Of a stretch of 64,000 nt of DNA, positions 1 through 64,000 are shown piece after piece. How positions within the stretch are numbered: position 1 is the stretch's first letter; every line of letters starts with the position of its first letter. This stretch comes from Microlunatus panaciterrae (GTDB lineage Bacteria > Actinomycetota > Actinomycetes > Propionibacteriales > Propionibacteriaceae), in the NCBI RefSeq assembly GCF_016907535.1, contig NZ_JAFBCF010000001.1, positions 3,038,001-3,102,000 on the forward strand. The letters run 5' to 3'. The translations under genes were made by a program, and so were the position numbers. The notes beneath the pieces were generated by a model. It had not been told where the DNA came from. It was given only the letters and a program-made list of their open reading frames with translations, and searched no databases.

Positions 1-893
1 CCGAGAACAGCGACGCTTGGATGTTCGATTCCCGCCTTTCTGAGCTGCGACAGCATCCACGTGACGGCAGCATGTACGGAGGCTTCGTGATTCCTTGGGT
101 ACGTGGAGAGTTGCTTCACATCGCTCGTGGTCGGCAGCGTCTCGTTCGCCATGACTGCATCCGCAAAGGACAAGATGCTCGCGTTGGGACTGCGGTGATT
201 GGCTCCGCCGAAATCGAACTCTTTCGGGGTGAACGTTGCACGGTACTGGTCCAGCCGACGTGGATCGATGTCCGCCTGATAGTCGAAAATCCGTTGGTCG
301 GGATCGGCGAGTGTTACCAGAGTGCTGTTGAGCGCGAGTTGCTGCACCAATGCCCACTGCGCGTCGTCGGTGTCCTGAAACTCGTCGACGATGACGATCG
401 GGTACATCTCTGAGATCAGCTCGCGAAGGCTCGACGAGCGGGCGAGGAGGTCGGCAGCGCGATCGGCGAAGGTGGAGAAGGCGTATCTCCCATCCTCAAC
501 AGCCAGTCGCTGCACTTCTATCGCCCAATCGCCCTCATGCTTTGCCTTGGCGAGCCGTTCGGGGCCAGGGAACAGGATGGTTGGATGCCTCCCGTTGAGA
601 AGACGACCGTGACTCCTGAGGATGTCCATGCAGAAGGCGTGATATGTCCTCACTGCGATCTGCTTGCGCTCCTTGGCGGTGAGGATGTCCTTGCATCTCA
701 GAAGCACCTGTCGAACGGCAGCTCGCGAGAAGCTCAGGAAGAGGACCTCTTGACCGCCCTCCAGCGCGGCGATCTGCCGCTGAGCTTTGAGGAGTGCGAG
801 AGTAGTCTTCCCCGATCCAGGGCCGCCGGTGACGAGCACGGTCCCGTCCGCCTCAAGTGCGGACAGGCCAACGTCGGAGAGAATGATGTTCAT
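1..893 (-). CDS. UvrD/PcrA-like superfamily 1 helicase, GajB-like, 3' part outside window
   Basis: This is the first 297 codons of an SF1A helicase; the rest lies left of position 1. Visible motifs are Walker A GGPGSGKTT at residues 23-31, Walker B VDEFQDT near 170, motif III ADPDQRIFDY near 199 and motif IV NHRSP near 233. The ATG at 893-891 overlaps the TGA of the upstream OLD-family gene in an ATGA junction, so the two are translationally coupled. OLD nuclease next to UvrD-like helicase is the gene pair of Gabija and of class 2 OLD systems. In Gabija the helicase-like subunit GajB works with GajA in anti-phage defence. The helicase assignment is secure. The Gabija label is inferred from gene pairing, and the missing C-terminal half prevents a length check. 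Confidence 0.88.
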   Translation of the reverse strand, partial: MNIILSDVGLSALEADGTVLVTGGPGSGKTTLALLKAQRQIAALEGGQEVLFLSFSRAAVRQVLLRCKDILTAKERKQIAVRTYHAFCMDILRSHGRLLNGRHPTILFPGPERLAKAKHEGDWAIEVQRLAVEDGRYAFSTFADRAADLLARSSSLRELISEMYPIVIVDEFQDTDDAQWALVQQLALNSTLVTLADPDQRIFDYQADIDPRRLDQYRATFTPKEFDFGGANHRSPNASILSFADAVMANETLPTTSDVKQLSTYPRNHEASVHAAVTWMLSQLRKAGIEHPSVAVL

Positions 894-2743
894 TCGTCCC
901 CGTCAGCAGCCTCATCGTCAACTGGTTGTCCATGCGCGTCAGTGGGAGTAGCTGCTGGTGTAAGGACTTCGTTGATCCGTTCGAGTGCAGCAACCAGGAA
1001 CTCCGGCAGGTCATCCCGGCTCTGACAGCCTTCGATGAGCAACGCGGCGTAGCCGTAGGCATCGCCCTTGCGCGCTTCCAGAGTCTTCAGCGCGATCTCG
1101 GGGAGGTCGGCGTCCGTGACCCAAGAGTCGTACTTCGCTTGATGTGCCGGGAAATCAGGCAGCTGAACGGCCTTGTCCATGAAGCGCCGCAGCACCGCGG
1201 TCGGTAGCTGGGAGACGATCAGTTCTTCGATGCCTTCGACCGGCGACTCCCAGAACTCCTCGAAGGACTTGAGTGACACGGCATTTCCCCCGGTGTACGG
1301 TGTGGTCTGCTTGTCGACCATTCCGAATGGGACCTTGCCAAGAGCTCGGAGGATCGGTGCCCATCGGGGCACATCACCGTCGCCATTCGCTGTGAAGATG
1401 GTTACGCCTGCAGGGTCTGGGTGAACGTAACCAGCGTCCGACTTCTCCAGCACTGCTGCTGCGACTGGAATAATGGATGCCTCCGTCTCGCCTTCGACGA
1501 CGAGGACGCCTCGGCTCAAGATCGCCTCAGAGAACTGGCGTCGCTGGCTGCGATAGCTCTTCAATTTGATGCCGGCGGGGTCGATGGGCGAGCCAGCCAC
1601 AACTCCCCTGGACCCGTGGCTCAGCATGACGATCTCGTCCGGTTCGAACTGCTCAATGACATACGGCGAGTGCGACGTCACGATGGCCTGCCCCATTTCC
1701 TTCTTCACGAACCGCGCAACTCGGCGTTGAGTGTGCGGAGGCAGCGCGATCTCGGGCTCTTCCATCGCGAAGATGACGGACTGTCGCTCTTTCAAGTCAG
1801 CGATCATCGTGAGCAACGCGAAGACCAGAAGGTTGACGGTGCCGGTCCCTTGCCGGGTAAAGGGGACGGCGTGATCGCTTGGCCCCGTCGCGACGAACAG
1901 CCTGACGACTTCCCGGAGGTGCTCACGCGTGAGGTCCGAGGCGAAGAAGGCCGTGGCGTCATCGTTGCCCGCCAGCCGAACAAAACCGCCTGCTCGTTCG
2001 CGAATCTGAGTGAGGAGGGACTCTAGGCCTGGGATTGCGCCGATCGCCGGGTCGAGGTCGCGCATCTGCCGAAGCGTTTCCATCCACATCTCGGCTGAGC
2101 CCTCCTCGCTCAGACGGAGAACCGTGTCGAGGAGTGAACCGCGCTGGAGACCAAGCGCTCGCGATCCAGTGCGCAGTGCGCGGAGATACACGAATCCGCA
2201 GAGCCGCTTGTGAGCCCTGGTGAAACGATCGCGTCCTTCGCCGAGTGAAGCCGCCTCTTCGTCGTCAAGTTCGTCAAGTTCTGGAAGCGGGTGCTCAAAG
2301 AAGGTATCTGCTTCAAAGTCGTCCTCGACCGCGTCATATCGCGCTCGGAAGGAGACCGGAAGCGCCCAGGTTACGCCCTCGTCGTCAGCGTGCTCCGCGC
2401 CGTCGTCAAGTTCATCGACGAAGGCCCGATCTGTGTCATTCCACCGTCGGAGGTGCCCTCCGAACCTTCGGCGTGCTTCGTCGGGCAGGTCAACAACGAC
2501 TGCGCGAATGACGATCGGGATGGCCGTCTTGTCAGCGTCTACGTATGTGCTTCTGTGGAAGTCGTGCTCGTCCACAACTGGGCGTCGACTCGTGCGCTCT
2601 GGCCCGAGGACGAGGTCAAGAGCCTCGCACACGGTTGACTTGCCGACGTTGTTCCCACCAACCAACAGAGTGTTGTCTGCGAAGACAACCTTGCCTAAGC
2701 AGACACCGCGGAAGTTCTCGATTTCCAGCTGGCGAACCTTCAT
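890..2743 (-). CDS. OLD-family ATP-dependent nuclease, GajA-like
   Basis: A 617-residue protein with an N-terminal ABC-type ATPase and a C-terminal TOPRIM nuclease. The ATPase shows ENFRG near residue 10, Walker A GGNNVGKST at 29-37, Walker B FAMEEPE near 328 and TSHSPYV near 357. The TOPRIM part shows VEGETE near 418. The usual second TOPRIM motif DxD appears as VDKQ near 476, so the second acidic residue is not conserved at that spot. GajA proteins are similar in length and layout. The start ATG (2743-2741) overlaps the brxL stop as ATGA, and the stop overlaps the helicase start the same way. It is thus co-translated with BREX on one side and the helicase on the other. The C-terminal tail is rich in Asp and Glu. 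The most likely role is an NTP-gated DNA nuclease in phage defence. Confidence 0.88.
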   Translation of the reverse strand: MKVRQLEIENFRGVCLGKVVFADNTLLVGGNNVGKSTVCEALDLVLGPERTSRRPVVDEHDFHRSTYVDADKTAIPIVIRAVVVDLPDEARRRFGGHLRRWNDTDRAFVDELDDGAEHADDEGVTWALPVSFRARYDAVEDDFEADTFFEHPLPELDELDDEEAASLGEGRDRFTRAHKRLCGFVYLRALRTGSRALGLQRGSLLDTVLRLSEEGSAEMWMETLRQMRDLDPAIGAIPGLESLLTQIRERAGGFVRLAGNDDATAFFASDLTREHLREVVRLFVATGPSDHAVPFTRQGTGTVNLLVFALLTMIADLKERQSVIFAMEEPEIALPPHTQRRVARFVKKEMGQAIVTSHSPYVIEQFEPDEIVMLSHGSRGVVAGSPIDPAGIKLKSYRSQRRQFSEAILSRGVLVVEGETEASIIPVAAAVLEKSDAGYVHPDPAGVTIFTANGDGDVPRWAPILRALGKVPFGMVDKQTTPYTGGNAVSLKSFEEFWESPVEGIEELIVSQLPTAVLRRFMDKAVQLPDFPAHQAKYDSWVTDADLPEIALKTLEARKGDAYGYAALLIEGCQSRDDLPEFLVAALERINEVLTPAATPTDAHGQPVDDEAADGDE

Positions 2744-4857
2744 CTGTTCGCCTCAGCTGCGGTCTCAAGGATGTAGGTGATGCCGAACGCGAAGACCTGG
2801 CGGAACTCCTGGCGGCGGGAGCCGAGGTCGAACTGGCTACCGGAGCCCTTCTGGAAGATGTCGAGGCCCCGGCCGAGGAGGAGTTTCCAGCCGTGGTCGG
2901 TGCGGATAGACCGGTCGTGGATGGTCTCGTCCCAGGTGACGGTGAACTTGATACCCACGGTGGCGGCGCTGTCTTGGATGTCCTTGAGCATGAGGAGGTG
3001 CTGCTGGGCGTACTCGCCGCGGTCCTCCTTGGTCACCAGCTTCACCGCGATCTCGTCGGCGGGGTCTTTGCTCGCTGCCAATAGTGCGAGTAGGTCGACG
3101 AGGTTGCGCCCCTGGTGCGGTAGGCGGATGTAGGGATCGACGATGGTGATCTCCGTCGCGCTGCGCAGGTACGGCATGAGCAGCGTCTCGTAGGAGACCC
3201 CGCGCTGGTTCTCCTGGAACTCGCGGTGGCCCTCGAACAGCTGGGGCGCTACGTCGACCGCCGTCGGGGCCGGAACTCCGGCCTCCTCGCCCGCCAGCTC
3301 GGAGGGGGCAGACGAATCGGTGCCGTCCTCGGTCTCGGGGCGGCGGGCCTGGTAGTAGTCGGCGTACTCGTCCTCTTCCAGCGTGGTGACGCTGTGCCAT
3401 GTGCCTGGCTTGTCGGCGTAGCCGAAGTTGACGGCGGCCATCGTGGTGTCGATCCGCAGGATTTGGTCTTTGACGCGTTTGCGCCCCTCGATGGCGAAGC
3501 GGAGCAGTTCCTCGATCTCTGCTGGGGTCGCCTCGCCGTTGGGGTAGATGAGCTTCATCAGACCGGAGAAGGTCTTGTGGATCCCGTCGCGGTCTCGCGT
3601 GGAGATGTCTGATCCGAGGGTGAAGTGGTGCTGGTATCGGTCGGAGTAGTCGGTGTTACGCATCGACCGCAGTACCTCGGCGATGAAGTCGACGACGAAG
3701 CCGTAGCCGGAGGAAAACATCTCGCTGCGGATCGTGTCGATCTCCCAGCCGGGGATGTAGAAGTGGAGGCGGTCGAGGTAGGCGGAGTCGTGGTAGACCT
3801 CGGGTAGCTCGTCGAACAGGTCGGAGTGCTTGAGCATGTAGGGCACGGTGTGCGAGGTGTTGCCGACGAAGACCATCGACGCCTCTGCTCCGAGAGTCTC
3901 GACGCCACGGGAGAATGACTTGTTCGCCATGTAGTTCTTCATGATGTCGACGAGTGCCTTGTCGGTGCGCTTCTTCTTGCCTGCGAACTCGTCGAACGCG
4001 ACGACGTCCCAATAGCCGACCAGGCCGATGCGTCCGTTGGCGTTGTTGACGAAGAGCTTCGGGACGGTGACCTCGCCGCCGGAGATCAACATGCCGTGGG
4101 GTGAAAACTCGGAGTAGATGTGGGACTTGCCTGTGCCCTTCGGTCCCAGCTCGACGAGGTTGTAGTTGCGCTCGACGAACGGGATGAGCCGGACGAGCTG
4201 AAGCAGCTTGGCGCGCCGTCCGAACATCTCGGGGTTGAACCCGATGGACTGGATCAGCAGGTCGATCCACTCCTCAGTATTGAAGCCTTCCCGCGAGGCG
4301 AGGTAGCCCTCGTAGTCGAAGCTCGACATCTGGATCGGCTTCAGGCTCCCCAGCATCCACGGCACGACCCTGGTGTCATCGCTGTGGGAGTACTCGATGT
4401 CGCAGATGCACCACACGCCGCCGACGAGCAGCTTCGGGTTCGCCTTCACCGTCGCCGGTTCGACGATCACGCCGCCCAGCCCGAGGTTGGCGAACGACGC
4501 CTGGTACACGTCCTGCTTGTCGTTCAGCGTCACCGTGACCTTGTCGATGATCCGGTGCCGGCCCTTCTCTCGGATGGTGGACTTCACCAATTCCGACTCG
4601 TTGCGGTGCACGTAGTGGTCCGCAAGAATCTTGCGCACCGCGTCGATGCCGGCTTGGATCGTCGCTTCGTCATCGGACGCGGCGTACTGGCCGAGCAGGT
4701 ACTCCAGAACGTAGGAGGGGACGATCGCGTTGCCCTTGACGGCCTTTACGAGGTCTTTGCGGACGACGGACCCGCCGAACAGCAGGTTGATCTTGTAGTC
4801 GAGGTCGCTCTGCTGCGGCGTGCTCGTCTCGGCGCTCGGGTTCTCGGTGTCGGTCAT
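2740..4857 (-). CDS. brxL: BrxL-type AAA+ protein of BREX with MITD1-like C-terminal domain
   Basis: BrxL is the AAA+ component of type 1 BREX, classically called Lon-like. At 705 residues it is close to family size. Walker A is in ELGPKGTGKSH near residue 242 and Walker B in VVAFDEFAGKK near 289. After a Pro/Ala/Glu-rich linker near 500-550 the C-terminus does not read like a Lon protease. It contains ITIVDPYIRLP near 565, HDRSIR near 647, and GW...GRGLDIF, the pattern of the PLD-like C-terminal domain of human MITD1. The start at 4857 (MTDTENPS) is chosen over an in-frame ATG at 4938 because AGGGGAAG lies 8 bases upstream and the longer form would overlap pglZ. pglZ ends 15 bases upstream; the stop overlaps the OLD-family gene by 4 bases. 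Confidence 0.9.
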   Translation of the reverse strand: MTDTENPSAETSTPQQSDLDYKINLLFGGSVVRKDLVKAVKGNAIVPSYVLEYLLGQYAASDDEATIQAGIDAVRKILADHYVHRNESELVKSTIREKGRHRIIDKVTVTLNDKQDVYQASFANLGLGGVIVEPATVKANPKLLVGGVWCICDIEYSHSDDTRVVPWMLGSLKPIQMSSFDYEGYLASREGFNTEEWIDLLIQSIGFNPEMFGRRAKLLQLVRLIPFVERNYNLVELGPKGTGKSHIYSEFSPHGMLISGGEVTVPKLFVNNANGRIGLVGYWDVVAFDEFAGKKKRTDKALVDIMKNYMANKSFSRGVETLGAEASMVFVGNTSHTVPYMLKHSDLFDELPEVYHDSAYLDRLHFYIPGWEIDTIRSEMFSSGYGFVVDFIAEVLRSMRNTDYSDRYQHHFTLGSDISTRDRDGIHKTFSGLMKLIYPNGEATPAEIEELLRFAIEGRKRVKDQILRIDTTMAAVNFGYADKPGTWHSVTTLEEDEYADYYQARRPETEDGTDSSAPSELAGEEAGVPAPTAVDVAPQLFEGHREFQENQRGVSYETLLMPYLRSATEITIVDPYIRLPHQGRNLVDLLALLAASKDPADEIAVKLVTKEDRGEYAQQHLLMLKDIQDSAATVGIKFTVTWDETIHDRSIRTDHGWKLLLGRGLDIFQKGSGSQFDLGSRRQEFRQVFAFGITYILETAAEANR

Positions 4858-4871
4858 GGCTGTTGCTTCCC

Positions 4872-7367
4872 CTAGAAATCGAAGTCCGACGTGAACGAGC
4901 GCTTGAGCAAGTACTGAGCCCGCTGGTAGACGCGCCACTGGGTGGTGTTGGGTATCTGCTCTTCGAGGCGGAACTCGACGGAGCGGTTGTTGAACTCGTT
5001 CGCGTCCTGGCTGAGCAGCATCCGTGCGCTCTGGTAGCGGTCGCGCTTGTCGTCGGACGGCTGGTCGAAGATCAGCTCGGACTGGTTCGAGATCAACGTC
5101 TCACCGACGTAAATGCCTGCCCGAAGCGTGCGCGGCTGCACCTTTTCGCTGACGGGCTCGGACTGGAAGAGTTTCACGACAAGTTGACCCGTGGTGATCT
5201 TGTCGGTCTCCGGCAAGACCTCCACGTTGACCAGACGAGTATCGCTCTTACGCTTCTTGTTGACCGTCAGCACCGGCACGACGACCTCCTGGAGTGAGGC
5301 GCCGCCGTGGACGAACCGTGAGCCTGCGCCGGGCAGCTTGAGCCGGTGGATTGACTTGGGAATCTGCACTTCGAGATCGCTGCTGAGCCCGAGCTGTTCA
5401 GGCTGGAACTTTCGGAATGCGGGATCGTCCTTGAGGCCTCGCCCCAGTACGTATCGGCGGTTCGTCACCACGAGGTCGTCGCCCTGGGGCTTGGTGGAAA
5501 GGTAGAACGCATCGGCGAGCGCGGTGTCTTGGTAGAGGAAGCCGTGGTCGGCGGTCACGAGGATGTTCGTCGCGTTCGCGTTGGTCAGACGTTTGATGAG
5601 GTCGACCAGATCGCGCAGAGCGTCATTGGCGGCCTCGAACACCTGGCGTTCGGTGCGGGCTTTGTCACCCACTGCGTCGATCCGGTCGTGGTACACGTAC
5701 AGCACCTGATGCGCGCCATATAGCTCCCGCAGCTCGGCGCGCGGCATGGAGAGGACTTCCTCTGCCTGGATCGCGAACCCATCTACCAGAGCAAGCACCT
5801 TATTGCGGTTCCCTGTTCCGTCGGAACGCTGGCCGTCGACGAGCACCGGGTCCCCACCGTGGGAGTGGCCCAGCTTCTTGTGCGGCAGGAGGGCGGCCAT
5901 GCCGAGTTGGGTGTAGCTCGGGAGGACGCCGAGCACCGCTTCGAGCGTTGCGTCGAACCGGTCTTCTTGGCGGATGCGTGAGCGAAGCTCGTCGGCGACC
6001 TCGTAGCGCAGAGCGTCAGAGATGATGACGACGGCCTTCCGGTTGCCCTTCCGGATGATCGGCTCGACGTGATCGGCGAAGAACCTCGTCTGCGGACGCA
6101 GCGTCACCGACCGCCAGTTATCCACCGCGTCGACCTGCTGCTGCCAGGTGGTGCCGAGTTCGTAGAGGAACCGGTTCGCGTAGTGCTTCTCCACCTCGAC
6201 CCGGAGAACTTCGAGCGGGCCGGCGTACTCGGTCGTGCGGGCGGCGAAGTGGAACTGCCGGTAGAGCTGGTCGATGCGGAACCAACTCTTGCGGTACCGG
6301 TCGAGACCCTCGTCGAACGAGGTGATCTCGAACTTCTCGGTCGCGAGTTCACTCAGCACGTCGGAGGCCGCGCCGAGCGCCGCATACAGTTCCCGATAAC
6401 TATCAACCCAGATGCTGCTTTGGCGAGCACGGATGGTCTCGAACACCTCGCGCGCACTCATCGTCCGCTCGACGATGGCGCGAGCGAGGGTGCTGATGAC
6501 CTTGCGTTCTACGTCCTCGAAAAGATCGTTCCCGACGAGTTCAGAGAGTTCGGCGTCTTCGATGCTGCTGGCGTAATCCAGGCTCTCCGAGGCCCGCCGT
6601 GCCAGCATGGCAAGGGCGTCAGCGCTGCGGCGGTCGTTGCGCAGGCTCGCGAAGTCGAGCTGGATGTTGCGCAGGGCGGCAGGGGTGTCCGACGCGAACC
6701 CGTTGATCGCCTGGCGGAATATCCACAGCACGAAGTCATCGACGCTGGGTTCGCTCGCCTCGTAGCCGTAAATCTTGGCGACGCCGGCCCAATGGAAACT
6801 GTCGAGTCCCTGCTCGGCTAGGGCCTCGTACTTGTCGCGGTCGTCGCGCGCGTTCTCGGTCAGCAGGGCGCGCGTGAGTTCCAGCATGCTGTGTTCGCGC
6901 TGACCAAGCAGCACCGCGCACATCTTGGCGCGCAGCCGGTCCGCGTTATCTTCGGCCGTGAGCAGTGCCCTGAGGCTCTGAACCCGCTTCGCGGCGCGGA
7001 AGAACTTCTCATGGTCCCGGATCACCGCGTCGATCCCGCTGCCGGTGAGGCCGAGCCCCTGACGCACCAGCGTCGTCCGGTCGGCGGTGAATACCCCATA
7101 CGCCAGTTCAAGATCGAGAAGCCAGTTCCCTATACCGGGCGGCACGGGGGCTCCGCGGTAGATGAGAAACTTGCCGGTCGGCTCATCATGGAGCACTCTG
7201 TTCTTCACCGCGTACTCGTTGTTCTCCACCCGCAACGTGGTGACACCGGCGACGTCCAGGGCGTCGAGCTCGGAGGCGTACTCGCCGTCGGCGTCATGCC
7301 AGAAGACGAGCCGCTGCGACTCGAACCGCTGCTCCAGGTGCGGGAGGACCGCGCTAAGTGAACTCAC
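4872..7367 (-). CDS. pglZ: BREX alkaline-phosphatase-superfamily protein PglZ
   Basis: PglZ is the second hallmark protein of BREX, required for defence, with an alkaline-phosphatase-type metal-binding core. The 831-residue product opens with the family-typical LEQRF...VFWHDADGEY. It has the metal-site strand VVIISDALRYE near residue 446 and VTADHGFLY near 606. The length is normal for type 1 PglZ. Translation starts at GTG (7367-7365), whose GTGA overlaps the stop of the small ORF upstream. The stop lies 15 bases before brxL. Composition is less GC-rich than the chromosomal genes beyond 18 kb. No truncation or frameshift is seen. Confidence 0.95.
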   Translation of the reverse strand: MSSLSAVLPHLEQRFESQRLVFWHDADGEYASELDALDVAGVTTLRVENNEYAVKNRVLHDEPTGKFLIYRGAPVPPGIGNWLLDLELAYGVFTADRTTLVRQGLGLTGSGIDAVIRDHEKFFRAAKRVQSLRALLTAEDNADRLRAKMCAVLLGQREHSMLELTRALLTENARDDRDKYEALAEQGLDSFHWAGVAKIYGYEASEPSVDDFVLWIFRQAINGFASDTPAALRNIQLDFASLRNDRRSADALAMLARRASESLDYASSIEDAELSELVGNDLFEDVERKVISTLARAIVERTMSAREVFETIRARQSSIWVDSYRELYAALGAASDVLSELATEKFEITSFDEGLDRYRKSWFRIDQLYRQFHFAARTTEYAGPLEVLRVEVEKHYANRFLYELGTTWQQQVDAVDNWRSVTLRPQTRFFADHVEPIIRKGNRKAVVIISDALRYEVADELRSRIRQEDRFDATLEAVLGVLPSYTQLGMAALLPHKKLGHSHGGDPVLVDGQRSDGTGNRNKVLALVDGFAIQAEEVLSMPRAELRELYGAHQVLYVYHDRIDAVGDKARTERQVFEAANDALRDLVDLIKRLTNANATNILVTADHGFLYQDTALADAFYLSTKPQGDDLVVTNRRYVLGRGLKDDPAFRKFQPEQLGLSSDLEVQIPKSIHRLKLPGAGSRFVHGGASLQEVVVPVLTVNKKRKSDTRLVNVEVLPETDKITTGQLVVKLFQSEPVSEKVQPRTLRAGIYVGETLISNQSELIFDQPSDDKRDRYQSARMLLSQDANEFNNRSVEFRLEEQIPNTTQWRVYQRAQYLLKRSFTSDFDF

Positions 7368-7549
7368 TCGTCGCCCTCCAGCTTTCGCTCGATCGCTCGC
7401 AGAGTCTCAAGGTCGGCGGCGTCAGCTTTGAGCGCTTCCTGGCGCTTGCGCTTACCATCGAACTCTGCGTAGCCGGCCCCGGCGAGGGACTGTCGTGCCA
7501 GTGAGACGACAATCTGCCTGCCACCTGGCGTCCGCTCGGTCTCACTCAT
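7364..7549 (-). CDS. Small highly charged ORF between pglX and pglZ, function unknown
   Basis: A 61-residue ORF starting MSETERTPGGRQIVV and ending LRAIERKLEGDE. Its ATG at 7549-7547 lies 8 bases inside the 3' end of pglX, with TTGGAG about 8 bases upstream as ribosome-binding site. Its TGA overlaps the pglZ GTG by 4 bases. Removing it would break the otherwise unbroken chain of overlaps in the operon, the best evidence that it is translated. The sequence has a short hydrophobic patch (IVVSLARQSLAGAGY) followed by a Lys/Glu/Ala-rich segment likely to be helical. I do not recognise a family. It could be a BREX accessory subunit, a PglX or PglZ partner, or simply a coupling ORF. Confidence 0.7.
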   Translation of the reverse strand: MSETERTPGGRQIVVSLARQSLAGAGYAEFDGKRKRQEALKADAADLETLRAIERKLEGDE

Positions 7550-10500
7550 CGGCAGACTCCAACCCTGTGATCTTCTTGAGGGCCGGGTAGAGCTTCGGAT
7601 AGTTGGCCCTCACCCCGTCATCGAGGTCGATCGCGATCTGCTGCGATGCCAACGGGTAGAGCACATCGTGCTCGTACTCGCCCAGCTCCAGTAGCACCTT
7701 ACGGAGCCGATCAGACTCTTTTAGCGCCGCAGCCTTCTCGCGTGGCGTGCCGTCTCCGGCGGCGAGACGATCCTGGTGCTGGAGGTTCGCCTCCAGCTTC
7801 GACTCGAACTCGCGCAGGTACTCGTTCAACACCGTCGAGACGGTGGACGGGGTGTAGCGGTGCATGTAGATCAGCGCGTTGAACGACCCTTTCGGACTGG
7901 AGAACAGCCAGTAGATCGGGCGCTTCTTGTACCGCTGCACGTGATCGTCGTAGAACTTCGACCGACCGGCCCGAGTGATGAAGTACTCTCGCAGCGCCTT
8001 GACCCCAAGCGTCTCCTCAACGAACCGAAGGTTCTCCTCGAAGTGCTGCTCCCCAAACGCCGCCCGCAGGAACTGGCGGAACCGCGCAACGATGTCATCC
8101 TCGAACCAGTCACCATCGACGATCGGAAGAACGTTGTCTGCATCGGGGACGAGGGTCGGCACCGGCACCTTCGTGAGGTAGTCCTGCACCGTTGATCCTT
8201 GATCGGCGAGGAGGAGGCCGGGTTCGTCGAGGCTATAGCGACCGAACATGCAGCCCACGGAATAGGAGACGAGGTCCCCAACGAGAATCCGAACAGCTCC
8301 CAGATCACGCTCGGCATCTGTCACCGCATTTGGAACCACGAACGCCGGATTACGGAAGAGCGTGATCTGAGCCTCTGCAACGTCCGTTTCCACCTCGCCA
8401 TCAAGACCGTACAGCTTCGAGTAGAACTCGTTGTTGGCCGCTTCCAGGCCACGAAGCTCCACCGTCAGTGCTCGACCGTCTCTGATTGACGCTGAGCATG
8501 AAGCAGCTAGCGTCGCTCCCGATTCTCGATGTGCCGTGAGGGCTGGCGACACATCAAACCCCCAGGAGTGCTCGCGCGAATCCCAATCATTGCGCGATAT
8601 CTCTATTGCACGTTCCACGCGATTCGACACTTGGGACGCTTCAAAGTCAAGGCTGGGCATATTCCCGATCTCGGTACTCGTGTAACTCAGCCCTGGGGAC
8701 ATGATGTCAAGGTAAAGTTGAGCCACGACCGAGTTCGTGAACGCCAACACCTCGCTTATTGCCGCTGCACTTCGCGGGAATATCATCCTGCCTGTGTCAT
8801 CGAATACGAACCCGGCGGGCGAATAGCGGGTTGCGAAGGTGGCGCCACCGTTCTTCGTGTAGGTGATTCCCTCACGGCCTTGGTACTCCAGATTTCGCGG
8901 CGCGGAACCAGGATGCTGTCGGATACGCATGCCAGCGTCCTCCCAGTCCATAACCACGGTGTTGTTCCCGTACCACCTGCGAGGCTCACCCCCGCTGTTG
9001 CACGGCGCCCAGCGAAACTTCGACGCGCTGTCTCTGGAGCCAATTGGGGCTATTCGGCCGAAGGAAACTTCATGCCAACACCGTTGGAATCGCGAGTTGT
9101 CCCCGGTCGAAACGCCCGACTTGAGCTCCGCTCGCGAACCAAACGACGCCTTTCCCTCGAAAGACCTCGCAACCCTCTCCGGAATCCAGTAAGCAACCGG
9201 CAAACCCGGGACCATCCGAAATTGATCTACTGAGGCTCGGAAGCGACGCGAAGCGTCCCCAACGCCAAGTTCAAGAAGACGCCGCTTGCCCACCTCGTTT
9301 GGCGCGAGCGTCAAGTCGAGAAATTCGCCGACTACCCCCGACACGCCATCGCCGGTCAAAACGAACGCCGCTGTCGAAACAACTTCGCCGCCAATGGAGT
9401 CGAACGCGCCAGGCCCGAGTTGAATAAGTGATGCAATGGACCCCCCATTCAACACGCCCTGCCGGAGATCCCGATAGGATGATCCGAACATCCACTTCTG
9501 CATGGTGATCATTGCCGTGAACCCACTCGGAACGACCAACCTGCGGGCACGGATGATGAAGGCAGCCCACAAATCCGATGGTGCTTCCGGGAAACGGGCC
9601 TTCACGAAGGTTGCCAACCGGTCGCCCATGTTGCGCAGAACCATGTAGGGCGGGTTTGTCACCGCAACGTGGTAGCGCTGGCTGAGGTATTCGGCCTGGG
9701 CTATGACCCGTCCTGCGCAGTCCAGCAAGTTGGCCAGGAGGATGTCCCCACCGTCGTCGAGCTGGGTGATGTGCTGCTTGAGGTGAACGGTCAGCTCCGG
9801 GTTAGGCTGGATGAGCGCCCCGAACGTGTCGGCGTGCTCGAACTGGTTCCAGAAGGCCGACTCGGCGTGCTTGTCGCCGCCGCGGGCCAGCAGGAAGTCG
9901 ATCTCGTCTGGCGTGAACCGGATCGGGTCGAGGACGCAGACGTTGGGCGCGACTGGCTTGTTTAAGAACGTCCGCTGCTTGGCGCGGGCCTTCATGGTCA
10001 AAGCGAACGCCGCCAGCGCTCCGGCACGTGGGTCGATCTCAGTGCCGTAGAGGTTGTGAGTGAGGATCACCTCAGGAATCTCAGATGGGGCGTAGCCCTC
10101 TTCCTCGTAGATCGCGTAGAGCAGGTTGAAGGCGTAGGTAAGCATGTGGCCGGAGCCGCAGGCCGGGTCGATGACCTTCAACTCCTCGGGGCTGCTGATC
10201 TTGAGGAAGTCGGTCTCTTCGTCGACTGGTGCGATGTAGTAGTCCATCTGGTCGGCGAGCCGGGAGGAGGGGTGGTTGAGCATCCAGAGGCGGCCGAGGG
10301 AGTTCTCGACGAGGTAGCGGACGATCCAGTGCGGGGTAAACAACTGGGTCGCGGCGGGAATCTCGGTAGCGCCAGCCTTCTTCCCTTTCTTGAACTCTGC
10401 GAAGACTTCACTTTTCCGCTCAGAGATGTAGAACTGGTACAGCCAGCCGATCACCTCGACATCCCGGGAGACCTCCTGAGTGAGCACCGCAGTGGCCCGG

Positions 10501-11063
10501 GTGAGGATGGAGTCCGCGGCGAGGAGGTTCGCGGGGATGAGGAGTTCGGTGTAATCGCCTTCACGCTCGAACATGAATGGCATGGAGCGGTTCCAATAGC
10601 GGCAGTACTCCGCGAGCAGAAGTGTGTACGCCTCGCCTTGGGCGTCTGCGCTGGGACGGGTGCCGTCGAGGAGTCCGATGATCGTGTCAAGGGTGCGCTT
10701 GTTGCTAACAACGGCGGGGTCGATGTTGCCGCGCTTGGCGTCGGCGAGTACCTCTGGTTGTCCGGTCTGCTGGCCATGAGCGGGTGAGACGGCGCCGACG
10801 CCGGTGTAGCCGTTGGCGTCCATGAAACGCAGCGCGATGATGCGGTTGAACCAGGTGTAGGCGACCTTGTCGGCGACCGCGTCCTTGCCCTTGGCTCCGC
10901 CGCCGGCAGCTGCGATGTCGCGTTCGAGCATGGTGACGGCACGCGGTTTCTCGACCCGCTCCGGTGAGGCTGGGGCGAGCACGGCGGTCAGTCGGGCGCT
11001 GACCTGGGTGATGAGTTCGCGCCTGGCCCAGGTGGCGAAGCTCTTCAGCGGTGCGGTTTCCAT
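7542..11063 (-). CDS. pglX: BREX type 1 adenine-specific DNA methyltransferase PglX
   Basis: PglX is the N6-adenine methyltransferase that marks self DNA in BREX and is also needed for defence. The 1173-residue product begins METAPLKSFATWARREL, typical of type 1 PglX. It carries SAM-binding motif I DPACGSGHML near residue 301 and the catalytic motif NPPY near 471. The C-terminal half should hold the target-recognition region. The DNA of about 8.2-9.6 kb is visibly richer in A/T than the rest of the gene, as expected for an exchanged specificity segment. AGGAG sits 9 bases before the ATG and is embedded in the TAG stop of brxC, 12 bases upstream. The stop overlaps the small ORF. The methylated motif cannot be read from sequence. 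Confidence 0.96.
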   Translation of the reverse strand: METAPLKSFATWARRELITQVSARLTAVLAPASPERVEKPRAVTMLERDIAAAGGGAKGKDAVADKVAYTWFNRIIALRFMDANGYTGVGAVSPAHGQQTGQPEVLADAKRGNIDPAVVSNKRTLDTIIGLLDGTRPSADAQGEAYTLLLAEYCRYWNRSMPFMFEREGDYTELLIPANLLAADSILTRATAVLTQEVSRDVEVIGWLYQFYISERKSEVFAEFKKGKKAGATEIPAATQLFTPHWIVRYLVENSLGRLWMLNHPSSRLADQMDYYIAPVDEETDFLKISSPEELKVIDPACGSGHMLTYAFNLLYAIYEEEGYAPSEIPEVILTHNLYGTEIDPRAGALAAFALTMKARAKQRTFLNKPVAPNVCVLDPIRFTPDEIDFLLARGGDKHAESAFWNQFEHADTFGALIQPNPELTVHLKQHITQLDDGGDILLANLLDCAGRVIAQAEYLSQRYHVAVTNPPYMVLRNMGDRLATFVKARFPEAPSDLWAAFIIRARRLVVPSGFTAMITMQKWMFGSSYRDLRQGVLNGGSIASLIQLGPGAFDSIGGEVVSTAAFVLTGDGVSGVVGEFLDLTLAPNEVGKRRLLELGVGDASRRFRASVDQFRMVPGLPVAYWIPERVARSFEGKASFGSRAELKSGVSTGDNSRFQRCWHEVSFGRIAPIGSRDSASKFRWAPCNSGGEPRRWYGNNTVVMDWEDAGMRIRQHPGSAPRNLEYQGREGITYTKNGGATFATRYSPAGFVFDDTGRMIFPRSAAAISEVLAFTNSVVAQLYLDIMSPGLSYTSTEIGNMPSLDFEASQVSNRVERAIEISRNDWDSREHSWGFDVSPALTAHRESGATLAASCSASIRDGRALTVELRGLEAANNEFYSKLYGLDGEVETDVAEAQITLFRNPAFVVPNAVTDAERDLGAVRILVGDLVSYSVGCMFGRYSLDEPGLLLADQGSTVQDYLTKVPVPTLVPDADNVLPIVDGDWFEDDIVARFRQFLRAAFGEQHFEENLRFVEETLGVKALREYFITRAGRSKFYDDHVQRYKKRPIYWLFSSPKGSFNALIYMHRYTPSTVSTVLNEYLREFESKLEANLQHQDRLAAGDGTPREKAAALKESDRLRKVLLELGEYEHDVLYPLASQQIAIDLDDGVRANYPKLYPALKKITGLESADE

Positions 11064-11075
11064 ACGTGTTGTCTC

Positions 11076-14000
11076 CTACAGCGCGATGCGCTTGTCGTCG
11101 TTGAGGGCCTGGACCAGTGCCGCACGCAGCGCGTCGAGGTAGCGATCGACGTCCTCCTCGGTCTCCAGAACGCCGTGGATACCGGTGGCGCTGATGCTCT
11201 TGACCGAGACGGTCTGCTTCGTGGGTTGGGCGGGGGTTGGCTCGTCGTTGTCGTCCGCGCTGCTGGTGCGGGGCGACGCGGCGAGTTGGTCGAGGATTGC
11301 CGGGTATGTGCGTTCCTCGAAGGTGTTCGCGATCTCGCGGACGATGGCGATCTGGCTCTCGCTGCGAATTCGGTCGAGGATCGCGCTGACCTTCTGGCTC
11401 ACGCTGTGCTGGGCGTCGTCGGTGGCGTCCAGATAGATCGTGCTGGTCTGGAGGGGCGCCCAACGGGAGTCGATCTCCAACAGTGCTTCATCGCGGTTGG
11501 CCACAAGCGCATCGTCGATGCGGGACTGGAGCTCGACCGCGGCAGCCTTGAGCTTGGTCATGCGATTGCCACGGAAGGCCTGCGGGTCGGCGAGGAGTTG
11601 CGCCACGTCTTGGCTGCTGCCGGAGGGGAGGTAGTTGAGATTGCTGGCGTTGCCGGCAACCAGCTCGGTTGCCTCGTCGAAAATCTTCCGCTGGGCGCCG
11701 CCGAGGAATGCCTGGATGGGGTCGATGATGTCGGTCTTCGCGTCGAGCAGATCGGCGGCGATGGCGAATTCGGTCAGGTACCAGTCGTCCGGCCTACCAG
11801 CGACGGACTCCAGCAGCGAGATCGGAGCGTCGAGCTGAGAAACGAAGGGGTACTTCGAGCCGCTGACTCGTGCCTTGAGCTCGTCGAGCTTGGCGCGGAG
11901 GCGTTCGCTGGCGTGCCGGGCCAGTTCGAGGGGGTCCTTCGGCGCGGTGGGCTCGTCGAAGAAGTCTGTGCAGAACGCGCGCAGTGCCGCGACCTTGCGC
12001 TGATCGAAGGTCCTCTGCGGAGCGACGACGGCGTGGGAGTGCTTCTGCGTGTTGCGCAGCGCGGCGGCGACCTCGCTGCGCTTGAGGATGTTGGAGTCGA
12101 CGGTGAGGATGATCTTCGAGGTGCCGACGAGCCAGGCTGTGACGCACTCGATGGAGGCGAGGTCCCAGCCGTAGGGCTTGGCCTGGAAGTGATCGACGAT
12201 CTTCTTGACCGTGACCTGCTCACCGAGCCGGTCACGCTGCAGCAGGTACGACAGCAGCTCGTCGGCCGGTGCGGCGAGCGCGTGGAGCGAGGAGTCGTCA
12301 ATCATCGCGGACTGATCAGGGTTCGCGAATCCGGCGACCTGCTGCTCGGAGTAGGTGCGTCCGCCAAGGAGGCTCAGCTGCGTGTAGGTCCGCGCGATGA
12401 GGTCTTGGAACCCGTCAGTGATCCGGGTGATTGCGTCCTGCGACCCCGCCGGCAGGTCTGCGGCGTTGATGACGAGATCGGCGCGTCCGACGGCGCGGCG
12501 GATGCGCTCGACCAGCTCCTTCTCCCGCTCCGCGTTCTGGGTCGCCTTGGCTCGCAGAATCTGCTCCTCGGTCGGGGACAGTGAGCTGGTCTGCTTGCGC
12601 TTGGTGTACTTCTCGGTCTTGATCAGCAGCCGCAGGTCGGCCAGCACCCGGTCATCGGGGGCGAGTATCACGCGCAGCTCGTCTTTGCCCGCCGAGTGCA
12701 TCCGAATCTCCTCCGGACCGTAGGGGTACTCGGGGGTGATGAAGTGCAGCGAGAGTTCGCGCTGCTGGCCGAAGGCCTGGTCGTCGAGCTTGTACCCAAA
12801 CGCGAAGTCCTGCCCGTTCTTGGCGTAGCGGAGCTTCGATGTCTTGACGACATCGCCGGAGAGGATCTTGTTGAGCCGGGTCGAAACCTCGGAGGAGTCG
12901 ATCTCGACGTTCTTGATCTCTTCCTCGATCACCTGCTCTTCGTTCGTCAGGTACTCGTACACGTTGCCGTTGCGCTGCACATAGGTCTGCGTCTCCAGCA
13001 GCGTCAGCGCTTCCTGAACCTGCTTGGACAGCGCCGGCAGGTCCAGCCCGAACCGGTTGTAGACCAGCACAGTCAGGTTGCGCGGGGTGGCCTGGAAGCT
13101 CTCCACGTATTTCACCAGAAACAGCGCCTTGAGCAGCCGCACCGCGAGCTTGGTGACCGGTGAGCCGCTGTTGGGAAGGTCGCGCTCGGCCCGGTCGATG
13201 GAGCGCTGTGCTGCGGACTTCAGCGAGGCGCGGATGCCAGCGAACATGCTGTCGAATGTGGCCAGCGTGCCGATCTCGACGTCACCGATGTCCTTGGCGA
13301 CCTGCTGGACGACACCCAGCATGGAGCGTTCACCGACAGAGCTGTTGCGGCCCTCGAACACGTTGTGGTCGGAGATGCCCTCGATCGCGGCCTGGAACAG
13401 AGGGAACTGGTAACTCACGAACGGGTAAGTGCCAACGAAGTGGGCCTCGTCGGTGAAATTGCGGTAGGTCTTGGCGCCATCGACGAAGTCGAAGAGCGTC
13501 TTGAAGTTCGCCGACTCCTGCGCGTAGACCGCTTCGAGCACCTGGGCGCCCTTGTTGTTCTTCTCCAGCAGGCGCTTGCGGATGACCTCTTCCACGTCGG
13601 CGGAGGTGAGCTTGACGCGGGTCTTGAACCGGGCCTGAATCTTCGAGAAGTCGTTGCCTTGCTGCTTGGTGCGGTCTCCGACGACCCTGTCCATGTCCTC
13701 CTGTGAGGTCACGAACACCCAACCACGCCCGCCGCACTTCGTGTTCAGTGACTCGGCGATCGTCTGAAGGTTCAGCATCAGATGCGTGTTGGAGCCGATG
13801 AACTGCCCGACCTCATCGACGAAGAAGTTCAGTCGGTAGCCTGCTGGCTGCTTGTCCAGCCACGCGCGGACCTCGTCGGCGAAGTCCTCGATCGACACCG
13901 AGTAGGTGTCCTGATAGGTCTTCAGGACGTCGGGAGCGGTCGATGCGTCCAGGCCGGTGATCTGGGCGTATGCCTCGTTGACCTGGCGGCGAACCGTCGG

Positions 14001-14606
14001 GAGCCCGAAGCTCGGCCGGCGCTCCACCCATTCGCGACCGGACACAGCACGGAAGGCGTCCTTGAACGCGTCCAACTGGCCCTCGTCGTCGAGCTGCCGT
14101 TCGAACCGGGCGATGTGGCCCTGGTCGCCGTAGTAGCCGCGGGACTCATCGAAGACTTTCACGAACACACGCAGCAGGGCGTCGGTTTGATCCTTGCTAA
14201 TCAGGGTGGCCTTCTGGTCGATGTTGAACAGGAGGCTCTTCGCCGGGATGCGGTCGGCCTTGTCGAGCAGCGGTGGCAAGAAGGCGTCCGTCGCCTTGGC
14301 GCGGAAACTCGCCGAGACGCGGCCGCGCGGGAAGTCGTCGCCCTCCACGTCGCCCAGGAGGTGCGCGAGCATCTTCAACAGGTGCGACTTGCCGGAACCG
14401 AAGAAGCCCGAAATCCACACACCGTTGGCGTTGGTGTAGCTCGTGTACGCCTCAAGCAGCAGCTCCAGCCCCTTGGCTGCCTCGTTGGTCAGGACGTACT
14501 CGTCGACCTCGGTGCCCAGGTGCGCAACGTCATCGGCCTTGATGACGCCCTCGATGGGCCGCTGGACGTCCTTGGCGAAAATCTCAGTGAGTTGCATGAC
14601 GGTCAC
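11076..14606 (-). CDS. brxC: BREX P-loop ATPase BrxC
   Basis: BrxC is the large P-loop ATPase of type 1 BREX. At 1176 residues it matches the family. The N-terminus reads LTEIFAKDVQRPIEGVIKADD, a recognisable BrxC opening. Walker A is GFFGSGKSH at residues 67-75, and VDEVGQFIG near 265 is the Walker B region. Two starts are possible. A GTG at 14606 overlaps the brxB stop as GTGA; an ATG three codons later gives MQLTEIF, which fits the family equally well and has AGGAA 11 bases upstream. The GTG is reported for its coupling with brxB. pglX follows after 12 bases. Confidence 0.94.
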   Translation of the reverse strand: MTVMQLTEIFAKDVQRPIEGVIKADDVAHLGTEVDEYVLTNEAAKGLELLLEAYTSYTNANGVWISGFFGSGKSHLLKMLAHLLGDVEGDDFPRGRVSASFRAKATDAFLPPLLDKADRIPAKSLLFNIDQKATLISKDQTDALLRVFVKVFDESRGYYGDQGHIARFERQLDDEGQLDAFKDAFRAVSGREWVERRPSFGLPTVRRQVNEAYAQITGLDASTAPDVLKTYQDTYSVSIEDFADEVRAWLDKQPAGYRLNFFVDEVGQFIGSNTHLMLNLQTIAESLNTKCGGRGWVFVTSQEDMDRVVGDRTKQQGNDFSKIQARFKTRVKLTSADVEEVIRKRLLEKNNKGAQVLEAVYAQESANFKTLFDFVDGAKTYRNFTDEAHFVGTYPFVSYQFPLFQAAIEGISDHNVFEGRNSSVGERSMLGVVQQVAKDIGDVEIGTLATFDSMFAGIRASLKSAAQRSIDRAERDLPNSGSPVTKLAVRLLKALFLVKYVESFQATPRNLTVLVYNRFGLDLPALSKQVQEALTLLETQTYVQRNGNVYEYLTNEEQVIEEEIKNVEIDSSEVSTRLNKILSGDVVKTSKLRYAKNGQDFAFGYKLDDQAFGQQRELSLHFITPEYPYGPEEIRMHSAGKDELRVILAPDDRVLADLRLLIKTEKYTKRKQTSSLSPTEEQILRAKATQNAEREKELVERIRRAVGRADLVINAADLPAGSQDAITRITDGFQDLIARTYTQLSLLGGRTYSEQQVAGFANPDQSAMIDDSSLHALAAPADELLSYLLQRDRLGEQVTVKKIVDHFQAKPYGWDLASIECVTAWLVGTSKIILTVDSNILKRSEVAAALRNTQKHSHAVVAPQRTFDQRKVAALRAFCTDFFDEPTAPKDPLELARHASERLRAKLDELKARVSGSKYPFVSQLDAPISLLESVAGRPDDWYLTEFAIAADLLDAKTDIIDPIQAFLGGAQRKIFDEATELVAGNASNLNYLPSGSSQDVAQLLADPQAFRGNRMTKLKAAAVELQSRIDDALVANRDEALLEIDSRWAPLQTSTIYLDATDDAQHSVSQKVSAILDRIRSESQIAIVREIANTFEERTYPAILDQLAASPRTSSADDNDEPTPAQPTKQTVSVKSISATGIHGVLETEEDVDRYLDALRAALVQALNDDKRIAL

Positions 14607-15202
14607 GGTTCCTGTTCCAGAATGTTCTTGGCGCGGTAGTACTGGTCGTCCTTCAACCTGCCGAACAGCACCAGCGACGAGCCGAGGGTGTCGGACTGCT
14701 CATAGCGGCCGGGGAAGAACATGAGCATCGGTCGGCCTACCACGACGCTCTGCAAGTTGTTGAGCACGTTGTGGGAGCGGATGTAGGGGAAGACTTCGCC
14801 GATCCCGGTCAGGAACACGATGTCGAATCCGCCGTCAGCGAGCTTCGCTCTAATGGCAGGAGCGAGGCGCTGCTGCGGGTTGAGCATGGACTGCAGCATC
14901 TCGGTGAACTCGGCCTTGTCCAGCTCGGGCTCGACTTCAAGCACTTCGTCCCAGTCGCCGCGCTCCTTGAGAACCTCCACCGACAGGTCGTAGAGGTTGA
15001 TCTCGCGAACCTCGATGCCTCTGCTCGCCAGCCGGTTCTTGACCCGCTTCTTCGCCTTCGCCACGTCGAGGGCGTGCTCGGGCTCGTAGGGGTAGATGAA
15101 GAACGGGACCTCGTTCGAGAGACCCTCCATCTTCAAGAAACGATCGCCGCTGAGCACCGCGAACAGGTGCTCCTCCTCATGAGTGAGTTCATTCAATGTC
15201 AC
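14603..15202 (-). CDS. brxB: BREX protein BrxB (DUF1788)
   Basis: A 199-residue BrxB protein, a small conserved subunit of type 1 BREX whose biochemical role is not settled. Family features seen are the N-terminal FFIYPYEPEHAL segment, IVFLTGIGEVFPYIRSH in the middle and VGRPMLMFFPGRYEQ near the end. The length is normal. The start is GTG (15202-15200), giving MTLNELTHEEEHLF; GTGA overlaps the brxA stop. Its own stop overlaps the brxC GTG in the same way. This chain of overlaps implies fixed stoichiometry among BrxA, BrxB and BrxC. Confidence 0.92.
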   Translation of the reverse strand: MTLNELTHEEEHLFAVLSGDRFLKMEGLSNEVPFFIYPYEPEHALDVAKAKKRVKNRLASRGIEVREINLYDLSVEVLKERGDWDEVLEVEPELDKAEFTEMLQSMLNPQQRLAPAIRAKLADGGFDIVFLTGIGEVFPYIRSHNVLNNLQSVVVGRPMLMFFPGRYEQSDTLGSSLVLFGRLKDDQYYRAKNILEQEP

Positions 15203-15819
15203 AGCGTGCCCTCCTTGCCGTCGCGAGTCGGGAGGAACCGCACATCGCTGGGTACCTGCGCATCCAGCGCGTCTCGGACCCGCTCGGACAGGGGCGCGTG
15301 GACGATCTCACCGCCGGTGAGCAGGCCAGCCTCGGTCAGCATCCGGAACACGGTTGAGCGGAGCTTCTGCAACGTCGAGTCCTTCACCTCAGCGAGCTCC
15401 GGATGCCACAGCGCCTTCCCTCGAACGAAGCTGTCGAAGTCGTCGTAGCCAAGCGTGGGCGTGAGCAGCAGGAACCGTTCCCGCACCACTTCCTCGGCGA
15501 AGTCGCCGATGAACGCGTAGCGTCGACATGCCGCGACCCACATCAGGTGGCCACGCTCGCTGGGACTGGCGTCGCGCAGCAACTCCAGTTCAGCATCTGT
15601 GAGCACCGCCAAGCGCTGCGCGACCTCGCGCGCCAGCCGGAACCCGGACGATGCGGTTCTCGCCTGGAGCAGATTCTCCGCGCGGAGCTGGTCGCGGACA
15701 GCACTCCAGTCACGAACGTCCAGGTAAAGTGGCGCGGCGATGACGGCCTCCCTGGTCAAGAGGGCACCGCTGGTGAACGACAGTGCGTATCGGCCGTCCG
15801 TCTGGAATGTGACGCTCAT
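15199..15819 (-). CDS. brxA: BREX protein BrxA (DUF1819)
   Basis: A 206-residue BrxA protein, a small helical BREX subunit reported to bind DNA in other systems. The sequence starts MSVTFQTDGRYALSFTSGALL and contains LLTPTLGYDDFDSFVRGKAL, both typical of the family. The frame stays open upstream to 16098, but AGGAGG lies exactly 6 bases before the ATG at 15819, and the upstream extension is Arg/His-rich noise antisense to the HTH gene. The start at 15819 is therefore firm. A 32-base gap separates it from the HTH gene, the only real spacing between the regulator and the BREX genes. The stop overlaps brxB by 4 bases. Confidence 0.92.
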   Translation of the reverse strand: MSVTFQTDGRYALSFTSGALLTREAVIAAPLYLDVRDWSAVRDQLRAENLLQARTASSGFRLAREVAQRLAVLTDAELELLRDASPSERGHLMWVAACRRYAFIGDFAEEVVRERFLLLTPTLGYDDFDSFVRGKALWHPELAEVKDSTLQKLRSTVFRMLTEAGLLTGGEIVHAPLSERVRDALDAQVPSDVRFLPTRDGKEGTL

Positions 15820-15851
15820 CTGGTGCCTCCTTCCGGTTCCTGGGCAGTGGA

Positions 15852-16109
15852 TCAGGTTATGGGGTGCCACCGACAAAGCGACGGTGACGGCTGAGAGTGG
15901 TGCGATGCCCACCCCGACTGCGCGGTCTCGGACGAGGACGCGGCCCCGCCTCGTCTCACCCAGTCGTCGATCTCGCTGGCTTGGAACTTCCAGAGGCGCC
16001 CGATCTTGTGGGCGGGCATGGCCTTCTCGGCGATCCAGGTGTAGACGGTGTCTTTGGTGACCCCGAGGTGGGCGGCGATGTCGTCTGCGGACAGCCACGG
16101 CTCAGCCAC
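15852..16109 (-). CDS. Small excisionase/MerR-type helix-turn-helix protein
   Basis: An 85-residue protein whose residues 5-52 form a winged helix of the HTH_17/excisionase type: WLSADDIAAHLGVTKDTVY, TWIAEKAMPAHKIGR and LWKFQASEIDDWV. The last 30 residues are low-complexity. The GTG start has GGAGG 6 bases upstream. It is the first gene of the operon and sits 32 bases before brxA. It is the obvious candidate for a local regulator; BREX loci elsewhere use a different, WYL-domain regulator (BrxR). An excisionase role for the recombinase remnant at 17.2-18.0 kb is the alternative, since this fold also serves as a recombination directionality factor. Confidence 0.8.
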   Translation of the reverse strand: MAEPWLSADDIAAHLGVTKDTVYTWIAEKAMPAHKIGRLWKFQASEIDDWVRRGGAASSSETAQSGWASHHSQPSPSLCRWHPIT

Positions 16110-16130
16110 GTTGGTCCTCCCTCGCTCTAC

Positions 16131-16144
16131 GGCCCGAGCGGGCC
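16131..16144. promoter_or_regulatory. Inverted repeat between putative promoter and the HTH-BREX operon
   Basis: Perfect palindrome GGCCCG-AG-CGGGCC (6-base arms, 2-base centre) in the leader of the HTH gene. It lies just downstream of the predicted transcription start, a position where a bound repressor would block transcription. It could equally be an RNA hairpin shielding the leader. Confidence 0.4.
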
Positions 16145-16154
16145 AACACGCTTG

Positions 16155-16160
16155 ATGATA
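16155..16160 (-). promoter_or_regulatory. Putative -10 of the BREX operon
   Basis: TATCAT on the minus strand, five of six matches to TATAAT, 46 bases before the HTH start. No convincing -35 is visible 16-18 bases upstream (CGACTC). The 16110-16241 interval otherwise contains no gene. Confidence 0.35.
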
Positions 16161-16241
16161 TCGGGAGTGTGCCTCTTGAGTCGGGTTTGTCCGGGCGTGG
16201 CCGAACGAGATGGGTGCCGTGGGCGGTTCTCGCGAGGTTTG

Positions 16242-17237
16242 TCAGGACGGGATGCGCGTGGTGAGCCAGGTGGTCACCGCCGACTGCCATCGGCCGGGGT
16301 CGGAGTTCCACGACAGCGTGTGTCCGGCATCGAAGGCCTCCAGCGCGACGAGGTCGGGGCGGCGGTCTTGGAGCGCTTGTGAGAGCCGTATCTGTACGGA
16401 GTCGTCCTGGGTGCCGTGGAGGATGAGCGTGGGCGTGGTGAGGTCGGCCGCTCGGACGGTCCAGTCGAAGGATCGGAGCGGGATGGCCGCCGGTAGGCCG
16501 ACCATGCGAGCCAGGGGGCGGAGGGTCAGCCACGGGATCGCGAGGCTGCCCGCTGCTGCGGGGAGGCCGCTGCGGGTGCAGTTCGCCTTGATGACCTCGG
16601 TCCAGTCGAGCACGGGCGAGTCGACCACGAGGCCCGCGATGGCGTCTCGGTGCGGCGAGCGGTTGGCGAGCTGGAGCGCGATGGCTGCCCCCATCGACCA
16701 TCCGAAGAGCACGATGTGCCGGGCTCCGTGCCGTACGGCGTACTCGATGGCGGCTTCGGCATCGGGGGTCTCGGTGGCGCCGAGGGTTGAGCGGCCGTTG
16801 CCGACCCGTGGGCCTTCGCCATCGTTGCGGTAGGTGGTGACGAGTGAGGTGTAGCCGAGATCAGTTGCCGCGAGCACGCCGCGGAGTGTTCCGGCTCGGA
16901 TACTGCCGAGGCCATGGATGTGAATCGCCCAGGTTGTGCGGTCGCCGTCGAAGCGCCAGGCGGGGGCTGGCCCTGCGGGAGTACCGATGGTGATGTCCTG
17001 TGCGTGGAGGCCGGCGTCCTGTGGGGTCGCGTAGTAGATGCCGCTCCAGGAGGTGCGGTCGCCCACTCTCGGAGTGAATCCAGGCGCGCGCTTCTCCACC
17101 CTTCTCGCGACCCGAGTTGTCCCGCGATCGAGTGTCTCTGCGGAGACCTGTACCCAGTCGCGCAACCTCGCCACCGAGGTGGTCAAGGGTTTGTCGCAGA
17201 AGGCAGCGCAGGGAGGCACAGTGGCGAGGGCACCCAT
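16242..17237 (-). CDS. Alpha/beta hydrolase, probably 5'-truncated
   Basis: The body of this ORF is an alpha/beta hydrolase: HIHGLGSIRAGTLR is the oxyanion-side loop, GWSMG the nucleophile elbow, GTQDDS carries the acid and AGHTLSW the catalytic His. It matches a family of actinobacterial hydrolases whose members normally have a longer N-terminal region. The first ~25 codons of the open frame are antisense to serine-recombinase sequence and have no ribosome-binding site, so the true 5' end appears lost at about 17.16 kb. An internal GTG near 17.05 kb could allow expression of the hydrolase domain. It lies upstream of the HTH gene on the same strand, 132 bases away. It is either a relic or an expressed truncated enzyme of unknown substrate. 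Confidence 0.6.
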   Translation of the reverse strand: MGALATVPPCAAFCDKPLTTSVARLRDWVQVSAETLDRGTTRVARRVEKRAPGFTPRVGDRTSWSGIYYATPQDAGLHAQDITIGTPAGPAPAWRFDGDRTTWAIHIHGLGSIRAGTLRGVLAATDLGYTSLVTTYRNDGEGPRVGNGRSTLGATETPDAEAAIEYAVRHGARHIVLFGWSMGAAIALQLANRSPHRDAIAGLVVDSPVLDWTEVIKANCTRSGLPAAAGSLAIPWLTLRPLARMVGLPAAIPLRSFDWTVRAADLTTPTLILHGTQDDSVQIRLSQALQDRRPDLVALEAFDAGHTLSWNSDPGRWQSAVTTWLTTRIPS

Positions 17238-18048
17238 CGGCTACCGCAACGTCGGGGTGCGTGACGAGTTCGGACGGGAAGTCCGCACCGTCGAGACCGA
17301 CGGTGAACGAGCGCCGCTGGGCCGGTGGGCGTTCCAGGTGTTCGCTTCCGGCGACTGGACGACGAGCCAGCTCCACCAAGAGCTCGTGGCCTGCGGACTG
17401 ACCAGTGCGGCGACGCCACGACAGCCATCGCGGCCCATCACCAAGTCTTCTGTGCACCGGATGCTGACGAACCCCTACGACAAGGGCAGCGTGCGATATC
17501 AGGGTGTCACCTACGCCGGAGCGCACGAGGCGATCGTCCCGAACGAGGTGTGGGACCAGGTTCAGACCGTGCTCGGCGCTCACCGCTCGGCAGCGGACGC
17601 GACCCAGGTGCATGAATAACAGAAGCTGCTCCAGGCCCACTACGCCGGCGCGATCCCGCTCGATCTCCTCAAGAAGGAGCAGGACCGGATCACGGCCTCG
17701 CTGGAGACCATCGCGTACCGGATCGCCGCGCACCACGGGCACTACGCGGACGCGCGGGCGAATCTCGATGACTCACTGAACCTGCTGTCCAACGTCGCCG
17801 ACATCTACGCCAACGCTGACGACGCGAACCGCCGGCTGTGCAACCAAGCGCTGTTCAAGGCGATCTATGTCGACGAGGACAACGACGTGCGCGTCGGCTA
17901 CCGGACTCCATACGACGGACTGAGCGACGCCGACTTGCAGGCCGACGCTCTCACCTGGGCCGCCGAGGCAAAGAAAGAGGGCCAGGTGCGAACTTCCTCC
18001 AAGGGTGGTCCCTTGGTCGAAAGTTCACACCTGACCCACCTGGGGTGA
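17164..18048 (+). pseudogene. Decayed large serine recombinase
   Basis: From NLATEVVKGLSQKAA onwards the frame encodes the Recombinase domain of a large serine recombinase, with IGYRNV, APLGRWAFQVFASG, LTNPYDKGSVRYQG and HEAIVPNEVWDQVQTVLG. The frame stops at TAA (17617-17619), right after ATQVHE. In the same frame it resumes with KLLQAHYAGAIPLDLLKKEQDRI, the C-terminal coiled region. The zinc-ribbon segment that should lie between is deleted. The N-terminal resolvase catalytic domain is absent too: sequence before 17164 belongs to the opposite-strand hydrolase. The remnant frame ends at TGA 18046-18048, inside the 3' end of tRNA-His. No active integrase can be made. It probably marks the end of the element that delivered the island. 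Confidence 0.85.
17983..18033. repeat. Long imperfect inverted repeat at recombinase end, next to tRNA-His
   Basis: Left arm 17983-18005 begins CAGGTGCGAACTT and ends CCAAGGG. After a TGGT loop the right arm 18010-18033 begins CCCTTGG and ends AAGTTCACACCTG. The arms are complementary except for about three positions and a one-base bulge. It lies 8 bases from the CCA end of tRNA-His. It could be a terminator for the recombinase and for the convergent tRNA transcript, or part of an attachment-site region. Confidence 0.6.
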
Positions 18049-18117
18049 GTAACGGGACTCGAACCCGCGACTTCCTGGACCACAACCAGGTGCTCTACCA
18101 GCTGAGCTATACCCACC
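18041..18117 (-). tRNA. tRNA-His (GTG)
   Basis: Complete cloverleaf read on the minus strand with the extra G-1 typical of tRNA-His paired to C73. The acceptor stem is GTGGGTA/TACTCAC with one G-U pair, the D arm GCTC...GAGC, and the anticodon loop TTGTGGT within stem CCTGG/CCAGG. T loop TTCGAGT and encoded CCA are present. It lies directly downstream of orn, an arrangement also found in mycobacteria. The 3' end faces the recombinase remnant and defence island, so this tRNA gene is the likely integration site. Confidence 0.97.
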
Positions 18118-18218
18118 ATGCTCCCTCGAGGGCGGACCTCGGCCCGCTCACGTGCAGCAGCGTGAAGTGTAGCCGGAGAACCGGGTGCAGCGAAAATCAG
18201 GCCGCCCCGGTAGCGGAC

Positions 18219-18836
18219 TCAGGCGCGCGGCGCGCCGGTCAGGATGCCCTGGTGCTTGGCGGCGATCTCCTTGGCGGTGGCCGTGTCCGGGCCTGGCGGC
18301 GCCACGAACAGCGTCTCGCGGTAGTAGCGGAGCTCTTCGATGGACTCCTGGATGTCGGCCAGTGCGCGGTGGTTGCCGCTCTTGGCCGGCGACTGGTAGT
18401 AGACGCGCGGGTACCAGCGGCGGGCCAGCTCCTTGATGCTGGACACGTCGACGTTGCGATAGTGCACGTGCGACTCGAGGGTGGGCATGTCGCGTGCCAG
18501 GAACGCGCGGTCGGTGCCGATCGTGTTGCCCGCCAGCGGGGCCTTCTTGGGCTCCGGGATGAACTGGGTGATGTAGTCCATCACCTTGTGCTCGGCGTCG
18601 GCCATGGTCAGACCGGCGTGCAGCTGGTCCAGCAGCCCCGAGGTCTCATGCATGTTGCGGACGAAGTCGCTCATCTGGGCGAGCGCCTCGGCGCTGGGAG
18701 CGATCACCACGTCGACCCCGTCACCGAGCACGTTCAGGTCGGCGTCGGTGACCAGAGCCGCCACCTCGATCAGGGCATCATTGACGAGGTCCAGCCCGGT
18801 CATCTCGCAGTCGATCCACACCAGCATTTCGCTCAC
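18219..18836 (-). CDS. orn: Oligoribonuclease
   Basis: Orn is a DEDDh 3'-5' exonuclease that degrades the shortest RNA fragments, including the pGpG end product of cyclic-di-GMP turnover. The sequence has the first acidic pair in [10 protein letters not shown], the middle Asp in [15 protein letters not shown], and HRALADI with the catalytic His and last Asp. Size is about 205 residues, as expected. The GTG at 18836 ([14 protein letters not shown]) fits family N-termini and is preceded by TAGAGT with a 7-base gap, so the mRNA is probably leaderless. An open extension to 18920 overlaps the MFS gene and is rejected. Confidence 0.95.
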
Positions 18837-18843
18837 CCGCCCC

Positions 18844-18849
18844 ACTCTA
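18844..18849 (-). promoter_or_regulatory. -10 hexamer of leaderless orn
   Basis: TAGAGT, seven bases before the GTG of orn. Confidence 0.5.
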
Positions 18850-18862
18850 GGCCGCGGGCTTG

Positions 18863-20086
18863 TCACCTTCGACTCGCGACCCGGTAGGTGTGCGGCTTGG
18901 GGGCGTAGCGCGGCACCCATCGGCCCAACCAGCCGGAGCCGGCCCAGGTGATCACGGCCAGGGTGACGGCCGCCACCGACAACGGCGCGAACAGGGTGAC
19001 GAAGCTGATCACCAGCGGACCCAGGGCGTTGCCGAAGTCGCTGCAGAGCCGCCAGCCGCCCAGGAACTGGGCCCGTGCGTCGTCGGGGGAGGCGTCGGCG
19101 CCCAGTGTCATCACGATGCCCGCCGAGATCCCGTTGCCGAGCCCCATCAGTGCCGCGACCAGGCCGATCGACAGGGCGCCGGAGGTGAACGGCAGCAGGA
19201 AGAAGCCAAGGCCAAGAATGATCATGGACGGGACGGTCACCCAGACCCGGCCGAACCGGTCCATGATCGCCCCACCCGGATAGAACAACAGCATGTCCAC
19301 ACCGGCGGAGATGCCGAAGATCAGGCTGGTGGTGGTGGCGTCCAGCCCGTGCGCCTCGGCCCAGAGCGGCACGATCGACTGCCGGGTGGCCCGGGCGGCC
19401 GAGAGCACGAGGACGCCGCTGCCCAGGGTCAACAACACCCGTCGGTGCTCGGCCAGCACCGACCAGACGGACCGGTGCCGGCGCCCGTCGGGTTGGTTCA
19501 CGTGGTGCCCGTGAGTGATATCGGGCAAGAGGAAGGTGAGCAGGGCGGCTGCCAGGCTCATCGCGGCCGCGAACCCGTAGGCGGAGCCGATGCTCCAGTG
19601 GGACACGAGCACCGCGCCGATGAACGGTCCGATGAACGACCCGATCCGGAACGTGCCGCCCAGGGTCGACAGGGCACGGGCCCGCATTCGGATCGGGATG
19701 GCCTCGGTCAGGTAGGCCTGCCGGGCCAGCGAGAACACGGCTCCGGCCAGGCCGGTCACGAAGACTGCGGCGGCCAGCAGGACCACCGAGTGCGCCAGGA
19801 AGGCGCAGAGCAGTCCGAGCGAGTCCACCAGGCAGGCACCGATCAGGGCCCGCTTCTCACCGATCCGGGCGGCCAGCGCCCCGGCGGGCAGGTCGCCGAC
19901 CAGCTGGCCGATGCCGATCAGGGCGACCACCAGAGCGGCGGTGCCGACGCTTGCCCCGAGCGCCCGGGCCGACAGGGCGATCAGTGGGATCACGGCGCCG
20001 TAGCCGATCGAGACCAGCACGGTCGGGCCGTACGCGGGCAGCACCAGCTTGCTCCAGGGGACCGCGTGCTGGTCGGGGTGGCTCAC
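18863..20086 (-). CDS. MFS transporter
   Basis: A 407-residue major facilitator with about 12 hydrophobic segments. It has the [20 protein letters not shown] motif A loop after helix 2, a second [10 protein letters not shown] version after helix 8, and a central hydrophilic loop rich in His and Arg (near residues 195-210). The substrate cannot be told; the overall look is that of drug/metabolite efflux permeases. Start is GTG at 20086 with TAGGGT seven bases upstream. It precedes orn on the same strand by 26 bases, but orn has its own -10. Confidence 0.85.
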
Positions 20087-20093
20087 CGGGAGA

Positions 20094-20099
20094 ACCCTA
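20094..20099 (-). promoter_or_regulatory. -10 hexamer of leaderless MFS gene
   Basis: TAGGGT, seven bases before the GTG at 20086. Confidence 0.5.
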
Positions 20100-20210
20100 T
20101 CGGCCGGCCGGCGGACGCCGGCGCGGCCCCGGCGCGCATCGCCTCGGTAGGAGAAGTATGGCCGGGCAGATAAAATGCCTAGTCGTGCGCCGGCCGCCAG
20201 GCCGCGCTCG

Positions 20211-20283
20211 GCCCCCGTAGCTCAGAGGATAGAGCAGCAGCCTTCTAATCTGTCGGTCGTAGGTTCGATTCCTACCGGGGGCG
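20211..20283 (+). tRNA. tRNA-Arg (TCT)
   Basis: Acceptor stem GCCCCCG/CGGGGGC, D arm GCTC...GAGC, anticodon loop CTTCTAA, T arm GTAGG-TTCGATT-CCTAC and discriminator G; CCA is not encoded. The anticodon stem is weak: 31-39 is a C-U mismatch and 27-43 a G-U pair. It reads AGA/AGG Arg codons, rare in such GC-rich genomes. Confidence 0.93.
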
Positions 20284-20309
20284 CGACCACCCGCTGAAGC
20301 GACCTTCGG

Positions 20310-20753
20310 TCAGGCGAAGGGATCGGTGATCTCCCGCAGAGCCTCGAGCGCCTGCCGCAGCTCGCGGGTCCTGGCCGGTCCGAGATGCGCTTCCCACGCG
20401 CTCTCAATCTCGCGGACCACCGGCACACTCAGCTTCACCAGTGCCCGGCCCAGGTCCGTGACGACCACCAGCCGGGCGCGGGCGTCGGTCGGGTCGGGGA
20501 TGCGGTTGACGTATCCCGCCCGCTCCAGCTGGTCCACGATCGACCCCACAGTCTGCTTGCTCACCTGTGCCGCCTGCGCCAGCTCGCCGAGTCGCGACCC
20601 GGCTGGTGCGATGCGCTGGAACACCCGGGCCTGGCTCAGCGGAAGGTCGTGCCCGTGCGCCTTGAGCGCGGCGAGCACGGCCGACTCCATGAACCGGTAC
20701 GGGATGAACAGCAAGAGTCCGAGGTTCATCGCCTCAGCGTCATCGGCAGCCAT
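20310..20753 (-). CDS. MarR-family transcriptional regulator
   Basis: A 147-residue MarR protein. The winged helix covers residues ~40-105, with LGELAQAAQVSKQTVGSIVDQLERAGYVNR as recognition region and PDPTDARARLVVVTDLG as wing. The start at 20753 gives MAADDAEAMNLGLLL; a second ATG eight codons later is possible. It is divergent from the mycothiol-enzyme-type gene at 20820. A perfect 17-base palindrome lies between them, so it likely represses both itself and that neighbour. The ligand is unknown. Confidence 0.9.
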   Translation of the reverse strand: MAADDAEAMNLGLLLFIPYRFMESAVLAALKAHGHDLPLSQARVFQRIAPAGSRLGELAQAAQVSKQTVGSIVDQLERAGYVNRIPDPTDARARLVVVTDLGRALVKLSVPVVREIESAWEAHLGPARTRELRQALEALREITDPFA

Positions 20754-20770
20754 GGCTTCATCGTGACAGA

Positions 20771-20787
20771 AGTCCGAAGTTCGGACT
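20771..20787. promoter_or_regulatory. MarR operator overlapping a -10 box
   Basis: AGTCCGAAGTTCGGACT, 8-base perfect arms around a single central base, in the divergent intergenic space. Its last base begins TAATAT (20787-20792), a good -10 for the plus-strand gene at 20820, so repressor binding would block that promoter. Confidence 0.75.
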
Positions 20788-20819
20788 AATATGGGAGGGT
20801 CGCAGAGAAGGGGTCGGCT

Positions 20820-21443
20820 ATGAACGAGGAGTACTGGTCGGCGGTCCGTACGGTCCGGCTCAGGATTGCCGACCTGCTGGAGACGCTCAGCCCCGCCGAG
20901 TGGGAGTCCGCCTCGCTCTGTGCGGGCTGGCGGGTCCGCGACGTCGCCGGCCACCTGGCCCTGGTGCCCACCATCACCACCTGGCAGATGATCGCTGCCG
21001 CGCCCCGCGCCGGCTTCAACCCGAACCGCATCAACACCCTGCTCGCCCGGCGTGCCGGCTCCGTTCCGCCGCAGCGGATCGTCACCAAGCTGCGTGACCA
21101 CGCCGACGACCGGACGACAGCCCGAGCCCTGGACACCCGCAACTCACTCTTCGACGTGATCGTGCACAGTCAGGACCTGGCGATCCCGCTGCGCCGCGAC
21201 TTCCCGGTCCCCGTCGACTACACCCGCCAAGGACTCGAACGGGTCTGGGCCATGGGGTGGCCGTTCAACGCCAGCCGCCGCCTCGCCGGGCGCAGGTTGA
21301 CGGCCACCGACACCGACTGGTCCGTCGGTGCGGGGCCGGAGGTCCGTGGCAGCGCGCTCTCCCTGCTGCTCCTGATGACCGGGCGCACCACGGCCGCCCG
21401 GAGCGATCTCGCCGGCTCCGGAGTCGAGGGCCTGCCCTCCTGA
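20820..21443 (+). CDS. Maleylpyruvate isomerase family mycothiol-dependent protein
   Basis: A 207-residue protein of the DinB-like MDMPI fold. The family signature LCAGWRVRDVAGHL is at residues ~34-47, and HSQDLAIPLRRDFPVP near 120 supplies a second metal-site His. Members use mycothiol and a divalent metal, but most are of unknown substrate, so an actual isomerase function is not claimed. AGAAGGGG precedes the ATG. Expression is probably controlled by the divergent MarR through the operator at 20771-20787. Confidence 0.8.
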   Translation: MNEEYWSAVRTVRLRIADLLETLSPAEWESASLCAGWRVRDVAGHLALVPTITTWQMIAAAPRAGFNPNRINTLLARRAGSVPPQRIVTKLRDHADDRTTARALDTRNSLFDVIVHSQDLAIPLRRDFPVPVDYTRQGLERVWAMGWPFNASRRLAGRRLTATDTDWSVGAGPEVRGSALSLLLLMTGRTTAARSDLAGSGVEGLPS

Positions 21444-21488
21444 CGTCTCCGAAGCCCCACGATCACGAGTGTGCGCGGCTTCTCGGAC

Positions 21489-22319
21489 TCAGGACGTGAA
21501 GGCGGTGCTGAGGCTGGTCTCCTCCCATTCATCCAGCTCCCTGAGCAGCCCGTCGGCCACGGCCCGGAAGGCCTGCAGCGCGTCCTGACCGAGGATCAGC
21601 ATGAACGGCGAGCTGGGCGCCTCGACGGCTGTGATGATCGCCCGCGCGGCCCGCACCGGGTCGCCCGGCTGGGTGCCGTGGGTGGTGTCGTGCTCCTTGC
21701 GCCGCCGTCCGGCCGTGTCGGCGTAGTCGGCGATGGGCTCACGCGCCTGCTGCAGCGAACGGCCGGAGAAGTCGGTCCGGAACCCGCCGGGCTCGACCAC
21801 CGTCACGGAGATGCCGAGCGGCTCGACCTCCCTGCGGAGCGATGCCGACATCGCCTCCAGGGCGGCCTTGGCCGCCGCGTAGTAGCCGGAGCCCGCCGGC
21901 GAGATGCGCGCGCCGATCGAGGAGATGTTGACGATGGAGCCGTGGCGGCGGGAACGCATGCCGGGCAGAACCGCCTTGATCATCGCCACAGCACCGAAGA
22001 AGTTGGTGGCGAACAGCTGCGCCACGGCGGGTTCCTCGCCCTCCTCGACCGCGGCCCGGTAGCCATAGCCGGCGTTGTTCACGAGCACGTCCACACCGCC
22101 GAAGCGCTCCTCCGCCTGCTGCACGGCGCGGGTGACCTGTGCCTGATCGGTGACGTCGAGCGAGAGGGCGAGCGCGGTGGCGGGATGCGCGTCCGCCAGA
22201 TCCTGCACACTCGCCGCGTCACGGGCGGTGACGACCGCGTTGTGTCCGTGCGCCAGGACCGCCTGGGCGAGCTCCCGCCCCAGCCCTGTCGAGCAGCCGG
22301 TGATCAACCATGTGGGCAT
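21489..22319 (-). CDS. Short-chain dehydrogenase/reductase
   Basis: A 276-residue classical SDR. It shows nucleotide-binding TGCSTGLG at residues 7-14, NNAG near 80, the catalytic Ser in IVNISSIGA, and YYAAAKAALE with the catalytic Tyr and Lys. PGGFRTDFSGRS follows, as in oxidoreductases of the SDR family close to retinol-dehydrogenase-like members. The start is the ATG at 22319 (MPTWLITG), with GGGAGG 9 bases upstream; another ATG three codons earlier sits directly on that site and is less likely. Three 18-bp tandem repeats lie immediately upstream. Substrate unknown. Confidence 0.88.
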   Translation of the reverse strand: MPTWLITGCSTGLGRELAQAVLAHGHNAVVTARDAASVQDLADAHPATALALSLDVTDQAQVTRAVQQAEERFGGVDVLVNNAGYGYRAAVEEGEEPAVAQLFATNFFGAVAMIKAVLPGMRSRRHGSIVNISSIGARISPAGSGYYAAAKAALEAMSASLRREVEPLGISVTVVEPGGFRTDFSGRSLQQAREPIADYADTAGRRRKEHDTTHGTQPGDPVRAARAIITAVEAPSSPFMLILGQDALQAFRAVADGLLRELDEWEETSLSTAFTS

Positions 22320-22332
22320 GTCCGTCATCCTC

Positions 22333-22386
22333 CCTGTGAAATCAACTGAGCCTTTGGAATTAATCGAGCCGGTGAAATCAATTGAG
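22333..22386. repeat. Three tandem 18-bp units upstream of the SDR gene
   Basis: Three head-to-tail units read on the plus strand: CCTGTGAAATCAACTGAG, CCTTTGGAATTAATCGAG and CCGGTGAAATCAATTGAG. Each centre is near-palindromic (TCAACTGA, TTAATCGA, TCAATTGA). They end 14 bases before the SDR start codon and are much more A/T-rich than their surroundings. They look like an array of regulator-binding sites. Confidence 0.75.
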
Positions 22387-22572
22387 TTGTGTGCCGATCC
22401 GTCTGGTGGTCGACGTGTCATCGGCCTCATCTCGGTCACGGCGATGCCTGGGGCTTTCGAAGGCGTCCGGGCTGCGCGCTGGCCACGACGCTACCGCCCG
22501 CAGCGTTGGACGTGGGAGGCCCTGCCATCTGTCTATGACCGCCAGTGCCTGTCTGTGGCCGCCCCAGGACGA

Positions 22573-23085
22573 TCATCTGCCGGTGCGTCGCTCCGGGGCC
22601 GGTCGGTCGCCGTCGCCGCCGTCCTGCTCCAGCAGCGCGTCCCACTGCAGGGTGCGGAAGGCCACTCCTATCCGGCGCAGCTCGTCGCGATGCAGCTGGT
22701 CCAGCCGAGCCAGCGCCTGCTCGCCGCTCCGGGTGAGCTGGACGCGTACCGCTCGGGCATCGTCGGGGTGGCTGGCCCGTTGCACCAGCCCCTGCTGCTC
22801 GGTCCGGTCGACCAGCTCCACCACGCTGTGATGGCGGACCTGCAGCCGCTCGGCGAGCTCGGAGACCGAGGCCCAGTCACGACCCGGGAACCCCTTCAGA
22901 GCCAGCAGCAACTGGTAGCGCTGCGCGGTCAGTCCGTGGCTGCGGACGTACTCCTCGCTAACTCGCAGATAGCGCCGGATGCCGAACCGGAACCGGGCCA
23001 GCTCCTCGAAGTCGGCCTTGGTCAGGGGGTCCGAGCCGCGCTCGCCGTCGCCGCTCGCGCCGTCGGTGGGGCTCGACGTCGTCAC
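22573..23085 (-). CDS. MarR-family transcriptional regulator
   Basis: A 170-residue MarR protein with an acidic N-terminal tail. The winged helix shows VSELAERLQVRHHSVVELVDRTEQQGLV followed by HPDDARAVRVQLTRSG as wing. It starts at GTG 23085 with AGGTG 4-5 bases upstream. It is divergent from the slipin gene at 23161; a small inverted repeat lies in the 75-base gap. Gene order suggests it controls the slipin gene and itself. The 22387-22572 stretch downstream of it contains nothing recognisable. Confidence 0.88.
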   Translation of the reverse strand: MTTSSPTDGASGDGERGSDPLTKADFEELARFRFGIRRYLRVSEEYVRSHGLTAQRYQLLLALKGFPGRDWASVSELAERLQVRHHSVVELVDRTEQQGLVQRASHPDDARAVRVQLTRSGEQALARLDQLHRDELRRIGVAFRTLQWDALLEQDGGDGDRPAPERRTGR

Positions 23086-23124
23086 GCTGCACCTGGCGCT
23101 TCCACGGCTGTTGAGGCGCTATAC

Positions 23125-23137
23125 ATCGTGTTACGAT
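23125..23137. promoter_or_regulatory. Inverted repeat in the MarR-slipin gap
   Basis: ATCGT-GTT-ACGAT, 5-base perfect arms, within a locally A/T-rich segment that also supplies a possible -10 (TACGAT) for the slipin gene. It is the likely binding site of the divergent MarR protein. Confidence 0.5.
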
Positions 23138-23160
23138 ATCAGAGTCGTGAGGAGGGTGCG

Positions 23161-24042
23161 ATGGCCGTCTGGGTCATGGTGCTGATCGGGGTGGTGCTCC
23201 TCGCCCTGGTGGGTGTGGGCATGAGCCTTCGGGTGGTGCAGCAGTTCGAGCAGGGCGTCGTGTTCCGGCTCGGCCGGGTGCGGCGAACGCTCCGCGGCCC
23301 CGGTTTAGTGCCGATCGTTCCGGTCATCGATCGGCTGCAGAAGGTGAACATGCAGATCATCACCATGCCGGTCCCGAGCCAGGAGGGCATCACCCGGGAC
23401 AACGTAACCGTACGGGTGGATGCCGTCGTCTACTTCAAGGTGGTCGACCCGCGGTGCGCCATCGTCGACGTGGAGAACTACGAGTTCGCGGTCGGACAGG
23501 TGGCCCAGACCTCGCTGCGCTCCATCATCGGCAAGAGCAACCTGGACGACCTGCTGACCAACCGCGAGCAGCTCAACCAGGGGCTGGCGCTGATGATCGA
23601 CAGTCCGGCGCTGGAGTGGGGTGTGCACATCGACCGGGTGGAGATCAAGGATGTCGCCCTGCCCGAGTCGATGAAGCGCTCGATGTCCCGGCAGGCGGAG
23701 GCCGAGCGTGAGCGGCGGGCCAGGGTGATCACCGCCGACGGTGAGCTGCAGGCCTCGAAGAAGCTGGCCGAGGCGGCGGACGTGATGGCCGAGAGCCCCG
23801 CCGCGCTGCAGCTGCGGCTGCTGCAGACCGTGGTGGAGGTGGCTGCCGAGAAGAACTCGACCCTGGTACTGCCCTTCCCGGTCGAGCTGCTCCGCTTCCT
23901 CGAACGGTCCACCCCGCCGGCCGAGACCACGGGCGGCACGGAGCGGGTCAGCCTATCCACTCTCCGTGCCCCGTCGGAGCCCGGCCCGGGCGTCCCGGGT
24001 GAGCTCGACCAGCCCTCGCACCCGGCCAGCATCAGCGCCTGA
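23161..24042 (+). CDS. Slipin (SPFH/band-7 membrane protein)
   Basis: A 293-residue SPFH-domain protein. One N-terminal membrane segment (residues 3-25) is followed by the slipin core: VVQQFEQGVVFRLGRV, GPGLVPIVPVIDRLQKVNMQ, MPVPSQEGITRDNVTVRVDAVVYFKVVDP and SLRSIIGKSNLDDLLTNRE. The C-terminal ~60 residues are Pro-rich. Such proteins form membrane scaffold rings; prokaryotic slipins often pair with an NfeD protein, but none is adjacent here. The ATG at 23161 has GAGGAGG five bases upstream; open frame before it overlaps the MarR gene and is discarded. Confidence 0.93.
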   Translation: MAVWVMVLIGVVLLALVGVGMSLRVVQQFEQGVVFRLGRVRRTLRGPGLVPIVPVIDRLQKVNMQIITMPVPSQEGITRDNVTVRVDAVVYFKVVDPRCAIVDVENYEFAVGQVAQTSLRSIIGKSNLDDLLTNREQLNQGLALMIDSPALEWGVHIDRVEIKDVALPESMKRSMSRQAEAERERRARVITADGELQASKKLAEAADVMAESPAALQLRLLQTVVEVAAEKNSTLVLPFPVELLRFLERSTPPAETTGGTERVSLSTLRAPSEPGPGVPGELDQPSHPASISA

Positions 24043-24110
24043 CGCGGTCAGGGAACGAACGGCCGGGCCCTCGAGGCGTGCTGGCTGCAGGACGTGGTCC
24101 GCGGCTTGGG

Positions 24111-24116
24111 TAACCT
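24111..24116 (+). promoter_or_regulatory. -10 hexamer of leaderless PrsW gene
   Basis: TAACCT, seven bases before the ATG at 24124. Confidence 0.45.
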
Positions 24117-24123
24117 TGGCGGC

Positions 24124-25635
24124 ATGTCGGTCACCCAGGCGGGTCACGCACCTGCGCGCGCTCGCGCGTCCAAGCGGGCAGCCCGGGACCAGGACCCCCG
24201 ACGGACAGCCGCCCGGTCAGGAATCCCGCGTGAGCCCGACCCGGGCGAGCCGTGGCCGAAGCGGATGCTGACGAGCAAGCTGTTCTGGCTCAGCGTGGTG
24301 ATGCTGCTGGTCTACGCCACCTGCCTGGTGCTGCTCTACCGTCAGGTGGTGCCCGACCGGCAGGTGCCCGGTGGCAAGCTGCTCGGGCTCGGCACCGAGG
24401 CCATCCCGCTGGCGGCGAAGTACGCCGCCGTCACCGCCATCCCACTGTCGCTGGTGTTCCTGTGGGCGGACCGGTTCCGGCCGCAACGGTTCTGGATCTG
24501 GCTGATGACCTTCGGCTGGGGCGCCTGCGTGGCCACCTTCCTGTCCGCCCAGATCAACAGCTGGGCAGCCTCGCACCTGAGCATCCTCGGCGACGGCGAC
24601 CCCGCAACCGGTGCCCGTGCCGCCATCTACGTCGCGCCGTTCGTGGAGGAGTCCACCAAGGCGACGGTGTTGTTCTGGCTCGCCATCCTGATGCGCTATC
24701 AATGGGTCAGCCGGCTCAGCGGCATCGTCCTGGCCGGCCTGTCCGCTACCGCATTCGCGTTCGTCGAGAACATCCTCTACTACGGCCGCGTCTACCGGTA
24801 CGCCGCCCAGACCTTCGGCGAGGTCGAGCCGGAGCAGGCCCTGCAGTCATTGTTCAAGCTGCGCGGACTGATGACATTCTTCGGCCACCCGCTCTTCACC
24901 TCGATGACCGGGATCGGCCTGGCGGTCGCACTGCGCTCCAAGAGCAAGGTGGTCCGGGTGGTGGCCCCACTGGCCGGGTTCTGTGCGGCCGCCTTCCTGC
25001 ACATGTCGTTCAACGCGACCGCGACCCTGGTGAGCGGGCCCTCGCTGCTGTTCATGTACCTCGGTGTCGCGGTCCCGGCCGTGGTCGCTCTGACCGTCTT
25101 TGTCGTCCGGCAGCTGTTCCGCGAAGGGCGGCTGATCCGTGAGCGACTGACCGACTATGTTCGACTGGGCTGGCTGCCGGAGGGTGACCCCAGGGACCTG
25201 TCCCGGCTGCGGACCCGAACCAAGGCGCTCTGGCATGCGCTCTTCCTCGGCCCCGCCGTCTTCCTGGACACCATCAGGATGCAGCGGGCGATGACCGAGC
25301 TCGCCTATCTGCGCGATGCGATGACCCGCGGTCTGGTCGACCGGGCCGGGCTGGCGCGGGAGAAGGTGCTGCTCAGCCGGGTCCGCAGTCTGCGGGGATC
25401 CGCGGTGCTGCACCCGACGGGTCGGGCCAGCTATCCGCAGTTCCGGAAGCCTGCCTTCCTCGACCGCAACGACACCGCTGGGGCCGCCTGGGCCCCGCCG
25501 AACTATCCCGGTCCGGCCGGCATCGGCGGCAACTTTCCGGCCCCCGGCGCGCCGCAGCCCGGCAGCGCACCGCTCGGTCAGGCGGCCACGCAATACTCTG
25601 AGGTGGATCCCAGCTGGAAACCTCCGGGCCAGTAG
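24124..25635 (+). CDS. PrsW-type intramembrane metalloprotease
   Basis: A 503-residue multi-pass membrane protein with the PrsW protease pattern: FVEESTKA near residue 175, FVENILYY near 215, GHPLFTSMTGIG near 255 and HMSFNATA near 292. Family members cleave membrane anti-sigma factors or small membrane proteins, but no such substrate gene is adjacent. Around eight membrane segments occupy residues ~50-340. The N-terminal 45 residues are basic and disordered; the last 90 are Pro/Gly-rich and cytosolic-looking. The start at 24124 follows a -10-like hexamer by seven bases; a GTG ten codons earlier is the alternative. Confidence 0.85.
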   Translation: MSVTQAGHAPARARASKRAARDQDPRRTAARSGIPREPDPGEPWPKRMLTSKLFWLSVVMLLVYATCLVLLYRQVVPDRQVPGGKLLGLGTEAIPLAAKYAAVTAIPLSLVFLWADRFRPQRFWIWLMTFGWGACVATFLSAQINSWAASHLSILGDGDPATGARAAIYVAPFVEESTKATVLFWLAILMRYQWVSRLSGIVLAGLSATAFAFVENILYYGRVYRYAAQTFGEVEPEQALQSLFKLRGLMTFFGHPLFTSMTGIGLAVALRSKSKVVRVVAPLAGFCAAAFLHMSFNATATLVSGPSLLFMYLGVAVPAVVALTVFVVRQLFREGRLIRERLTDYVRLGWLPEGDPRDLSRLRTRTKALWHALFLGPAVFLDTIRMQRAMTELAYLRDAMTRGLVDRAGLAREKVLLSRVRSLRGSAVLHPTGRASYPQFRKPAFLDRNDTAGAAWAPPNYPGPAGIGGNFPAPGAPQPGSAPLGQAATQYSEVDPSWKPPGQ

Positions 25636-25688
25636 CTCAGTCGACCCGGACCGATCAGGCGCCATCGGCGCGGGCACAGGAGCAACAA

Positions 25689-27563
25689 ATGCCGAGCAGG
25701 CTCGAGTCCGCACTGACCGAGCTGCGCGCCGCCGTCAGTCCGGTCCGGCTGCCGTTGGTGCTGCCCGGTGCCGCCGAGAAGCAGGCCACGGTGCGCGAGA
25801 TCACCAGCCAGCTGGACGACTATGTGCTGCCGAGACTCGCCACCATCGACGCGCCGCTGCTCGCCGTCGTCGGCGGGTCCACCGGTGCCGGCAAGTCCAC
25901 CCTGGTCAACTCGCTGGTGGGTCGGCGGGTGACCGCTCCCGGCGTCATCCGGCCGACGACCCGGGCCCCGGTACTGGTGCACCACCCGCTCGACTCACGC
26001 TGGTTCATTGACGACCGGATCCTGCCCGGGTTGGCGCGGTCGTCCGGAGCGGCCGCCGACTCCCGCGCCATCCAACTGGTGCCCGAGGACACGATCCCTG
26101 CCGGTCTCGCCATCCTTGACGCCCCAGACATCGACTCGGTGGTCTCGGAGAACCGGCAGCTGGCCGCCCAGCTGCTGGCCGCGGCCGACCTCTGGCTGTT
26201 CGTGACCTCGGCTGCCCGGTACGCCGACGCGGTGCCGTGGGACTTCCTGCTCTCTGCTGCCGACCGCAGCGCAGCCGTTGCCGTCGTGTTGGACCGGGTG
26301 CCGCCCCAGGCGATGCAGGAGGTGCCGGCGCATCTGGGCCAGATGATGACCGACCGGGGTTTGGGCGAGTCGCCGCTCTTCGCGGTACCCGAGACCACCG
26401 TCGACGCCACCGGCCTGCTGCCGGCCTCGGCGATCCAGCCGATCCGGAGCTGGCTGGCGTCATTGGCACGCGACTCGGCCAGCCGCGCCGAGGTGGTGCA
26501 CCGCACGCTCGACGGGGCCATCGCTGCGCTGGTCCGGCGGGCGCCGACCCTCGCGTCGGCGGTCGACGACCAGCTCGAGGCGGTCCGGCAGCTGCGCGAC
26601 GAGGTGGACCACTCCTATGCCGAGGCTGTCCGTACGGTCGGGGTACAGACCGCCGACGGGACCCTGCTGCGCGGCGAGGTGCTGGCCCGCTGGCACGAGT
26701 TCGTGGGCACCGGTGAGTTCTTCCGTGCCCTGGAGCAGAAGGTCAGCTGGCTGCGGGACCGGGTGGTGGCCGCCTTCAAGGGTGAGCCGCCGGGCGCCGG
26801 CAACCTGAAGGTCGCGGTGGAGTCGGGGCTGGAGGCCCTGCTGCGCGAGCAGGGTGACGCCGCGGCCGAGCGGGCCGAGGCGTCCTGGCAGGCGCATTCG
26901 GCTGGGCGGGAGCTGCTGCAGCGGTCGCCCGAGGATCTGTCCCGGTCGTCCCGCGACTTCGCCGTCGACACCGCCCGGACGATCCGCGACTGGCAGGGGG
27001 CGGTGCTGGAGCTGGTCGCCGACGAGGGGATGAGCAAACGCTCGAGAGCCAGGTTCCTCGCGCTCGGCGTCAACGGTGTCGGGGTGGCGCTGATGATCGT
27101 CGTCTTCGCCCATACCGGTGGTCTGGTCGGAGCGGAGGTCGGGGTGGCCGGCGGCACCGCCGTGCTCGCCCAGCGGGTGTTGGAGGCGGTGTTCGGCGAC
27201 CAGGCCGTACGCCGGTTGGCCGAGACCGCCAAGGAGGAGCTGGACTCCAGGGTGGAGGCTCTGATGTCTCAGGAGCTGCTGCGCTACCACCGGATCCTGG
27301 ACGGCCTCGGGCTCGACCCGGAGCAGGCCGTCCGGCTGCGGGAGGCGGCGGACGGAGTGGAGCGGGCGCGGGCCGAGGGGCTGCCCAGGTCGGCCGGCAA
27401 CGGGGAGCAGCAGCTGCCGGCAGGGGAGGAGCGTCGGGCGATCGAGGCGCCGACGGTCCGCCAGGTCGACCTGCAGACCGGCTCGGCGGAGGGGCCGAAC
27501 GACATCGTCGACGCCGAGATCGTCGAGGAACGACCGGCCTCTCAGCGAGGAGAGCTGCGCTGA
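25689..27563 (+). CDS. Membrane-associated dynamin-like GTPase, first of a pair
   Basis: A 624-residue GTPase. G1 is GGSTGAGKST at residues 62-71, G3 is DAPD near 144, and the fourth motif is weak (VLDRV near 199). The middle is helical (residues 270-450). Two hydrophobic stretches near 457-495 suggest membrane insertion, and the tail is acidic. This is the layout of bacterial dynamin-like proteins. AGGAG lies six bases before the ATG. Its TGA overlaps the ATG of the next GTPase gene by one base (TGATG), so the two are made together and likely form a heteromeric membrane complex. The specific function is unknown. Confidence 0.8.
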   Translation: MPSRLESALTELRAAVSPVRLPLVLPGAAEKQATVREITSQLDDYVLPRLATIDAPLLAVVGGSTGAGKSTLVNSLVGRRVTAPGVIRPTTRAPVLVHHPLDSRWFIDDRILPGLARSSGAAADSRAIQLVPEDTIPAGLAILDAPDIDSVVSENRQLAAQLLAAADLWLFVTSAARYADAVPWDFLLSAADRSAAVAVVLDRVPPQAMQEVPAHLGQMMTDRGLGESPLFAVPETTVDATGLLPASAIQPIRSWLASLARDSASRAEVVHRTLDGAIAALVRRAPTLASAVDDQLEAVRQLRDEVDHSYAEAVRTVGVQTADGTLLRGEVLARWHEFVGTGEFFRALEQKVSWLRDRVVAAFKGEPPGAGNLKVAVESGLEALLREQGDAAAERAEASWQAHSAGRELLQRSPEDLSRSSRDFAVDTARTIRDWQGAVLELVADEGMSKRSRARFLALGVNGVGVALMIVVFAHTGGLVGAEVGVAGGTAVLAQRVLEAVFGDQAVRRLAETAKEELDSRVEALMSQELLRYHRILDGLGLDPEQAVRLREAADGVERARAEGLPRSAGNGEQQLPAGEERRAIEAPTVRQVDLQTGSAEGPNDIVDAEIVEERPASQRGELR

Positions 27564-29209
27564 TGGTCCAGAAGCTGCTGGCACGCAAGGATGACTCGGC
27601 TCGGCTGGTGGAGCGGATCAGGGCCTTGGACACGGCCGCCGGGCTCTGCGAGGGGCGGGTGGACGACCGTGCGGTCGCCGAGGCTCGGCGGCTGATCGAG
27701 CAGGCCGACCGGCGACTGGCGATCTCGGGGGATGCGACCGTGGTCGCCCTGGCCGGAGCGACCGGATCCGGCAAGTCGAGCACCTTCAACGCGCTCAGCG
27801 GGACCGACATGGCCGTCGTCGGTGTCCGCCGTCCGACCACGTCGCAGGCGTTGGCGGCGAGCTGGGGCGACAAGTCCGCCGAGGAGCTGCTGGATTGGCT
27901 GAAGATCCCGCGTCGCCATGCTGTCGAGGACGACCCGGCCGAGGCCGCGGCCCTGGACGGCCTGGTGCTGCTGGACCTGCCCGACCACGACTCGACCGAG
28001 CTGTCGCACCGGATGGAGGTGGATCGGCTGGTGCAGCTGGTCGACCTGCTGGTCTGGGTGGTCGACCCGCAGAAGTATGCCGACGCCGCACTGCACGACC
28101 GCTACCTCAAGCCGCTGGCGCGGCACGCCGACGTGATGATGGTGGTCCTCAACCAGGCGGACACGCTGACCCCGGACGAGCGCGACCAGTGCCTGCGGGA
28201 CCTGGAGCGGCTGCTGGCGGCGGAAGGGCTGGGCCGGGTGGAGGTGCTGGCGGTGTCGGCGGTGACCGGGGAGGGGATCGCCGAACTGCGTCGGCTGCTG
28301 GCCCGGCAGGTGGCCGAGAAGAAAGCGGCGGCGCGCCGGCTGGCGGCCGATGTGACCCAGGCGGCCGAGCTGCTGGCTGGTGCCCAGGGGGGAGCCAGGG
28401 CGAAAGGGCTGCCCCCTCAGGCGATCGACCGGCTGAACCGCACACTGGCCCGGGCAGCCGGGGTGCCCATCGTCACCGACGCCGTCCGGAACGCCTGGCG
28501 CCTCCGGGGCGGGCTGGCGACCGGCTGGCCGGTACTGGCCTGGGTGGCCAAGTTCAAGCCCGACCCGCTGCGCCGGCTGCACCTGGACCGGCTGGGCGCT
28601 GGAGGGCGTCGGAAGGAGCTCGACCCGGCCCGGATCAGCCGCACCTCGTTGCCCGCTGCCGGCGGCGTCCATGACGCCCGGGTGGAGTCTGCACTGCGCG
28701 ACCTGGCCGACGAGGTCTCGGCCGGCCTCTCCCGCGGCTGGGTGGACGCCGTCAAGGCTGCCGCCAGGTCCCAGCACGCGCTGCTGCCGGACAGCCTCGA
28801 CCGGGCAATGGCGACCACCGACCTGGATCTGGACCGGCACAGGCGCTGGTGGACGCTGGTCAGGATCCTGCAGTGGCTGCTGGTCGTGGTGGTGCTGGCC
28901 GGGTTGGGCTGGCTCGGGTCGGCCTTCGTCTTCCTGTATCTCCAGCTGCCGCCGTTGCCCAGGGTGGCCTGGTGGGGGCTCCCCGCCCCGACCGTCCTCG
29001 TGGTCGGGGGGGTGATCGCCGGCCTGCTGCTGGCCGGGCTCAGTCGGATCGGCGTCGAGGTCGGGGCCCGCCGCCGGGCTGCCCGCGCCGGCCGGGCGTT
29101 GCGGGCCGCGATCGGATCGGTCAGCAAGACTCGGGTGCTGGACCCGGTGACCGCTGAGCTGGAGCGCTACGAGCAGGCCCGACTCGCCCTGGAGCAGGCT
29201 CGGAGTTGA
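27563..29209 (+). CDS. YfjP-like membrane GTPase, second of a pair
   Basis: A 548-residue GTPase. G1 is GATGSGKSS at residues 65-73, G3 DLPDHDS near 138, G4 NQAD near 197 and G5 SAVTGEG near 230. Two membrane segments lie near 432-460 and 475-495, with a basic loop after them. It resembles the YfjP family of GTPases, which has no settled function. Translation is coupled to the preceding GTPase gene by a one-base overlap. Following it are 161 bases without a gene that lead to ssb. Confidence 0.82.
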   Translation: MVQKLLARKDDSARLVERIRALDTAAGLCEGRVDDRAVAEARRLIEQADRRLAISGDATVVALAGATGSGKSSTFNALSGTDMAVVGVRRPTTSQALAASWGDKSAEELLDWLKIPRRHAVEDDPAEAAALDGLVLLDLPDHDSTELSHRMEVDRLVQLVDLLVWVVDPQKYADAALHDRYLKPLARHADVMMVVLNQADTLTPDERDQCLRDLERLLAAEGLGRVEVLAVSAVTGEGIAELRRLLARQVAEKKAAARRLAADVTQAAELLAGAQGGARAKGLPPQAIDRLNRTLARAAGVPIVTDAVRNAWRLRGGLATGWPVLAWVAKFKPDPLRRLHLDRLGAGGRRKELDPARISRTSLPAAGGVHDARVESALRDLADEVSAGLSRGWVDAVKAAARSQHALLPDSLDRAMATTDLDLDRHRRWWTLVRILQWLLVVVVLAGLGWLGSAFVFLYLQLPPLPRVAWWGLPAPTVLVVGGVIAGLLLAGLSRIGVEVGARRRAARAGRALRAAIGSVSKTRVLDPVTAELERYEQARLALEQARS

Positions 29210-29242
29210 GGCCGGTCGCGGTTTCGGCGGTTGCCCTGGTCG

Positions 29243-29279
29243 TCGTCCACAGGCAGGTGCGGGTGCCGACTTGTCCACA
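29243..29279. promoter_or_regulatory. Two DnaA-box-like sites upstream of ssb
   Basis: TCGTCCACA (29243-29251) and TTGTCCACA (29271-29279), same orientation, 28 bases apart and about 90-130 bases before ssb. TTGTCCACA is the DnaA-box form favoured in GC-rich actinobacteria. They could place ssb under DnaA control. Confidence 0.4.
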
Positions 29280-29370
29280 GGTCGGCGGAGTACGTGCACG
29301 ATTTCGGCCGGCCTGCACAACCTTCTTCTGACACGTCTCCGCCGGAGACCGATCGAGAGAAGAGGATGAG

Positions 29371-29832
29371 ATGGAAGCCAATGTGACCATGTCCGGCTAT
29401 GTCGGCGGCGATGTCGAGTACCGCTCGGGACAGGACAACCGGGTCGCCACCGGCAGTTTCCGGCTGGCCTGCACGCCGCGGATCCGTCGTGGCGGTGACT
29501 GGCGGGATGGCGAGACCACCTGGGTGACGGTGACCTGCTTCCGGGCGCTGGCCGACAACGCGGCCAGCAGCATCAGCAGGGGCGACCCGGTGATCGTCGT
29601 CGGCCGCCTCCGCACCCAGGTGTGGGAGGGACGCGACGACGGGGAGCGGCACGAACGCATGGTGCTCGAGGCGCTGACGATCGGCCATGACCTCTCCCGG
29701 GGCACCTCGGTGTTCAAGAAGTTCGAACGCTCCGTCCCGCTGGAGGACCCCGATGCCGAGCTCGGCGAGCTGATCGCGAACGCCGAGGCCAAGGCTCTGG
29801 GTGATGAGGAGGCCGACGAAGACGCGGCCTGA
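29371..29832 (+). CDS. ssb: Single-stranded DNA-binding protein
   Basis: A 153-residue SSB with an N-terminal OB fold: VTMSGYVGGDVEYR, ATGSFRLACTPR, WVTVTCFRALADNAASSISRGDPVIVVGRLR. The C-terminus is acidic (DEEADEDAA) but lacks the canonical DDDIPF-type end that recruits partner proteins, so it is probably a secondary SSB rather than the replication one. GAGG lies about five bases before the ATG. It stands alone between the GTPase pair and ettA. Confidence 0.88.
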   Translation: MEANVTMSGYVGGDVEYRSGQDNRVATGSFRLACTPRIRRGGDWRDGETTWVTVTCFRALADNAASSISRGDPVIVVGRLRTQVWEGRDDGERHERMVLEALTIGHDLSRGTSVFKKFERSVPLEDPDAELGELIANAEAKALGDEEADEDAA

Positions 29833-29959
29833 TACCTGTCGACCCTCGACCGTGGCCACCCCAGCGAGTGCGGCCCGAGCGCGGTAGCGGACTTTCCGGG
29901 ATTCACTGACATACTTGATCGGCCGAAGATTCCGACGAGCAAAGGTTTTTGAGTCCCCC

Positions 29960-31642
29960 ATGGCTGAGTTCATCTTCTCGATGCACAACGTACGCAAGGC
30001 GCTGGGTGACAAGGTCGTCCTCGACAACGTCACCCTGGACTTCCTTCCGGGCGCCAAGATCGGTGTCGTTGGCCCCAACGGCACCGGCAAGTCCACCCTG
30101 CTCAAGCTGATGGCCGGCCTGGAGCAGCCGAACAACGGCGATGCGCGGCTGGCCAAGGAGGCCACTGTCGGCATCCTGCTGCAGGAGCCCCCGCTGACCG
30201 AGGGCAAGACGGTGCTGGAGAACGTCGAGGAGGGGGTCGCCGACACGAAGCGGATGCTGAACCGCTTCAACGAGGTCTCTGAGGCGATGGCGGATCCGGA
30301 TGCCGACTTCGACTCCCTGCTGGCCGAGATGGGTGATCTGCAGACGGAGCTGGACCATCGGCAGGCCTGGGACATCGACGTGCAGCTCGACCAGGCGATG
30401 GACGCGCTGCGCTGCCCGCCGGGCGACGCGAACGTCGACGTGCTCTCCGGGGGCGAGCGGCGCCGGGTCGCGCTCTGCAAGCTGCTGCTGCAGCAGCCCG
30501 ACCTGTTGCTGCTGGACGAGCCGACCAACCACCTGGACGCCGAGAGCGTGCAGTGGCTGGAGGGCCACCTGAAGTCCTACCCCGGTGCGGTGCTCGCAGT
30601 GACGCACGACCGGTACTTCCTGGACAACGTCGCCGAGTGGATCCTCGAGCTGGACCGCGGCCGCACCCACCCCTACGAGGGCAACTACTCGACCTACCTG
30701 GACACCAAGAAGTCCAGGCTGGCCGTCGAGGGCCGCAAGGACGCCAAGCGGGCGAAGATCCTCGACCGGGAGCTCGAATGGGTGCGCTCCAACCCCAAGG
30801 CGCGGCAGGCCAAGAACCGGGCCCGGCTGGCGCGCTACGAAGAGCTGGCCAGCGAAGCTGAGCGGACCCGCAAGCTGGACTTCGAGGAGATCAACATCCC
30901 GCCGGGCCCCCGGCTGGGCAACGTGGTGCTGGAGGCGGAGCAGCTGGTCAAGGGCTTCGGCGACCGGCAGCTGTTCGACGGCCTGAGCTTCTCGCTGCCG
31001 CGGGCCGGCATCGTCGGCATCGTCGGGCCCAACGGAGTCGGCAAGTCGACGCTGTTCCGGATGATCGTCGGCGAGGAGCAGCCGGACAGCGGCAAGCTCA
31101 ACATCGGCGAGACGGTCAAGATCTCCTACGTCGACCAGAGCCGGGCCGGCCTGGACCCGAAGAAGAACGTCTGGGAGCTGGTCTCCGACGGCCTGGACTT
31201 CATCAAGGTGGCCCATTTCGAGGTGCCATCACGGGCCTATGTGGCCTCCTTCGGGTTCAAGGGCCCGGACCAGCAGAAGCCGGCCGGCGTGCTGTCCGGC
31301 GGTGAGCGCAACCGTCTCAACCTGGCCCTGACCCTCAAGATGGGCGGCAACCTGCTGCTCCTCGACGAGCCGACTAACGACCTGGACGTGGAGACGCTGC
31401 AGTCGCTGGAGGACGCCCTGCTGGACTTCCCGGGCTGCGCCGTGGTCATCTCGCACGACCGGTGGTTCCTCGACCGGGTGGCGACGCACATCCTGGCCTG
31501 GGAGGGCAACGACGAGGACCAGGCGCAGTGGTTCTGGTACGAGGGCAACTTCGCCGACTACGAGACCAACAAGATCGAGCGGCTGGGCGCCGAGGCGGCC
31601 CGGCCGCACCGGGCCACCCACCGTCGGCTGACCCGGGGCTGA
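29960..31642 (+). CDS. ettA: Energy-dependent translational throttle protein EttA (ABC-F)
   Basis: A 560-residue ABC-F ATPase. Both nucleotide-binding domains are complete: GPNGTGKST at 38-46 with LSGGERRR and LLLDEPTNHLD, and GPNGVGKST near 355 with LSGGERNR and LLLDEPTNDLD. The arm insertion between sheets in the first domain and the inter-domain linker near 240-320 fit EttA, which binds the ribosomal E site and gates translation by ATP/ADP level. There is no membrane domain. The ATG at 29960 gives MAEFIFSMHNVRKALGDK, the EttA N-terminus. AAAGG lies about 13 bases upstream, a weak site. Confidence 0.94.
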   Translation: MAEFIFSMHNVRKALGDKVVLDNVTLDFLPGAKIGVVGPNGTGKSTLLKLMAGLEQPNNGDARLAKEATVGILLQEPPLTEGKTVLENVEEGVADTKRMLNRFNEVSEAMADPDADFDSLLAEMGDLQTELDHRQAWDIDVQLDQAMDALRCPPGDANVDVLSGGERRRVALCKLLLQQPDLLLLDEPTNHLDAESVQWLEGHLKSYPGAVLAVTHDRYFLDNVAEWILELDRGRTHPYEGNYSTYLDTKKSRLAVEGRKDAKRAKILDRELEWVRSNPKARQAKNRARLARYEELASEAERTRKLDFEEINIPPGPRLGNVVLEAEQLVKGFGDRQLFDGLSFSLPRAGIVGIVGPNGVGKSTLFRMIVGEEQPDSGKLNIGETVKISYVDQSRAGLDPKKNVWELVSDGLDFIKVAHFEVPSRAYVASFGFKGPDQQKPAGVLSGGERNRLNLALTLKMGGNLLLLDEPTNDLDVETLQSLEDALLDFPGCAVVISHDRWFLDRVATHILAWEGNDEDQAQWFWYEGNFADYETNKIERLGAEAARPHRATHRRLTRG

Positions 31643-31657
31643 CCCGGCCCGGTCGGC

Positions 31658-32581
31658 CTAGCCGGCGCGGGCCGGGGCGAGGTCCCTGACCTGCCGGACG
31701 ACCTCGGCGACCAGCGGGTAGACGTCGTCGTCGCTGTCGTTGGACATCCCCACGATCGTGGTGCCGGTGCCGATCTCCGCCAGTCGTCCCAGGCGTTCGA
31801 CGAACTGGTCGACCGTCTGGGTCCTCTCCCCGGACGGCATCTTCTCGCCGCCGGTGCCGGACAGCGACACCCGCGTCAGCACCGTCTTCTCGATCTCGTC
31901 GTAGTCGCGCCCGAGGTCGGCGCAGTGTCGCCTCAGCACGTCGTACTTGGCCTTCACGCCGGCCCGGCCGAGGTCGAAGATGTTGCAGGCGTCGGCGTAC
32001 TGGGCCACCAGCCGCAGGGTCTTGCGCTCGCCGCCGCCGCCGACCAGGATCGGCGGGTGGGGTCGCCGTAGCGCCTGCGGCACGTTGAGCGGGCGCTCCA
32101 GCTGGAAGTGCTTCCCGGTGTACGGGCTCTCGTCGCCCTCCCACATCCGGTGGGCGATCTGCAACGTCTCCTCCAGCCGTTCGAACCGTTCGGACACCGG
32201 CGGGTAGGGCACGCCCAGGCCGCGGTGCTCCTCCTCGTTCCAGGCTGCCCCGATGCCCAGCCAGGCCCGACCACCGGACAGCACATCGAGCGCGGTCACC
32301 GTCTTGATCAGCAGGGCCGGGTGACGGTAGGTGACACCGGTGACGAGCGTGCCGAGCTCGATCGTCGACGTCTGCCCGGCCGCGAACGCCAGGGCGGTGT
32401 AGCCCTCGACCATGTCCAGCTCGGGCGGCCCGATCATGCTGATCTGGAAGAAGTGGTCCATCACCCACAGGCTGGACATGCCCGCCTGCTCGGCATTGCG
32501 GGCGATCCGTCCGAACGTCGGCCCGATCGATTGGGGAGCGTCGGGCCAGGAGAAGTAGGGGACCTGCAGTCCAATACGCAT
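31658..32581 (-). CDS. LLM-class F420-dependent oxidoreductase
   Basis: A 307-residue luciferase-like TIM-barrel oxidoreductase: MRIGLQVPYFSWP, SLWVMDHFFQ, ELGTLVTGVTYRHPALLIKTVTALDVLSGGRAWLGIGAAWNEEEH, then PILVGGGGERKTLRLVAQYADACNIF. These are the usual signatures of the TIGR03560-like F420 group. Cofactor F420 rather than FMN is inferred from lineage and motif. The substrate is unknown. GAGG lies about eight bases before the ATG. It ends 15 bases from the convergent ettA stop. Confidence 0.9.
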   Translation of the reverse strand: MRIGLQVPYFSWPDAPQSIGPTFGRIARNAEQAGMSSLWVMDHFFQISMIGPPELDMVEGYTALAFAAGQTSTIELGTLVTGVTYRHPALLIKTVTALDVLSGGRAWLGIGAAWNEEEHRGLGVPYPPVSERFERLEETLQIAHRMWEGDESPYTGKHFQLERPLNVPQALRRPHPPILVGGGGERKTLRLVAQYADACNIFDLGRAGVKAKYDVLRRHCADLGRDYDEIEKTVLTRVSLSGTGGEKMPSGERTQTVDQFVERLGRLAEIGTGTTIVGMSNDSDDDVYPLVAEVVRQVRDLAPARAG

Positions 32582-32660
32582 GGACCCATCCTCGCCCGCC
32601 GCCCGGCCTGCCACAACGGTCGGGTCGAGACCGCCGCTCCCGGTGCAGAGGGGTATGGCG

Positions 32661-35474
32661 TCAGTGGGGGCGGGAGGCCAGCAGCTCGGCCAGGGTGATC
32701 GCCTGGCGGTCGGCCAGCTCGGCCAGCTGGGTCCGGCAGGAGAACCCGTCGGCCAGCACCACCGCGTCCGGCGCAGCCGCAACGGCGGGCAGTAGATCGT
32801 GCTCGGCCACCTTCACCGAGACGTCGTAGTGGCCCTTCTCGACGCCGAAGTTCCCCGCCAGACCGCAGCAGCCACCGACCGTGGTGACGGTGGCTCCGGT
32901 CGCCTTCAACAGTGCCGCGTCGGCCTGCCAGCCGATGATCGAGGCGTGGTGGCAGTGCGGTTGGGCGACCAGTTCGGTGCCGGTCAGGTCCGGCGGCCGC
33001 CACCCTTCGGTGGCGTTCAACAGCTCGGCCAGGGTGTGCACCCCCGCGGCGACCTCCGCGACCCGGGGGTCGTCCAGCAGCTCGGCGGCGTCGCTGCGCC
33101 AGACCGCCAGGCAGGACGGCTCGAGCCCGACGATCGGGGTGCCGGCGGCGACGTGCGGATGCAGCACCTCCAGGCTGGCCCGCAGCTGACGACGGGCACC
33201 GTCGAGCTGGCCGGTGCTGATCCAGGTCAGTCCGCAGCAGGCCGTGGACTCCAGGAACGTCGGCGCATAGCCGGCCGACTCCAGCACCTCGACCATCGCC
33301 TCGACCCCACCCCCGGTGAACGAGTCCGAGAACGAGTCCACCCAGATGATCACGGGTGCGCCGGCGCGCTCGGAGAGTGCGACCCTGCTCCGTGCTGCTC
33401 GCCGGGCGAAGCGGGGCAGTGACCGGCGCTGGTCCGCCCCGGCCGTCCACTTGACCACCCGCCGCAGGCCCGGCGCGGACATCGTGAAGTTGATCAAGGA
33501 CGCCAGCCCGGGGATGCGGGTGATCAACCGGCCCCAGCGCGGCAGCCAGCCCAGGGCGTAGTGGCTGCGCGGGCGGAGCTTGCCGCGGTAGGTGTGGTCC
33601 AGAACCTGAGCCTTGTAGGTGGCCATGTCGATGCCGGTCGGACAGTCGCGGGCACATCCCTTGCAGGAAAGGCAGAGGTCCAGGGCCTGGTGCACCGCAG
33701 GCGACCTGAAGCCGAGCTGGATCACCTCACCGTTGATCATCTCCTGCAGCACCCTGGCCCGGCCGCGGGTGGAGTCCTTCTCCTCCCGGGTGGCCTGGTA
33801 CGACGGGCACATCACCCCGAGCCCGCCGGTGTTGTCGGCCAGGCACTTCCCGACGCCGGAGCAGTTGTGCACGGCCGCGGCGAAGTGGCCCTCGGTCCGC
33901 ATCAGCTCCTTGCCGGGCAGCGCCGCGGCCCGCAGCCGACCGTCGACCGGGTCCGGGTCGACCAGCACCCCGGGGTTGAGCAGGTTGTCCGGGTCGAAGG
34001 CGGCCTTGACCTCGGCGAACACCCCGAGCGCCGCGGCGGAGTACATGGTGGGCAGCAGGGCGGACCTGGCCCGACCGTCGCCGTGCTCGCCGGACATCGA
34101 GCCGCCGTAGCCGGCGACCAGGGCGGCGGCCTCCTCGACGAAGGAGCGGTAGACGGCCGCGCCGCCGGTCTCGGTGAGCGGGAAGTCGATCCGGACGTGC
34201 ACGCAGCCGTCACCGAAGTGGCCGTACGGCAGACCATGCAGGCGGTGCCGGGTGAGCAGCGCCTCGAAGTCACGCAGGTAGGCGCCGAGATGCTCAGGTG
34301 GGACGGCCGCGTCCTCCCAGCCCGGGTAGGCCGGACTGGACAGGCTGACACCGGCCAGCCCGGCGCCGTCCTCACGGATCTTCCACAGTGCCAGGGCCTG
34401 GGCCGGGTCCGCGACGACGAAGCCGTCCTTGCAGCCGGAGCCGGCGAGCAGGCGGTCGGCCCGGTCCCGGATCTCCGCCGGGTCGTCGCCGACCAGTTCG
34501 ACGAACACCCAGCCGTCGCCGGCCGGCAACGGCGGCACCGCTCCTGCGCCGCGCCGGGTCCGCACCACCTCGACGATGCGGCGGTCCAGGCCCTCGCAGG
34601 CGGTCGGGGCGTGTTGCAGGATGGCTGGCGCGGCGTCGGCGGCCTCGGCCATGCTGGGGTACCCGAGCGCGATCATGATCTTGTGCGGCGCGTCGGCGAC
34701 CAGCCGGACAGTGGCCCCCAGGATGACGGCCAGGGTGCCCTCGGTGCCGGCCAGGAAGCGGGCCACGTTGAAACCCTTCTCAGGGAGCAGGTGCTCCAGG
34801 CTGTAGCCCGACACCTGTCGACCGAACCGCCCGAACTCGGTCCGGATGGTGCCCAGGTGTGATCCGACGACGCCCTTGAGCTGGGCCAGGGTCGCCGAGT
34901 CGGCCGGCTGGTCGGTGTTCAGCCGGAGCCGCTCACCGGAGCCGGTCAGCACGTCGAGAGCGACAACGTTGTCGGCGGTCTTGCCGTAGCCCAGTGCCCG
35001 CGGCCCGCAGGCGTTGTTGCCGATCATGCCGCCGATGGTGCAGCGGGTGTGGGTCGAGGGGTCGGGGCCGAACCGCAGGCCGAACGGTGCCGCTGCGGAC
35101 TGCAGGCTGGCCTGCACGACGCCCGGCTCCACCTGCGCGGTGCGTTGTTCGGGATCGATCTCGCCGATTCTGTTCAGGTGCCGGGCGACGTCGAGGATCA
35201 ACCCCGGCCCGACCGCGTTGCCGGCGCAGGACGTGCCCGCGCCACGGGTGGTCACCGGCAGGCCCAGCTCGGCTGCGAGCTCCAGCACGGCGACCGCCTC
35301 GTCGACCGTCCGCGGCTGGGCGACGGCCTGCGGCACGATCCGGTACAGAGAGGCGTCGGAGGAGTACATCGCCCGCGTGAGCCGGGTGTGGTCGATGACG
35401 CCGCTGATGCCTCGGCGGCTCAGCTGGCGGGTGAGGTCGGCCACGTCGACGGTGGCGGCGAGTGTCTGGCTCAT
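32661..35474 (-). CDS. FAD-linked oxidase fused to Fe-S/CCG subunit (GlcD-GlpC-like)
   Basis: A 937-residue fusion. Residues ~30-260 are a PCMH-type FAD domain (TRGAGTSCAGNAVGP, STHTRCTIGGMIGNNACGP), followed by the FAD-oxidase C-terminal domain (HGDGRARSAL). A ferredoxin-like part near 600 has CLSCKGCARDCP. Two cysteine-rich CCG modules follow (TACCGLTW and GGCCGLAGNFG). The fusion resembles D-lactate/D-2-hydroxyacid dehydrogenases that pass electrons to the quinone pool. The exact acid is not predictable. It starts 18 bases after the MarR gene on the same strand, so the two form an operon whose expression should respond to that regulator. Confidence 0.9.
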   Translation of the reverse strand: MSQTLAATVDVADLTRQLSRRGISGVIDHTRLTRAMYSSDASLYRIVPQAVAQPRTVDEAVAVLELAAELGLPVTTRGAGTSCAGNAVGPGLILDVARHLNRIGEIDPEQRTAQVEPGVVQASLQSAAAPFGLRFGPDPSTHTRCTIGGMIGNNACGPRALGYGKTADNVVALDVLTGSGERLRLNTDQPADSATLAQLKGVVGSHLGTIRTEFGRFGRQVSGYSLEHLLPEKGFNVARFLAGTEGTLAVILGATVRLVADAPHKIMIALGYPSMAEAADAAPAILQHAPTACEGLDRRIVEVVRTRRGAGAVPPLPAGDGWVFVELVGDDPAEIRDRADRLLAGSGCKDGFVVADPAQALALWKIREDGAGLAGVSLSSPAYPGWEDAAVPPEHLGAYLRDFEALLTRHRLHGLPYGHFGDGCVHVRIDFPLTETGGAAVYRSFVEEAAALVAGYGGSMSGEHGDGRARSALLPTMYSAAALGVFAEVKAAFDPDNLLNPGVLVDPDPVDGRLRAAALPGKELMRTEGHFAAAVHNCSGVGKCLADNTGGLGVMCPSYQATREEKDSTRGRARVLQEMINGEVIQLGFRSPAVHQALDLCLSCKGCARDCPTGIDMATYKAQVLDHTYRGKLRPRSHYALGWLPRWGRLITRIPGLASLINFTMSAPGLRRVVKWTAGADQRRSLPRFARRAARSRVALSERAGAPVIIWVDSFSDSFTGGGVEAMVEVLESAGYAPTFLESTACCGLTWISTGQLDGARRQLRASLEVLHPHVAAGTPIVGLEPSCLAVWRSDAAELLDDPRVAEVAAGVHTLAELLNATEGWRPPDLTGTELVAQPHCHHASIIGWQADAALLKATGATVTTVGGCCGLAGNFGVEKGHYDVSVKVAEHDLLPAVAAAPDAVVLADGFSCRTQLAELADRQAITLAELLASRPH

Positions 35475-35492
35475 CGGCTGGGGGAGCCGGCG

Positions 35493-35957
35493 CTAGTCAG
35501 CTTCGACGGCGAGCACGGCGGCGAAGGCGCGGCCGAGGGCGGCGTAGTCCTCCTCGGTCATCGCCTCGACGAAGTTGGTCCGGACCGCCTGGACGTGGCT
35601 TGGAGCAGCAGTCTTCAGCAATTGGATACCCGCCTCGGTGAGTCGAGCCCAGACACCGCGTCGGTCGGTGGGGCACAGGGTCCGTTCTACCAGACCCGCC
35701 TTCTCCATCCGGGCGACGGTGTGGGTGAGCCGCGACCGGGACTGGTGCACGGCGTCGGCAAGCTCCGACATCCGCAGCTGGTGGCCCTCCGACTCCTCCA
35801 GGCAGACCAGGATCTCGTACTCGGCGAGGTCGATGCCGAACTGGCGCAGGTCAGCGTCCAGGCGCTCGGACAGGCGTGCGCTGCCCAGCAGGTAGGCGCG
35901 CCAGATGCGCTGCTGTTCCTGGCTGAGCCACGGGGCACAGACCTGTTCGTTCGACAC
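35493..35957 (-). CDS. MarR-family transcriptional regulator
   Basis: A 154-residue MarR protein with MSELADAVHQSRSRLTHTVARMEKAGLVER as recognition region and CPTDRRGVWARLTEAG as wing. GTG start at 35957, seven bases after TAGGGT. It is divergent from yceI and upstream of the FAD/Fe-S oxidase. Two inverted repeats in the 100-base gap are its likely operators, giving control over yceI and itself plus oxidase. Confidence 0.9.
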   Translation of the reverse strand: MSNEQVCAPWLSQEQQRIWRAYLLGSARLSERLDADLRQFGIDLAEYEILVCLEESEGHQLRMSELADAVHQSRSRLTHTVARMEKAGLVERTLCPTDRRGVWARLTEAGIQLLKTAAPSHVQAVRTNFVEAMTEEDYAALGRAFAAVLAVEAD

Positions 35958-35964
35958 GGCTCAA

Positions 35965-35970
35965 ACCCTA
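35965..35970 (-). promoter_or_regulatory. -10 hexamer of leaderless marR-oxidase operon
   Basis: TAGGGT, seven bases before the GTG at 35957. Confidence 0.5.
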
Positions 35971-35978
35971 TCCAGAAG

Positions 35979-35996
35979 AAGTTGACATTTCAACTT
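35979..35996. promoter_or_regulatory. MarR operator 1 over the yceI -35
   Basis: AAGTTGA-CATT-TCAACTT, perfect 7-base arms. It contains the -35 TTGACA (35982-35987) of the yceI promoter, so binding would exclude RNA polymerase. Confidence 0.7.
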
Positions 35997-36009
35997 AAAG
36001 TCGTATCCT
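35982..36009 (+). promoter_or_regulatory. yceI promoter
   Basis: TTGACA, 16-base spacer, TATCCT. One of the few near-consensus housekeeping promoters in the window. Confidence 0.65.
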
Positions 36010-36014
36010 TGGAG

Positions 36015-36027
36015 TAGTTGAAAACTA
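36015..36027. promoter_or_regulatory. Inverted repeat downstream of the yceI -10, possible operator 2
   Basis: TAGTT-GAA-AACTA, perfect 5-base arms, sharing AGTTGA with operator 1. It covers the predicted transcription start. Confidence 0.45.
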
Positions 36028-36057
36028 AACAATCCATCCTCTCCCAAGGAGCACCAC

Positions 36058-36609
36058 ATGTCCCATGATGTCATCGCCACCGACCTGGTCGCCGGAACCT
36101 GGAACGTCGACCCGAGCCACTCCGAGGTCGCCTTCACGGTACGGCACCTGATGAGCAAGGTCCGCGGTACGTTCGCCGACTTCGCCGCCGAGATCACCAC
36201 CGGCGGGTCCAACCCGACCGACGCGACGGTCTCGGCCGTCATCAAGCTGTCGTCCATCAACACCAACAACGCTCAGCGTGACGGCCACATCAAGTCCGCC
36301 GACTTCTTCGACCCGGCGACCGGCAGCGAGATGACCTTCGTCAGCACCGGCATCAGCGAGAACGACGGCGAGTACGTCATCAACGGCGACCTCACCATCA
36401 ACGGGGTGACCAAGGGCGTCGCCCTGGCCGCTGACTTCCTGGGCGTGGCGGTCGACGCCTATGGCGCCACCCGGCTGGGTGTCGAGGCCCGGACCTCCAT
36501 CAACCGCAAGGACTTCAAGGTCGACTTCAACGTCCCGCTCGACGGCGGCAAGCTGCTGATCGGCGACAAGGTCGACATCACCCTCACCATCGAGGCCGTC
36601 AAGGCCTGA
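36058..36609 (+). CDS. YceI-family lipocalin-like protein
   Basis: A 183-residue YceI protein: TWNVDPSHSEVAFTVRHLMSK at the N-terminus, then alternating beta strands ending in FKVDFNVPLDGGKLLIGDKVDITLTIEAVK. The fold is a lipocalin-like barrel binding isoprenoid or fatty-acyl chains. No signal peptide is visible, so it is cytosolic here. AAGGAG precedes the ATG by about seven bases. It is probably repressed by the divergent MarR. It ends before a strong hairpin. Confidence 0.93.
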   Translation: MSHDVIATDLVAGTWNVDPSHSEVAFTVRHLMSKVRGTFADFAAEITTGGSNPTDATVSAVIKLSSINTNNAQRDGHIKSADFFDPATGSEMTFVSTGISENDGEYVINGDLTINGVTKGVALAADFLGVAVDAYGATRLGVEARTSINRKDFKVDFNVPLDGGKLLIGDKVDITLTIEAVKA

Positions 36610-36641
36610 GCCTGACCTGTGCTCTCTCCCGACCTCTCTGC

Positions 36642-36679
36642 ACAGCGCCGTCTCGACCTCGCGGTCGAGGCGGCGCTGT
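36642..36679 (+). terminator. Strong hairpin after yceI
   Basis: Arms of 17 bases (left starts ACAGCGCCG, right ends CGGCGCTGT) with one G-T wobble and a TCGC loop. No T-run follows, as is common for terminators of GC-rich actinobacteria. Confidence 0.7.
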
Positions 36680-36731
36680 CGGCTGTGCTGGCCGTACGCG
36701 ACCGATGCCGGGGGTATCCTTTCAACCACCG

Positions 36732-36747
36732 GTTACTGATGAGTAAC
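36732..36747. promoter_or_regulatory. Operator-like palindrome before the acyl-CoA dehydrogenase gene
   Basis: GTTACT-GATG-AGTAAC, perfect 6-base arms, 22 bases before the start codon. The form fits a TetR-type regulator of acyl-CoA metabolism. No TetR gene is in the window, so the regulator would act from elsewhere. Confidence 0.55.
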
Positions 36748-36769
36748 TAGGCTCGGCGAAGGGACTGCG

Positions 36770-37915
36770 ATGAGACGGACATTGTTCGACGAGGATCACG
36801 AGGCGTTCCGCGACAGCTGCCGGACCTTCGTCGACCGGCAGCTCCGTCCGCAGCAGGAGAAGCACATCGCCAACCACGAGTTCGGCCGCGAGATGTGGTT
36901 GGAGATGGGCAAGCAGCACCTTCTCGGGCTGAACATCCCGGAGGAGTACGGCGGTGCGGGCGTCGACGACCCCCGCTTCTCGATGATCCTGGCCGAGGAG
37001 CTGTCCAAGCTGGCCTTCGCCTACTCCTCCTGTGTCGGCATCCACGCCGACTGTGTGGCGCCGTACCTGGTCGACCTCTGTACCGAGGAGCAGAAGCAGC
37101 GCTGGCTGCCGAGGTTCTGTACCGGCGAGCTGGTCACCGCCATCGGCATGACCGAGCCATCGGGAGGCTCCGACCTGGCGGCGCTGCGAACCACCGCCGT
37201 CCGCGATGGTGACGACTGGATCGTCAACGGGTCGAAGACCTTCATCACCAACGGGTACTCCGCCGACCTGGTGCTGGTGGCCGCCCGTACCTCGCCGGAG
37301 AAGAAGTCCCGTGGCATCACCCTGTTCGCGATCGAGACCGGGATGCCGGGCTTCGAGCGTGGTCGCAAGCTGGACAAGGTCGGCCAGCCCGAGTCGGACA
37401 CTGCCGAACTGTTCTTCGCCGATGTCCGGGTGCCGGCGGCGAACGTGATCGGTGAGGTGGACCAGGGTTTCATCTACATGATGCAGCGGCTGGTGGCTGA
37501 GCGGATCGGCGCCGCGGTCAGCAACATCGCCCATGCCAGGCAGATCCTGGGCGAGACTCTGGCGTACGTGAAGGAGCGCAAGGCCTTCGGCCAGCCGGTC
37601 GGCAGCTTCCAGCACAACAAGTTCGTGCTTGCCGAGCTGGTCACCAGCTGCGAGGTGACCCAGGCGTTCGTCGACGCCTGCATCCTCGAGCAGGTGTCCG
37701 GCACGCTCGGCGCGGTCGACGCGGCCAAGGCCAAGTGGTGGACCTCGCAGGTCCAGAACGATGTGCTGGACGCCTGTGTCCAGCTCTACGGCGGGTACGG
37801 CTATATGAACGAGTACCGCGTCGCCCGCGCCTGGGCCGACGCCCGGGTGACCAAGATCTGGGCCGGCTCCAACGAGATCATGAAGGAGCTCATCGGCCGC
37901 GACCTGGGCCTGTGA
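36770..37915 (+). CDS. Acyl-CoA dehydrogenase
   Basis: A 381-residue FAD enzyme oxidising acyl-CoA to trans-2-enoyl-CoA. Signatures are IGMTEPSGGSDLAAL, the middle beta domain with NGSKTFITNGYSADL, and the C-terminal YGGYGYMNEYRVARAWADAR. At the position of the usual catalytic Glu the sequence is IWAGSNEIMK, with Ala. An alternative Glu is present in LVAERIGAA, the position used by long-chain and isovaleryl-CoA dehydrogenases, so the enzyme should be active with that geometry. It lies upstream of a thiolase and an acyl-CoA ligase on the same strand, giving a beta-oxidation cluster. A palindromic operator precedes it. Confidence 0.93.
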   Translation: MRRTLFDEDHEAFRDSCRTFVDRQLRPQQEKHIANHEFGREMWLEMGKQHLLGLNIPEEYGGAGVDDPRFSMILAEELSKLAFAYSSCVGIHADCVAPYLVDLCTEEQKQRWLPRFCTGELVTAIGMTEPSGGSDLAALRTTAVRDGDDWIVNGSKTFITNGYSADLVLVAARTSPEKKSRGITLFAIETGMPGFERGRKLDKVGQPESDTAELFFADVRVPAANVIGEVDQGFIYMMQRLVAERIGAAVSNIAHARQILGETLAYVKERKAFGQPVGSFQHNKFVLAELVTSCEVTQAFVDACILEQVSGTLGAVDAAKAKWWTSQVQNDVLDACVQLYGGYGYMNEYRVARAWADARVTKIWAGSNEIMKELIGRDLGL

Positions 37916-37925
37916 CCCTTGCCTC

Positions 37926-37973
37926 GGCTGCGGGTCGGGCTGCGGGTCGGGCTGCGGGTCGGGCTGCGGGTCG
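37926..37973. repeat. Four tandem 12-bp units
   Basis: GGCTGCGGGTCG repeated four times without change, right after the acyl-CoA dehydrogenase stop. Confidence 0.9.
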
Positions 37974-38042
37974 GTTTCCCAAGTCGACTTGGGAAACTGT
38001 TACGAAGCCAGCGAAATCGCCCTAGCAGAGTGACAGTTTCCC
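37974..38042. repeat. 24-bp perfect palindrome plus a third inverted copy of its arm
   Basis: The palindrome 37974-37997 has arms GTTTCCCAAGTC/GACTTGGGAAAC centred on GTCGAC. Its right half, extended to GGGAAACTGTTAC, is repeated inverted at 38030-38042 as GTGACAGTTTCCC (12 of 13 match). Several alternative hairpins can form. It lies between the acyl-CoA dehydrogenase and thiolase genes. Function unknown: regulator array, terminator or mobile-repeat relic. Confidence 0.8.
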
Positions 38043-38100
38043 TGGTCACGTGCCACCAACCTCCACTGTGACGACCAACATTCAGTACGAAGGACACCTG

Positions 38101-39324
38101 ATGCCAGAAGCAGTCATCGTCTCCACAGCGCGGACGCCGATCGGACGGGCGTTCAAGGGCTCGCTCAAAGAGGTCCGGCCGGACGACCTGGCGGCCGGCG
38201 TGATCGGCGCCGCGCTGGGCAAGCTGGACGGGTTCGACCCGGCAACGTTGGACGACCTTTACCTGGGCTGCGCCGAGCCGCGCGACGAGCACGGCGGCAA
38301 CATGGCTCGCCGGGTCGCGGTGCAGCTCGGGCTGGACGGCGTCGGCGCGGCCACCGTCAACCGGTTCTGCGCCTCCAGTGTGCAGACGGCACGGATGGCC
38401 TTCCACGCCATCAAGGCGGGGGAGGGCCACGCCTTCGTGTCGGCCGGGGTTGAGTGCGTCTCCCGGTATCGCAACTTCGGGTCCGCCGGTGTCGACCCCA
38501 CCGACACCCAGAACCCGCTGTTCGCTGAGGCGGTTGCGCGGACGCAGGCCACGGCACTGAGCAACGAGGTGTGGCACGACCCGCGGACCGACGGTGCCCT
38601 GCCTGATATCTACATCTCCATGGGCCAGACCGCCGAGAACGTCGCCACCCTGCGCGGTATCAGCCGGGCCGAGCAGGACGAGTTCGGCGTCCGGTCGCAG
38701 AACCTGGCCGAGAAGGCCATCGCCGAGGGCGTCTTCGACACCGAGATCGTGCCGGTGACGCTGCCCGACGGAACGCTGGTGAGCCGGGACGACGGTCCCC
38801 GGGCCGGCACTACCCTGGAGGCCGTGGCCAGCCTCAAGCCGGTGTTCCGCGAGAACGGTACGGTCACCGCCGGCAACTGCTGCCCGCTGAACGACGGCGC
38901 CGCTGCCGTGGTCATCATGAGCGACACCCGTGCCGCCGAGCTGGGCCTGACCCCGCTGGCCCGGATCGTCGCGACCGGCGTCAGCGCGCTGAGCCCCGAG
39001 ATCATGGGGCTGGGTCCGGTCGAGTCCTCCAAGCGGGCCCTGGCGCAGGCCGGGATGTCGATCAAGGACATCGGGCTGGTGGAGATCAACGAGGCCTTCG
39101 CCGTGCAGGTCATCGCCTCCTACCGCGACCTCGGTATCGATCTCGAACGGCTCAACGTGCACGGCGGGGCGATCGCCCTCGGACATCCGTTCGGCTCCAC
39201 CGGCGCCCGGATCATGACGACGCTGCTGAACGCGATGCAGCGCCGCGACGTCGAGTTCGGCCTGGAGACGATGTGCGTGGGCGGCGGGCAGGGCATGGCC
39301 ATCGTGCTGCAGCGGCTCAGCTGA
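38101..39324 (+). CDS. Acetyl-CoA C-acyltransferase (thiolase)
   Basis: A 407-residue thiolase cleaving 3-ketoacyl-CoA with CoA, or the reverse. It has the nucleophilic Cys in NRFCASSVQTA near residue 92, GHPFGSTGAR with the catalytic His near 361, and CVGGGQGMA with the second Cys near 392. The N-terminus PEAVIVSTARTPIGRAFKG is standard. The ATG at 38101 has AAGGA about seven bases upstream; an open extension to 38050 is not supported. With the neighbouring acyl-CoA dehydrogenase and ligase it fits fatty-acid degradation. An enoyl-CoA hydratase and a 3-hydroxyacyl-CoA dehydrogenase are missing from the cluster. Confidence 0.95.
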   Translation: MPEAVIVSTARTPIGRAFKGSLKEVRPDDLAAGVIGAALGKLDGFDPATLDDLYLGCAEPRDEHGGNMARRVAVQLGLDGVGAATVNRFCASSVQTARMAFHAIKAGEGHAFVSAGVECVSRYRNFGSAGVDPTDTQNPLFAEAVARTQATALSNEVWHDPRTDGALPDIYISMGQTAENVATLRGISRAEQDEFGVRSQNLAEKAIAEGVFDTEIVPVTLPDGTLVSRDDGPRAGTTLEAVASLKPVFRENGTVTAGNCCPLNDGAAAVVIMSDTRAAELGLTPLARIVATGVSALSPEIMGLGPVESSKRALAQAGMSIKDIGLVEINEAFAVQVIASYRDLGIDLERLNVHGGAIALGHPFGSTGARIMTTLLNAMQRRDVEFGLETMCVGGGQGMAIVLQRLS

Positions 39325-39375
39325 CCGGACGTGACCCGTCGCCAGGAGCCTGAGTTTTCGCCGAGAGATTGCCCG

Positions 39376-39394
39376 GCCCAGCCCCCTTCTGGGC
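39376..39394 (+). terminator. Hairpin after the thiolase gene
   Basis: GCCCAG-CCCCCTT-CTGGGC, 6-base perfect arms, about 50 bases after the stop. The rest of 39325-39497 shows no gene. Confidence 0.35.
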
Positions 39395-39497
39395 GGGGTT
39401 GGCTACCCTCCAGATGTACGCCGGATCACCGTCGTCAGGGTGGGACGATGACCGGGCTGCGGTATGTTGCTTGGCCACTGGAGATCTGGGAGCTGTG

Positions 39498-41312
39498 ATG
39501 ACCGAAACGCTGGAAGAACGCCTCGCGCTGCGTCCTCCGTCGGTGGGCGCCATGTTGCTGGAGCAGGTCCGGGCCTCCGGGCCACGGGAGGCCTTCCGCT
39601 ACCTCGACGGGAAGAACTGGGTCTCGCTCTCCTGGGACCAGACCAAGGACCGCGTCTTCGAGTTGGCGGCCGGACTGATGGCTCTCGGGCTGCAGCACGA
39701 GGACCGGGTCGCGATCGCCTCGAACACGCGGATCGAATGGATCCTGGCCGACCTGGCGGTGATGTGCGCCGGCGGCGCCACCACCACGGTCTATCCGACC
39801 ACCCAGCACGAGGACGTCGCCTACATCCTCGGCGACTCCCAGTCCAAGATCGTCATCGCTGAGGACGACCTCCAGGTCGCCAAGGTCCTCGACCACCTCC
39901 ACCAGCTGCCCGAGCTGATCACCATCGTGCTGCTGGACGGCAAGGTCGACCACGAGAAGGTGACCAGCTGGGAGCAGCTGACCATCGCCGGCCGGGCATA
40001 CCTGGCCGAGCACCCCACGTCCGTTGACGACGCCATCGCCAAGGTGGGACCCGACAGCCTCTCCACCCTGATCTACACCTCCGGCACCACCGGACGCCCC
40101 AAGGGTGTCGAACTGGTGCACGACAGCTGGACGTACGAGGGCGCCGCGATCGAGGAGATGAAGGACCTCCTGAGCAAGGAGGACCTCCAGTACCTCTGGC
40201 TGCCGCTCTCCCACGTGTTCGGCAAGGCGCTGATCGCGGTCCAGCTCAAGATCGGCTTCGCCACCGCGGTGGACGGGGTTATCGAGCGGATCGTCGACAA
40301 CCTCGGGCAGGTGCATCCCACCTTCATGGCCGGTGCTCCGCGGATCTTCGAGAAGGTGCGCGCCAAGGTGATGATGGGCGCGTCCTCCGGCGTCAAGGGC
40401 AAGATCTTCGACTGGGCCTTCTCGATCGGCCGCAAGACCAGCGCGATCCGGCTGGAGGGCAGGTATCCCACCGGTCTGCTCGGCGTCCAGTACAAAATGG
40501 CCGACCGCCTCGTCTTCAGCAAGATCAAGGAGCGGATGGGCGGCAACATCCGGTTCTTCATCTCGGGCTCGGCCGCCCTCAGCCGCGAGGTGCAGGAGTG
40601 GTTCTTCGCGGCCGACCTGCGGGTGCTGGAGGGCTACGGTCTGACGGAGACCAGCGCCGCGAGCTTCGTCAACGATCCGAGAACACCACGCTTCGGCACT
40701 GTGGGACCGCCGGTGCCCGGCACCCAGGTCAAGATCGCCCCCGATGGAGAGATCCTGATCAAGGGTCCAGGAGTGATGCGCGGCTACCATAACCATCCCC
40801 AAGCCACCGCCGAGGTCCTCGCGGACGGCTGGCTGGCCACCGGAGACATCGGCGAGCTCGACGCCGAGGGTTATCTGCGGATCACCGACCGCAAGAAGGA
40901 TTTGATCAAGACCTCCGGCGGAAAGTACGTCGCACCGCAGAAGGTCGAGGGGGTGGTCAAGGCCGCCAGTCCGTACATCAGCCAGATCATCGTGCACGGC
41001 GAGGGGCGCAAGTATGTGTCGGCGTTGATCGCCCTGGATCCCGAGGCGATCAACGAGTGGGCCGCCGCGCACGGTCAAGCAGGCAAGTCGTACGAGGAGC
41101 TGGCCCAGTCGGGTGAGGTGCGGACCATGATCGAGACCTTCATCAACGAGGCCAACAAGAACCTCGAGCGGTGGGAAACGATCAAGAAGTTCGAGATCCT
41201 GCCCAACGAGCTCAGCGTCGAGGACGGCGAGGTCACGCCGAGCCTCAAGATCCGGCGCAAGGCCGTTGAAAAGAAGTACGAGGACATGCTGAACAGTCTT
41301 TACGAGGACTAG
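39498..41312 (+). CDS. Long-chain fatty-acid-CoA ligase (AMP-dependent synthetase)
   Basis: A 604-residue ANL-family enzyme that adenylates a fatty acid and transfers it to CoA. Motifs are the P-loop YTSGTTGRPKGVELVH, GYGLTETSA, GWLATGDIGELDAEGYLRITDRKKD and the core Lys region EVTPSLKIRRKAV. Length and the FFISGSAALSREVQEWF segment fit FadD15-type ligases. The ATG at 39498 has GGAG five bases upstream. A longer frame from 39369 lacks a ribosome site and is rejected. It would feed the acyl-CoA dehydrogenase and thiolase just upstream. Confidence 0.93.
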   Translation: MTETLEERLALRPPSVGAMLLEQVRASGPREAFRYLDGKNWVSLSWDQTKDRVFELAAGLMALGLQHEDRVAIASNTRIEWILADLAVMCAGGATTTVYPTTQHEDVAYILGDSQSKIVIAEDDLQVAKVLDHLHQLPELITIVLLDGKVDHEKVTSWEQLTIAGRAYLAEHPTSVDDAIAKVGPDSLSTLIYTSGTTGRPKGVELVHDSWTYEGAAIEEMKDLLSKEDLQYLWLPLSHVFGKALIAVQLKIGFATAVDGVIERIVDNLGQVHPTFMAGAPRIFEKVRAKVMMGASSGVKGKIFDWAFSIGRKTSAIRLEGRYPTGLLGVQYKMADRLVFSKIKERMGGNIRFFISGSAALSREVQEWFFAADLRVLEGYGLTETSAASFVNDPRTPRFGTVGPPVPGTQVKIAPDGEILIKGPGVMRGYHNHPQATAEVLADGWLATGDIGELDAEGYLRITDRKKDLIKTSGGKYVAPQKVEGVVKAASPYISQIIVHGEGRKYVSALIALDPEAINEWAAAHGQAGKSYEELAQSGEVRTMIETFINEANKNLERWETIKKFEILPNELSVEDGEVTPSLKIRRKAVEKKYEDMLNSLYED

Positions 41313-41316
41313 CTGA

Positions 41317-41493
41317 CCCTTCGACAGGCTCAGGGCGCTTAAGGCTCAGGGCGCGTAAGGCTCAGGGCGCTTAAGGCTCAGGGCGCGTGGACACTCCGTG
41401 CTCTGAGCTTGTCGAAGAGCGCCGTTGATGCCCTTCGACAGGCTCAGGGCGCTTAAGGCTCAGGGCGCGTGGGTTGTGCTCAGGGCGCGTGTG
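41317..41493. repeat. REP-like repeat cluster after the acyl-CoA ligase gene
   Basis: Two direct copies of CCCTTCGACAGGCTCAGGGC (from 41317 and 41431) with an inverted relative CTCTGAGCTTGTCGAAGAG (41401-41419) between them, able to pair into a long hairpin. Between these lie four tandem 16-bp units of GGCTCAGGGCGCTTAA type (41327-41390), the last diverged. The CTTCGACAGGCTCAGGG family is common as an intergenic repeat in GC-rich bacteria. It separates two convergent genes and may also end transcription. Confidence 0.88.
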
Positions 41494-41496
41494 CTT

Positions 41497-42279
41497 TCAG
41501 TTCTTGGGGCCGCCGGCGACGTAGATGACCTGGCCGGAGACGTAGGACGCCTCGTCACTGCAGAGGAAGCTGGCCACGGCGGCGATGTCCTCTGGGGTGC
41601 CGACCCGGCCTACGGGGATGTCGCGGCTGGCGGCGACCTTCCAGTCGTCGAAGTCGACGCCGAGCCGGTCGGCGGTGGCGCGGGTCATCTCGGTCTCGAT
41701 GAAGCCAGGGGCGACGGCATTGGCCGTCACCCCGAACTTGCCGAGCTCGAGCGCCAACGTCTTGGTGAAGCCCTGCAGTCCGGCCTTGGCTGCCGAGTAG
41801 TTGACCTGGCCGCGGTTGCCGAGGGCCGAGGTGGACGACAGGTTCACGATCCGGCCCCACTTCGCCTGCGTCATGTGCGCCTGAGCGGCTCGGGTCATGA
41901 CGAAGGCACCTCGCAGGTGGACGTTCATCACCGCGTCCCAGTCGTCGACGCTCATCTTGAACAGCAGGTTGTCACGGATGATGCCCGCGTTGTTGATCAA
42001 GACGGTGACAGGCCCCAGCTCCGCGGCGACCTGGTCGACCGCCCGAGTCGCGTCGGCCTCATCGGAGACGTCGGCGCCGATGGCGATGGCGCGGCCACCT
42101 TCCTCGATGATGGCGTTGGCCGTCCGAGCGCTGGCCTCCCGATCGAGATCGACGACCCCGACCGCCATCCCGTCCCGGGCCAGCCGGTGGGCGATGGCCG
42201 CTCCGATGCCGCGGGCGCTCCCGGTGACGAGTGCGACGTGGTCGACCTCAGCACGCGCGCCGGAACGTTGGCTGGTCAT
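41497..42279 (-). CDS. FabG-like 3-oxoacyl reductase (SDR)
   Basis: A 260-residue SDR of the FabG type: TGSARGIG at ~19-26, NNAGIIRDNLLFKMS near 96, VNLSSTSALGNRGQVNYSAAKAG with catalytic Ser, Tyr and Lys, then VAPGFIETEMT. It reduces 3-oxoacyl-ACP or -CoA with NADPH. The short lead-in (residues 1-12) is nonconserved. The start follows TAGGGT by six bases. It lies 16 bases downstream of the lacI gene on the same strand but has its own -10. It could supply the missing 3-hydroxyacyl-CoA step of the neighbouring lipid cluster; this is inference. Confidence 0.9.
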   Translation of the reverse strand: MTSQRSGARAEVDHVALVTGSARGIGAAIAHRLARDGMAVGVVDLDREASARTANAIIEEGGRAIAIGADVSDEADATRAVDQVAAELGPVTVLINNAGIIRDNLLFKMSVDDWDAVMNVHLRGAFVMTRAAQAHMTQAKWGRIVNLSSTSALGNRGQVNYSAAKAGLQGFTKTLALELGKFGVTANAVAPGFIETEMTRATADRLGVDFDDWKVAASRDIPVGRVGTPEDIAAVASFLCSDEASYVSGQVIYVAGGPKN

Positions 42280-42285
42280 GGTCCG

Positions 42286-42291
42286 ACCCTA
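42286..42291 (-). promoter_or_regulatory. -10 hexamer of leaderless fabG-like gene
   Basis: TAGGGT, six bases before the ATG at 42279; it falls just upstream of the lacI stop. Confidence 0.45.
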
Positions 42292-42295
42292 GCGG

Positions 42296-43348
42296 TCAGT
42301 CGTTGCCGAGGGCACCCTGGTGCAGGCTCGACTCACGGATCACCAGCTCGGGCTGGTAGACGATCTGCTGATGCTCGAACGGCAGGCCTGCACGCATCGC
42401 CTCGACCTCCTGCAACAGCAGGTCGACGGCTGTCTGCCCGATCAACGCCGACGGCTGCCGGACGGATGACAACGGCACCACGGTGGCGCTGGCGAAGTCG
42501 ATGTCGTCGTAGCCGACCATCGCGATGTCATGCGGTACGTCGACCGCGTTCAGCACGGCGAACGCCTGCAGCAGCCCGACAGCCACCAGGTCGTTGGCGG
42601 CGAAGATGCCGTCGGGTCTCTCGGTGACCGGCCGGTTGAGGATGATCTCGCCGGTCGCTCGGCCGTTGTGCACCGTGAGACCGGTGTGCGACATCACCTC
42701 GAGGGTCACGCCGGGGTGCTCGGCGACGGCCCGGTTGGCCCCCTTGAGGCGGTCGGCCACCTGCAGGATGGTCAGCGGTCCGCCGACGAAGGCGAGCCGT
42801 CGGCAGCCCTGCTCGATCAGGTGCGAGACGGCGAGGTGACCGCCGGCCACGTCGTCCACGGAGACCGACGAGAACGGGTGACCCTGGGCCAACCGGTCGA
42901 CCAGGACAGTGGGCGTGCCGCGCTCGCGCAGTCGCTCCAGCCGGGCGAACACATCGCCGATCGGTGAGATGAGCAGTCCCTGAACGCGCTGCTCCTCGAA
43001 CAGGTCCATGTAGGCGGCCTCCCGCCGGACCGCCTCGTCGCTGTTGCCGAGCAGGATGGACAGGCCCTCCTTGGCGGCACGGTCCTCGGCGCCGCGGGCC
43101 ACGTCGGTGAAGAAGGGGTTGGAGACGTCGAGCACCACCAGACCCAAGGTCCGGCTCCGGCCGGCCCGGAGCTGGCGGGCGGCGTCGTTGCGGACGAAGC
43201 CCAGCTCCTCGATCGCCTGCAGCACCCGCAGTCGGGTGGCCTCGGCCACCTTCTCCGGCCGGTTCAGGACGTTGGACACGGTGCCCAGGGCAACCCCTGC
43301 CCGCTCGGCCACGTCGCGAATACTCGCGGAGGCGGCCTGTGAGGTCAT
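42296..43348 (-). CDS. LacI-family repressor of the rhamnose operon
   Basis: A 350-residue LacI protein. HTH and hinge are at residues ~7-60 (SIRDVAERAGVALGTVSNVLNRPEKV). The periplasmic-binding-type effector domain follows, with GLVVLDVSNPFFTDVARG and DGIFAANDLVAVGLLQAF. It is divergent from the alpha-L-rhamnosidase operon and separated by 314 bases holding two LacI-type operators. Rhamnose or a rhamnose derivative is the likely inducer by position only. Confidence 0.9.
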   Translation of the reverse strand: MTSQAASASIRDVAERAGVALGTVSNVLNRPEKVAEATRLRVLQAIEELGFVRNDAARQLRAGRSRTLGLVVLDVSNPFFTDVARGAEDRAAKEGLSILLGNSDEAVRREAAYMDLFEEQRVQGLLISPIGDVFARLERLRERGTPTVLVDRLAQGHPFSSVSVDDVAGGHLAVSHLIEQGCRRLAFVGGPLTILQVADRLKGANRAVAEHPGVTLEVMSHTGLTVHNGRATGEIILNRPVTERPDGIFAANDLVAVGLLQAFAVLNAVDVPHDIAMVGYDDIDFASATVVPLSSVRQPSALIGQTAVDLLLQEVEAMRAGLPFEHQQIVYQPELVIRESSLHQGALGND

Positions 43349-43409
43349 CGTGCTGGTCCCGTCGTCATGGTGCTGGCGATCTTACGTGTCACCATGACCA
43401 AGGAAAACA

Positions 43410-43421
43410 TGAAACGGTTCA
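43410..43421. promoter_or_regulatory. LacI-type operator O1
   Basis: TGAAACGGTTCA, near-palindromic, 62 bases from the lacI start and upstream of the rhamnose promoter. It probably serves autoregulation and looping with O2. Confidence 0.6.
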
Positions 43422-43510
43422 CATCAGTAGGGACCGAGATCAGACATTCCACGACGCACGTTGCTGAGCGAGCGCGACTGACTGCCGCCCGCACCATTGG
43501 ACCCGCACCA

Positions 43511-43540
43511 TTGACAAAGCCTCGGGACGCGAAGTATCGT
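43511..43540 (+). promoter_or_regulatory. Rhamnose operon promoter
   Basis: TTGACA, 18-base spacer, TATCGT. The predicted start near 43547 leaves a 5' leader of about 115 bases. Besides this promoter and the operators, the 43349-43662 interval contains no gene. Confidence 0.65.
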
Positions 43541-43553
43541 CGCCAGACAGTGA

Positions 43554-43565
43554 TGAAACGATTCA
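43554..43565. promoter_or_regulatory. LacI-type operator O2
   Basis: TGAAACGATTCA, 11 of 12 bases identical to O1, just downstream of the predicted transcription start. A further half-site GGCGTTTCAC lies at 43608-43617. Confidence 0.65.
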
Positions 43566-43662
43566 ACCTGCGCTTCGCCTCAGTTCACTCCAACTCTTGA
43601 CGTACAGGCGTTTCACACTGCCGTTCAGTGCCCGCCGAACCCTCGAACACTCGGAGACAAAG

Positions 43663-46467
43663 ATGTCACAGACCGCATCGGTCGACAGCCTGCAGATCGA
43701 GCACCGCGCCGACACCCTGGGCCTCGGAACCGCTCGACCCCGGCTCTCCTGGACCATCTCGACCGACGCCGCCGACTGGCGGCAGACCGGTTACGAGGTG
43801 GAGTACAGCCCGGCTGGCGGCCAGGCGCATACCGCGCGCGTGGACAGCACCGAGCAGGTGCTGGTGCCCTGGCCGTTCGAGCCACTGACCTCACGTGAGC
43901 GGGGCACCTTGCGCGTCCGGGCACTGGGAAGCGCAGGGCAGACCGAGCTCTCCGAACCTGTCGCACTCGAAGCGGGACTGCTCGACCCGGCCGACTGGCA
44001 GGCCAGGTTCATCACACCGGCTGGCGGCGGCGGCCACGAAGACCCGGCGCCGATCGTCTTCTCCGACACCGAGCTGTCCGGCGAGGTGGCCTCCGCCCGG
44101 TTGTACGTCACCGCGCTCGGCCTCTATCGCTTCTCTATCAACGGCCAGCGGGTCGGTGCCGAGGAGCTGGCGCCCGGGTGGACGAGCTATTCCCACCGGC
44201 TGCGCTACCAGACGTTCGATGTCACCGACCTGCTGCAGACCGGCACGAACCGCCTCGAGGCGATCCTCGGCAACGGCTGGTACCGCGGCCGCCTCGGTTG
44301 GAGCGACAAGTTCGACCTGTACGGCGACCGGCTGGGGCTGCTGGCGCAGCTCGAGATCAGTTATGCGGATGGCCGGACCGAGGTCGTCGGCACCGACGCC
44401 TCATGGTCGAGCTGCCCGAGCGGCATCCTGTTCGACGACATCTACGACGGGCAGCGGACCGACCTGCGGGTTCCCAACACCGCCGGGGACGCCGCCGCAG
44501 GTGTCGAGGTGCTCGACCGCGACCTGAGCACCCTGGTCGCCCCGGAGGGTCCGCCCGTTCGGATCACCGAGGTCCTTGCCGCCCGAAGCGTGGACCGCTC
44601 ACCCAGCGGCAAGCTGTTGGTCGACTTCGGCCAGAACCTGGTCGGCTGGGTGCGGCTCAAGGTGTCCGGGCAGTCGGGCCAGGAGATCACCATCCGCCAT
44701 GCCGAGGTGCTCGAGCACGGCGAGCTGGGCGTCCGGCCGCTGCGCAGTGCCAAGGCCACCGACACCTTCGTGCTCTCCGGCGCGGGGGAGGAGCTGCTCG
44801 AGCCCCAGTTCACCTTCCACGGCTTCCGCTATGTCGAGGTCACCGGTGTCGACGAGCTCACGGCCGACCAGATCGAGGCGGCGGTCCTGCACTCCGACCT
44901 GGAGCGCACCGGCTGGTTCGAAAGCTCCGATGCCGACCTCAACCAGCTGCACGCCAATGTCGTCTGGGGGATGCGCGGGAACTTCCTCGACGTGCCGACC
45001 GACTGCCCGCAACGCGACGAGCGGCTGGGCTGGACCGGCGACATCCAGGTCTTCTCGCCCACGGCGAGCTTCCTCTACGACACCGCGGGGTTCCTCAGTT
45101 CCTGGCTGAAGGACCTGGCCGTGGAGCAGCACCCGGACGGTTCGGTCCCGTTCGTCATCCCGGACATCATCCGCAGCGAGGCCCCGGCAGCGGCGGCCTG
45201 GGGAGATGCGGCGACCGTCGTGCCCTGGGTCCTGTACGAGCGGTTCGGCGATATGGATGTGCTGCGCACCCAGTTCGCCAGCATGAAGCGCTGGGTCGAC
45301 AAGATCAGCTCGCTGGCTGGGCCGGACGGCGTGTGGGCCGGCGGCTTCCAGTTCGGTGACTGGCTGGACCCGATCGCCCCGCCCGACGACCCGGCTGCGG
45401 CCCAGGCCGACCCCGACGTCGTGGCCACCGCCCACCTGGTGCACTCGGCCCAGCTCGTGGCCCGGACCGCCGAGCTGCTCGGCGAGGACGCCGACGCCGC
45501 GCACTACAGCGAGATCGCCGCCCGGGCACTGGCCGGCTTCGACGCGGAGTACGTCAGCGCCAACGGGCGCGTGCTGAGCGACTGCCCGACCGTCTACAGC
45601 CTGGCCCTGGTCTGGTCGCTGCTGAGCGACGAGCAGCGCAGCAGGGCCGGCGAACGGCTGGCCACGCTGGTGCGCAAGGCCGGTTTCCGGGTCAGCACCG
45701 GCTTCGTCGGGACCCCCCTCATCCTCGATGCCCTCAGCGAGGTCGGCGAGGACGAGCTGGCCTACCGGCTGCTGCTGGAGAAGGGATGTCCGTCGTGGCT
45801 CTACCCGATCACCATGGGTGCGACCACGATCTGGGAACGGTGGGACTCGATGCTCCCGGACGGGTCGATCAACCCGGGACAGATGACCTCGTTCAATCAC
45901 TACGCCCTCGGTGCCGTCGCCGACTGGATGCACCGGCGTCTCGCCGGGCTGGCGCCGGCCGCGCCGGGCTATCGCAAGATCACCGTGCGGCCGATTCCGG
46001 GTGGAGGGCTGACCTGGGCGAAGGCCAGCCATCGCAGCCCGTACGGTCTGGTGAGCGTCTCCTGGCGGCGCAGCGATGGCCGGTTCAACCTGGACGTCAC
46101 GGTGCCTCCGGGCAGCACGGCTGAGGTCTTCCTGCCGGGCAGCGAGACGCCGGAGCAGGTCGGGCACGGCAGCCACAGCTGGAACGTGGCGGACAGGGTC
46201 GAGCAGGAGGAGCCGGTCGAGACCGTGCGTGACGTCCTCGACCACAAGCCGCTGTGGGATTCGGTCACCCAGATCCTGATCGAGCACGGGGTGGTGGACG
46301 ACGCGGCCCAGGTCGCGCAGCAGTTGGGCGCCGTCCACGACGCTCCGGTGGAGGCGATCTCGGTGATCGCCCGGCGGGAGATGCAGGGCGGGGACATCCC
46401 GGACTACCTGAAGAAGATCAACAACCTCCTGGGCATCGGGTCGGGAGAGAAGGAGTCAGTGCGATGA
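43663..46467 (+). CDS. Alpha-L-rhamnosidase, GH78
   Basis: A 934-residue GH78 enzyme removing terminal L-rhamnose from glycosides or polysaccharides. N-terminal beta domains include LYVTALGLYRFSINGQRVG and GNGWYRGRLGW. The catalytic (alpha/alpha)6 barrel contains DVPTDCPQRDERLGWTGD near residue 445 and ERWDSMLPDGS further on. No signal peptide is visible, so hydrolysis is probably intracellular after uptake. The last ~85 residues (from about 850) form a helical extension beyond the usual GH78 C-terminal domain. The ATG at 43663 has GGAG nine bases upstream. The stop overlaps rhaI in an ATGA junction. No transporter gene is in the operon. Confidence 0.95.
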   Translation: MSQTASVDSLQIEHRADTLGLGTARPRLSWTISTDAADWRQTGYEVEYSPAGGQAHTARVDSTEQVLVPWPFEPLTSRERGTLRVRALGSAGQTELSEPVALEAGLLDPADWQARFITPAGGGGHEDPAPIVFSDTELSGEVASARLYVTALGLYRFSINGQRVGAEELAPGWTSYSHRLRYQTFDVTDLLQTGTNRLEAILGNGWYRGRLGWSDKFDLYGDRLGLLAQLEISYADGRTEVVGTDASWSSCPSGILFDDIYDGQRTDLRVPNTAGDAAAGVEVLDRDLSTLVAPEGPPVRITEVLAARSVDRSPSGKLLVDFGQNLVGWVRLKVSGQSGQEITIRHAEVLEHGELGVRPLRSAKATDTFVLSGAGEELLEPQFTFHGFRYVEVTGVDELTADQIEAAVLHSDLERTGWFESSDADLNQLHANVVWGMRGNFLDVPTDCPQRDERLGWTGDIQVFSPTASFLYDTAGFLSSWLKDLAVEQHPDGSVPFVIPDIIRSEAPAAAAWGDAATVVPWVLYERFGDMDVLRTQFASMKRWVDKISSLAGPDGVWAGGFQFGDWLDPIAPPDDPAAAQADPDVVATAHLVHSAQLVARTAELLGEDADAAHYSEIAARALAGFDAEYVSANGRVLSDCPTVYSLALVWSLLSDEQRSRAGERLATLVRKAGFRVSTGFVGTPLILDALSEVGEDELAYRLLLEKGCPSWLYPITMGATTIWERWDSMLPDGSINPGQMTSFNHYALGAVADWMHRRLAGLAPAAPGYRKITVRPIPGGGLTWAKASHRSPYGLVSVSWRRSDGRFNLDVTVPPGSTAEVFLPGSETPEQVGHGSHSWNVADRVEQEEPVETVRDVLDHKPLWDSVTQILIEHGVVDDAAQVAQQLGAVHDAPVEAISVIARREMQGGDIPDYLKKINNLLGIGSGEKESVR

Positions 46468-47630
46468 CGGGTTTCGATGCCATCGCCGACCAGCTGGCTG
46501 GTCAGGCGATCGAGCTGCCCTCGTGGGCCTTCGGGAACTCCGGCACCCGGTTCAAGGTGTTCTCCCAACCGGGTGTGCCCCGCACGCCGGAGGAGAAGAT
46601 CGCAGACGCGGCCAAGGTGCACGAGCTGACCGGCCTGTCACCGACCGTGGCGCTGCACATCCCCTGGGACAAGGTGGAGGACTACGGCAAGCTGGCGGCG
46701 TTCGCTGCTGATCATGGAGTCGCGCTGGGGACGATCAACTCCAACACCTTCCAGGATGACGACTACAAGTTCGGCAGTCTGGCGCACTTCGACCGGCGCG
46801 TGCGGGACAAGGCGATCGCGCACATGCACGAGTGCATCGAGATCATGGACGCCACCGGCTCGCGGGACCTCAAGATCTGGCTCGCCGATGGCACGAACTA
46901 CCCGGGCCAGGGTGACATCCGCAGTCGGCAGGACTGGCTGGCGGACTCGCTGCAGCAGGTCTACGCCAGGATCGGCGACAACCAGCGGCTGGTGCTGGAG
47001 TACAAGTTCTTCGAGCCGTCCTTCTACGCCACCGACGTGCCCGACTGGGGCACCTCGTACGCGCACTGCGTGGCGCTGGGGGAGAGGGCCTTCGTCTGCC
47101 TGGACACCGGGCACCACGCGCCTGGCACCAACATCGAGTTCATCGTCGCCCAACTGCTGCGGCTGGGCAAGCTGGGCTCGTTCGACTTCAACTCCCGCTT
47201 CTACGCCGACGACGACCTGATCGTCGGGGCTGCGGACCCGTTCCAGCTGTTCCGGATCCTCTTCGAGGTGATCCGGGGCGGCGGCTACGGACCCGAGTCC
47301 GGGGTGGCGTTCATGCTCGACCAGTGCCACAACGTCGAGGAGAAGATCCCCGGCCAGATCCGTTCGGTGCTCAACGTGCAGGAGATGACGGCGAGGGCGC
47401 TGCTGGTCGACACCGAGGCACTGACCCAGGCCCAACAGGCCGGGGACGTGCTGGCGGCCAACCAGATCTTCATGGACGCCTTCTACACCGATGTCCGCTC
47501 CGACCTTGCCGACTGGCGCCAGTCGCGCGGGCTGCCGGCCGACCCGGTGGCCGCGTACAACGCCAGCGGGTACCGCGACCAGATCATCGCCGAGCGCATC
47601 GGCGGAGACCAAGCAGGATGGGGGGCCTGA
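46464..47630 (+). CDS. rhaI: L-rhamnose isomerase
   Basis: A 388-residue TIM-barrel isomerase converting L-rhamnose to L-rhamnulose. It is of the RhaI type known from Pseudomonas stutzeri and actinobacteria rather than the E. coli RhaA type. Seen are HIPWDKVEDYG, KIWLADGTNYPGQGD, LEYKFFEPSFYATDVPDWG and CLDTGHHAPGTNIE, which hold the metal-binding acidic and His residues. AGGAG precedes the ATG. It overlaps the rhamnosidase stop by 4 bases and ends six bases before the aldolase gene. Confidence 0.95.
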   Translation: MTGFDAIADQLAGQAIELPSWAFGNSGTRFKVFSQPGVPRTPEEKIADAAKVHELTGLSPTVALHIPWDKVEDYGKLAAFAADHGVALGTINSNTFQDDDYKFGSLAHFDRRVRDKAIAHMHECIEIMDATGSRDLKIWLADGTNYPGQGDIRSRQDWLADSLQQVYARIGDNQRLVLEYKFFEPSFYATDVPDWGTSYAHCVALGERAFVCLDTGHHAPGTNIEFIVAQLLRLGKLGSFDFNSRFYADDDLIVGAADPFQLFRILFEVIRGGGYGPESGVAFMLDQCHNVEEKIPGQIRSVLNVQEMTARALLVDTEALTQAQQAGDVLAANQIFMDAFYTDVRSDLADWRQSRGLPADPVAAYNASGYRDQIIAERIGGDQAGWGA

Positions 47631-47636
47631 CGCCTG

Positions 47637-49697
47637 ATGACCGAATCCACCCAGGACGCCGTAGCCAAGCTCATCGCCAGGTCGAACCGGCTCGGCGCCG
47701 ACCCGAAGAACACCAACTATGCCGGCGGGAACACCTCGGCCAAGACCTCGCGGACCGACCCGGTGACCGGCGAGCCGGTTGAGCTGCTGTACGTCAAGGG
47801 CTCCGGCGGCGACCTCGGGACACTGACCGAGAAGGGCCTGGCCGTGCTGCGGGTGGACCGGATGCGTTCGCTGGTCGGGCTGTACGAGTCCTTCGGAGAC
47901 CAGGCCATCGACCGCGAGGACGAGATGGTGGCCGCGTTCGACTTCTGCCTGCACGGCAAGGGCGGTGCGGCTCCGTCGATCGACACCGCCATGCACGGCC
48001 TGGTGGATGCCGACCACGTCGACCACCTGCACCCGGACTCCGGGATCGCGATCGCCACCGCGGCGGACGGCGAGAAGCTCACCGCGGAGATCTTCGGCGA
48101 CAAGGTCGTCTGGGTGCCCTGGCGGCGACCCGGCTTCCAGCTGGGGTTGGACATCGCCAGGATCAAGCAGGACCACCCGGAGGCGATCGGCACCATCCTC
48201 GGTGGCCACGGCATCACCGCCTGGGGGGCGACCAGCGAGGAGGCGGAGGCCAACTCGTTGTGGATCATCAAGACCGCCCAGGATTACCTGGACAGCAACG
48301 GCCGGCCGGACCCGTTCGGTCCGGTCCTGGACGGCTACCAGGCGCTGCCGGAGACGGAGCGACGGTCCAAGGCCGCCGCACTGGCGCCACACGTCCGGGC
48401 GCTGGCCTCCGCTGACAGGGCGATGGTGGGGCACTTCACCGACGCCCAGGTCGTGCTCGACTTCCTCGCGGCCACAGAGCATCCCCGGTTGGCTGCACTC
48501 GGCACCTCGTGCCCGGACCACTTCCTGCGGACCAAGGTCAAGCCGCTGGTGCTCGACCTGCCCGCCGGAGCGGGGATCGAGGAGTCGGTGGCGCGGCTGC
48601 AGGAGCTGCACGAGCAGTACCGCACCGACTACCAGAGCTACTACGACCGGCATGCCGACGCCGACTCGCCGGCGATGCGGGGCGCCGACCCGGCGATCGT
48701 GCTGGTCCCCGGGGTGGGAATGTTCTCGTTCGGGGCCAACAAGCAGACCGCACGGGTCGCCGGCGAGTTCTACCTCAACGCCATCAACGTGATGCGTGGC
48801 GCGGAATCGATCTCGACCTACGCCCCGATCGACGAGAGCGAGAAGTTCCGGATCGAGTACTGGGCGCTGGAGGAGGCCAAGCTGCAGCGGATGCCCAAGC
48901 CACGCTCCCATGCCGGCCGGATCGCCCTGGTCACGGGTGCGGCGAGCGGCATCGGCAAGGCGATCGCCACCCGGCTCGCCGCCGAGGGTGCCTGCGTGGC
49001 CGTGGTCGACCTCAAGCTCGAGTCGGCCCAGCAGGCGGCCGCGGAGCTCGGCAACACCGATGTGGCGATCGGCCTGCAGGCCGATGTGACCGACGCGGGC
49101 CAGGTGGCGGCTGCTGTGGAGGCCGCGGTCTTGGCCTTCGGCGGCCTGGACCTGGTGATCAACAATGCGGGCCTGTCGATCTCGAAGCCGCTGCTGGAGA
49201 CCACCGAGGCCGACTGGGACCTGCAGCACTCGGTGATGGCCAAGGGCTCGTTCCTGGTGTCCCAGGCCGCGGCGAGGGTGATGATGGCGCAGAAGCTCGG
49301 TGGCGACATCGTCTACATCTCGTCGAAGAACTCGGTCTTCGCCGGTCCCAACAACGTGGCGTACAGCGCCACCAAGGCCGACCAGGCGCATCAGGTCAGG
49401 TTGCTGGCGGCGGAGCTCGGCGAGTACGGCATCAAGGTCAACGGCATCAACCCGGACGGGGTGGTCCGGGGCTCGGGCATCTTCGCCGGCGGCTGGGGGG
49501 CCAAGCGCGCCGCCGTGTACGGCGTGCCGGAGGAGGAGCTGGGCGCCTACTACGCGAAGCGCACCCTGCTGAAGCGGGAGGTACTGCCCGAGCATGTGGC
49601 CAACGCCGTCGCCGTGCTGACCTCCGATGAGCTGAGCCACACCACCGGGCTGCACATCCCCGTTGATGCCGGTGTGGCCGCGGCGTTCCTGCGGTAG
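47637..49697 (+). CDS. Bifunctional rhamnulose-1-phosphate aldolase / short-chain dehydrogenase
   Basis: A 686-residue fusion. Residues ~1-410 are a class II (adducin-type) aldolase with GKGGAAPSIDTAMHGL and the zinc-binding DHVDHLHPDSG. From ~420 an SDR domain follows: LVTGAASGIGKAIATRLA, NNAGLSISKP, and YSATKADQAHQVRLLAAELG. It splits L-rhamnulose 1-phosphate into dihydroxyacetone phosphate and L-lactaldehyde and then oxidises or reduces the lactaldehyde. This fused form (RhaD/RhaEW-like) is typical of actinobacteria and bacilli. It sits between rhaI and rhaB, completing the pathway. Confidence 0.94.
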   Translation: MTESTQDAVAKLIARSNRLGADPKNTNYAGGNTSAKTSRTDPVTGEPVELLYVKGSGGDLGTLTEKGLAVLRVDRMRSLVGLYESFGDQAIDREDEMVAAFDFCLHGKGGAAPSIDTAMHGLVDADHVDHLHPDSGIAIATAADGEKLTAEIFGDKVVWVPWRRPGFQLGLDIARIKQDHPEAIGTILGGHGITAWGATSEEAEANSLWIIKTAQDYLDSNGRPDPFGPVLDGYQALPETERRSKAAALAPHVRALASADRAMVGHFTDAQVVLDFLAATEHPRLAALGTSCPDHFLRTKVKPLVLDLPAGAGIEESVARLQELHEQYRTDYQSYYDRHADADSPAMRGADPAIVLVPGVGMFSFGANKQTARVAGEFYLNAINVMRGAESISTYAPIDESEKFRIEYWALEEAKLQRMPKPRSHAGRIALVTGAASGIGKAIATRLAAEGACVAVVDLKLESAQQAAAELGNTDVAIGLQADVTDAGQVAAAVEAAVLAFGGLDLVINNAGLSISKPLLETTEADWDLQHSVMAKGSFLVSQAAARVMMAQKLGGDIVYISSKNSVFAGPNNVAYSATKADQAHQVRLLAAELGEYGIKVNGINPDGVVRGSGIFAGGWGAKRAAVYGVPEEELGAYYAKRTLLKREVLPEHVANAVAVLTSDELSHTTGLHIPVDAGVAAAFLR

Positions 49698-49699
49698 CG

Positions 49700-51160
49700 G
49701 TGACCACGGTGAGAGCGGTCTTCGGCGCCGTCGACATCGGCGCGTCCGGCGGTCGGGTGATGGCCGGCATCGTCGAGGGCTCGGACCACGCCGCCCACCG
49801 GGTCCGGCTGGAGGTCGTCCACCGTTTCGGCAACCGGGTGAGCGAACGTGACGGTTCGCTCTTCTGGGACATCAGGGGCCTGTTCGACCAGGTCCTGACC
49901 GGGCTCGGCAAGCTCGCCGGAAGCTATCCCGACGTGGTCAGCATCGGCATCGACACCTGGGCGGTGGACTACGCCCTGCTGGACGCCGACGGAGAGCTGG
50001 TGGCCGACCCGTACGCCTACCGCGACGACCGGACCGCAGCGGTGATCGACTCGGTCCACGCCGCGATGCCGCCGGAGGAGCTGTATGCGATCACCGGGTT
50101 GCAGTTCCTGCCCTTCAACACCATCTACCAGCTGGCGGCGGAGAAGCTGGGGGAGCGCTGGCAGCGGGCGAGCGCAGCCCTGCTGCTGCCCGACCTGCTG
50201 GCCTACTGGCTGACCGGAGTGCAGCGGTCGGAGGCGACCAACGCCTCCACCACCGGCCTGTTCGACGCGGCCAGGCACGACTGGTCGACACTGGTCCTCG
50301 ACCGGGTGGGCATCCCGTCGACGCTGTTCCCCCCGGTCAGCGCAGCGGGGAGCGTGACCGGTTCCCTGTTGCCCGGGATCGTCTCGCGGACCGGTCTCAG
50401 CCGGTCCACCCTGGTGACGGCGGTGGGTTCCCACGACACCGCCTCAGCCGTGGTCGCTGTGCCCGCGGAACAGCCGGGATTCGCCTACATCTCCTCCGGC
50501 ACCTGGTCGCTGGTCGGGGTCGAGCTGGAGCAGCCGATCCTCACCGAGGCCAGCCGCGAGGCCAACTTCACCAACGAGGGGGGAGTGGACAACCGCATCC
50601 GCTATCTGCGCAACGCCGGCGGCCTGTGGTTGCTGACCGAGTCGATCAGGGAGTGGGAGAGCGACGGTCCACCGGTAGATCTTGCTGACCTGCTGACGGC
50701 CGCCGAGCAGGTCCGGCCCGGTGGACCGCTGGTCGACGTGGATGCCGAGGAGTTCATCGCTCCGGGGCGGATGCCGCAACGGATCGCCGCTGCCTGTGAA
50801 CGGTCCGGGCAACCGGTGCCGCAGACCCGGGCCGAACTTGTGCGCTGCGTGCTGGACTCCCTCGCGCACGCCTACGCCGACATCGTGCAGCAGGCCGGGC
50901 GGCTGTCGGGCCGGGAGATCGACGTCGTGCACGTGGTCGGTGGCGGGTCCCAGAACGCCCTGTTGTGCCAGCTGACCGCGGACCGCTGCGGCCTGCCGGT
51001 GGTGGCCGGCCCGGTCGAGGCCACCGCGCTGGGCAATGTGCTGGTGCAGGCCCGGACCCACGGCGCGGTCGCCGGCACGCTGGAGGACCTGCGTGAGCTG
51101 GTCGTGCGGTCCTACGACCTGACGCACTACGCGCCCCAGGAGTCCGCGGTCCGCAGCTGA
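49700..51160 (+). CDS. rhaB: Rhamnulokinase
   Basis: A 486-residue FGGY-family kinase phosphorylating L-rhamnulose. N-terminal AVDIGASGGRVMAG is the first phosphate motif. SIGIDTWAVDYALLD, YISSGTWSLVG and HVVGGGSQNALLCQLTADRCGLPVVAGPVEATALGN are diagnostic for RhaB. It starts with GTG two bases after the aldolase stop (TAG). It is the last gene of the operon; a long-arm hairpin follows. Confidence 0.94.
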   Translation: MTTVRAVFGAVDIGASGGRVMAGIVEGSDHAAHRVRLEVVHRFGNRVSERDGSLFWDIRGLFDQVLTGLGKLAGSYPDVVSIGIDTWAVDYALLDADGELVADPYAYRDDRTAAVIDSVHAAMPPEELYAITGLQFLPFNTIYQLAAEKLGERWQRASAALLLPDLLAYWLTGVQRSEATNASTTGLFDAARHDWSTLVLDRVGIPSTLFPPVSAAGSVTGSLLPGIVSRTGLSRSTLVTAVGSHDTASAVVAVPAEQPGFAYISSGTWSLVGVELEQPILTEASREANFTNEGGVDNRIRYLRNAGGLWLLTESIREWESDGPPVDLADLLTAAEQVRPGGPLVDVDAEEFIAPGRMPQRIAAACERSGQPVPQTRAELVRCVLDSLAHAYADIVQQAGRLSGREIDVVHVVGGGSQNALLCQLTADRCGLPVVAGPVEATALGNVLVQARTHGAVAGTLEDLRELVVRSYDLTHYAPQESAVRS

Positions 51161-51166
51161 CTGCAA

Positions 51167-51245
51167 GGAATCGACCACTCGTCGACCCTGTGGCGAGGGG
51201 CCACGCCGGGCGGCCGGACGGTCGCTTCGACGAGTGGCGGATTCC
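51167..51245 (+). terminator. Long-arm hairpin ending the rhamnose operon
   Basis: Arms of 19 bases (left GGAATCGACCACTCGTCGA, right TCGACGAGTGGCGGATTCC) with two mismatches, enclosing a 41-base GC-rich loop that can form its own stem. No T-run. Confidence 0.6.
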
Positions 51246-51259
51246 TCGCACCCCCGCCG

Positions 51260-51265
51260 TAGGAT
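51260..51265 (+). promoter_or_regulatory. -10 hexamer of leaderless thioesterase gene
   Basis: TAGGAT, seven bases before the GTG at 51273. Confidence 0.45.
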
Positions 51266-51272
51266 GCCTCGG

Positions 51273-52124
51273 GTGAGCAGGCACACCTACCTCTGTCCGA
51301 TGCGATGGGGCGACATGGACGCGCAGGGCCACGTCAACAACGCCATCTACCTGGACTATCTGCAGGAGGCCCGGGTGGACTTCCTGCTCTGCGGCCCACC
51401 CGTGATGGCCCAGCTGCTGCGGACCGGGGTGTTGGTGGTCAGCCACCAGGTGGAGTATCTGCGGCCGATCGAGTTCAGCGAGCGACCGCTGCGGATCGAG
51501 CTGTGGGTGGACTCGGTCCGGGTGGGGCGGTTCTCGATCGCCTACGACCTCTGGGACGGTGACACTCTGGTGGCGCGGGCCCGCACCGGGGCGGTGCCGT
51601 TCGACCTCACCAGCCAGTCGCTCCGCCGACTGAGGCCGGAGGAGCGTGACCATCTGGCTGCGTCACTGGAACCGACCGAGGAGCTCCGCCCGCTGCCCCG
51701 GCTGCGCTGGTCGGCCGCCGCTGTGGAGCAGGTCTTCGAGTTCCAGGTGCGCTGGTCCGACCTGGATTCCTACAACCACGTCAACAACGTCAAGTACTTC
51801 GACTTCGTCCAGGAGGCCCGGATCAACCTGCTTGCCTCGGTCTGGCGACCGGGCGACGAGGTCTGGCTGCTGGTCCGTCAGGACCTGGAGTATCTGAAGC
51901 CGATGGACTTCCGGCAGCAGCCGTACGAGGTCCGCACCGTGGTCGCCGACATCGGCACGTCCTCGATCACCCTTGCGGCCGAGATCACCGATCCCGATCG
52001 GGGGCAGGTGTATGCGGCAGCCCGGAGCGTCCTGGTCTGCGCCGACCGGGCCGGTCGACCGACCCCGCTCGACCCGGCCGCCAGGCACAGCCTGGCGCAG
52101 CGGCTGGTGATCAGCGGGGACTAG
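51273..52124 (+). CDS. Double-hotdog acyl-CoA thioesterase
   Basis: A 283-residue protein made of two 4-hydroxybenzoyl-CoA-thioesterase-type hotdog domains. The first has MRWGDMDAQGHVNNAIYLDY and the second VRWSDLDSYNHVNNVKYFDF, each with the Asp that activates water. It hydrolyses acyl-CoA esters; the substrate is not evident. GTG at 51273 is chosen because it follows a -10 hexamer and gives the family-like start SRHTYLCPMRWGD; ATGs at 51234 and 51264 are alternatives. Its TAG stop is part of the -10 of the next gene. Confidence 0.88.
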   Translation: MSRHTYLCPMRWGDMDAQGHVNNAIYLDYLQEARVDFLLCGPPVMAQLLRTGVLVVSHQVEYLRPIEFSERPLRIELWVDSVRVGRFSIAYDLWDGDTLVARARTGAVPFDLTSQSLRRLRPEERDHLAASLEPTEELRPLPRLRWSAAAVEQVFEFQVRWSDLDSYNHVNNVKYFDFVQEARINLLASVWRPGDEVWLLVRQDLEYLKPMDFRQQPYEVRTVVADIGTSSITLAAEITDPDRGQVYAAARSVLVCADRAGRPTPLDPAARHSLAQRLVISGD

Positions 52125-52127
52125 GCT
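52122..52127 (+). promoter_or_regulatory. -10 hexamer of leaderless alcohol dehydrogenase gene
   Basis: TAGGCT, seven bases before the ATG at 52135; its first three bases are the stop codon of the thioesterase gene. Confidence 0.45.
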
Positions 52128-52134
52128 GACCGCC

Positions 52135-53166
52135 ATGACCACTATCCCGGCAGAGCAGAGTCTGAGCTTTCTGGAACGCGTCCACGACGTGTCTGTGCAC
52201 TCGGGCCCGGTGCCGCAACCTGGCCCGCGGCAGGTGCTGATCGAGATCGCCGCGGTCGGCATCTGTGGATCCGACGTGCACTACTTCGACCATGGCCGGA
52301 TCGCCGACTTCGTGGTGAACGCGCCGCTGGTGCTGGGACACGAGGCCTCCGGAACCATCCGCGCCCTGGGGGCCGAGGTGACCGACCGGCAGGTCGGCCA
52401 ACGGGTGGCCCTCGAGCCGCAGCAGACCTGTGGACGCTGCCGTCAGTGCCTGATCGGACGCTACAACCTCTGCCCCGACGTGCAGTTCTTCGCCACGCCA
52501 CCGGTGCACGGCGCCTTCGCCCAATACGTCGTGCTGGACTCCCACCGGGCCCATCCGGTGCCGGACAGCCTGTCCGACGAGGCGGCAGCGTTGATCGAGC
52601 CGTTGTCGGTGGGCATCTGGGCCAACAAGAAGGCGGCCGTCGAGCCCGGGGACCGGGTGCTGGTCACCGGCGCCGGACCGGTCGGCCTGCTCTGTGCCGA
52701 CGTCGCCCGTTCACGCGGTGCCTGGGTAGCGGTCAGCGACACCAACGCGTTCCGGCTGCAGACGGCCAAGGTCCGCGGCGCCGACCTCACCGTCGACGCC
52801 GCCACCGGGTCGCTGGTCGACCAGGTCGGTGAGGTGGACGTGGTGCTCGAGTGCAGCGGCGCGCCCACGGCCGTCAAGGCCGCCTTCGCCGCGGCCGCGC
52901 CGGCGGCCCGGGTCGTCCTGGTCGGGATGGGGGCTGCCGAGATGGAGCTGCCCGTCGGACTGATCCAGGTCCGCGAGCTGTGGGTGACGGGAACGTTCCG
53001 CTACGCCAACTGCTACCCGGCGGCCATTCAGCTCGCCGCCTCCGGCACGGTGGACCTGGACGGCCTGGTGAGCGGGCGGTTCGGGCTCGACCAGGTGGCC
53101 GACGCGCTGCAGGCCGGCCGGACGGATCCGAAGACCCTCAAGCCGATGGTGTACCCGGGCCGCTGA
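52135..53166 (+). CDS. Zinc-dependent alcohol/polyol dehydrogenase
   Basis: A 343-residue medium-chain dehydrogenase. Catalytic zinc ligands are in GICGSDVHYF and GHEASG; the structural zinc uses the four Cys of CGRCRQCLIGRYNLC. The Rossmann motif is VTGAGPVGLL. GSDVHYF and the overall layout place it with sorbitol/xylitol (L-iditol) dehydrogenases acting on polyols with NAD. The start follows a -10 hexamer by seven bases. It is not part of the rhamnose operon. Confidence 0.92.
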   Translation: MTTIPAEQSLSFLERVHDVSVHSGPVPQPGPRQVLIEIAAVGICGSDVHYFDHGRIADFVVNAPLVLGHEASGTIRALGAEVTDRQVGQRVALEPQQTCGRCRQCLIGRYNLCPDVQFFATPPVHGAFAQYVVLDSHRAHPVPDSLSDEAAALIEPLSVGIWANKKAAVEPGDRVLVTGAGPVGLLCADVARSRGAWVAVSDTNAFRLQTAKVRGADLTVDAATGSLVDQVGEVDVVLECSGAPTAVKAAFAAAAPAARVVLVGMGAAEMELPVGLIQVRELWVTGTFRYANCYPAAIQLAASGTVDLDGLVSGRFGLDQVADALQAGRTDPKTLKPMVYPGR

Positions 53167-53195
53167 GCACCGGCTCTCGGCCAGAGCGCGTCGAT

Positions 53196-53618
53196 CTACC
53201 GCTGGAAGGCGGTCAGCTGGTCGGGTTGGCCGTCCGGGGTGTTCACCATCGAGAAGGCCGCCCGCTCCATGTACGTCCAGAGCTCATGGTCCTGTGCCTC
53301 GGTCAGCTCGAGGGAGTCGATGGCGTCCCGCATGTGCTTGAGCCACCGGTCGCGCTGGGTCGGGGTCACCTCGAACGGGGCATGCCTCATCCGCAGCCGC
53401 GGGTGACCACGCTGCTCGCTGTAGGTGGTGGGACCGCCCCAGTACTGCTCCAGGAACATCCGGAACCGCACCTCGGCCGGTCCCAGGTCGTCCTCGGGAT
53501 ACAGCGCCCGCAGCGGAGGGTCGGAGGCCACGCCCTGGTAGAAGCGGCGGATCAGCGCCACGAAGGTGTCATGGCCACCGACCGCCTCGTAGAAAGTCTG
53601 ACTAGTCATCGACGCCAT
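53196..53618 (-). CDS. glbO: Group II truncated hemoglobin
   Basis: A 140-residue trHbO-type globin with [19 protein letters not shown], the YWGGPTTY segment with the distal Tyr/Trp features, and [12 protein letters not shown] with the proximal His. It binds O2/NO and is common in actinobacteria, near pepN in mycobacteria. Two ATGs, at 53618 and 53609, are plausible; the second gives [12 protein letters not shown]. No good ribosome-binding site distinguishes them. It is convergent with the alcohol dehydrogenase gene, 29 bases apart. Confidence 0.94.
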
Positions 53619-53680
53619 TCTTGCTCACTGGCAGGATGGGACCAAAGTGGACGTTCACCACAAACCCTGAGGAGAAATTC

Positions 53681-54112
53681 ATGGCAACCGTTCGTACCGC
53701 CAACGCACACTGGGAAGGCTCCCTGATGGAGGGTGCCGGGACCGTCGAGCTCGTCTCGTCCGGCATTGGCACCTACGACGTCACCTGGGCCTCCCGGGCG
53801 GAGGAGGCCGCCAGCGGCCGGACCAGCCCTGAGGAGCTGATCGCGGCTGCCCACTCGACCTGCTTCTCGATGGCGCTGTCGAATGGCCTCGCCAAGGCCG
53901 GCACCCCGCCGACGAGCCTCGACACCACCGCCGACGTCACCTTCGTCCCCGGCACGGGGATCACGGGAAGCAAGCTGACCGTACGCGCCGTTGTGCCCGG
54001 GCTGACCGCAGAGCAGTTCGAGGCAGCGGCCCAGGACGCCAAGGCGAACTGCCCGGTCAGCCAGGCGCTGACCGGCACCGAGATCACCCTCGAGGCGACT
54101 CTCGCCCAGTAG
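53681..54112 (+). CDS. OsmC-family peroxiredoxin
   Basis: A 143-residue OsmC/Ohr protein reducing organic or hydrogen peroxides. The two redox Cys lie in AAHSTCFSMALS near residue 60 and AKANCPVSQAL near 125, and Glu in SPEELIAAAH completes the site. The ATG at 53681 has GAGGAG seven bases upstream. It is divergent from glbO with a 62-base gap. Confidence 0.93.
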   Translation: MATVRTANAHWEGSLMEGAGTVELVSSGIGTYDVTWASRAEEAASGRTSPEELIAAAHSTCFSMALSNGLAKAGTPPTSLDTTADVTFVPGTGITGSKLTVRAVVPGLTAEQFEAAAQDAKANCPVSQALTGTEITLEATLAQ

Positions 54113-54136
54113 ACGCAGGGTAGGGCCAACGCACAG

Positions 54137-54209
54137 ATCGGCGCGTCATCGCACCTTCGCCGCCACCCGCCAGGGGCGACGAGCCCGGGGGAGTCGATGA
54201 CGCGCCGAT
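54137..54209. terminator. Long-arm hairpin between convergent osmC and mscS genes
   Basis: Perfect 15-base arms ATCGGCGCGTCATCG and CGATGACGCGCCGAT with a 43-base loop. Its position suggests bidirectional termination. It has the same build as 51167-51245. Confidence 0.65.
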
Positions 54210-54216
54210 TCGTCTG

Positions 54217-54837
54217 CTAGACCTCGGGAGCCGGCTCGACGGGCTGGGGGCGCCCGGCGCCGCCCTGGCTGAAGTTGCCCACCCGCAGTACCTCGCCGTT
54301 GCGGACGTACCAGACGGTGCCGTCGTCGCCGCGCAGCTGGGTGACCCGCAGCCCGATCTCCTCGACCGTGCCGGAGGCCTTCTCCATGTCCACGAAGTCG
54401 CCGACCCCGATCTGGTCCTCGATCAGCATGAACACTCCAGAGATCAGGTCCTTGACGATGTTCTGGGTGCCGAACGCGACCGTGATGCCGACGATGGAGG
54501 TGCCGGCCAGAATCGTCGAGATGTTGAAGTGCAGCTCGGACAGCACCATCAGCAGCGTCACCAGGAAGATCAGCGCCGTGATGATGTTGCGGCCGAGGGA
54601 GCCCAGCGAGGCGATCCGCTGCTGCCGGCGCGCCGACGGCAGGCTGGTGGCCTGGATGATCACCTGCGCTGCCCTGAACCGTGAGTGGGGCTGCCGCGAG
54701 ATCGCGCGCCGCACCCAGCGGTCCATCAGCCGATGCAGCAGCCACCGGGACAGCACCGCGAGCACCAGCAGGAAGGCGATCCGCAGCGGGACGAAGGCAA
54801 AGAACTCGGTCAGAGTGCGGGGGAACCAGGAAGGCAT
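54217..54837 (-). CDS. Small-conductance mechanosensitive channel (MscS family)
   Basis: A 206-residue MscS-type channel protein. There are two hydrophobic segments near residues 12-30 and 75-95, then the pore helix/beta domain with GTSIVGITVAFGTQNIVKDLISGVFMLIEDQIGVGDFV and RNGEVLRVGN. It releases solutes on hypo-osmotic shock. It is shorter than E. coli MscS and lacks most of the C-terminal cage. The start at 54837 (MPSWFPRTL) follows TAGGGT by seven bases; an in-frame ATG at 54870 lies upstream of that -10 and is rejected. Confidence 0.9.
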   Translation of the reverse strand: MPSWFPRTLTEFFAFVPLRIAFLLVLAVLSRWLLHRLMDRWVRRAISRQPHSRFRAAQVIIQATSLPSARRQQRIASLGSLGRNIITALIFLVTLLMVLSELHFNISTILAGTSIVGITVAFGTQNIVKDLISGVFMLIEDQIGVGDFVDMEKASGTVEEIGLRVTQLRGDDGTVWYVRNGEVLRVGNFSQGGAGRPQPVEPAPEV

Positions 54838-54844
54838 ACGGCCA

Positions 54845-54850
54845 ACCCTA
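54845..54850 (-). promoter_or_regulatory. -10 hexamer of leaderless mscS gene
   Basis: TAGGGT, seven bases before the ATG at 54837. Confidence 0.5.
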
Positions 54851-54888
54851 ACGACCGCTACCGGCGCCATCCCAGCCAGCGCAGCGGG

Positions 54889-56160
54889 TCAGCGCCGGTA
54901 GGTGATGGCGCCACGCCAGACGGTGAGCTGGATCGGGTCCGGCAGGTCACGGCCGTGCCACGGGTTGTTGCGGGACAGCGATGCCGAACGGTCCCGGTCG
55001 ACCACCGCCCGGGCGGTGGGGTCGACCAGACACAGGTTGGCCGGCTCACCCACGGTGAGCGGCCGCCCCTGGCCGCCCAGCCGGGCGATCCGGGCCGGCG
55101 TGACCGACAGCCGGTCAGCCACCCCGGACCAGGTCAGTCGACCGGTCTCGACCATGGTATCCATCACCACCGCCAGTGCGGTCTCCAGGCCGACCATGCC
55201 GAAGGCCGCGTCACCGAACGCGTGCTCCTTGTCGTGCCTCGCATGCGGCGCATGGTCGGTGGCGACGGCGTCGATCGTGCCGTCGGCCAGCGCCTCACGT
55301 AACACCACCACGTGCTCCTGCGGCCGCAGCGGGGGGTTCACCTTGAAGGTGGGGTCATAGCCGATCACCTCGTCGGTGGTCAGCAGCAGGTGATGCGGTG
55401 TCACCTCGGCCGTCACCTGGATGCCCCGCCCCTTGGCCCAGCGCAGCACCTCCACGGTCTCCGCGGTGGAGACGTGGCAGACGTGCAGCCTGGACCGGGT
55501 CAGCTCGGCCAGCTGGACGTCGCGGGCGACGATCGTCGACTCGGCCACCGAGGGCCAGCCGGCCAGGCCGAGCCGCCCGGAGATTTCGCCCTCGTGGCAG
55601 CAGGCGTCGACGCCAGCGAGCTGGGGGTCCTGGGCGTGCTGGGCGATCACCCCGTCGAAGGCACGGATGTACTCCAGGGCCCGTCGCATCAGCCGTGAGT
55701 CGTCGACACAGTGACCGTCGTCGGAGAAGAAGCGGACGCCCGCAGACGATCTGGCCATCAGCCCGAGCTCGGCCAGCTCTTGGCCGGCCAGACCCTTCGA
55801 CACCGCGCCGACCGGCACCACCTGGGCATGTCCCGCCCGGTCGCCGAGTGCCGCCACATACTGGGCCGCCTCGGCGGTGTCGGTCACCGGGACGGTGTTG
55901 GCCATCGCCAGTACTGCGGTGAAGCCGCCCCGGGCGGCAGCTGCGGTTCCGGACTCGACCGTTTCGGCGTCCTCCCGCCCCGGCTCGCGGAGGTGGGTGT
56001 GCAGGTCGACCAGACCGGGCAGTGCGACCAACCCGTCGGCATCGACCCGCTCGACCGCTGCGCCGGCAGTCGCTGGGTCGGCCAGCACTCCGTCGCGGAT
56101 CAGGAGGTCCCGACGGCCCTCGCCGAGCACGTCGGAGCCGATGATCAACAGCTCGGTCAT
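54889..56160 (-). CDS. pyrC: Dihydroorotase
   Basis: A 423-residue class I dihydroorotase, third enzyme of UMP synthesis, closing carbamoyl aspartate to dihydroorotate. Metal ligands are visible in [17 protein letters not shown] and ATDHAPH; DDGHCV is also typical. The ATG at 56160 overlaps the pyrB stop as ATGA. The frame stays open for 340 codons more upstream, but that is antiparallel noise over pyrB. It is the last gene of pyrR-pyrB-pyrC here; carA/carB, usually next in actinobacteria, do not follow and mscS comes instead. Confidence 0.95.
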
Positions 56161-57110
56161 GAGGTCACTCCTGGATTGTCGTCGGCGCCGCCCAGCAGGT
56201 GGTACAGGACGCTCATCCGTACGGCGACGCCCGCGGCGACCTGGTTCAAGATCAACGAGTTTGCTGCGTCGGCCGCGTCGGCGGAGATCTCCAGGCCACG
56301 GTTCATCGGACCGGGATGGCAGATGGCCGCCCCCTCGCGCAGCCGACCCAACCGGGCCCGGGTCAGGCCGTAGCCGACCGTGTACTCCCGCGCGGTCGGG
56401 AAGTAGCCGCCGGACATCCGCTCCCGCTGCACCCGCAGCATCATCACCGCGTCGGCAGAGCCGATCACGGCGTCGAAGTCGGTGCTCACCTCGGCCGGCC
56501 AGCTCTCCACCCCGGACGGCAGCAAGGTCGGCGGGGCGACCAGGATGACCCGAGCGCCCAGCGTCTGCAGCAGCAGCACGTTGCTCCGCACCACCCGAGA
56601 GTGGGTCAGGTCTCCGACGATGGCGACCGTCTTGCCGCTGAAGTCGGACAGCGCGGGGTCGGTGCGGCGGAAATGGCGTCGCAACGTGAACGCGTCCAGC
56701 AGCGCCTGGGTGGGGTGTTCGTGGGTGCCGTCCCCGGCATTGATCACCTGGGCGTCGATCCACTGCGACGCCTGCCACGGCGCGCCGGAGGTCATGTGCC
56801 TGATCACCAGCGCGTCCACCCCCATCGCGGCGACGGTGAGCACAGTGTCGCGCAGCGACTCGCCCTTCGACACCGAGGAGCCCTTGGCGCTGACGTTGAT
56901 CACGTCCGCCGACAGCCACTTGCCGGCGATCTCGAACGAGGACCTGGTCCGGGTGGAGTCCTCGAAGAACAGGTTGACCACGGTCCGGCCGCGCAGCGCC
57001 GGCAGCTTCTTCACCGGCCGGTCCTGGACCGTCGACATCTCCTCCGACAGGTCGAGGATCGAGCTGATGGCTTTCAGGTCCAGGTCGGCAGCCGACAGCA
57101 GGTGACGCAT
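56157..57110 (-). CDS. pyrB: Aspartate carbamoyltransferase catalytic chain
   Basis: A 317-residue ATCase. It has the carbamoyl-phosphate loop [13 protein letters not shown] near residue 49, KGESLRDT, the flexible-loop motif [10 protein letters not shown] near 225 and HPGPMNRG near 265. It makes N-carbamoyl-L-aspartate, the committed step of pyrimidine synthesis. No regulatory subunit gene is present, as usual in actinobacteria. Its ATG overlaps the pyrR stop by one base (TGATG) and its stop overlaps pyrC by four. Confidence 0.96.
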
Positions 57111-57715
57111 CAGCGTTCCTCACCGCCCTGGCGGCCGGCGACGGCGGCCCCGTCGGCCGTCTTCTCGGGTCCCCGGGCAATGGTCACTTCATTCACTCCG
57201 TCTGTCTCGGCCAGTCGCACGCTCACCCTCTCATTCGCCGCTGTCGGCAGGTTCTTGCCCACATGGTCGGCGCGGATCGGCAGCTGCCGGTGACCCCGGT
57301 CGACCAGGACGGCCAACCGGACCGCCCGGGGTCGGCCAAGATCACCGAGCGCGTCCAACGCGGCCCTGACCGTACGGCCGGAGAACAAGACGTCGTCGAC
57401 CAGGACGACCACCGCGTCGTCGATGCTCACCGGGATGGCCGTGTGTCCGACCGCCCGGGTCGGGTTGCGCCGCAGGTCGTCGCGGTAGAGGGTGATGTCC
57501 AGTGCGCCGGTCGGGATCGAGGCACCCTCAACCTCCGACATGGCCTTCGCCAGCCGTTCGGCCAGCACGACGCCCCGGGTCGGGATCCCGATCAGGACCA
57601 GACCCTCGGCTCCACGGTTGGCCTCGAGGATCTGGTGCGCCATCCGCATCAGCGCACGCGCGATCTCCTCCTCGTCGAGCACGACCCGGGAGGCCTCGGG
57701 TTGCGATTCGGACAC
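57110..57715 (-). CDS. pyrR: Pyrimidine operon regulator / uracil phosphoribosyltransferase
   Basis: A 201-residue PyrR with the PRPP motif [18 protein letters not shown] near residue 105 and the N-terminal [21 protein letters not shown]. In actinobacteria PyrR represses the operon by binding the leader mRNA when UMP is high. The GTG at 57715 is preferred because AAGGAGG lies five bases upstream; a GTG eleven codons earlier (57748) is possible. The short leader before it has no clear PyrR stem-loop that I can identify. It is divergent from a small membrane-protein gene. Confidence 0.94.
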
Positions 57716-57764
57716 CGAATCCTCCTTGCTGGCGGGCTGCCGGGCCACAATCTCCGATTACGGA

Positions 57765-57770
57765 TACCGT
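57765..57770 (+). promoter_or_regulatory. -10 hexamer in a symmetric divergent promoter region
   Basis: TACCGT, seven bases before the GTG at 57778. It is one half of the palindrome TACGG-ATA-CCGTA, so the same bases could give a -10 toward pyrR on the other strand. Confidence 0.45.
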
Positions 57771-57777
57771 AGGGCAG

Positions 57778-58065
57778 GTGAGTGAACTCTTGAGCATGCT
57801 AGTGCCCCTGGAAACGCTGCCGGGATGGCCGGTGGCTGAAAACCCGTCGTTCGTGCAGGAGTGGGGTCTGTTAATCGGCATCCCCGCGCTCATCTGCGTC
57901 GTGATCATTCTGCTGGCCAAGGCCCCGACGCTGGCCAGGGCCAGCCGGAAGTCGCCGGTCGCGGTGCAGGAGACGTTGTGGCTGGGCGCCGGTTCCACCG
58001 AGGCCAAGGCCTTGGAGGGCACTGCTGGCCCCCGCGAGGTTGGAGGCGCAAGTGCTCGCTGGTGA
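57778..58065 (+). CDS. Small single-pass membrane protein
   Basis: A 95-residue protein with one clear membrane helix, GLLIGIPALICVVIILLAKA, near residues 32-52. A Lys/Arg-rich stretch follows (LARASRKSPVA), implying an outside N-terminus and cytosolic tail, with a Gly/Ala-rich end. No family recognised. It starts with GTG seven bases after a -10 hexamer. Its 3' end overlaps the next gene by 14 bases, so the two are co-translated and probably act together. Confidence 0.7.
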   Translation: MSELLSMLVPLETLPGWPVAENPSFVQEWGLLIGIPALICVVIILLAKAPTLARASRKSPVAVQETLWLGAGSTEAKALEGTAGPREVGGASARW

Positions 58066-58438
58066 CGCATTGACCCCGGCCGAGATCGACCGGATCAAGA
58101 AGGCGGTCCGCAACGCGGAGGCCATCTCACGGTTCAAGTTCTCGGTTTTCGTGGGCGTCTCTGAGGAGAACTCCCGCGGGTACGCCGAGCGGCTGCACAG
58201 CTCGCTGGCGGACCCGGAACACTCGGTGCTCGTGATGTGCGACCCGGAGTTCCGGGCGCTGGAGATCGTCACCGGACCAGAGGTCCGCCGTACGCTCGGC
58301 GACGTCGAGTGCGGACTGGCCGCGGCGTCGATGCAGGCCTCCTTCGTCGGCGGTGACATCGTCGGCGGTCTGGTCGAGGGCATCCAGCAACTCGGCGAAG
58401 CCGCCCGCGCGCCGAAGAACCTGCACGTCAAGGGCTGA
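58052..58438 (+). CDS. DUF5130/TPM-like protein
   Basis: A 128-residue protein resembling the actinobacterial DUF5130 family related to TPM domains: LTPAEIDRIKKAVRNAE, FKFSVFVGVSEENSRGYAERLH, VLVMCDPEFRALEIVTGPEVRRTLGD. Function unknown. The GTG at 58052 has GGAGG five bases upstream inside the preceding gene; a TTG four codons earlier is less likely. It is convergent with the Nif3 gene. Confidence 0.75.
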   Translation: MLAGDALTPAEIDRIKKAVRNAEAISRFKFSVFVGVSEENSRGYAERLHSSLADPEHSVLVMCDPEFRALEIVTGPEVRRTLGDVECGLAAASMQASFVGGDIVGGLVEGIQQLGEAARAPKNLHVKG

Positions 58439-58460
58439 CTGCCCTCTCCCGCCGCACGGC

Positions 58461-59600
58461 CTACCGGATCACGAAGTCCCACGGATCGGTGCAGATCTCC
58501 GAGATGACCGACTCGACCCGGTGGCCGGTGGCGGCCAGTCCGTCATCGACCAGGGTCCGGACCACCGGCAGCCAGGTCCACTCGGCCGCCCAGTGCGGGA
58601 TGTCGATCAGGGCCGGTGCCGGTGACCACTCGCGGGCCTCGCTGGCCGGATGGTGCCGGAGGTCTGAGGTCACGTAGACGTCGGCGCCGGAGCTCCGGGC
58701 CACGTCCAGCAGATCATCGCCGGCGCCGGCCTGGACCGCCACCACCGAGATCTCCTGATCCGCGACGCCGCTCACCCGGGCGCCGACGGCCGTCGGCGGC
58801 AGCGCGGCCGCCACGGTCGCGGCGAAGTCGCGCAGCGACCTGGGCACGGGCAGGGTGCCGACCCGTCCCAGCCCTGCGTCGCCGGCGACCGCCGCCAGTT
58901 CCAGCACGTCGTAGGCCGGCGTCTCGTACGGGTGGGCTGCGAGCAGCGCCGACACCACTGCGTCGCGCCGGGACCGGTCCAGCACCATCTCGATCCTCGT
59001 CTCCGACACCCGTTCGACCTGCCCGGTCCGTCCGAGGTAGGGGTCCGACCCCTCGAGCGGCCGGAACGTGCCAGTGCCCTCGGTGAGGAACGCGCAGCGG
59101 TCGTAGTCGCCGACCGCCCCGGCGCCGGCGACGGCCAACGCATCCGTCAGCTGCTGCGCATGATCATTGGGCACGAAGGTGATGATCTTGTCCAGCCGCT
59201 CCGCCGGCGCGGGCACCAGCGGCCGGCAGTCCTGCAGCCCGAGGGTGTGGGCGAGCGCATCGACCGTGCCGCCGGTCGGCACATCGGCGTTGGTGTGGGC
59301 GACGTAGAGCCCGATCCCGCTGGTGATCAGCTGGGCGACCAGCCGGCCCTTGGGATGATCAAGATCGACTGCATGGATGCCCCGCAGCAGCAACGGATGA
59401 TGGGCGATGATCAGCTGCGCGTCCCGTCGGCGTGCCTGTTCCACCACCGCCCAGGTGACGTCGACGGTGTAGAGGACGCGACGCACCTCAGCCGATCGGG
59501 CACCGATGACCAACCCGACGCGGTCCCAGTCCTCCGCCCGGGCGGGCGGGTACAACCCCTCCAACAGCGAGACGAGGCTGCCGATCGTCGGTGCGCTCAT
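58461..59600 (-). CDS. Nif3-like dinuclear metal-centre protein
   Basis: A 379-residue Nif3/DUF34 protein. Metal-binding residues are in IIAHHPLLLRGI, LYVAHTNADV and the C-terminal DLRHHPASEA region; the inserted PII-like middle domain occupies ~135-235. It is often annotated GTP cyclohydrolase I type 2, an activity that remains unproven. Its ATG overlaps the pepN stop by four bases, an unusual operon partner. Confidence 0.9.
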   Translation of the reverse strand: MSAPTIGSLVSLLEGLYPPARAEDWDRVGLVIGARSAEVRRVLYTVDVTWAVVEQARRRDAQLIIAHHPLLLRGIHAVDLDHPKGRLVAQLITSGIGLYVAHTNADVPTGGTVDALAHTLGLQDCRPLVPAPAERLDKIITFVPNDHAQQLTDALAVAGAGAVGDYDRCAFLTEGTGTFRPLEGSDPYLGRTGQVERVSETRIEMVLDRSRRDAVVSALLAAHPYETPAYDVLELAAVAGDAGLGRVGTLPVPRSLRDFAATVAAALPPTAVGARVSGVADQEISVVAVQAGAGDDLLDVARSSGADVYVTSDLRHHPASEAREWSPAPALIDIPHWAAEWTWLPVVRTLVDDGLAATGHRVESVISEICTDPWDFVIR

Positions 59601-62167
59601 CCGGCAGCCTGGCAGCGCAGCGCGCGGGCAGCGTCATCGCGCCGCTCGTCAACGATCCGGCGGACGGAGTCGGAAAGTTGTGCGGTCGCCAGCCAGGAGT
59701 CGATCTGCTGCAGCCGTTCCGGGGTGATCCCCTGACCGGGGAACAGCAGCGTCAGGACGTTGTCGCGCAGCGACATCGCCTTGGTCCGCCAGATGCCCTC
59801 ACCGGCGGAGATCTTCTCGGCCTCCGCAAGGTAGCGGTCGACATACGGCGCCAGGACGTCGTCCTGGTCGGACTGCCAGAACCCCTGGCAGATCGACCGC
59901 TGCGTCTCGTTGGCGATGTCATCGCCGTCGACCGCGAGCGCCCACGCATCGGCCTTGGCCGCCGTGGTAGGCCGGGCGGCCCGTGCCTCGGCCGCGTGCT
60001 CGGCCCCGGCGATGGTGTTGTCGGTGGTGAGCTCGGCCGCCAGGTCGGCATCATCCATCCGGCCGAGCCGGGCGAGCGCGGTCACCAGCGCCCAGCGGAG
60101 GTCGGTGTCCACCGCCAGGCCGTCCGGCACGCCGGTGCCGTGCAGCCATGCCGTCAACCGGTCCGCAGCAGCGGCGCTACGGGCCGCCAGGGCGAGGGCC
60201 CGGGCCAACGCGAGCTGGTGGTCCGATCCTGCTGCGGCCGACTCGAGCTGCTCGAGGAGTCCCGTCTCCCAACGGGTCGCGACCGCGTCCCGTCGCTCTG
60301 GCGGGGTGTACGACGCCACGGCCTGTCGACCCTGCCGGAGCATCGCCCCGACCGCGGTCAGGTCGGACTCCGCCACGACGCCACGCAGCACCAGCTCGAC
60401 ATAGTCGGCGGCACGCAGCTCCGCGTCCCTGCACATGTCCCAGCTCGCTCCCCAGCAGACGGCGCGCGCCAGCGGGCTGTCCATCCGGTGAATGCTGTTG
60501 ATCAAGGTCCGCAGCGAGCGGTCGTCCAGCCGCACCTTCGCATACGTCAGGTCGTCGTCGTTGACCAGCACCAGGTCAGGCTGCCGCAGTCCGACCAGCT
60601 CGGTGATCTTTGTGCTGGCGCCGGAGATGTCGGTCTCGATCCGCTGCACCCGGACCAGCGCTCCCTGCTGCAGCTCGTACAGTCCGATCGCCAGCCGGTG
60701 GCTGCGCAGGGTCGGCCAGAGTGCCGGTGCGGTCTGCTCGACCGAGAAGGTGGTGAACCGACCTTCGGCGTCCGTACTGAAACGGGCTCGGAGGGTGTTC
60801 ACTCCAGCCTTCTCCAACCACTCGCTCGACCAGCCCGACAGGTCCCGGCCGGACGGCTGCTCGAGCGCGGTGAGCAGGTCGGCCAGCTCGGTGTTGCCGA
60901 ACGCGTGCTCGGCGAAGTATCGGCGGGCACCCGCCAGGAAGGCGTCCCGGCCAACGAAGGCGACCAGCTGACGCAGCACCGAGGCGCCCTTGGCATAGGT
61001 GATCCCGTCGAAGTTCAGCTCGACGGCCTCCAGATCGACCATGTCGGCCGCGATCGGATGCGTCGACGGAAGTTGATCTTGACGGTAGGCCCAGGTCTTG
61101 CGCCCGTTGCAGAACGAGGCCCAGGCATGGGCCGGGTCGCCGGCGGTCTCCGACTGGGCGAAGTGCGAGGCCCACTCCGCGAACGACTCTTTCAGCCACA
61201 GGTCGTCCCACCAGCGCATCGTCACCAGGTCGCCGAACCACATATGTGCGAGCTCGTGCAGGATGGTGTTGTCCCGGCTCTCGTAGGCCGCCGCGGTCTT
61301 GCGGGAACGGAACAGATATTCGTCGCGCAGCGTCACGCAGCCGACGTTCTCCATTGCACCGATGTTGTACTCCGGCACGAACGCCTGGTCGTACTTGGCG
61401 AACGGGTAGGGGTAGTCGAACTGGGCCTCGAAGACGTCGAAGCCACGTCGGGTGGTGGCGAGGATCCGGTCGGCGTCGAGGTGCTGCGTCAGAGACCGAC
61501 GGCAGAGCAGCGACATCGGGATGGGCCCCTTCATCCCGGTGTAGGAGTCGGTCAGAACCGCGTACTCACCGGCCACCACCCCGACCAGATAGGTCGAGAT
61601 CGGCTCGGTGGTGGCGAAATCCCACTGGGCGACGCCGCCCTCGTGCTGCACCCGGCCCGACTCAGGCCCGTTGGAGATGACCGTCCAGTCCGCCGGCGCC
61701 AGCACCGAGACGGTGTAGCTCGCCTTCAGGTCGGGCTGTTCGAAGCAGGCGAACACCCGGCGGGCCTCGGAGGTCTCGAACTGGCTGTACAGATAGACCC
61801 GCTGATCGGCCGGGTCGACGAAGCGGTGCAGCCCGAGGCCGCTGCGACTGTAGTTGAGCACCGCAGTGACCGTCAGCTCGTTGGCCCCCGCAGCCGCCTC
61901 GAACGGAAGCCTGGAGTCGACGAACCCCGCCGGGTCCAGGTCCACCCCGTTCAGCGAGGCGGTCAGCACCCGGTCGGCGATCAGGTCGATGTGCGACCGC
62001 TGGGCCGAGGAGGCCGTGAAGCGGACCGTGGCGGTGGACACGAACGTCTTCTCGGGCTGCTCGAGGTCCCGGCCGGTGAGGTCGACCAGCAGCTCGTACG
62101 ATTGCGTGCTGATCAGCCTCGCGCGGGCACGCGCTTCGTCGCGGGTGAGGTTGGCGGGAAAGACCAT
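59597..62167 (-). CDS. pepN: Aminopeptidase N (M1 family)
   Basis: An 856-residue zinc aminopeptidase. [17 protein letters not shown] near residue 265 is the substrate-binding loop, and [10 protein letters not shown] with KESFAEW further on forms the HExxH-18-E zinc site near 304-327. The C-terminal half is the helical ERAP1-like domain. Cytosolic peptide turnover. The start at 62167 ([19 protein letters not shown]) matches actinobacterial PepN. It is divergent from the Rv2466c-like gene, as in mycobacteria, with a 44-base gap. Confidence 0.96.
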
Positions 62168-62198
62168 GCCCCGATCTTGTCACGACCGGTCTGCTCCG

Positions 62199-62204
62199 TA
62201 GTCT
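62199..62204 (+). promoter_or_regulatory. -10 hexamer of leaderless dsbA-like gene
   Basis: TAGTCT, seven bases before the ATG at 62212. The following TGGCGGC matches the spacer at 24117-24123. Confidence 0.45.
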
Positions 62205-62211
62205 TGGCGGC

Positions 62212-62964
62212 ATGGCGAAGTCGGACAAGAAGAGCGTCTCGAAGAAGGGCCGTGCCAAGAAGGACCCAGCCAGGAAGGACGCAGCCAAGAAGAGGTCTGC
62301 GAAGAAGGGTGCGCAGCTCGAGAGCGTGTCCGCAACGGCCGAGACCGATCAGCCCACCCTGGTTGACTTCTGGTTCGACCCGACCTGCCCGTGGGCGTGG
62401 CTCACCTCGCGCTGGATGCTCGAGGTGGAGAAGGTCCGTCCGGTGAAGACGATCTTCCACGTCATGAGCCTGTCGGTGTTGAACGAACATCGCGACGTCT
62501 CCGACGACTACCGCCGAATGCTCAATGCCAACTGGGCTCCGGTGCGGATCGCCCTCACCGTCTGGCAGCAGTACGGCCAGGAGCAGCTGGCCGCGTTCTA
62601 TACCGCCCTCGGCGTCCGGCTCCATCATCACAAAGAGGGTGTCCACCGGAGCACGCTGGTAGCCGCGCTGAACGACGTCGGCCTTCCGCCGGAGCTGGCT
62701 GACGCCGGCGAGACCGGTGACAACGACGACGCGCTGCGCTGGTCGCACCACGAGGGGATGGACCTGGTCGGCAAGGATGTCGGCACGCCGGTGCTGAAGA
62801 TCAACGGGGCAGCCATCTTCGGTCCGGTGATGTCACCGATCGTGACCGGGGAGGAGGCCGGTCGCATGTTCGACGCCGTGGTCCGGCTCGCCTCCTATCC
62901 CGGTTTCTTCGAGCTCAAGCGCAGTCGCACAGTGGCACCGATCTTTGATGGGATCGGCGGCTGA
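62212..62964 (+). CDS. Rv2466c-like DsbA-family mycothiol-dependent oxidoreductase with Lys-rich N-tail
   Basis: A 250-residue protein. From residue ~45 it is an Rv2466c-type thioredoxin-fold protein ([51 protein letters not shown]). In Mycobacterium the homologue is a mycothiol-dependent nitroreductase with a CPWC site; here the site is CPWA, leaving one Cys. Residues 1-37 are a low-complexity tail rich in Lys, Ala and Arg ([23 protein letters not shown]), absent from typical family members. A GTG at 62326 could start a tail-less form. The gene lies between pepN and rpiB, as in mycobacteria. Confidence 0.88.
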
Positions 62965-63001
62965 CCCTGCCCGGCCCGGCCCGACCTGAGATAGTTCTGC
63001 C

Positions 63002-63475
63002 ATGCGCGTACACATCGGCAGCGACCACGCCGGCTTCGACCTCAAGAACTTCCTGGTGGCCGAGCTGGGCTCGGCCGGGCACGACGTGGTCGACCACGGT
63101 CCGGCACAGCTGGATCCGCAGGATGACTACCCCGTCTTCTGCATCCCGGCGGCTGTGGCGGTGGTGGCTGACCCGGGTTCGCTCGGGGTGGTGATCGGGG
63201 GGTCCGGCAACGGTGAGCAGATCGCCGCCAACAAGGTCCGCGGGGTGCGCTCAGCGCTGGCGTACAACACCGAGACGGCGCAACTGGCCAGACTGCACAA
63301 TGACGCCAACGTGGTGGCCGTCGGTGCCCGGATGCACACCGAGGCGGAGGCGCTCGAACTCGTTACGTTGTTCCTCTCCACGTCCTTCAGTGGCGAGGAA
63401 CGACACGCCCGCCGGATCCAGATGCTGGGCGACTATGAGCGCACCCACGAGGTTCCCAAGCCTGCCACCGAGTGA
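63002..63475 (+). CDS. rpiB: Ribose-5-phosphate isomerase B
   Basis: A 157-residue RpiB. GSDHAGFDLK is at the N-terminus and GGSGNGEQIAANKVRG near residue 68 carries the Glu used as base in the mycobacterial-type enzyme instead of the E. coli Cys. HNDANVVAVGARM supplies phosphate ligands. It interconverts ribose 5-phosphate and ribulose 5-phosphate. The ATG at 63002 is preceded at six bases by GATAGT, possibly another leaderless start. A 51-52-bp repeat array begins 35 bases after the stop. Confidence 0.95.
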   Translation: MRVHIGSDHAGFDLKNFLVAELGSAGHDVVDHGPAQLDPQDDYPVFCIPAAVAVVADPGSLGVVIGGSGNGEQIAANKVRGVRSALAYNTETAQLARLHNDANVVAVGARMHTEAEALELVTLFLSTSFSGEERHARRIQMLGDYERTHEVPKPATE

Positions 63476-63510
63476 CGCGCAGCCGCGTTCTTCGGCAGTG
63501 AGGACTTCCG

Positions 63511-63818
63511 GCGCCGATCCGGGTCGAAAACTCGACAGAACGCGACTTCTGCCGTCCGCCTGCGCCGATCTGGGTCCGAAAACTCGGCAGAACGCGACTT
63601 CTGCCGTCCGCTTGCGCCGATCTGGGTCCGAAAACTCGGCAGAACGCGACTTCTGCCGCCTTCCGGCGCCGATCCGGGTCGAAAACTCGGCAGAACGCCA
63701 CTTCTGCCGGCCGCCTGCGCCGACCTGGGTCGAAAACTCGGCAGAACGCGACTTCTGCCGCCCTCCAGGGCCGATCCGGGTCGAAAACTCGGCAGAACGC
63801 GACTTCTGGCATTCCGTC
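63511..63818. repeat. Six tandem 51-52-bp units, each with a hairpin
   Basis: Units start at 63511, 63562, 63614, 63666, 63717 and 63768, with a decayed fragment at 63490-63510. Every unit contains GGGTC(C)GAAAACTCG followed by CGGCAGAA-CGCGAC-TTCTGCCG, a perfect 8-base hairpin in most copies. Units differ by a few substitutions and by one-base insertions, so no reading frame runs through all of them. There are no unique spacers, so it is not CRISPR. The array occupies most of the 436-base gene-free stretch after rpiB. Confidence 0.9.
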
Positions 63819-63911
63819 GTCGGCGAAGACGTCCCCATCCTTGAGCGCATCGCGGCAACCGACCACCAGATGACGCCGAAAGGAGCATCGAGGCTCAGAG
63901 CGCGATGTCGG

Positions 63912-64000
63912 TCACACCCTCGCCGAGGCGCGTGGGCGCTTGCCCTCTACCCGCGCCAGTAGGCTGCTGAGTACGGACTCGGCGTACTCCTCGTCCTCCC
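63912..64000 (-). CDS. C-terminus of an unidentified protein, start beyond window
   Basis: An open minus-strand frame from the right edge to TGA at 63914-63912 encodes EDEEYAESVLSSLLARVEGK and a short basic end. The acidic, helical look suggests a real C-terminus. A second frame stays open a little further (to about 63895), so even the frame is uncertain. No family can be named. Confidence 0.35.
   Translation of the reverse strand, partial: EDEEYAESVLSSLLARVEGKRPRASARV

Follow-up and report, generated by a model that had tools for sequence, protein, structure and literature searches.

Does a type I BREX operon whose last core gene runs straight into a Gabija-like nuclease and helicase pair encode one combined machine, as an earlier note on this DNA had proposed, or does it carry the pair as one of several replaceable passengers? 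We consider it probable that type I BREX of the BrxL-HKD kind is here a chassis on which defence cargo can be exchanged, the passengers being most likely autonomous, co-expressed layers.

Gene content and junctions of the string

Within the window (the whole stretch of 64,000 nucleotides that was analysed), a type I BREX string leads into a GajA/GajB pair through a 4-base stop/start overlap. The window edge truncates the string, and the genome sequence beyond it adds leoBC and leoA after gajB. The minus-strand string thus comprises 12 genes over 20.8 kb in three defence modules: type I BREX, Gabija and a dynamin pair. The genes and order named in the earlier note, from the HTH gene to the UvrD helicase, all lie on the minus strand and their identities were backed by Pfam and PADLOC. 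Each gene is given below with the junction that follows it.

15852..16109, minus strand: HTH_17 gene, 85 aa, first gene of the string (Pfam HTH_17, E 2e-14); 32-bp gap to brxA
15199..15819, minus strand: brxA, 206 aa (Pfam BrxA 3.3e-51 on a longer mechanical ORF, the start then chosen); GTGA overlap with brxB
14603..15202, minus strand: brxB, 199 aa (Pfam BrxB 4.7e-41); GTGA overlap with brxC
11076..14606, minus strand: brxC, 1176 aa (PADLOC BrxC, E 0); 12 bp to pglX
7542..11063, minus strand: pglX, adenine methyltransferase, 1173 aa (PADLOC PglX, E 0); 8-bp overlap with the small ORF
7364..7549, minus strand: small ORF, 61 aa, in cargo slot 1 (no family match); GTGA overlap with pglZ
4872..7367, minus strand: pglZ, 831 aa (Pfam PglZ 1.9e-59); 14 bp to brxL
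2740..4857, minus strand: brxL, 705 aa (Pfam BrxL_ATPase 9.3e-128, BrxL_N 2.6e-47 and MIT_C 1e-43 on a 732-aa mechanical ORF); ATGA overlap with gajA
890..2743, minus strand: gajA, 617 aa, OLD ATPase plus TOPRIM, in cargo slot 2 (PADLOC GajA 1.7e-224; Pfam AAA_15, OLD-like_TOPRIM); ATGA overlap with gajB
1..893 in the window, ending at -834 (genome C1:3037166), minus strand: gajB, UvrD-like helicase, 575 aa (PADLOC GajB 4.2e-190); ATGA overlap with leoBC, outside the window
C1:3035070-3037169, outside the window, minus strand: leoBC-like dynamin, 699 aa (PADLOC LeoBC 1.9e-43, residues 80-533); 8-bp overlap with leoA
C1:3033347-3035077, outside the window, minus strand: leoA-like dynamin, 576 aa (PADLOC LeoA 5.1e-68, residues 41-561)

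The junctions agree with the spacings listed earlier, save that pglZ and brxL are separated by 14 bp where 15 had been given. The type I BREX gene set (brxA, brxB, brxC, pglX, pglZ and brxL) is complete in one operon-like string, headed by a small helix-turn-helix protein that is a probable regulator. The ATG of brxA is preceded by the ribosome-binding-like sequence GGAAGGAGG, PglX carries DPACGSG and NPPY motifs, and the C terminus of BrxL is an MIT_C/phospholipase-D-like (HKD-type) domain with the motif HDRSIRTD at residue 647. GajA (motifs GGNNVGKS and EEPE) combines an OLD-type ATPase with TOPRIM and is adjoined by the UvrD-like helicase GajB (motifs GGPGSGKT and DEFQ), the arrangement by which Gabija is recognised. 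The leoBC and leoA products, neighbouring dynamin-like GTPases that fit the PADLOC models of those names, both possess a DTPG motif and a Pfam MMR_HSR1 domain; a hand-typed P-loop pattern matched neither.

Exact 4-base overlaps occupy 6 of the 11 string junctions, against 3 of 22 for same-strand neighbours in the remaining window as called by a simple GC3-based gene caller (Fisher p 0.03), and overlaps of any length occupy 8/11. The earlier note had named a promoter and a terminator of the OLD gene's own, lying between it and brxL, as evidence against linkage; the consensus scan of the window returned no promoter- or terminator-like site at that junction. In all it gave five terminator-like sites, of which a single one, within brxB at 15125-15106, is on the minus strand, and one plus-strand promoter-like site; because these yields do not exceed those of shuffles (10.5 and 1.8 expected, respectively) and the DNA is that of a GC-rich actinomycete, the scan is weak evidence. 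Judging from its layout, the whole string is likely one transcription-translation unit, with its genes presumably co-transcribed and translationally coupled.

Cargo exchange in related BREX loci

Tessaracoccus sp. MC1679 matches the window at 95-97% DNA identity from 15892 to -4630, the middle of pglX excepted, and keeps the brxL/gajA ATGA. This overlap is also kept in a genome from a different family (G387; BrxL 75%, GajA 84%), and Mobilicoccus, found in another search than the order sample, has a 1-base overlap. The proposed tie of the OLD/UvrD pair to brxL holds to this extent; that it is peculiar to Gabija does not, since SIR2 and ATPase cargo is found at the same stop. G496 and G635a have BREX proteins 87-93% identical to those of the window, PglX not counted, and carry SIR2-HerA in place of the stretch between 2770, shortly ahead of the brxL stop, and -843, where leoBC starts. 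On either side of this replacement both show about 86% identity to the window, and both are otherwise collinear with it and retain the ATGA overlap. The breakpoints thus fall in the final ~10 codons of brxL and at the beginning of leoBC; the two loci also differ from the window in the pglX middle and slot 1. The brxL stop overlaps SIR2 genes in these two loci and in G457b and G551, and in G720 the gene of a 995-aa OLD/Ppl-like ATPase. Slot 2 contains GmrSD in G246 and a kinase in G265. Linkage behind brxL is not specific to Gabija: SIR2-HerA and other cargo occupy the same junction.

Among the 19 usable loci of the order sample, Gabija lies behind brxL in 3 (the window's own included) and other cargo in 6, while in the remaining 10 nothing recognised as a defence gene begins in the first 50 bp after brxL. 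Of the nine filled loci, seven have a -4 or -1 overlap at the end of brxL; as such overlaps are frequent there, the passengers are probably made in set proportion to BREX. A gammaproteobacterial plasmid of Methylomonas koyamae (L087) has the order pglX-YhcG-Shedu-pglZ-brxL-exonuclease/YhaN-GajA-GajB, with a GajA and a GajB of other PADLOC subfamilies, and a gap of 134 bp separates brxL from the start of the next gene; coupling at this point is therefore not universal.

It is possible, albeit doubtful, that the modules are plain neighbours on a mobile element and that the overlaps reflect ordinary operon compaction without a selected ratio. A TrwC-type relaxase gene lies just downstream of the string both here and in G496, 4-base overlaps occur in the flank as well, and two of the nine filled loci (G400 and G246) show other spacing behind brxL. 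Such hitchhiking, however, sits poorly with the recurrence of a -4 or -1 overlap when unlike genes fill the slot behind brxL, and with a brxA-leoA block common to the window and Tessaracoccus as a unit. The tRNA-His gene was rejected as an attachment site: a genome search allowing up to 3 mismatches found its 3' end a single time, so no repeat supports such a role for the tRNA gene.

A combined mechanism of the kind proposed earlier, in which Gabija would be a functional BREX subunit at fixed ratio, controlled through PglX marking or through sensing by BREX, appears highly improbable. It could draw on the ATGA junction kept across different families (G000, Tessaracoccus and G387) and on the order search, where three of the four GajA matches at at least 49% identity are brxL-linked. 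These GajA matches, and the 6 of 7 strong LeoBC matches (<1e-38) that the order sample placed in or beside a BREX locus, could be read as a real partnership of cargo and BREX; the genomes concerned, however, are few and related. The same junction accepts SIR2, SIR2-HerA and OLD-like cargo, other BREX loci lack Gabija, and in Brevibacterium it is broken. Members of the same GajA subfamily are seen on their own in other bacteria, nine GajA loci at 54-59% identity giving no match to the window BREX proteins in the flanks fetched, some of them short. Given the cassette replacement in relatives, a dedicated BREX subunit is not favoured, and since relatives exchange passengers as cassettes, these have the look of backups expressed together with BREX and not of components of a single new machine.

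An identity profile against relatives delimited an exchanged segment of PglX at residues about 361-960 (window about 9640-8280), which probably holds the recognition domain. Between Tessaracoccus and the window GajA is 96% identical and the PglX middle only 20-58%; GajA does not track the swap, and nothing therefore suggests that it is fitted to one methylation specificity.

Slot 1 contains Shedu in G387, Schlafen-AlbA proteins in G635a, G400, G417, G590 and G637, YhcG in G496, and SIR2 and HerA in G517. The small ORF found there in the window is 98% identical in Tessaracoccus and contains a 25-bp imperfect palindrome. Its candidacy as a YhcG nuclease relic (local protein alignment score 53, with 1/2000 shuffles as good) was dropped because the alignment rests largely on the common palindromic repeat at the DNA level. 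An RNA hairpin at the palindrome was likewise rejected, a 121-nt fold being no better than shuffles (z 0.53), and the region matched no Rfam family at its gathering score. Separately, a 75-aa ORF of Brevibacterium resembles an internally deleted YhcG.

The dynamin pair and a possible course of defence

The dynamin pair is indicated as a BREX partner in one clade. As a general partner it was rejected: of the 12 class-sample genomes in which a LeoBC-family match reached 1e-20, only 2 also had a BrxL match and 10 had none, so the dynamin-BREX link is best seen as a clade feature. A plasmid search with LeoBC gave five records, none spanning 80% of the query.

In the favoured reading, of BREX as a chassis, one promoter region upstream of the small HTH gene would drive the whole string. 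The BREX proteins would come first, PglX marking self DNA and unmarked phage DNA being blocked; Gabija (GajA nuclease and GajB helicase) would then be produced, followed by the dynamin-like LeoBC and LeoA. Cargo would have two chief points of entry. Slot 1, which separates pglX from pglZ, takes mostly single nuclease-like genes, and slot 2, immediately after brxL, takes systems of one or two genes; in one clade the dynamin pair is added at the end as another module. The exchange of cargo probably proceeds by recombination in the core genes on either side. Most likely the passengers work autonomously, as subsequent lines of defence when a phage escapes or blocks BREX, with phage DNA as the target of Gabija and the membrane as the site of dynamin action.

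A stronger version, which we regard as rather unlikely, is a plug-in platform with two fixed sockets, its interchangeable effectors translationally wired to the core, made only with BREX and acting upon BREX failure, alongside a swappable PglX recognition segment. Less probable still is a guard-like arrangement in which the cargo chemistry is autonomous and is released specifically when phage proteins inhibit BREX. Such release would account for so many different effectors in the same slots, into which OLD-type ATPases (Gabija and the G720 ATPase) and nuclease-like effectors have been recruited repeatedly, and the available text of PMC12839542 makes a case for backup effectors and refers to the sensing of Ocr by PARIS. 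Against this, no sequence feature here indicates sensing of BREX state, and Gabija elsewhere is reported, in the available portions of PMC12904381 and PMC12205998, to react to inhibition of RecBCD, to DNA ends and to depletion of nucleotides.

What was vaguely a 'defence island' becomes a set of natural swaps. Because closely related operons vary chiefly in three features (the middle of PglX, the gene in slot 1 and the system in slot 2), additivity, synergy and ratio between BREX and its passengers could be tested with matched natural variants.

Relation to known systems

The principle of cargo-carrying BREX is already in print (PMC12839542). In its available text, that paper describes BREX loci with auxiliary or backup effectors (Shedu, Schlafen, GmrSD and TOPRIM/OLD proteins, among them Gabija and PARIS), the same principle as here of nuclease modules embedded in or beside BREX operons. 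With the type I BREX with BrxL-HKD of that paper the present locus has in common the six core genes and a BrxL that ends in a phospholipase-D-like domain, whereas it differs in having a small HTH_17 first gene and Gabija and dynamin modules joined behind brxL. Its main text, as available, contains no occurrence of 'dynamin', 'UvrD' or 'SIR2', and its available portions were not found to describe cassette breakpoints or retained overlaps at the level of single bases. Our literature search found no description of a BREX-Gabija-dynamin string, of the cassette breakpoints, of an overlap persisting with different cargo or of the dynamin pair as a BREX partner. On pEFER, according to the portions available of Picton 2021 (PMC8565348), the type IV GmrSD enzyme BrxU stands beside BREX and gives complementary protection, as complementary layers and not coupled cassettes; its cargo differs from that found here.

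Both Gabija proteins of this locus have the expected domains and the ATPase and helicase motifs; the solved Gabija proteins are distant (best GajA chain E 2e-4, GajB chain 2.6e-5), and here, unlike known Gabija, the pair is BREX cargo. The LeoA/LeoBC dynamin pair, which we take to be the system named 'Eleos', is matched by the PADLOC models over most of their length, with a weak match of the leoA product to the solved LeoA 4aur (3.6e-6); unlike the known pair, it forms the final module of a BREX operon.

Composition and extent of the operon

Domain searches identified BrxA, BrxB, BrxC, PglX, PglZ, BrxL, GajA and GajB, bearing out the gene identities proposed in the earlier note, and all operon genes lie on the minus strand. 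The gene order and junctions it described were also as stated, except that pglZ and brxL are separated by 14 bp; a 32-bp gap between the HTH gene and brxA was absent from its list. The gajB gene runs beyond the window edge, and the string continues in the adjoining genome stretch (negative coordinates), where an ATGA overlap leads into leoBC, encoding a LeoBC-like dynamin of 699 amino acids, and an 8-base overlap into leoA, encoding a LeoA-like dynamin of 576 amino acids. PADLOC labelled this pair LeoA and LeoBC, which we take to be the system named Eleos. The composite unit comprises 12 genes across 20.8 kb, with overlaps at 8 of its 11 junctions. Exact 4-base overlaps were found at 6/11 operon junctions versus 3/22 in the rest of the window, the latter figure coming from a simple gene caller (Fisher p 0.03); as such overlaps are ordinary in operons, conservation is stronger evidence than their count. 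We conclude that the locus is a genuine composite defence operon of unusual length. It is flanked by the following features:

Adjoining genome stretch (L006) 7333-11009, outside the window, 337 bp downstream of leoA: TrwC-type relaxase, two overlapping ORFs
Window 16242-17237, just upstream of the operon: alpha/beta hydrolase gene

A similar relaxase is also present downstream of the operon in G496 (G-numbers denote genomes and loci of the order sample), and the operon therefore probably rides on a mobile element. The hydrolase gene is retained at this position in G496 (73%), and a part of it lies where the G635a contig ends.

Cargo behind brxL

The cleanest result for cassette exchange is the DNA comparison. 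Between 15892 and -4630, identity of the window to Tessaracoccus sp. MC1679 was 95-97%, apart from the central part of pglX (~9640 to 8280). Matching blocks with G496 extended from 17063 to -6002 (78-86% identical), with gaps at the pglX middle, slot 1 (the pglX-pglZ interval; 7513-7379) and slot 2 (directly behind brxL; 2770 to -843); G635a carried the same slot-2 replacement as G496. At base level, similarity dropped in the last ~10 brxL codons, after the conserved VFAFGITYI, and resumed at the start of leoBC, with these breakpoints enclosing gajA-gajB in the window and SIR2-HerA in its counterpart. A rapidly built core tree covering 27 loci, with several weakly supported forks and five loci with cut ends uncounted, needed at least four state changes for Gabija, three for SIR2 and two for the dynamin pair; the Brevibacterium relic was scored as Gabija and the divergent G246 dynamin left out. 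The G246 gene (L011 12115-13998) is LeoBC-like (31%) and sits upstream of brxA in divergent orientation; another GTPase-like match follows further out.

Scanning a genome collection of 84,980 species for GajA gave 47 pattern matches, 16 encoding a relative. Type I BREX was identified beside gajA in 3/16 by tblastn with window proteins as queries: Tessaracoccus sp. MC1679 carries brxA through leoA, Mobilicoccus massiliensis carries BREX, gajA, gajB and a leoBC interrupted by a stop, and Brevibacterium mcbrellneri carries BREX with a broken gajA. No match to the window BREX queries was found for the other 13, several with short flanks, and distant BREX types would escape these queries; the Arthrobacter plasmid YC-RL1 has a Gabija pair with no BREX annotated within 10 kb of it. 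BrxL was found in 8/394 class genomes and 26/391 order genomes. GajA matches (E 0.001) occurred in 74/391 order genomes, reaching ≥49% identity over length in four: the window, G574, G387 and G438. In the first three gajA stands behind brxL; G438 had no BrxL match. Judging by matching coordinates, G574 appears to be Tessaracoccus sp. MC1679.

The gene behind brxL was examined in 35 regions. From 28 brxL loci listed in the order sample, C-terminal fragments (G457b and G553), an N-terminal fragment (G576) and distant loci (G667 and G623) were dropped, leaving 23 essentially full-length loci; in three of these brxL is in two pieces (G693, G637 and G517), and in G246 it carries an in-frame stop. 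Excluding those with a contig end within 1 kb (G510, G462, G693 and G734) left 19 usable loci. A recognised defence gene was present at the brxL junction in 9/19: Gabija in G000 (the window's own), G574 and G387; SIR2 in G635a, G496 and G551, each with HerA, and in G400, whose following ORF matched no family; G720 has an OLD/Ppl-like ATPase there, and G246 has GmrSD. The SIR2-HerA module was identified by HMM on G635a, and in G496 by the same gene lengths and N-terminus. A -4 overlap precedes Gabija at all three loci, SIR2 in G635a and G496, and the G720 ATPase; the overlap is -1 in G551 and in Mobilicoccus (outside the order sample), and G400 and G246 have other spacings. Ten of the 19 had no recognised defence gene within 50 bp behind brxL; an AbiEi gene lies at +107 in G711 and an Mrr-like gene at +144 in G642, and the remaining eight include mechanically called ORFs without a PADLOC match (ten ORFs scanned, from eight of the ten loci). 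Among the fragments, G457b has a -4 overlap before a SIR2-like ORF, with which an ORF in G553, lacking a Pfam match, shares its N-terminus. The linkage described in the earlier note is genuine and partly conserved, with Gabija at brxL in 3/19 order loci (counting the window's own), but modular, with other cargo elsewhere.

In a second phylum, the Methylomonas koyamae plasmid pFW12EY carries pglX, YhcG, Shedu, pglZ, brxL, an exonuclease/YhaN pair, GajA and GajB, the last two in PADLOC subfamilies differing from the window's; the next gene starts 134 bp past brxL (gajA, 186 bp). Seven further plasmid records, that of Arthrobacter YC-RL1 among them, were examined. The PLSDB gene tables, which are incomplete, list cargo in neither slot for the Rhodococcus qingshengii, Arthrobacter Rue61a, Sinorhizobium and Paracoccus plasmids. 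On a Mesorhizobium plasmid, brxL is followed by two genes, which start at a distance of 257 bp, and the pglZ/brxL interval is a possible third cargo place:

L081 10575-12004, Rhodococcus opacus plasmid, between pglZ and brxL: AbiEi/AbiEii pair

Slot 1 and the probable PglX recognition segment

Slot 1 holds Shedu in G387, YhcG in G496 and Schlafen-AlbA proteins in G635a, G400, G417, G590 and G637. The window and Tessaracoccus have a 61-aa ORF there, Mobilicoccus a 196-aa ORF that includes a hydrophobic stretch and matches no family, and Brevibacterium a 75-aa ORF resembling an internally deleted YhcG; in some relatives no ORF was called. Two further features were located in this slot:

L059 15156-18733 (G517), between pglX and pglZ: SIR2 and HerA-like genes
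Window 7489-7513: 25-bp palindrome, about ATTGTCGTCTC-4-AGACGACAAT

As SIR2-HerA stands behind brxL elsewhere, it is found in either slot. The palindrome, a candidate recombination or regulatory site, was present at 0-4 mismatches in slot 1 of 7/35 regions (the window, Tessaracoccus, Mobilicoccus, G635a, G496 with two copies, G400 and G417). Weaker matches (5-6 mismatches) were found in three other regions, versus 2 in a shuffled control. At the cut-off applied, the palindrome has a single occurrence in the window's genome.

In 60-residue bins, identity between PglX of the window and of Tessaracoccus was 95-98% over residues 1-360 and 93-100% over 961-1173, falling to 20-58% in between (361-960). 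Invertible pglX is known from elsewhere. In G400, G551 and G721 (L043, L045 and L047), pglX is interrupted, and partial copies on the opposite strand adjoin a phage-integrase-family gene, which suggests that the recognition segment is likely invertible at these loci. Reversed partial pglX copies were also found in G590 and G637.

Proposed mechanism and known BREX loci

The combined BREX-Gabija mechanism suggested by the earlier note was not supported, the linkage being modular. The roles of BREX and Gabija in the proposed mechanism are derived from the literature. Passages of PMC12904381 describe Gabija responding to DNA ends and RecBCD inhibition, and those of PMC12205998 mention nucleotide sensing; BREX methylation does not figure in the passages concerned. 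In passages of PMC8565348, BREX and a GmrSD enzyme are described as complementing each other in protection. A dynamin step would be the least certain part of the mechanism; Bacillus subtilis DynA is the subject of a 2022 paper (PMC8844932). Eleos is given as enriched in Rhodococcus in a passage of PMC10482375, the main text of which does not contain the word "Gabija". The words "dynamin", "UvrD" and "SIR2" are likewise absent from the main text of PMC12839542, passages of which list TOPRIM/OLD, Shedu, Schlafen and GmrSD as auxiliary or backup nucleases in BREX loci and report BrxL-HKD in 1030/2913 taxa.
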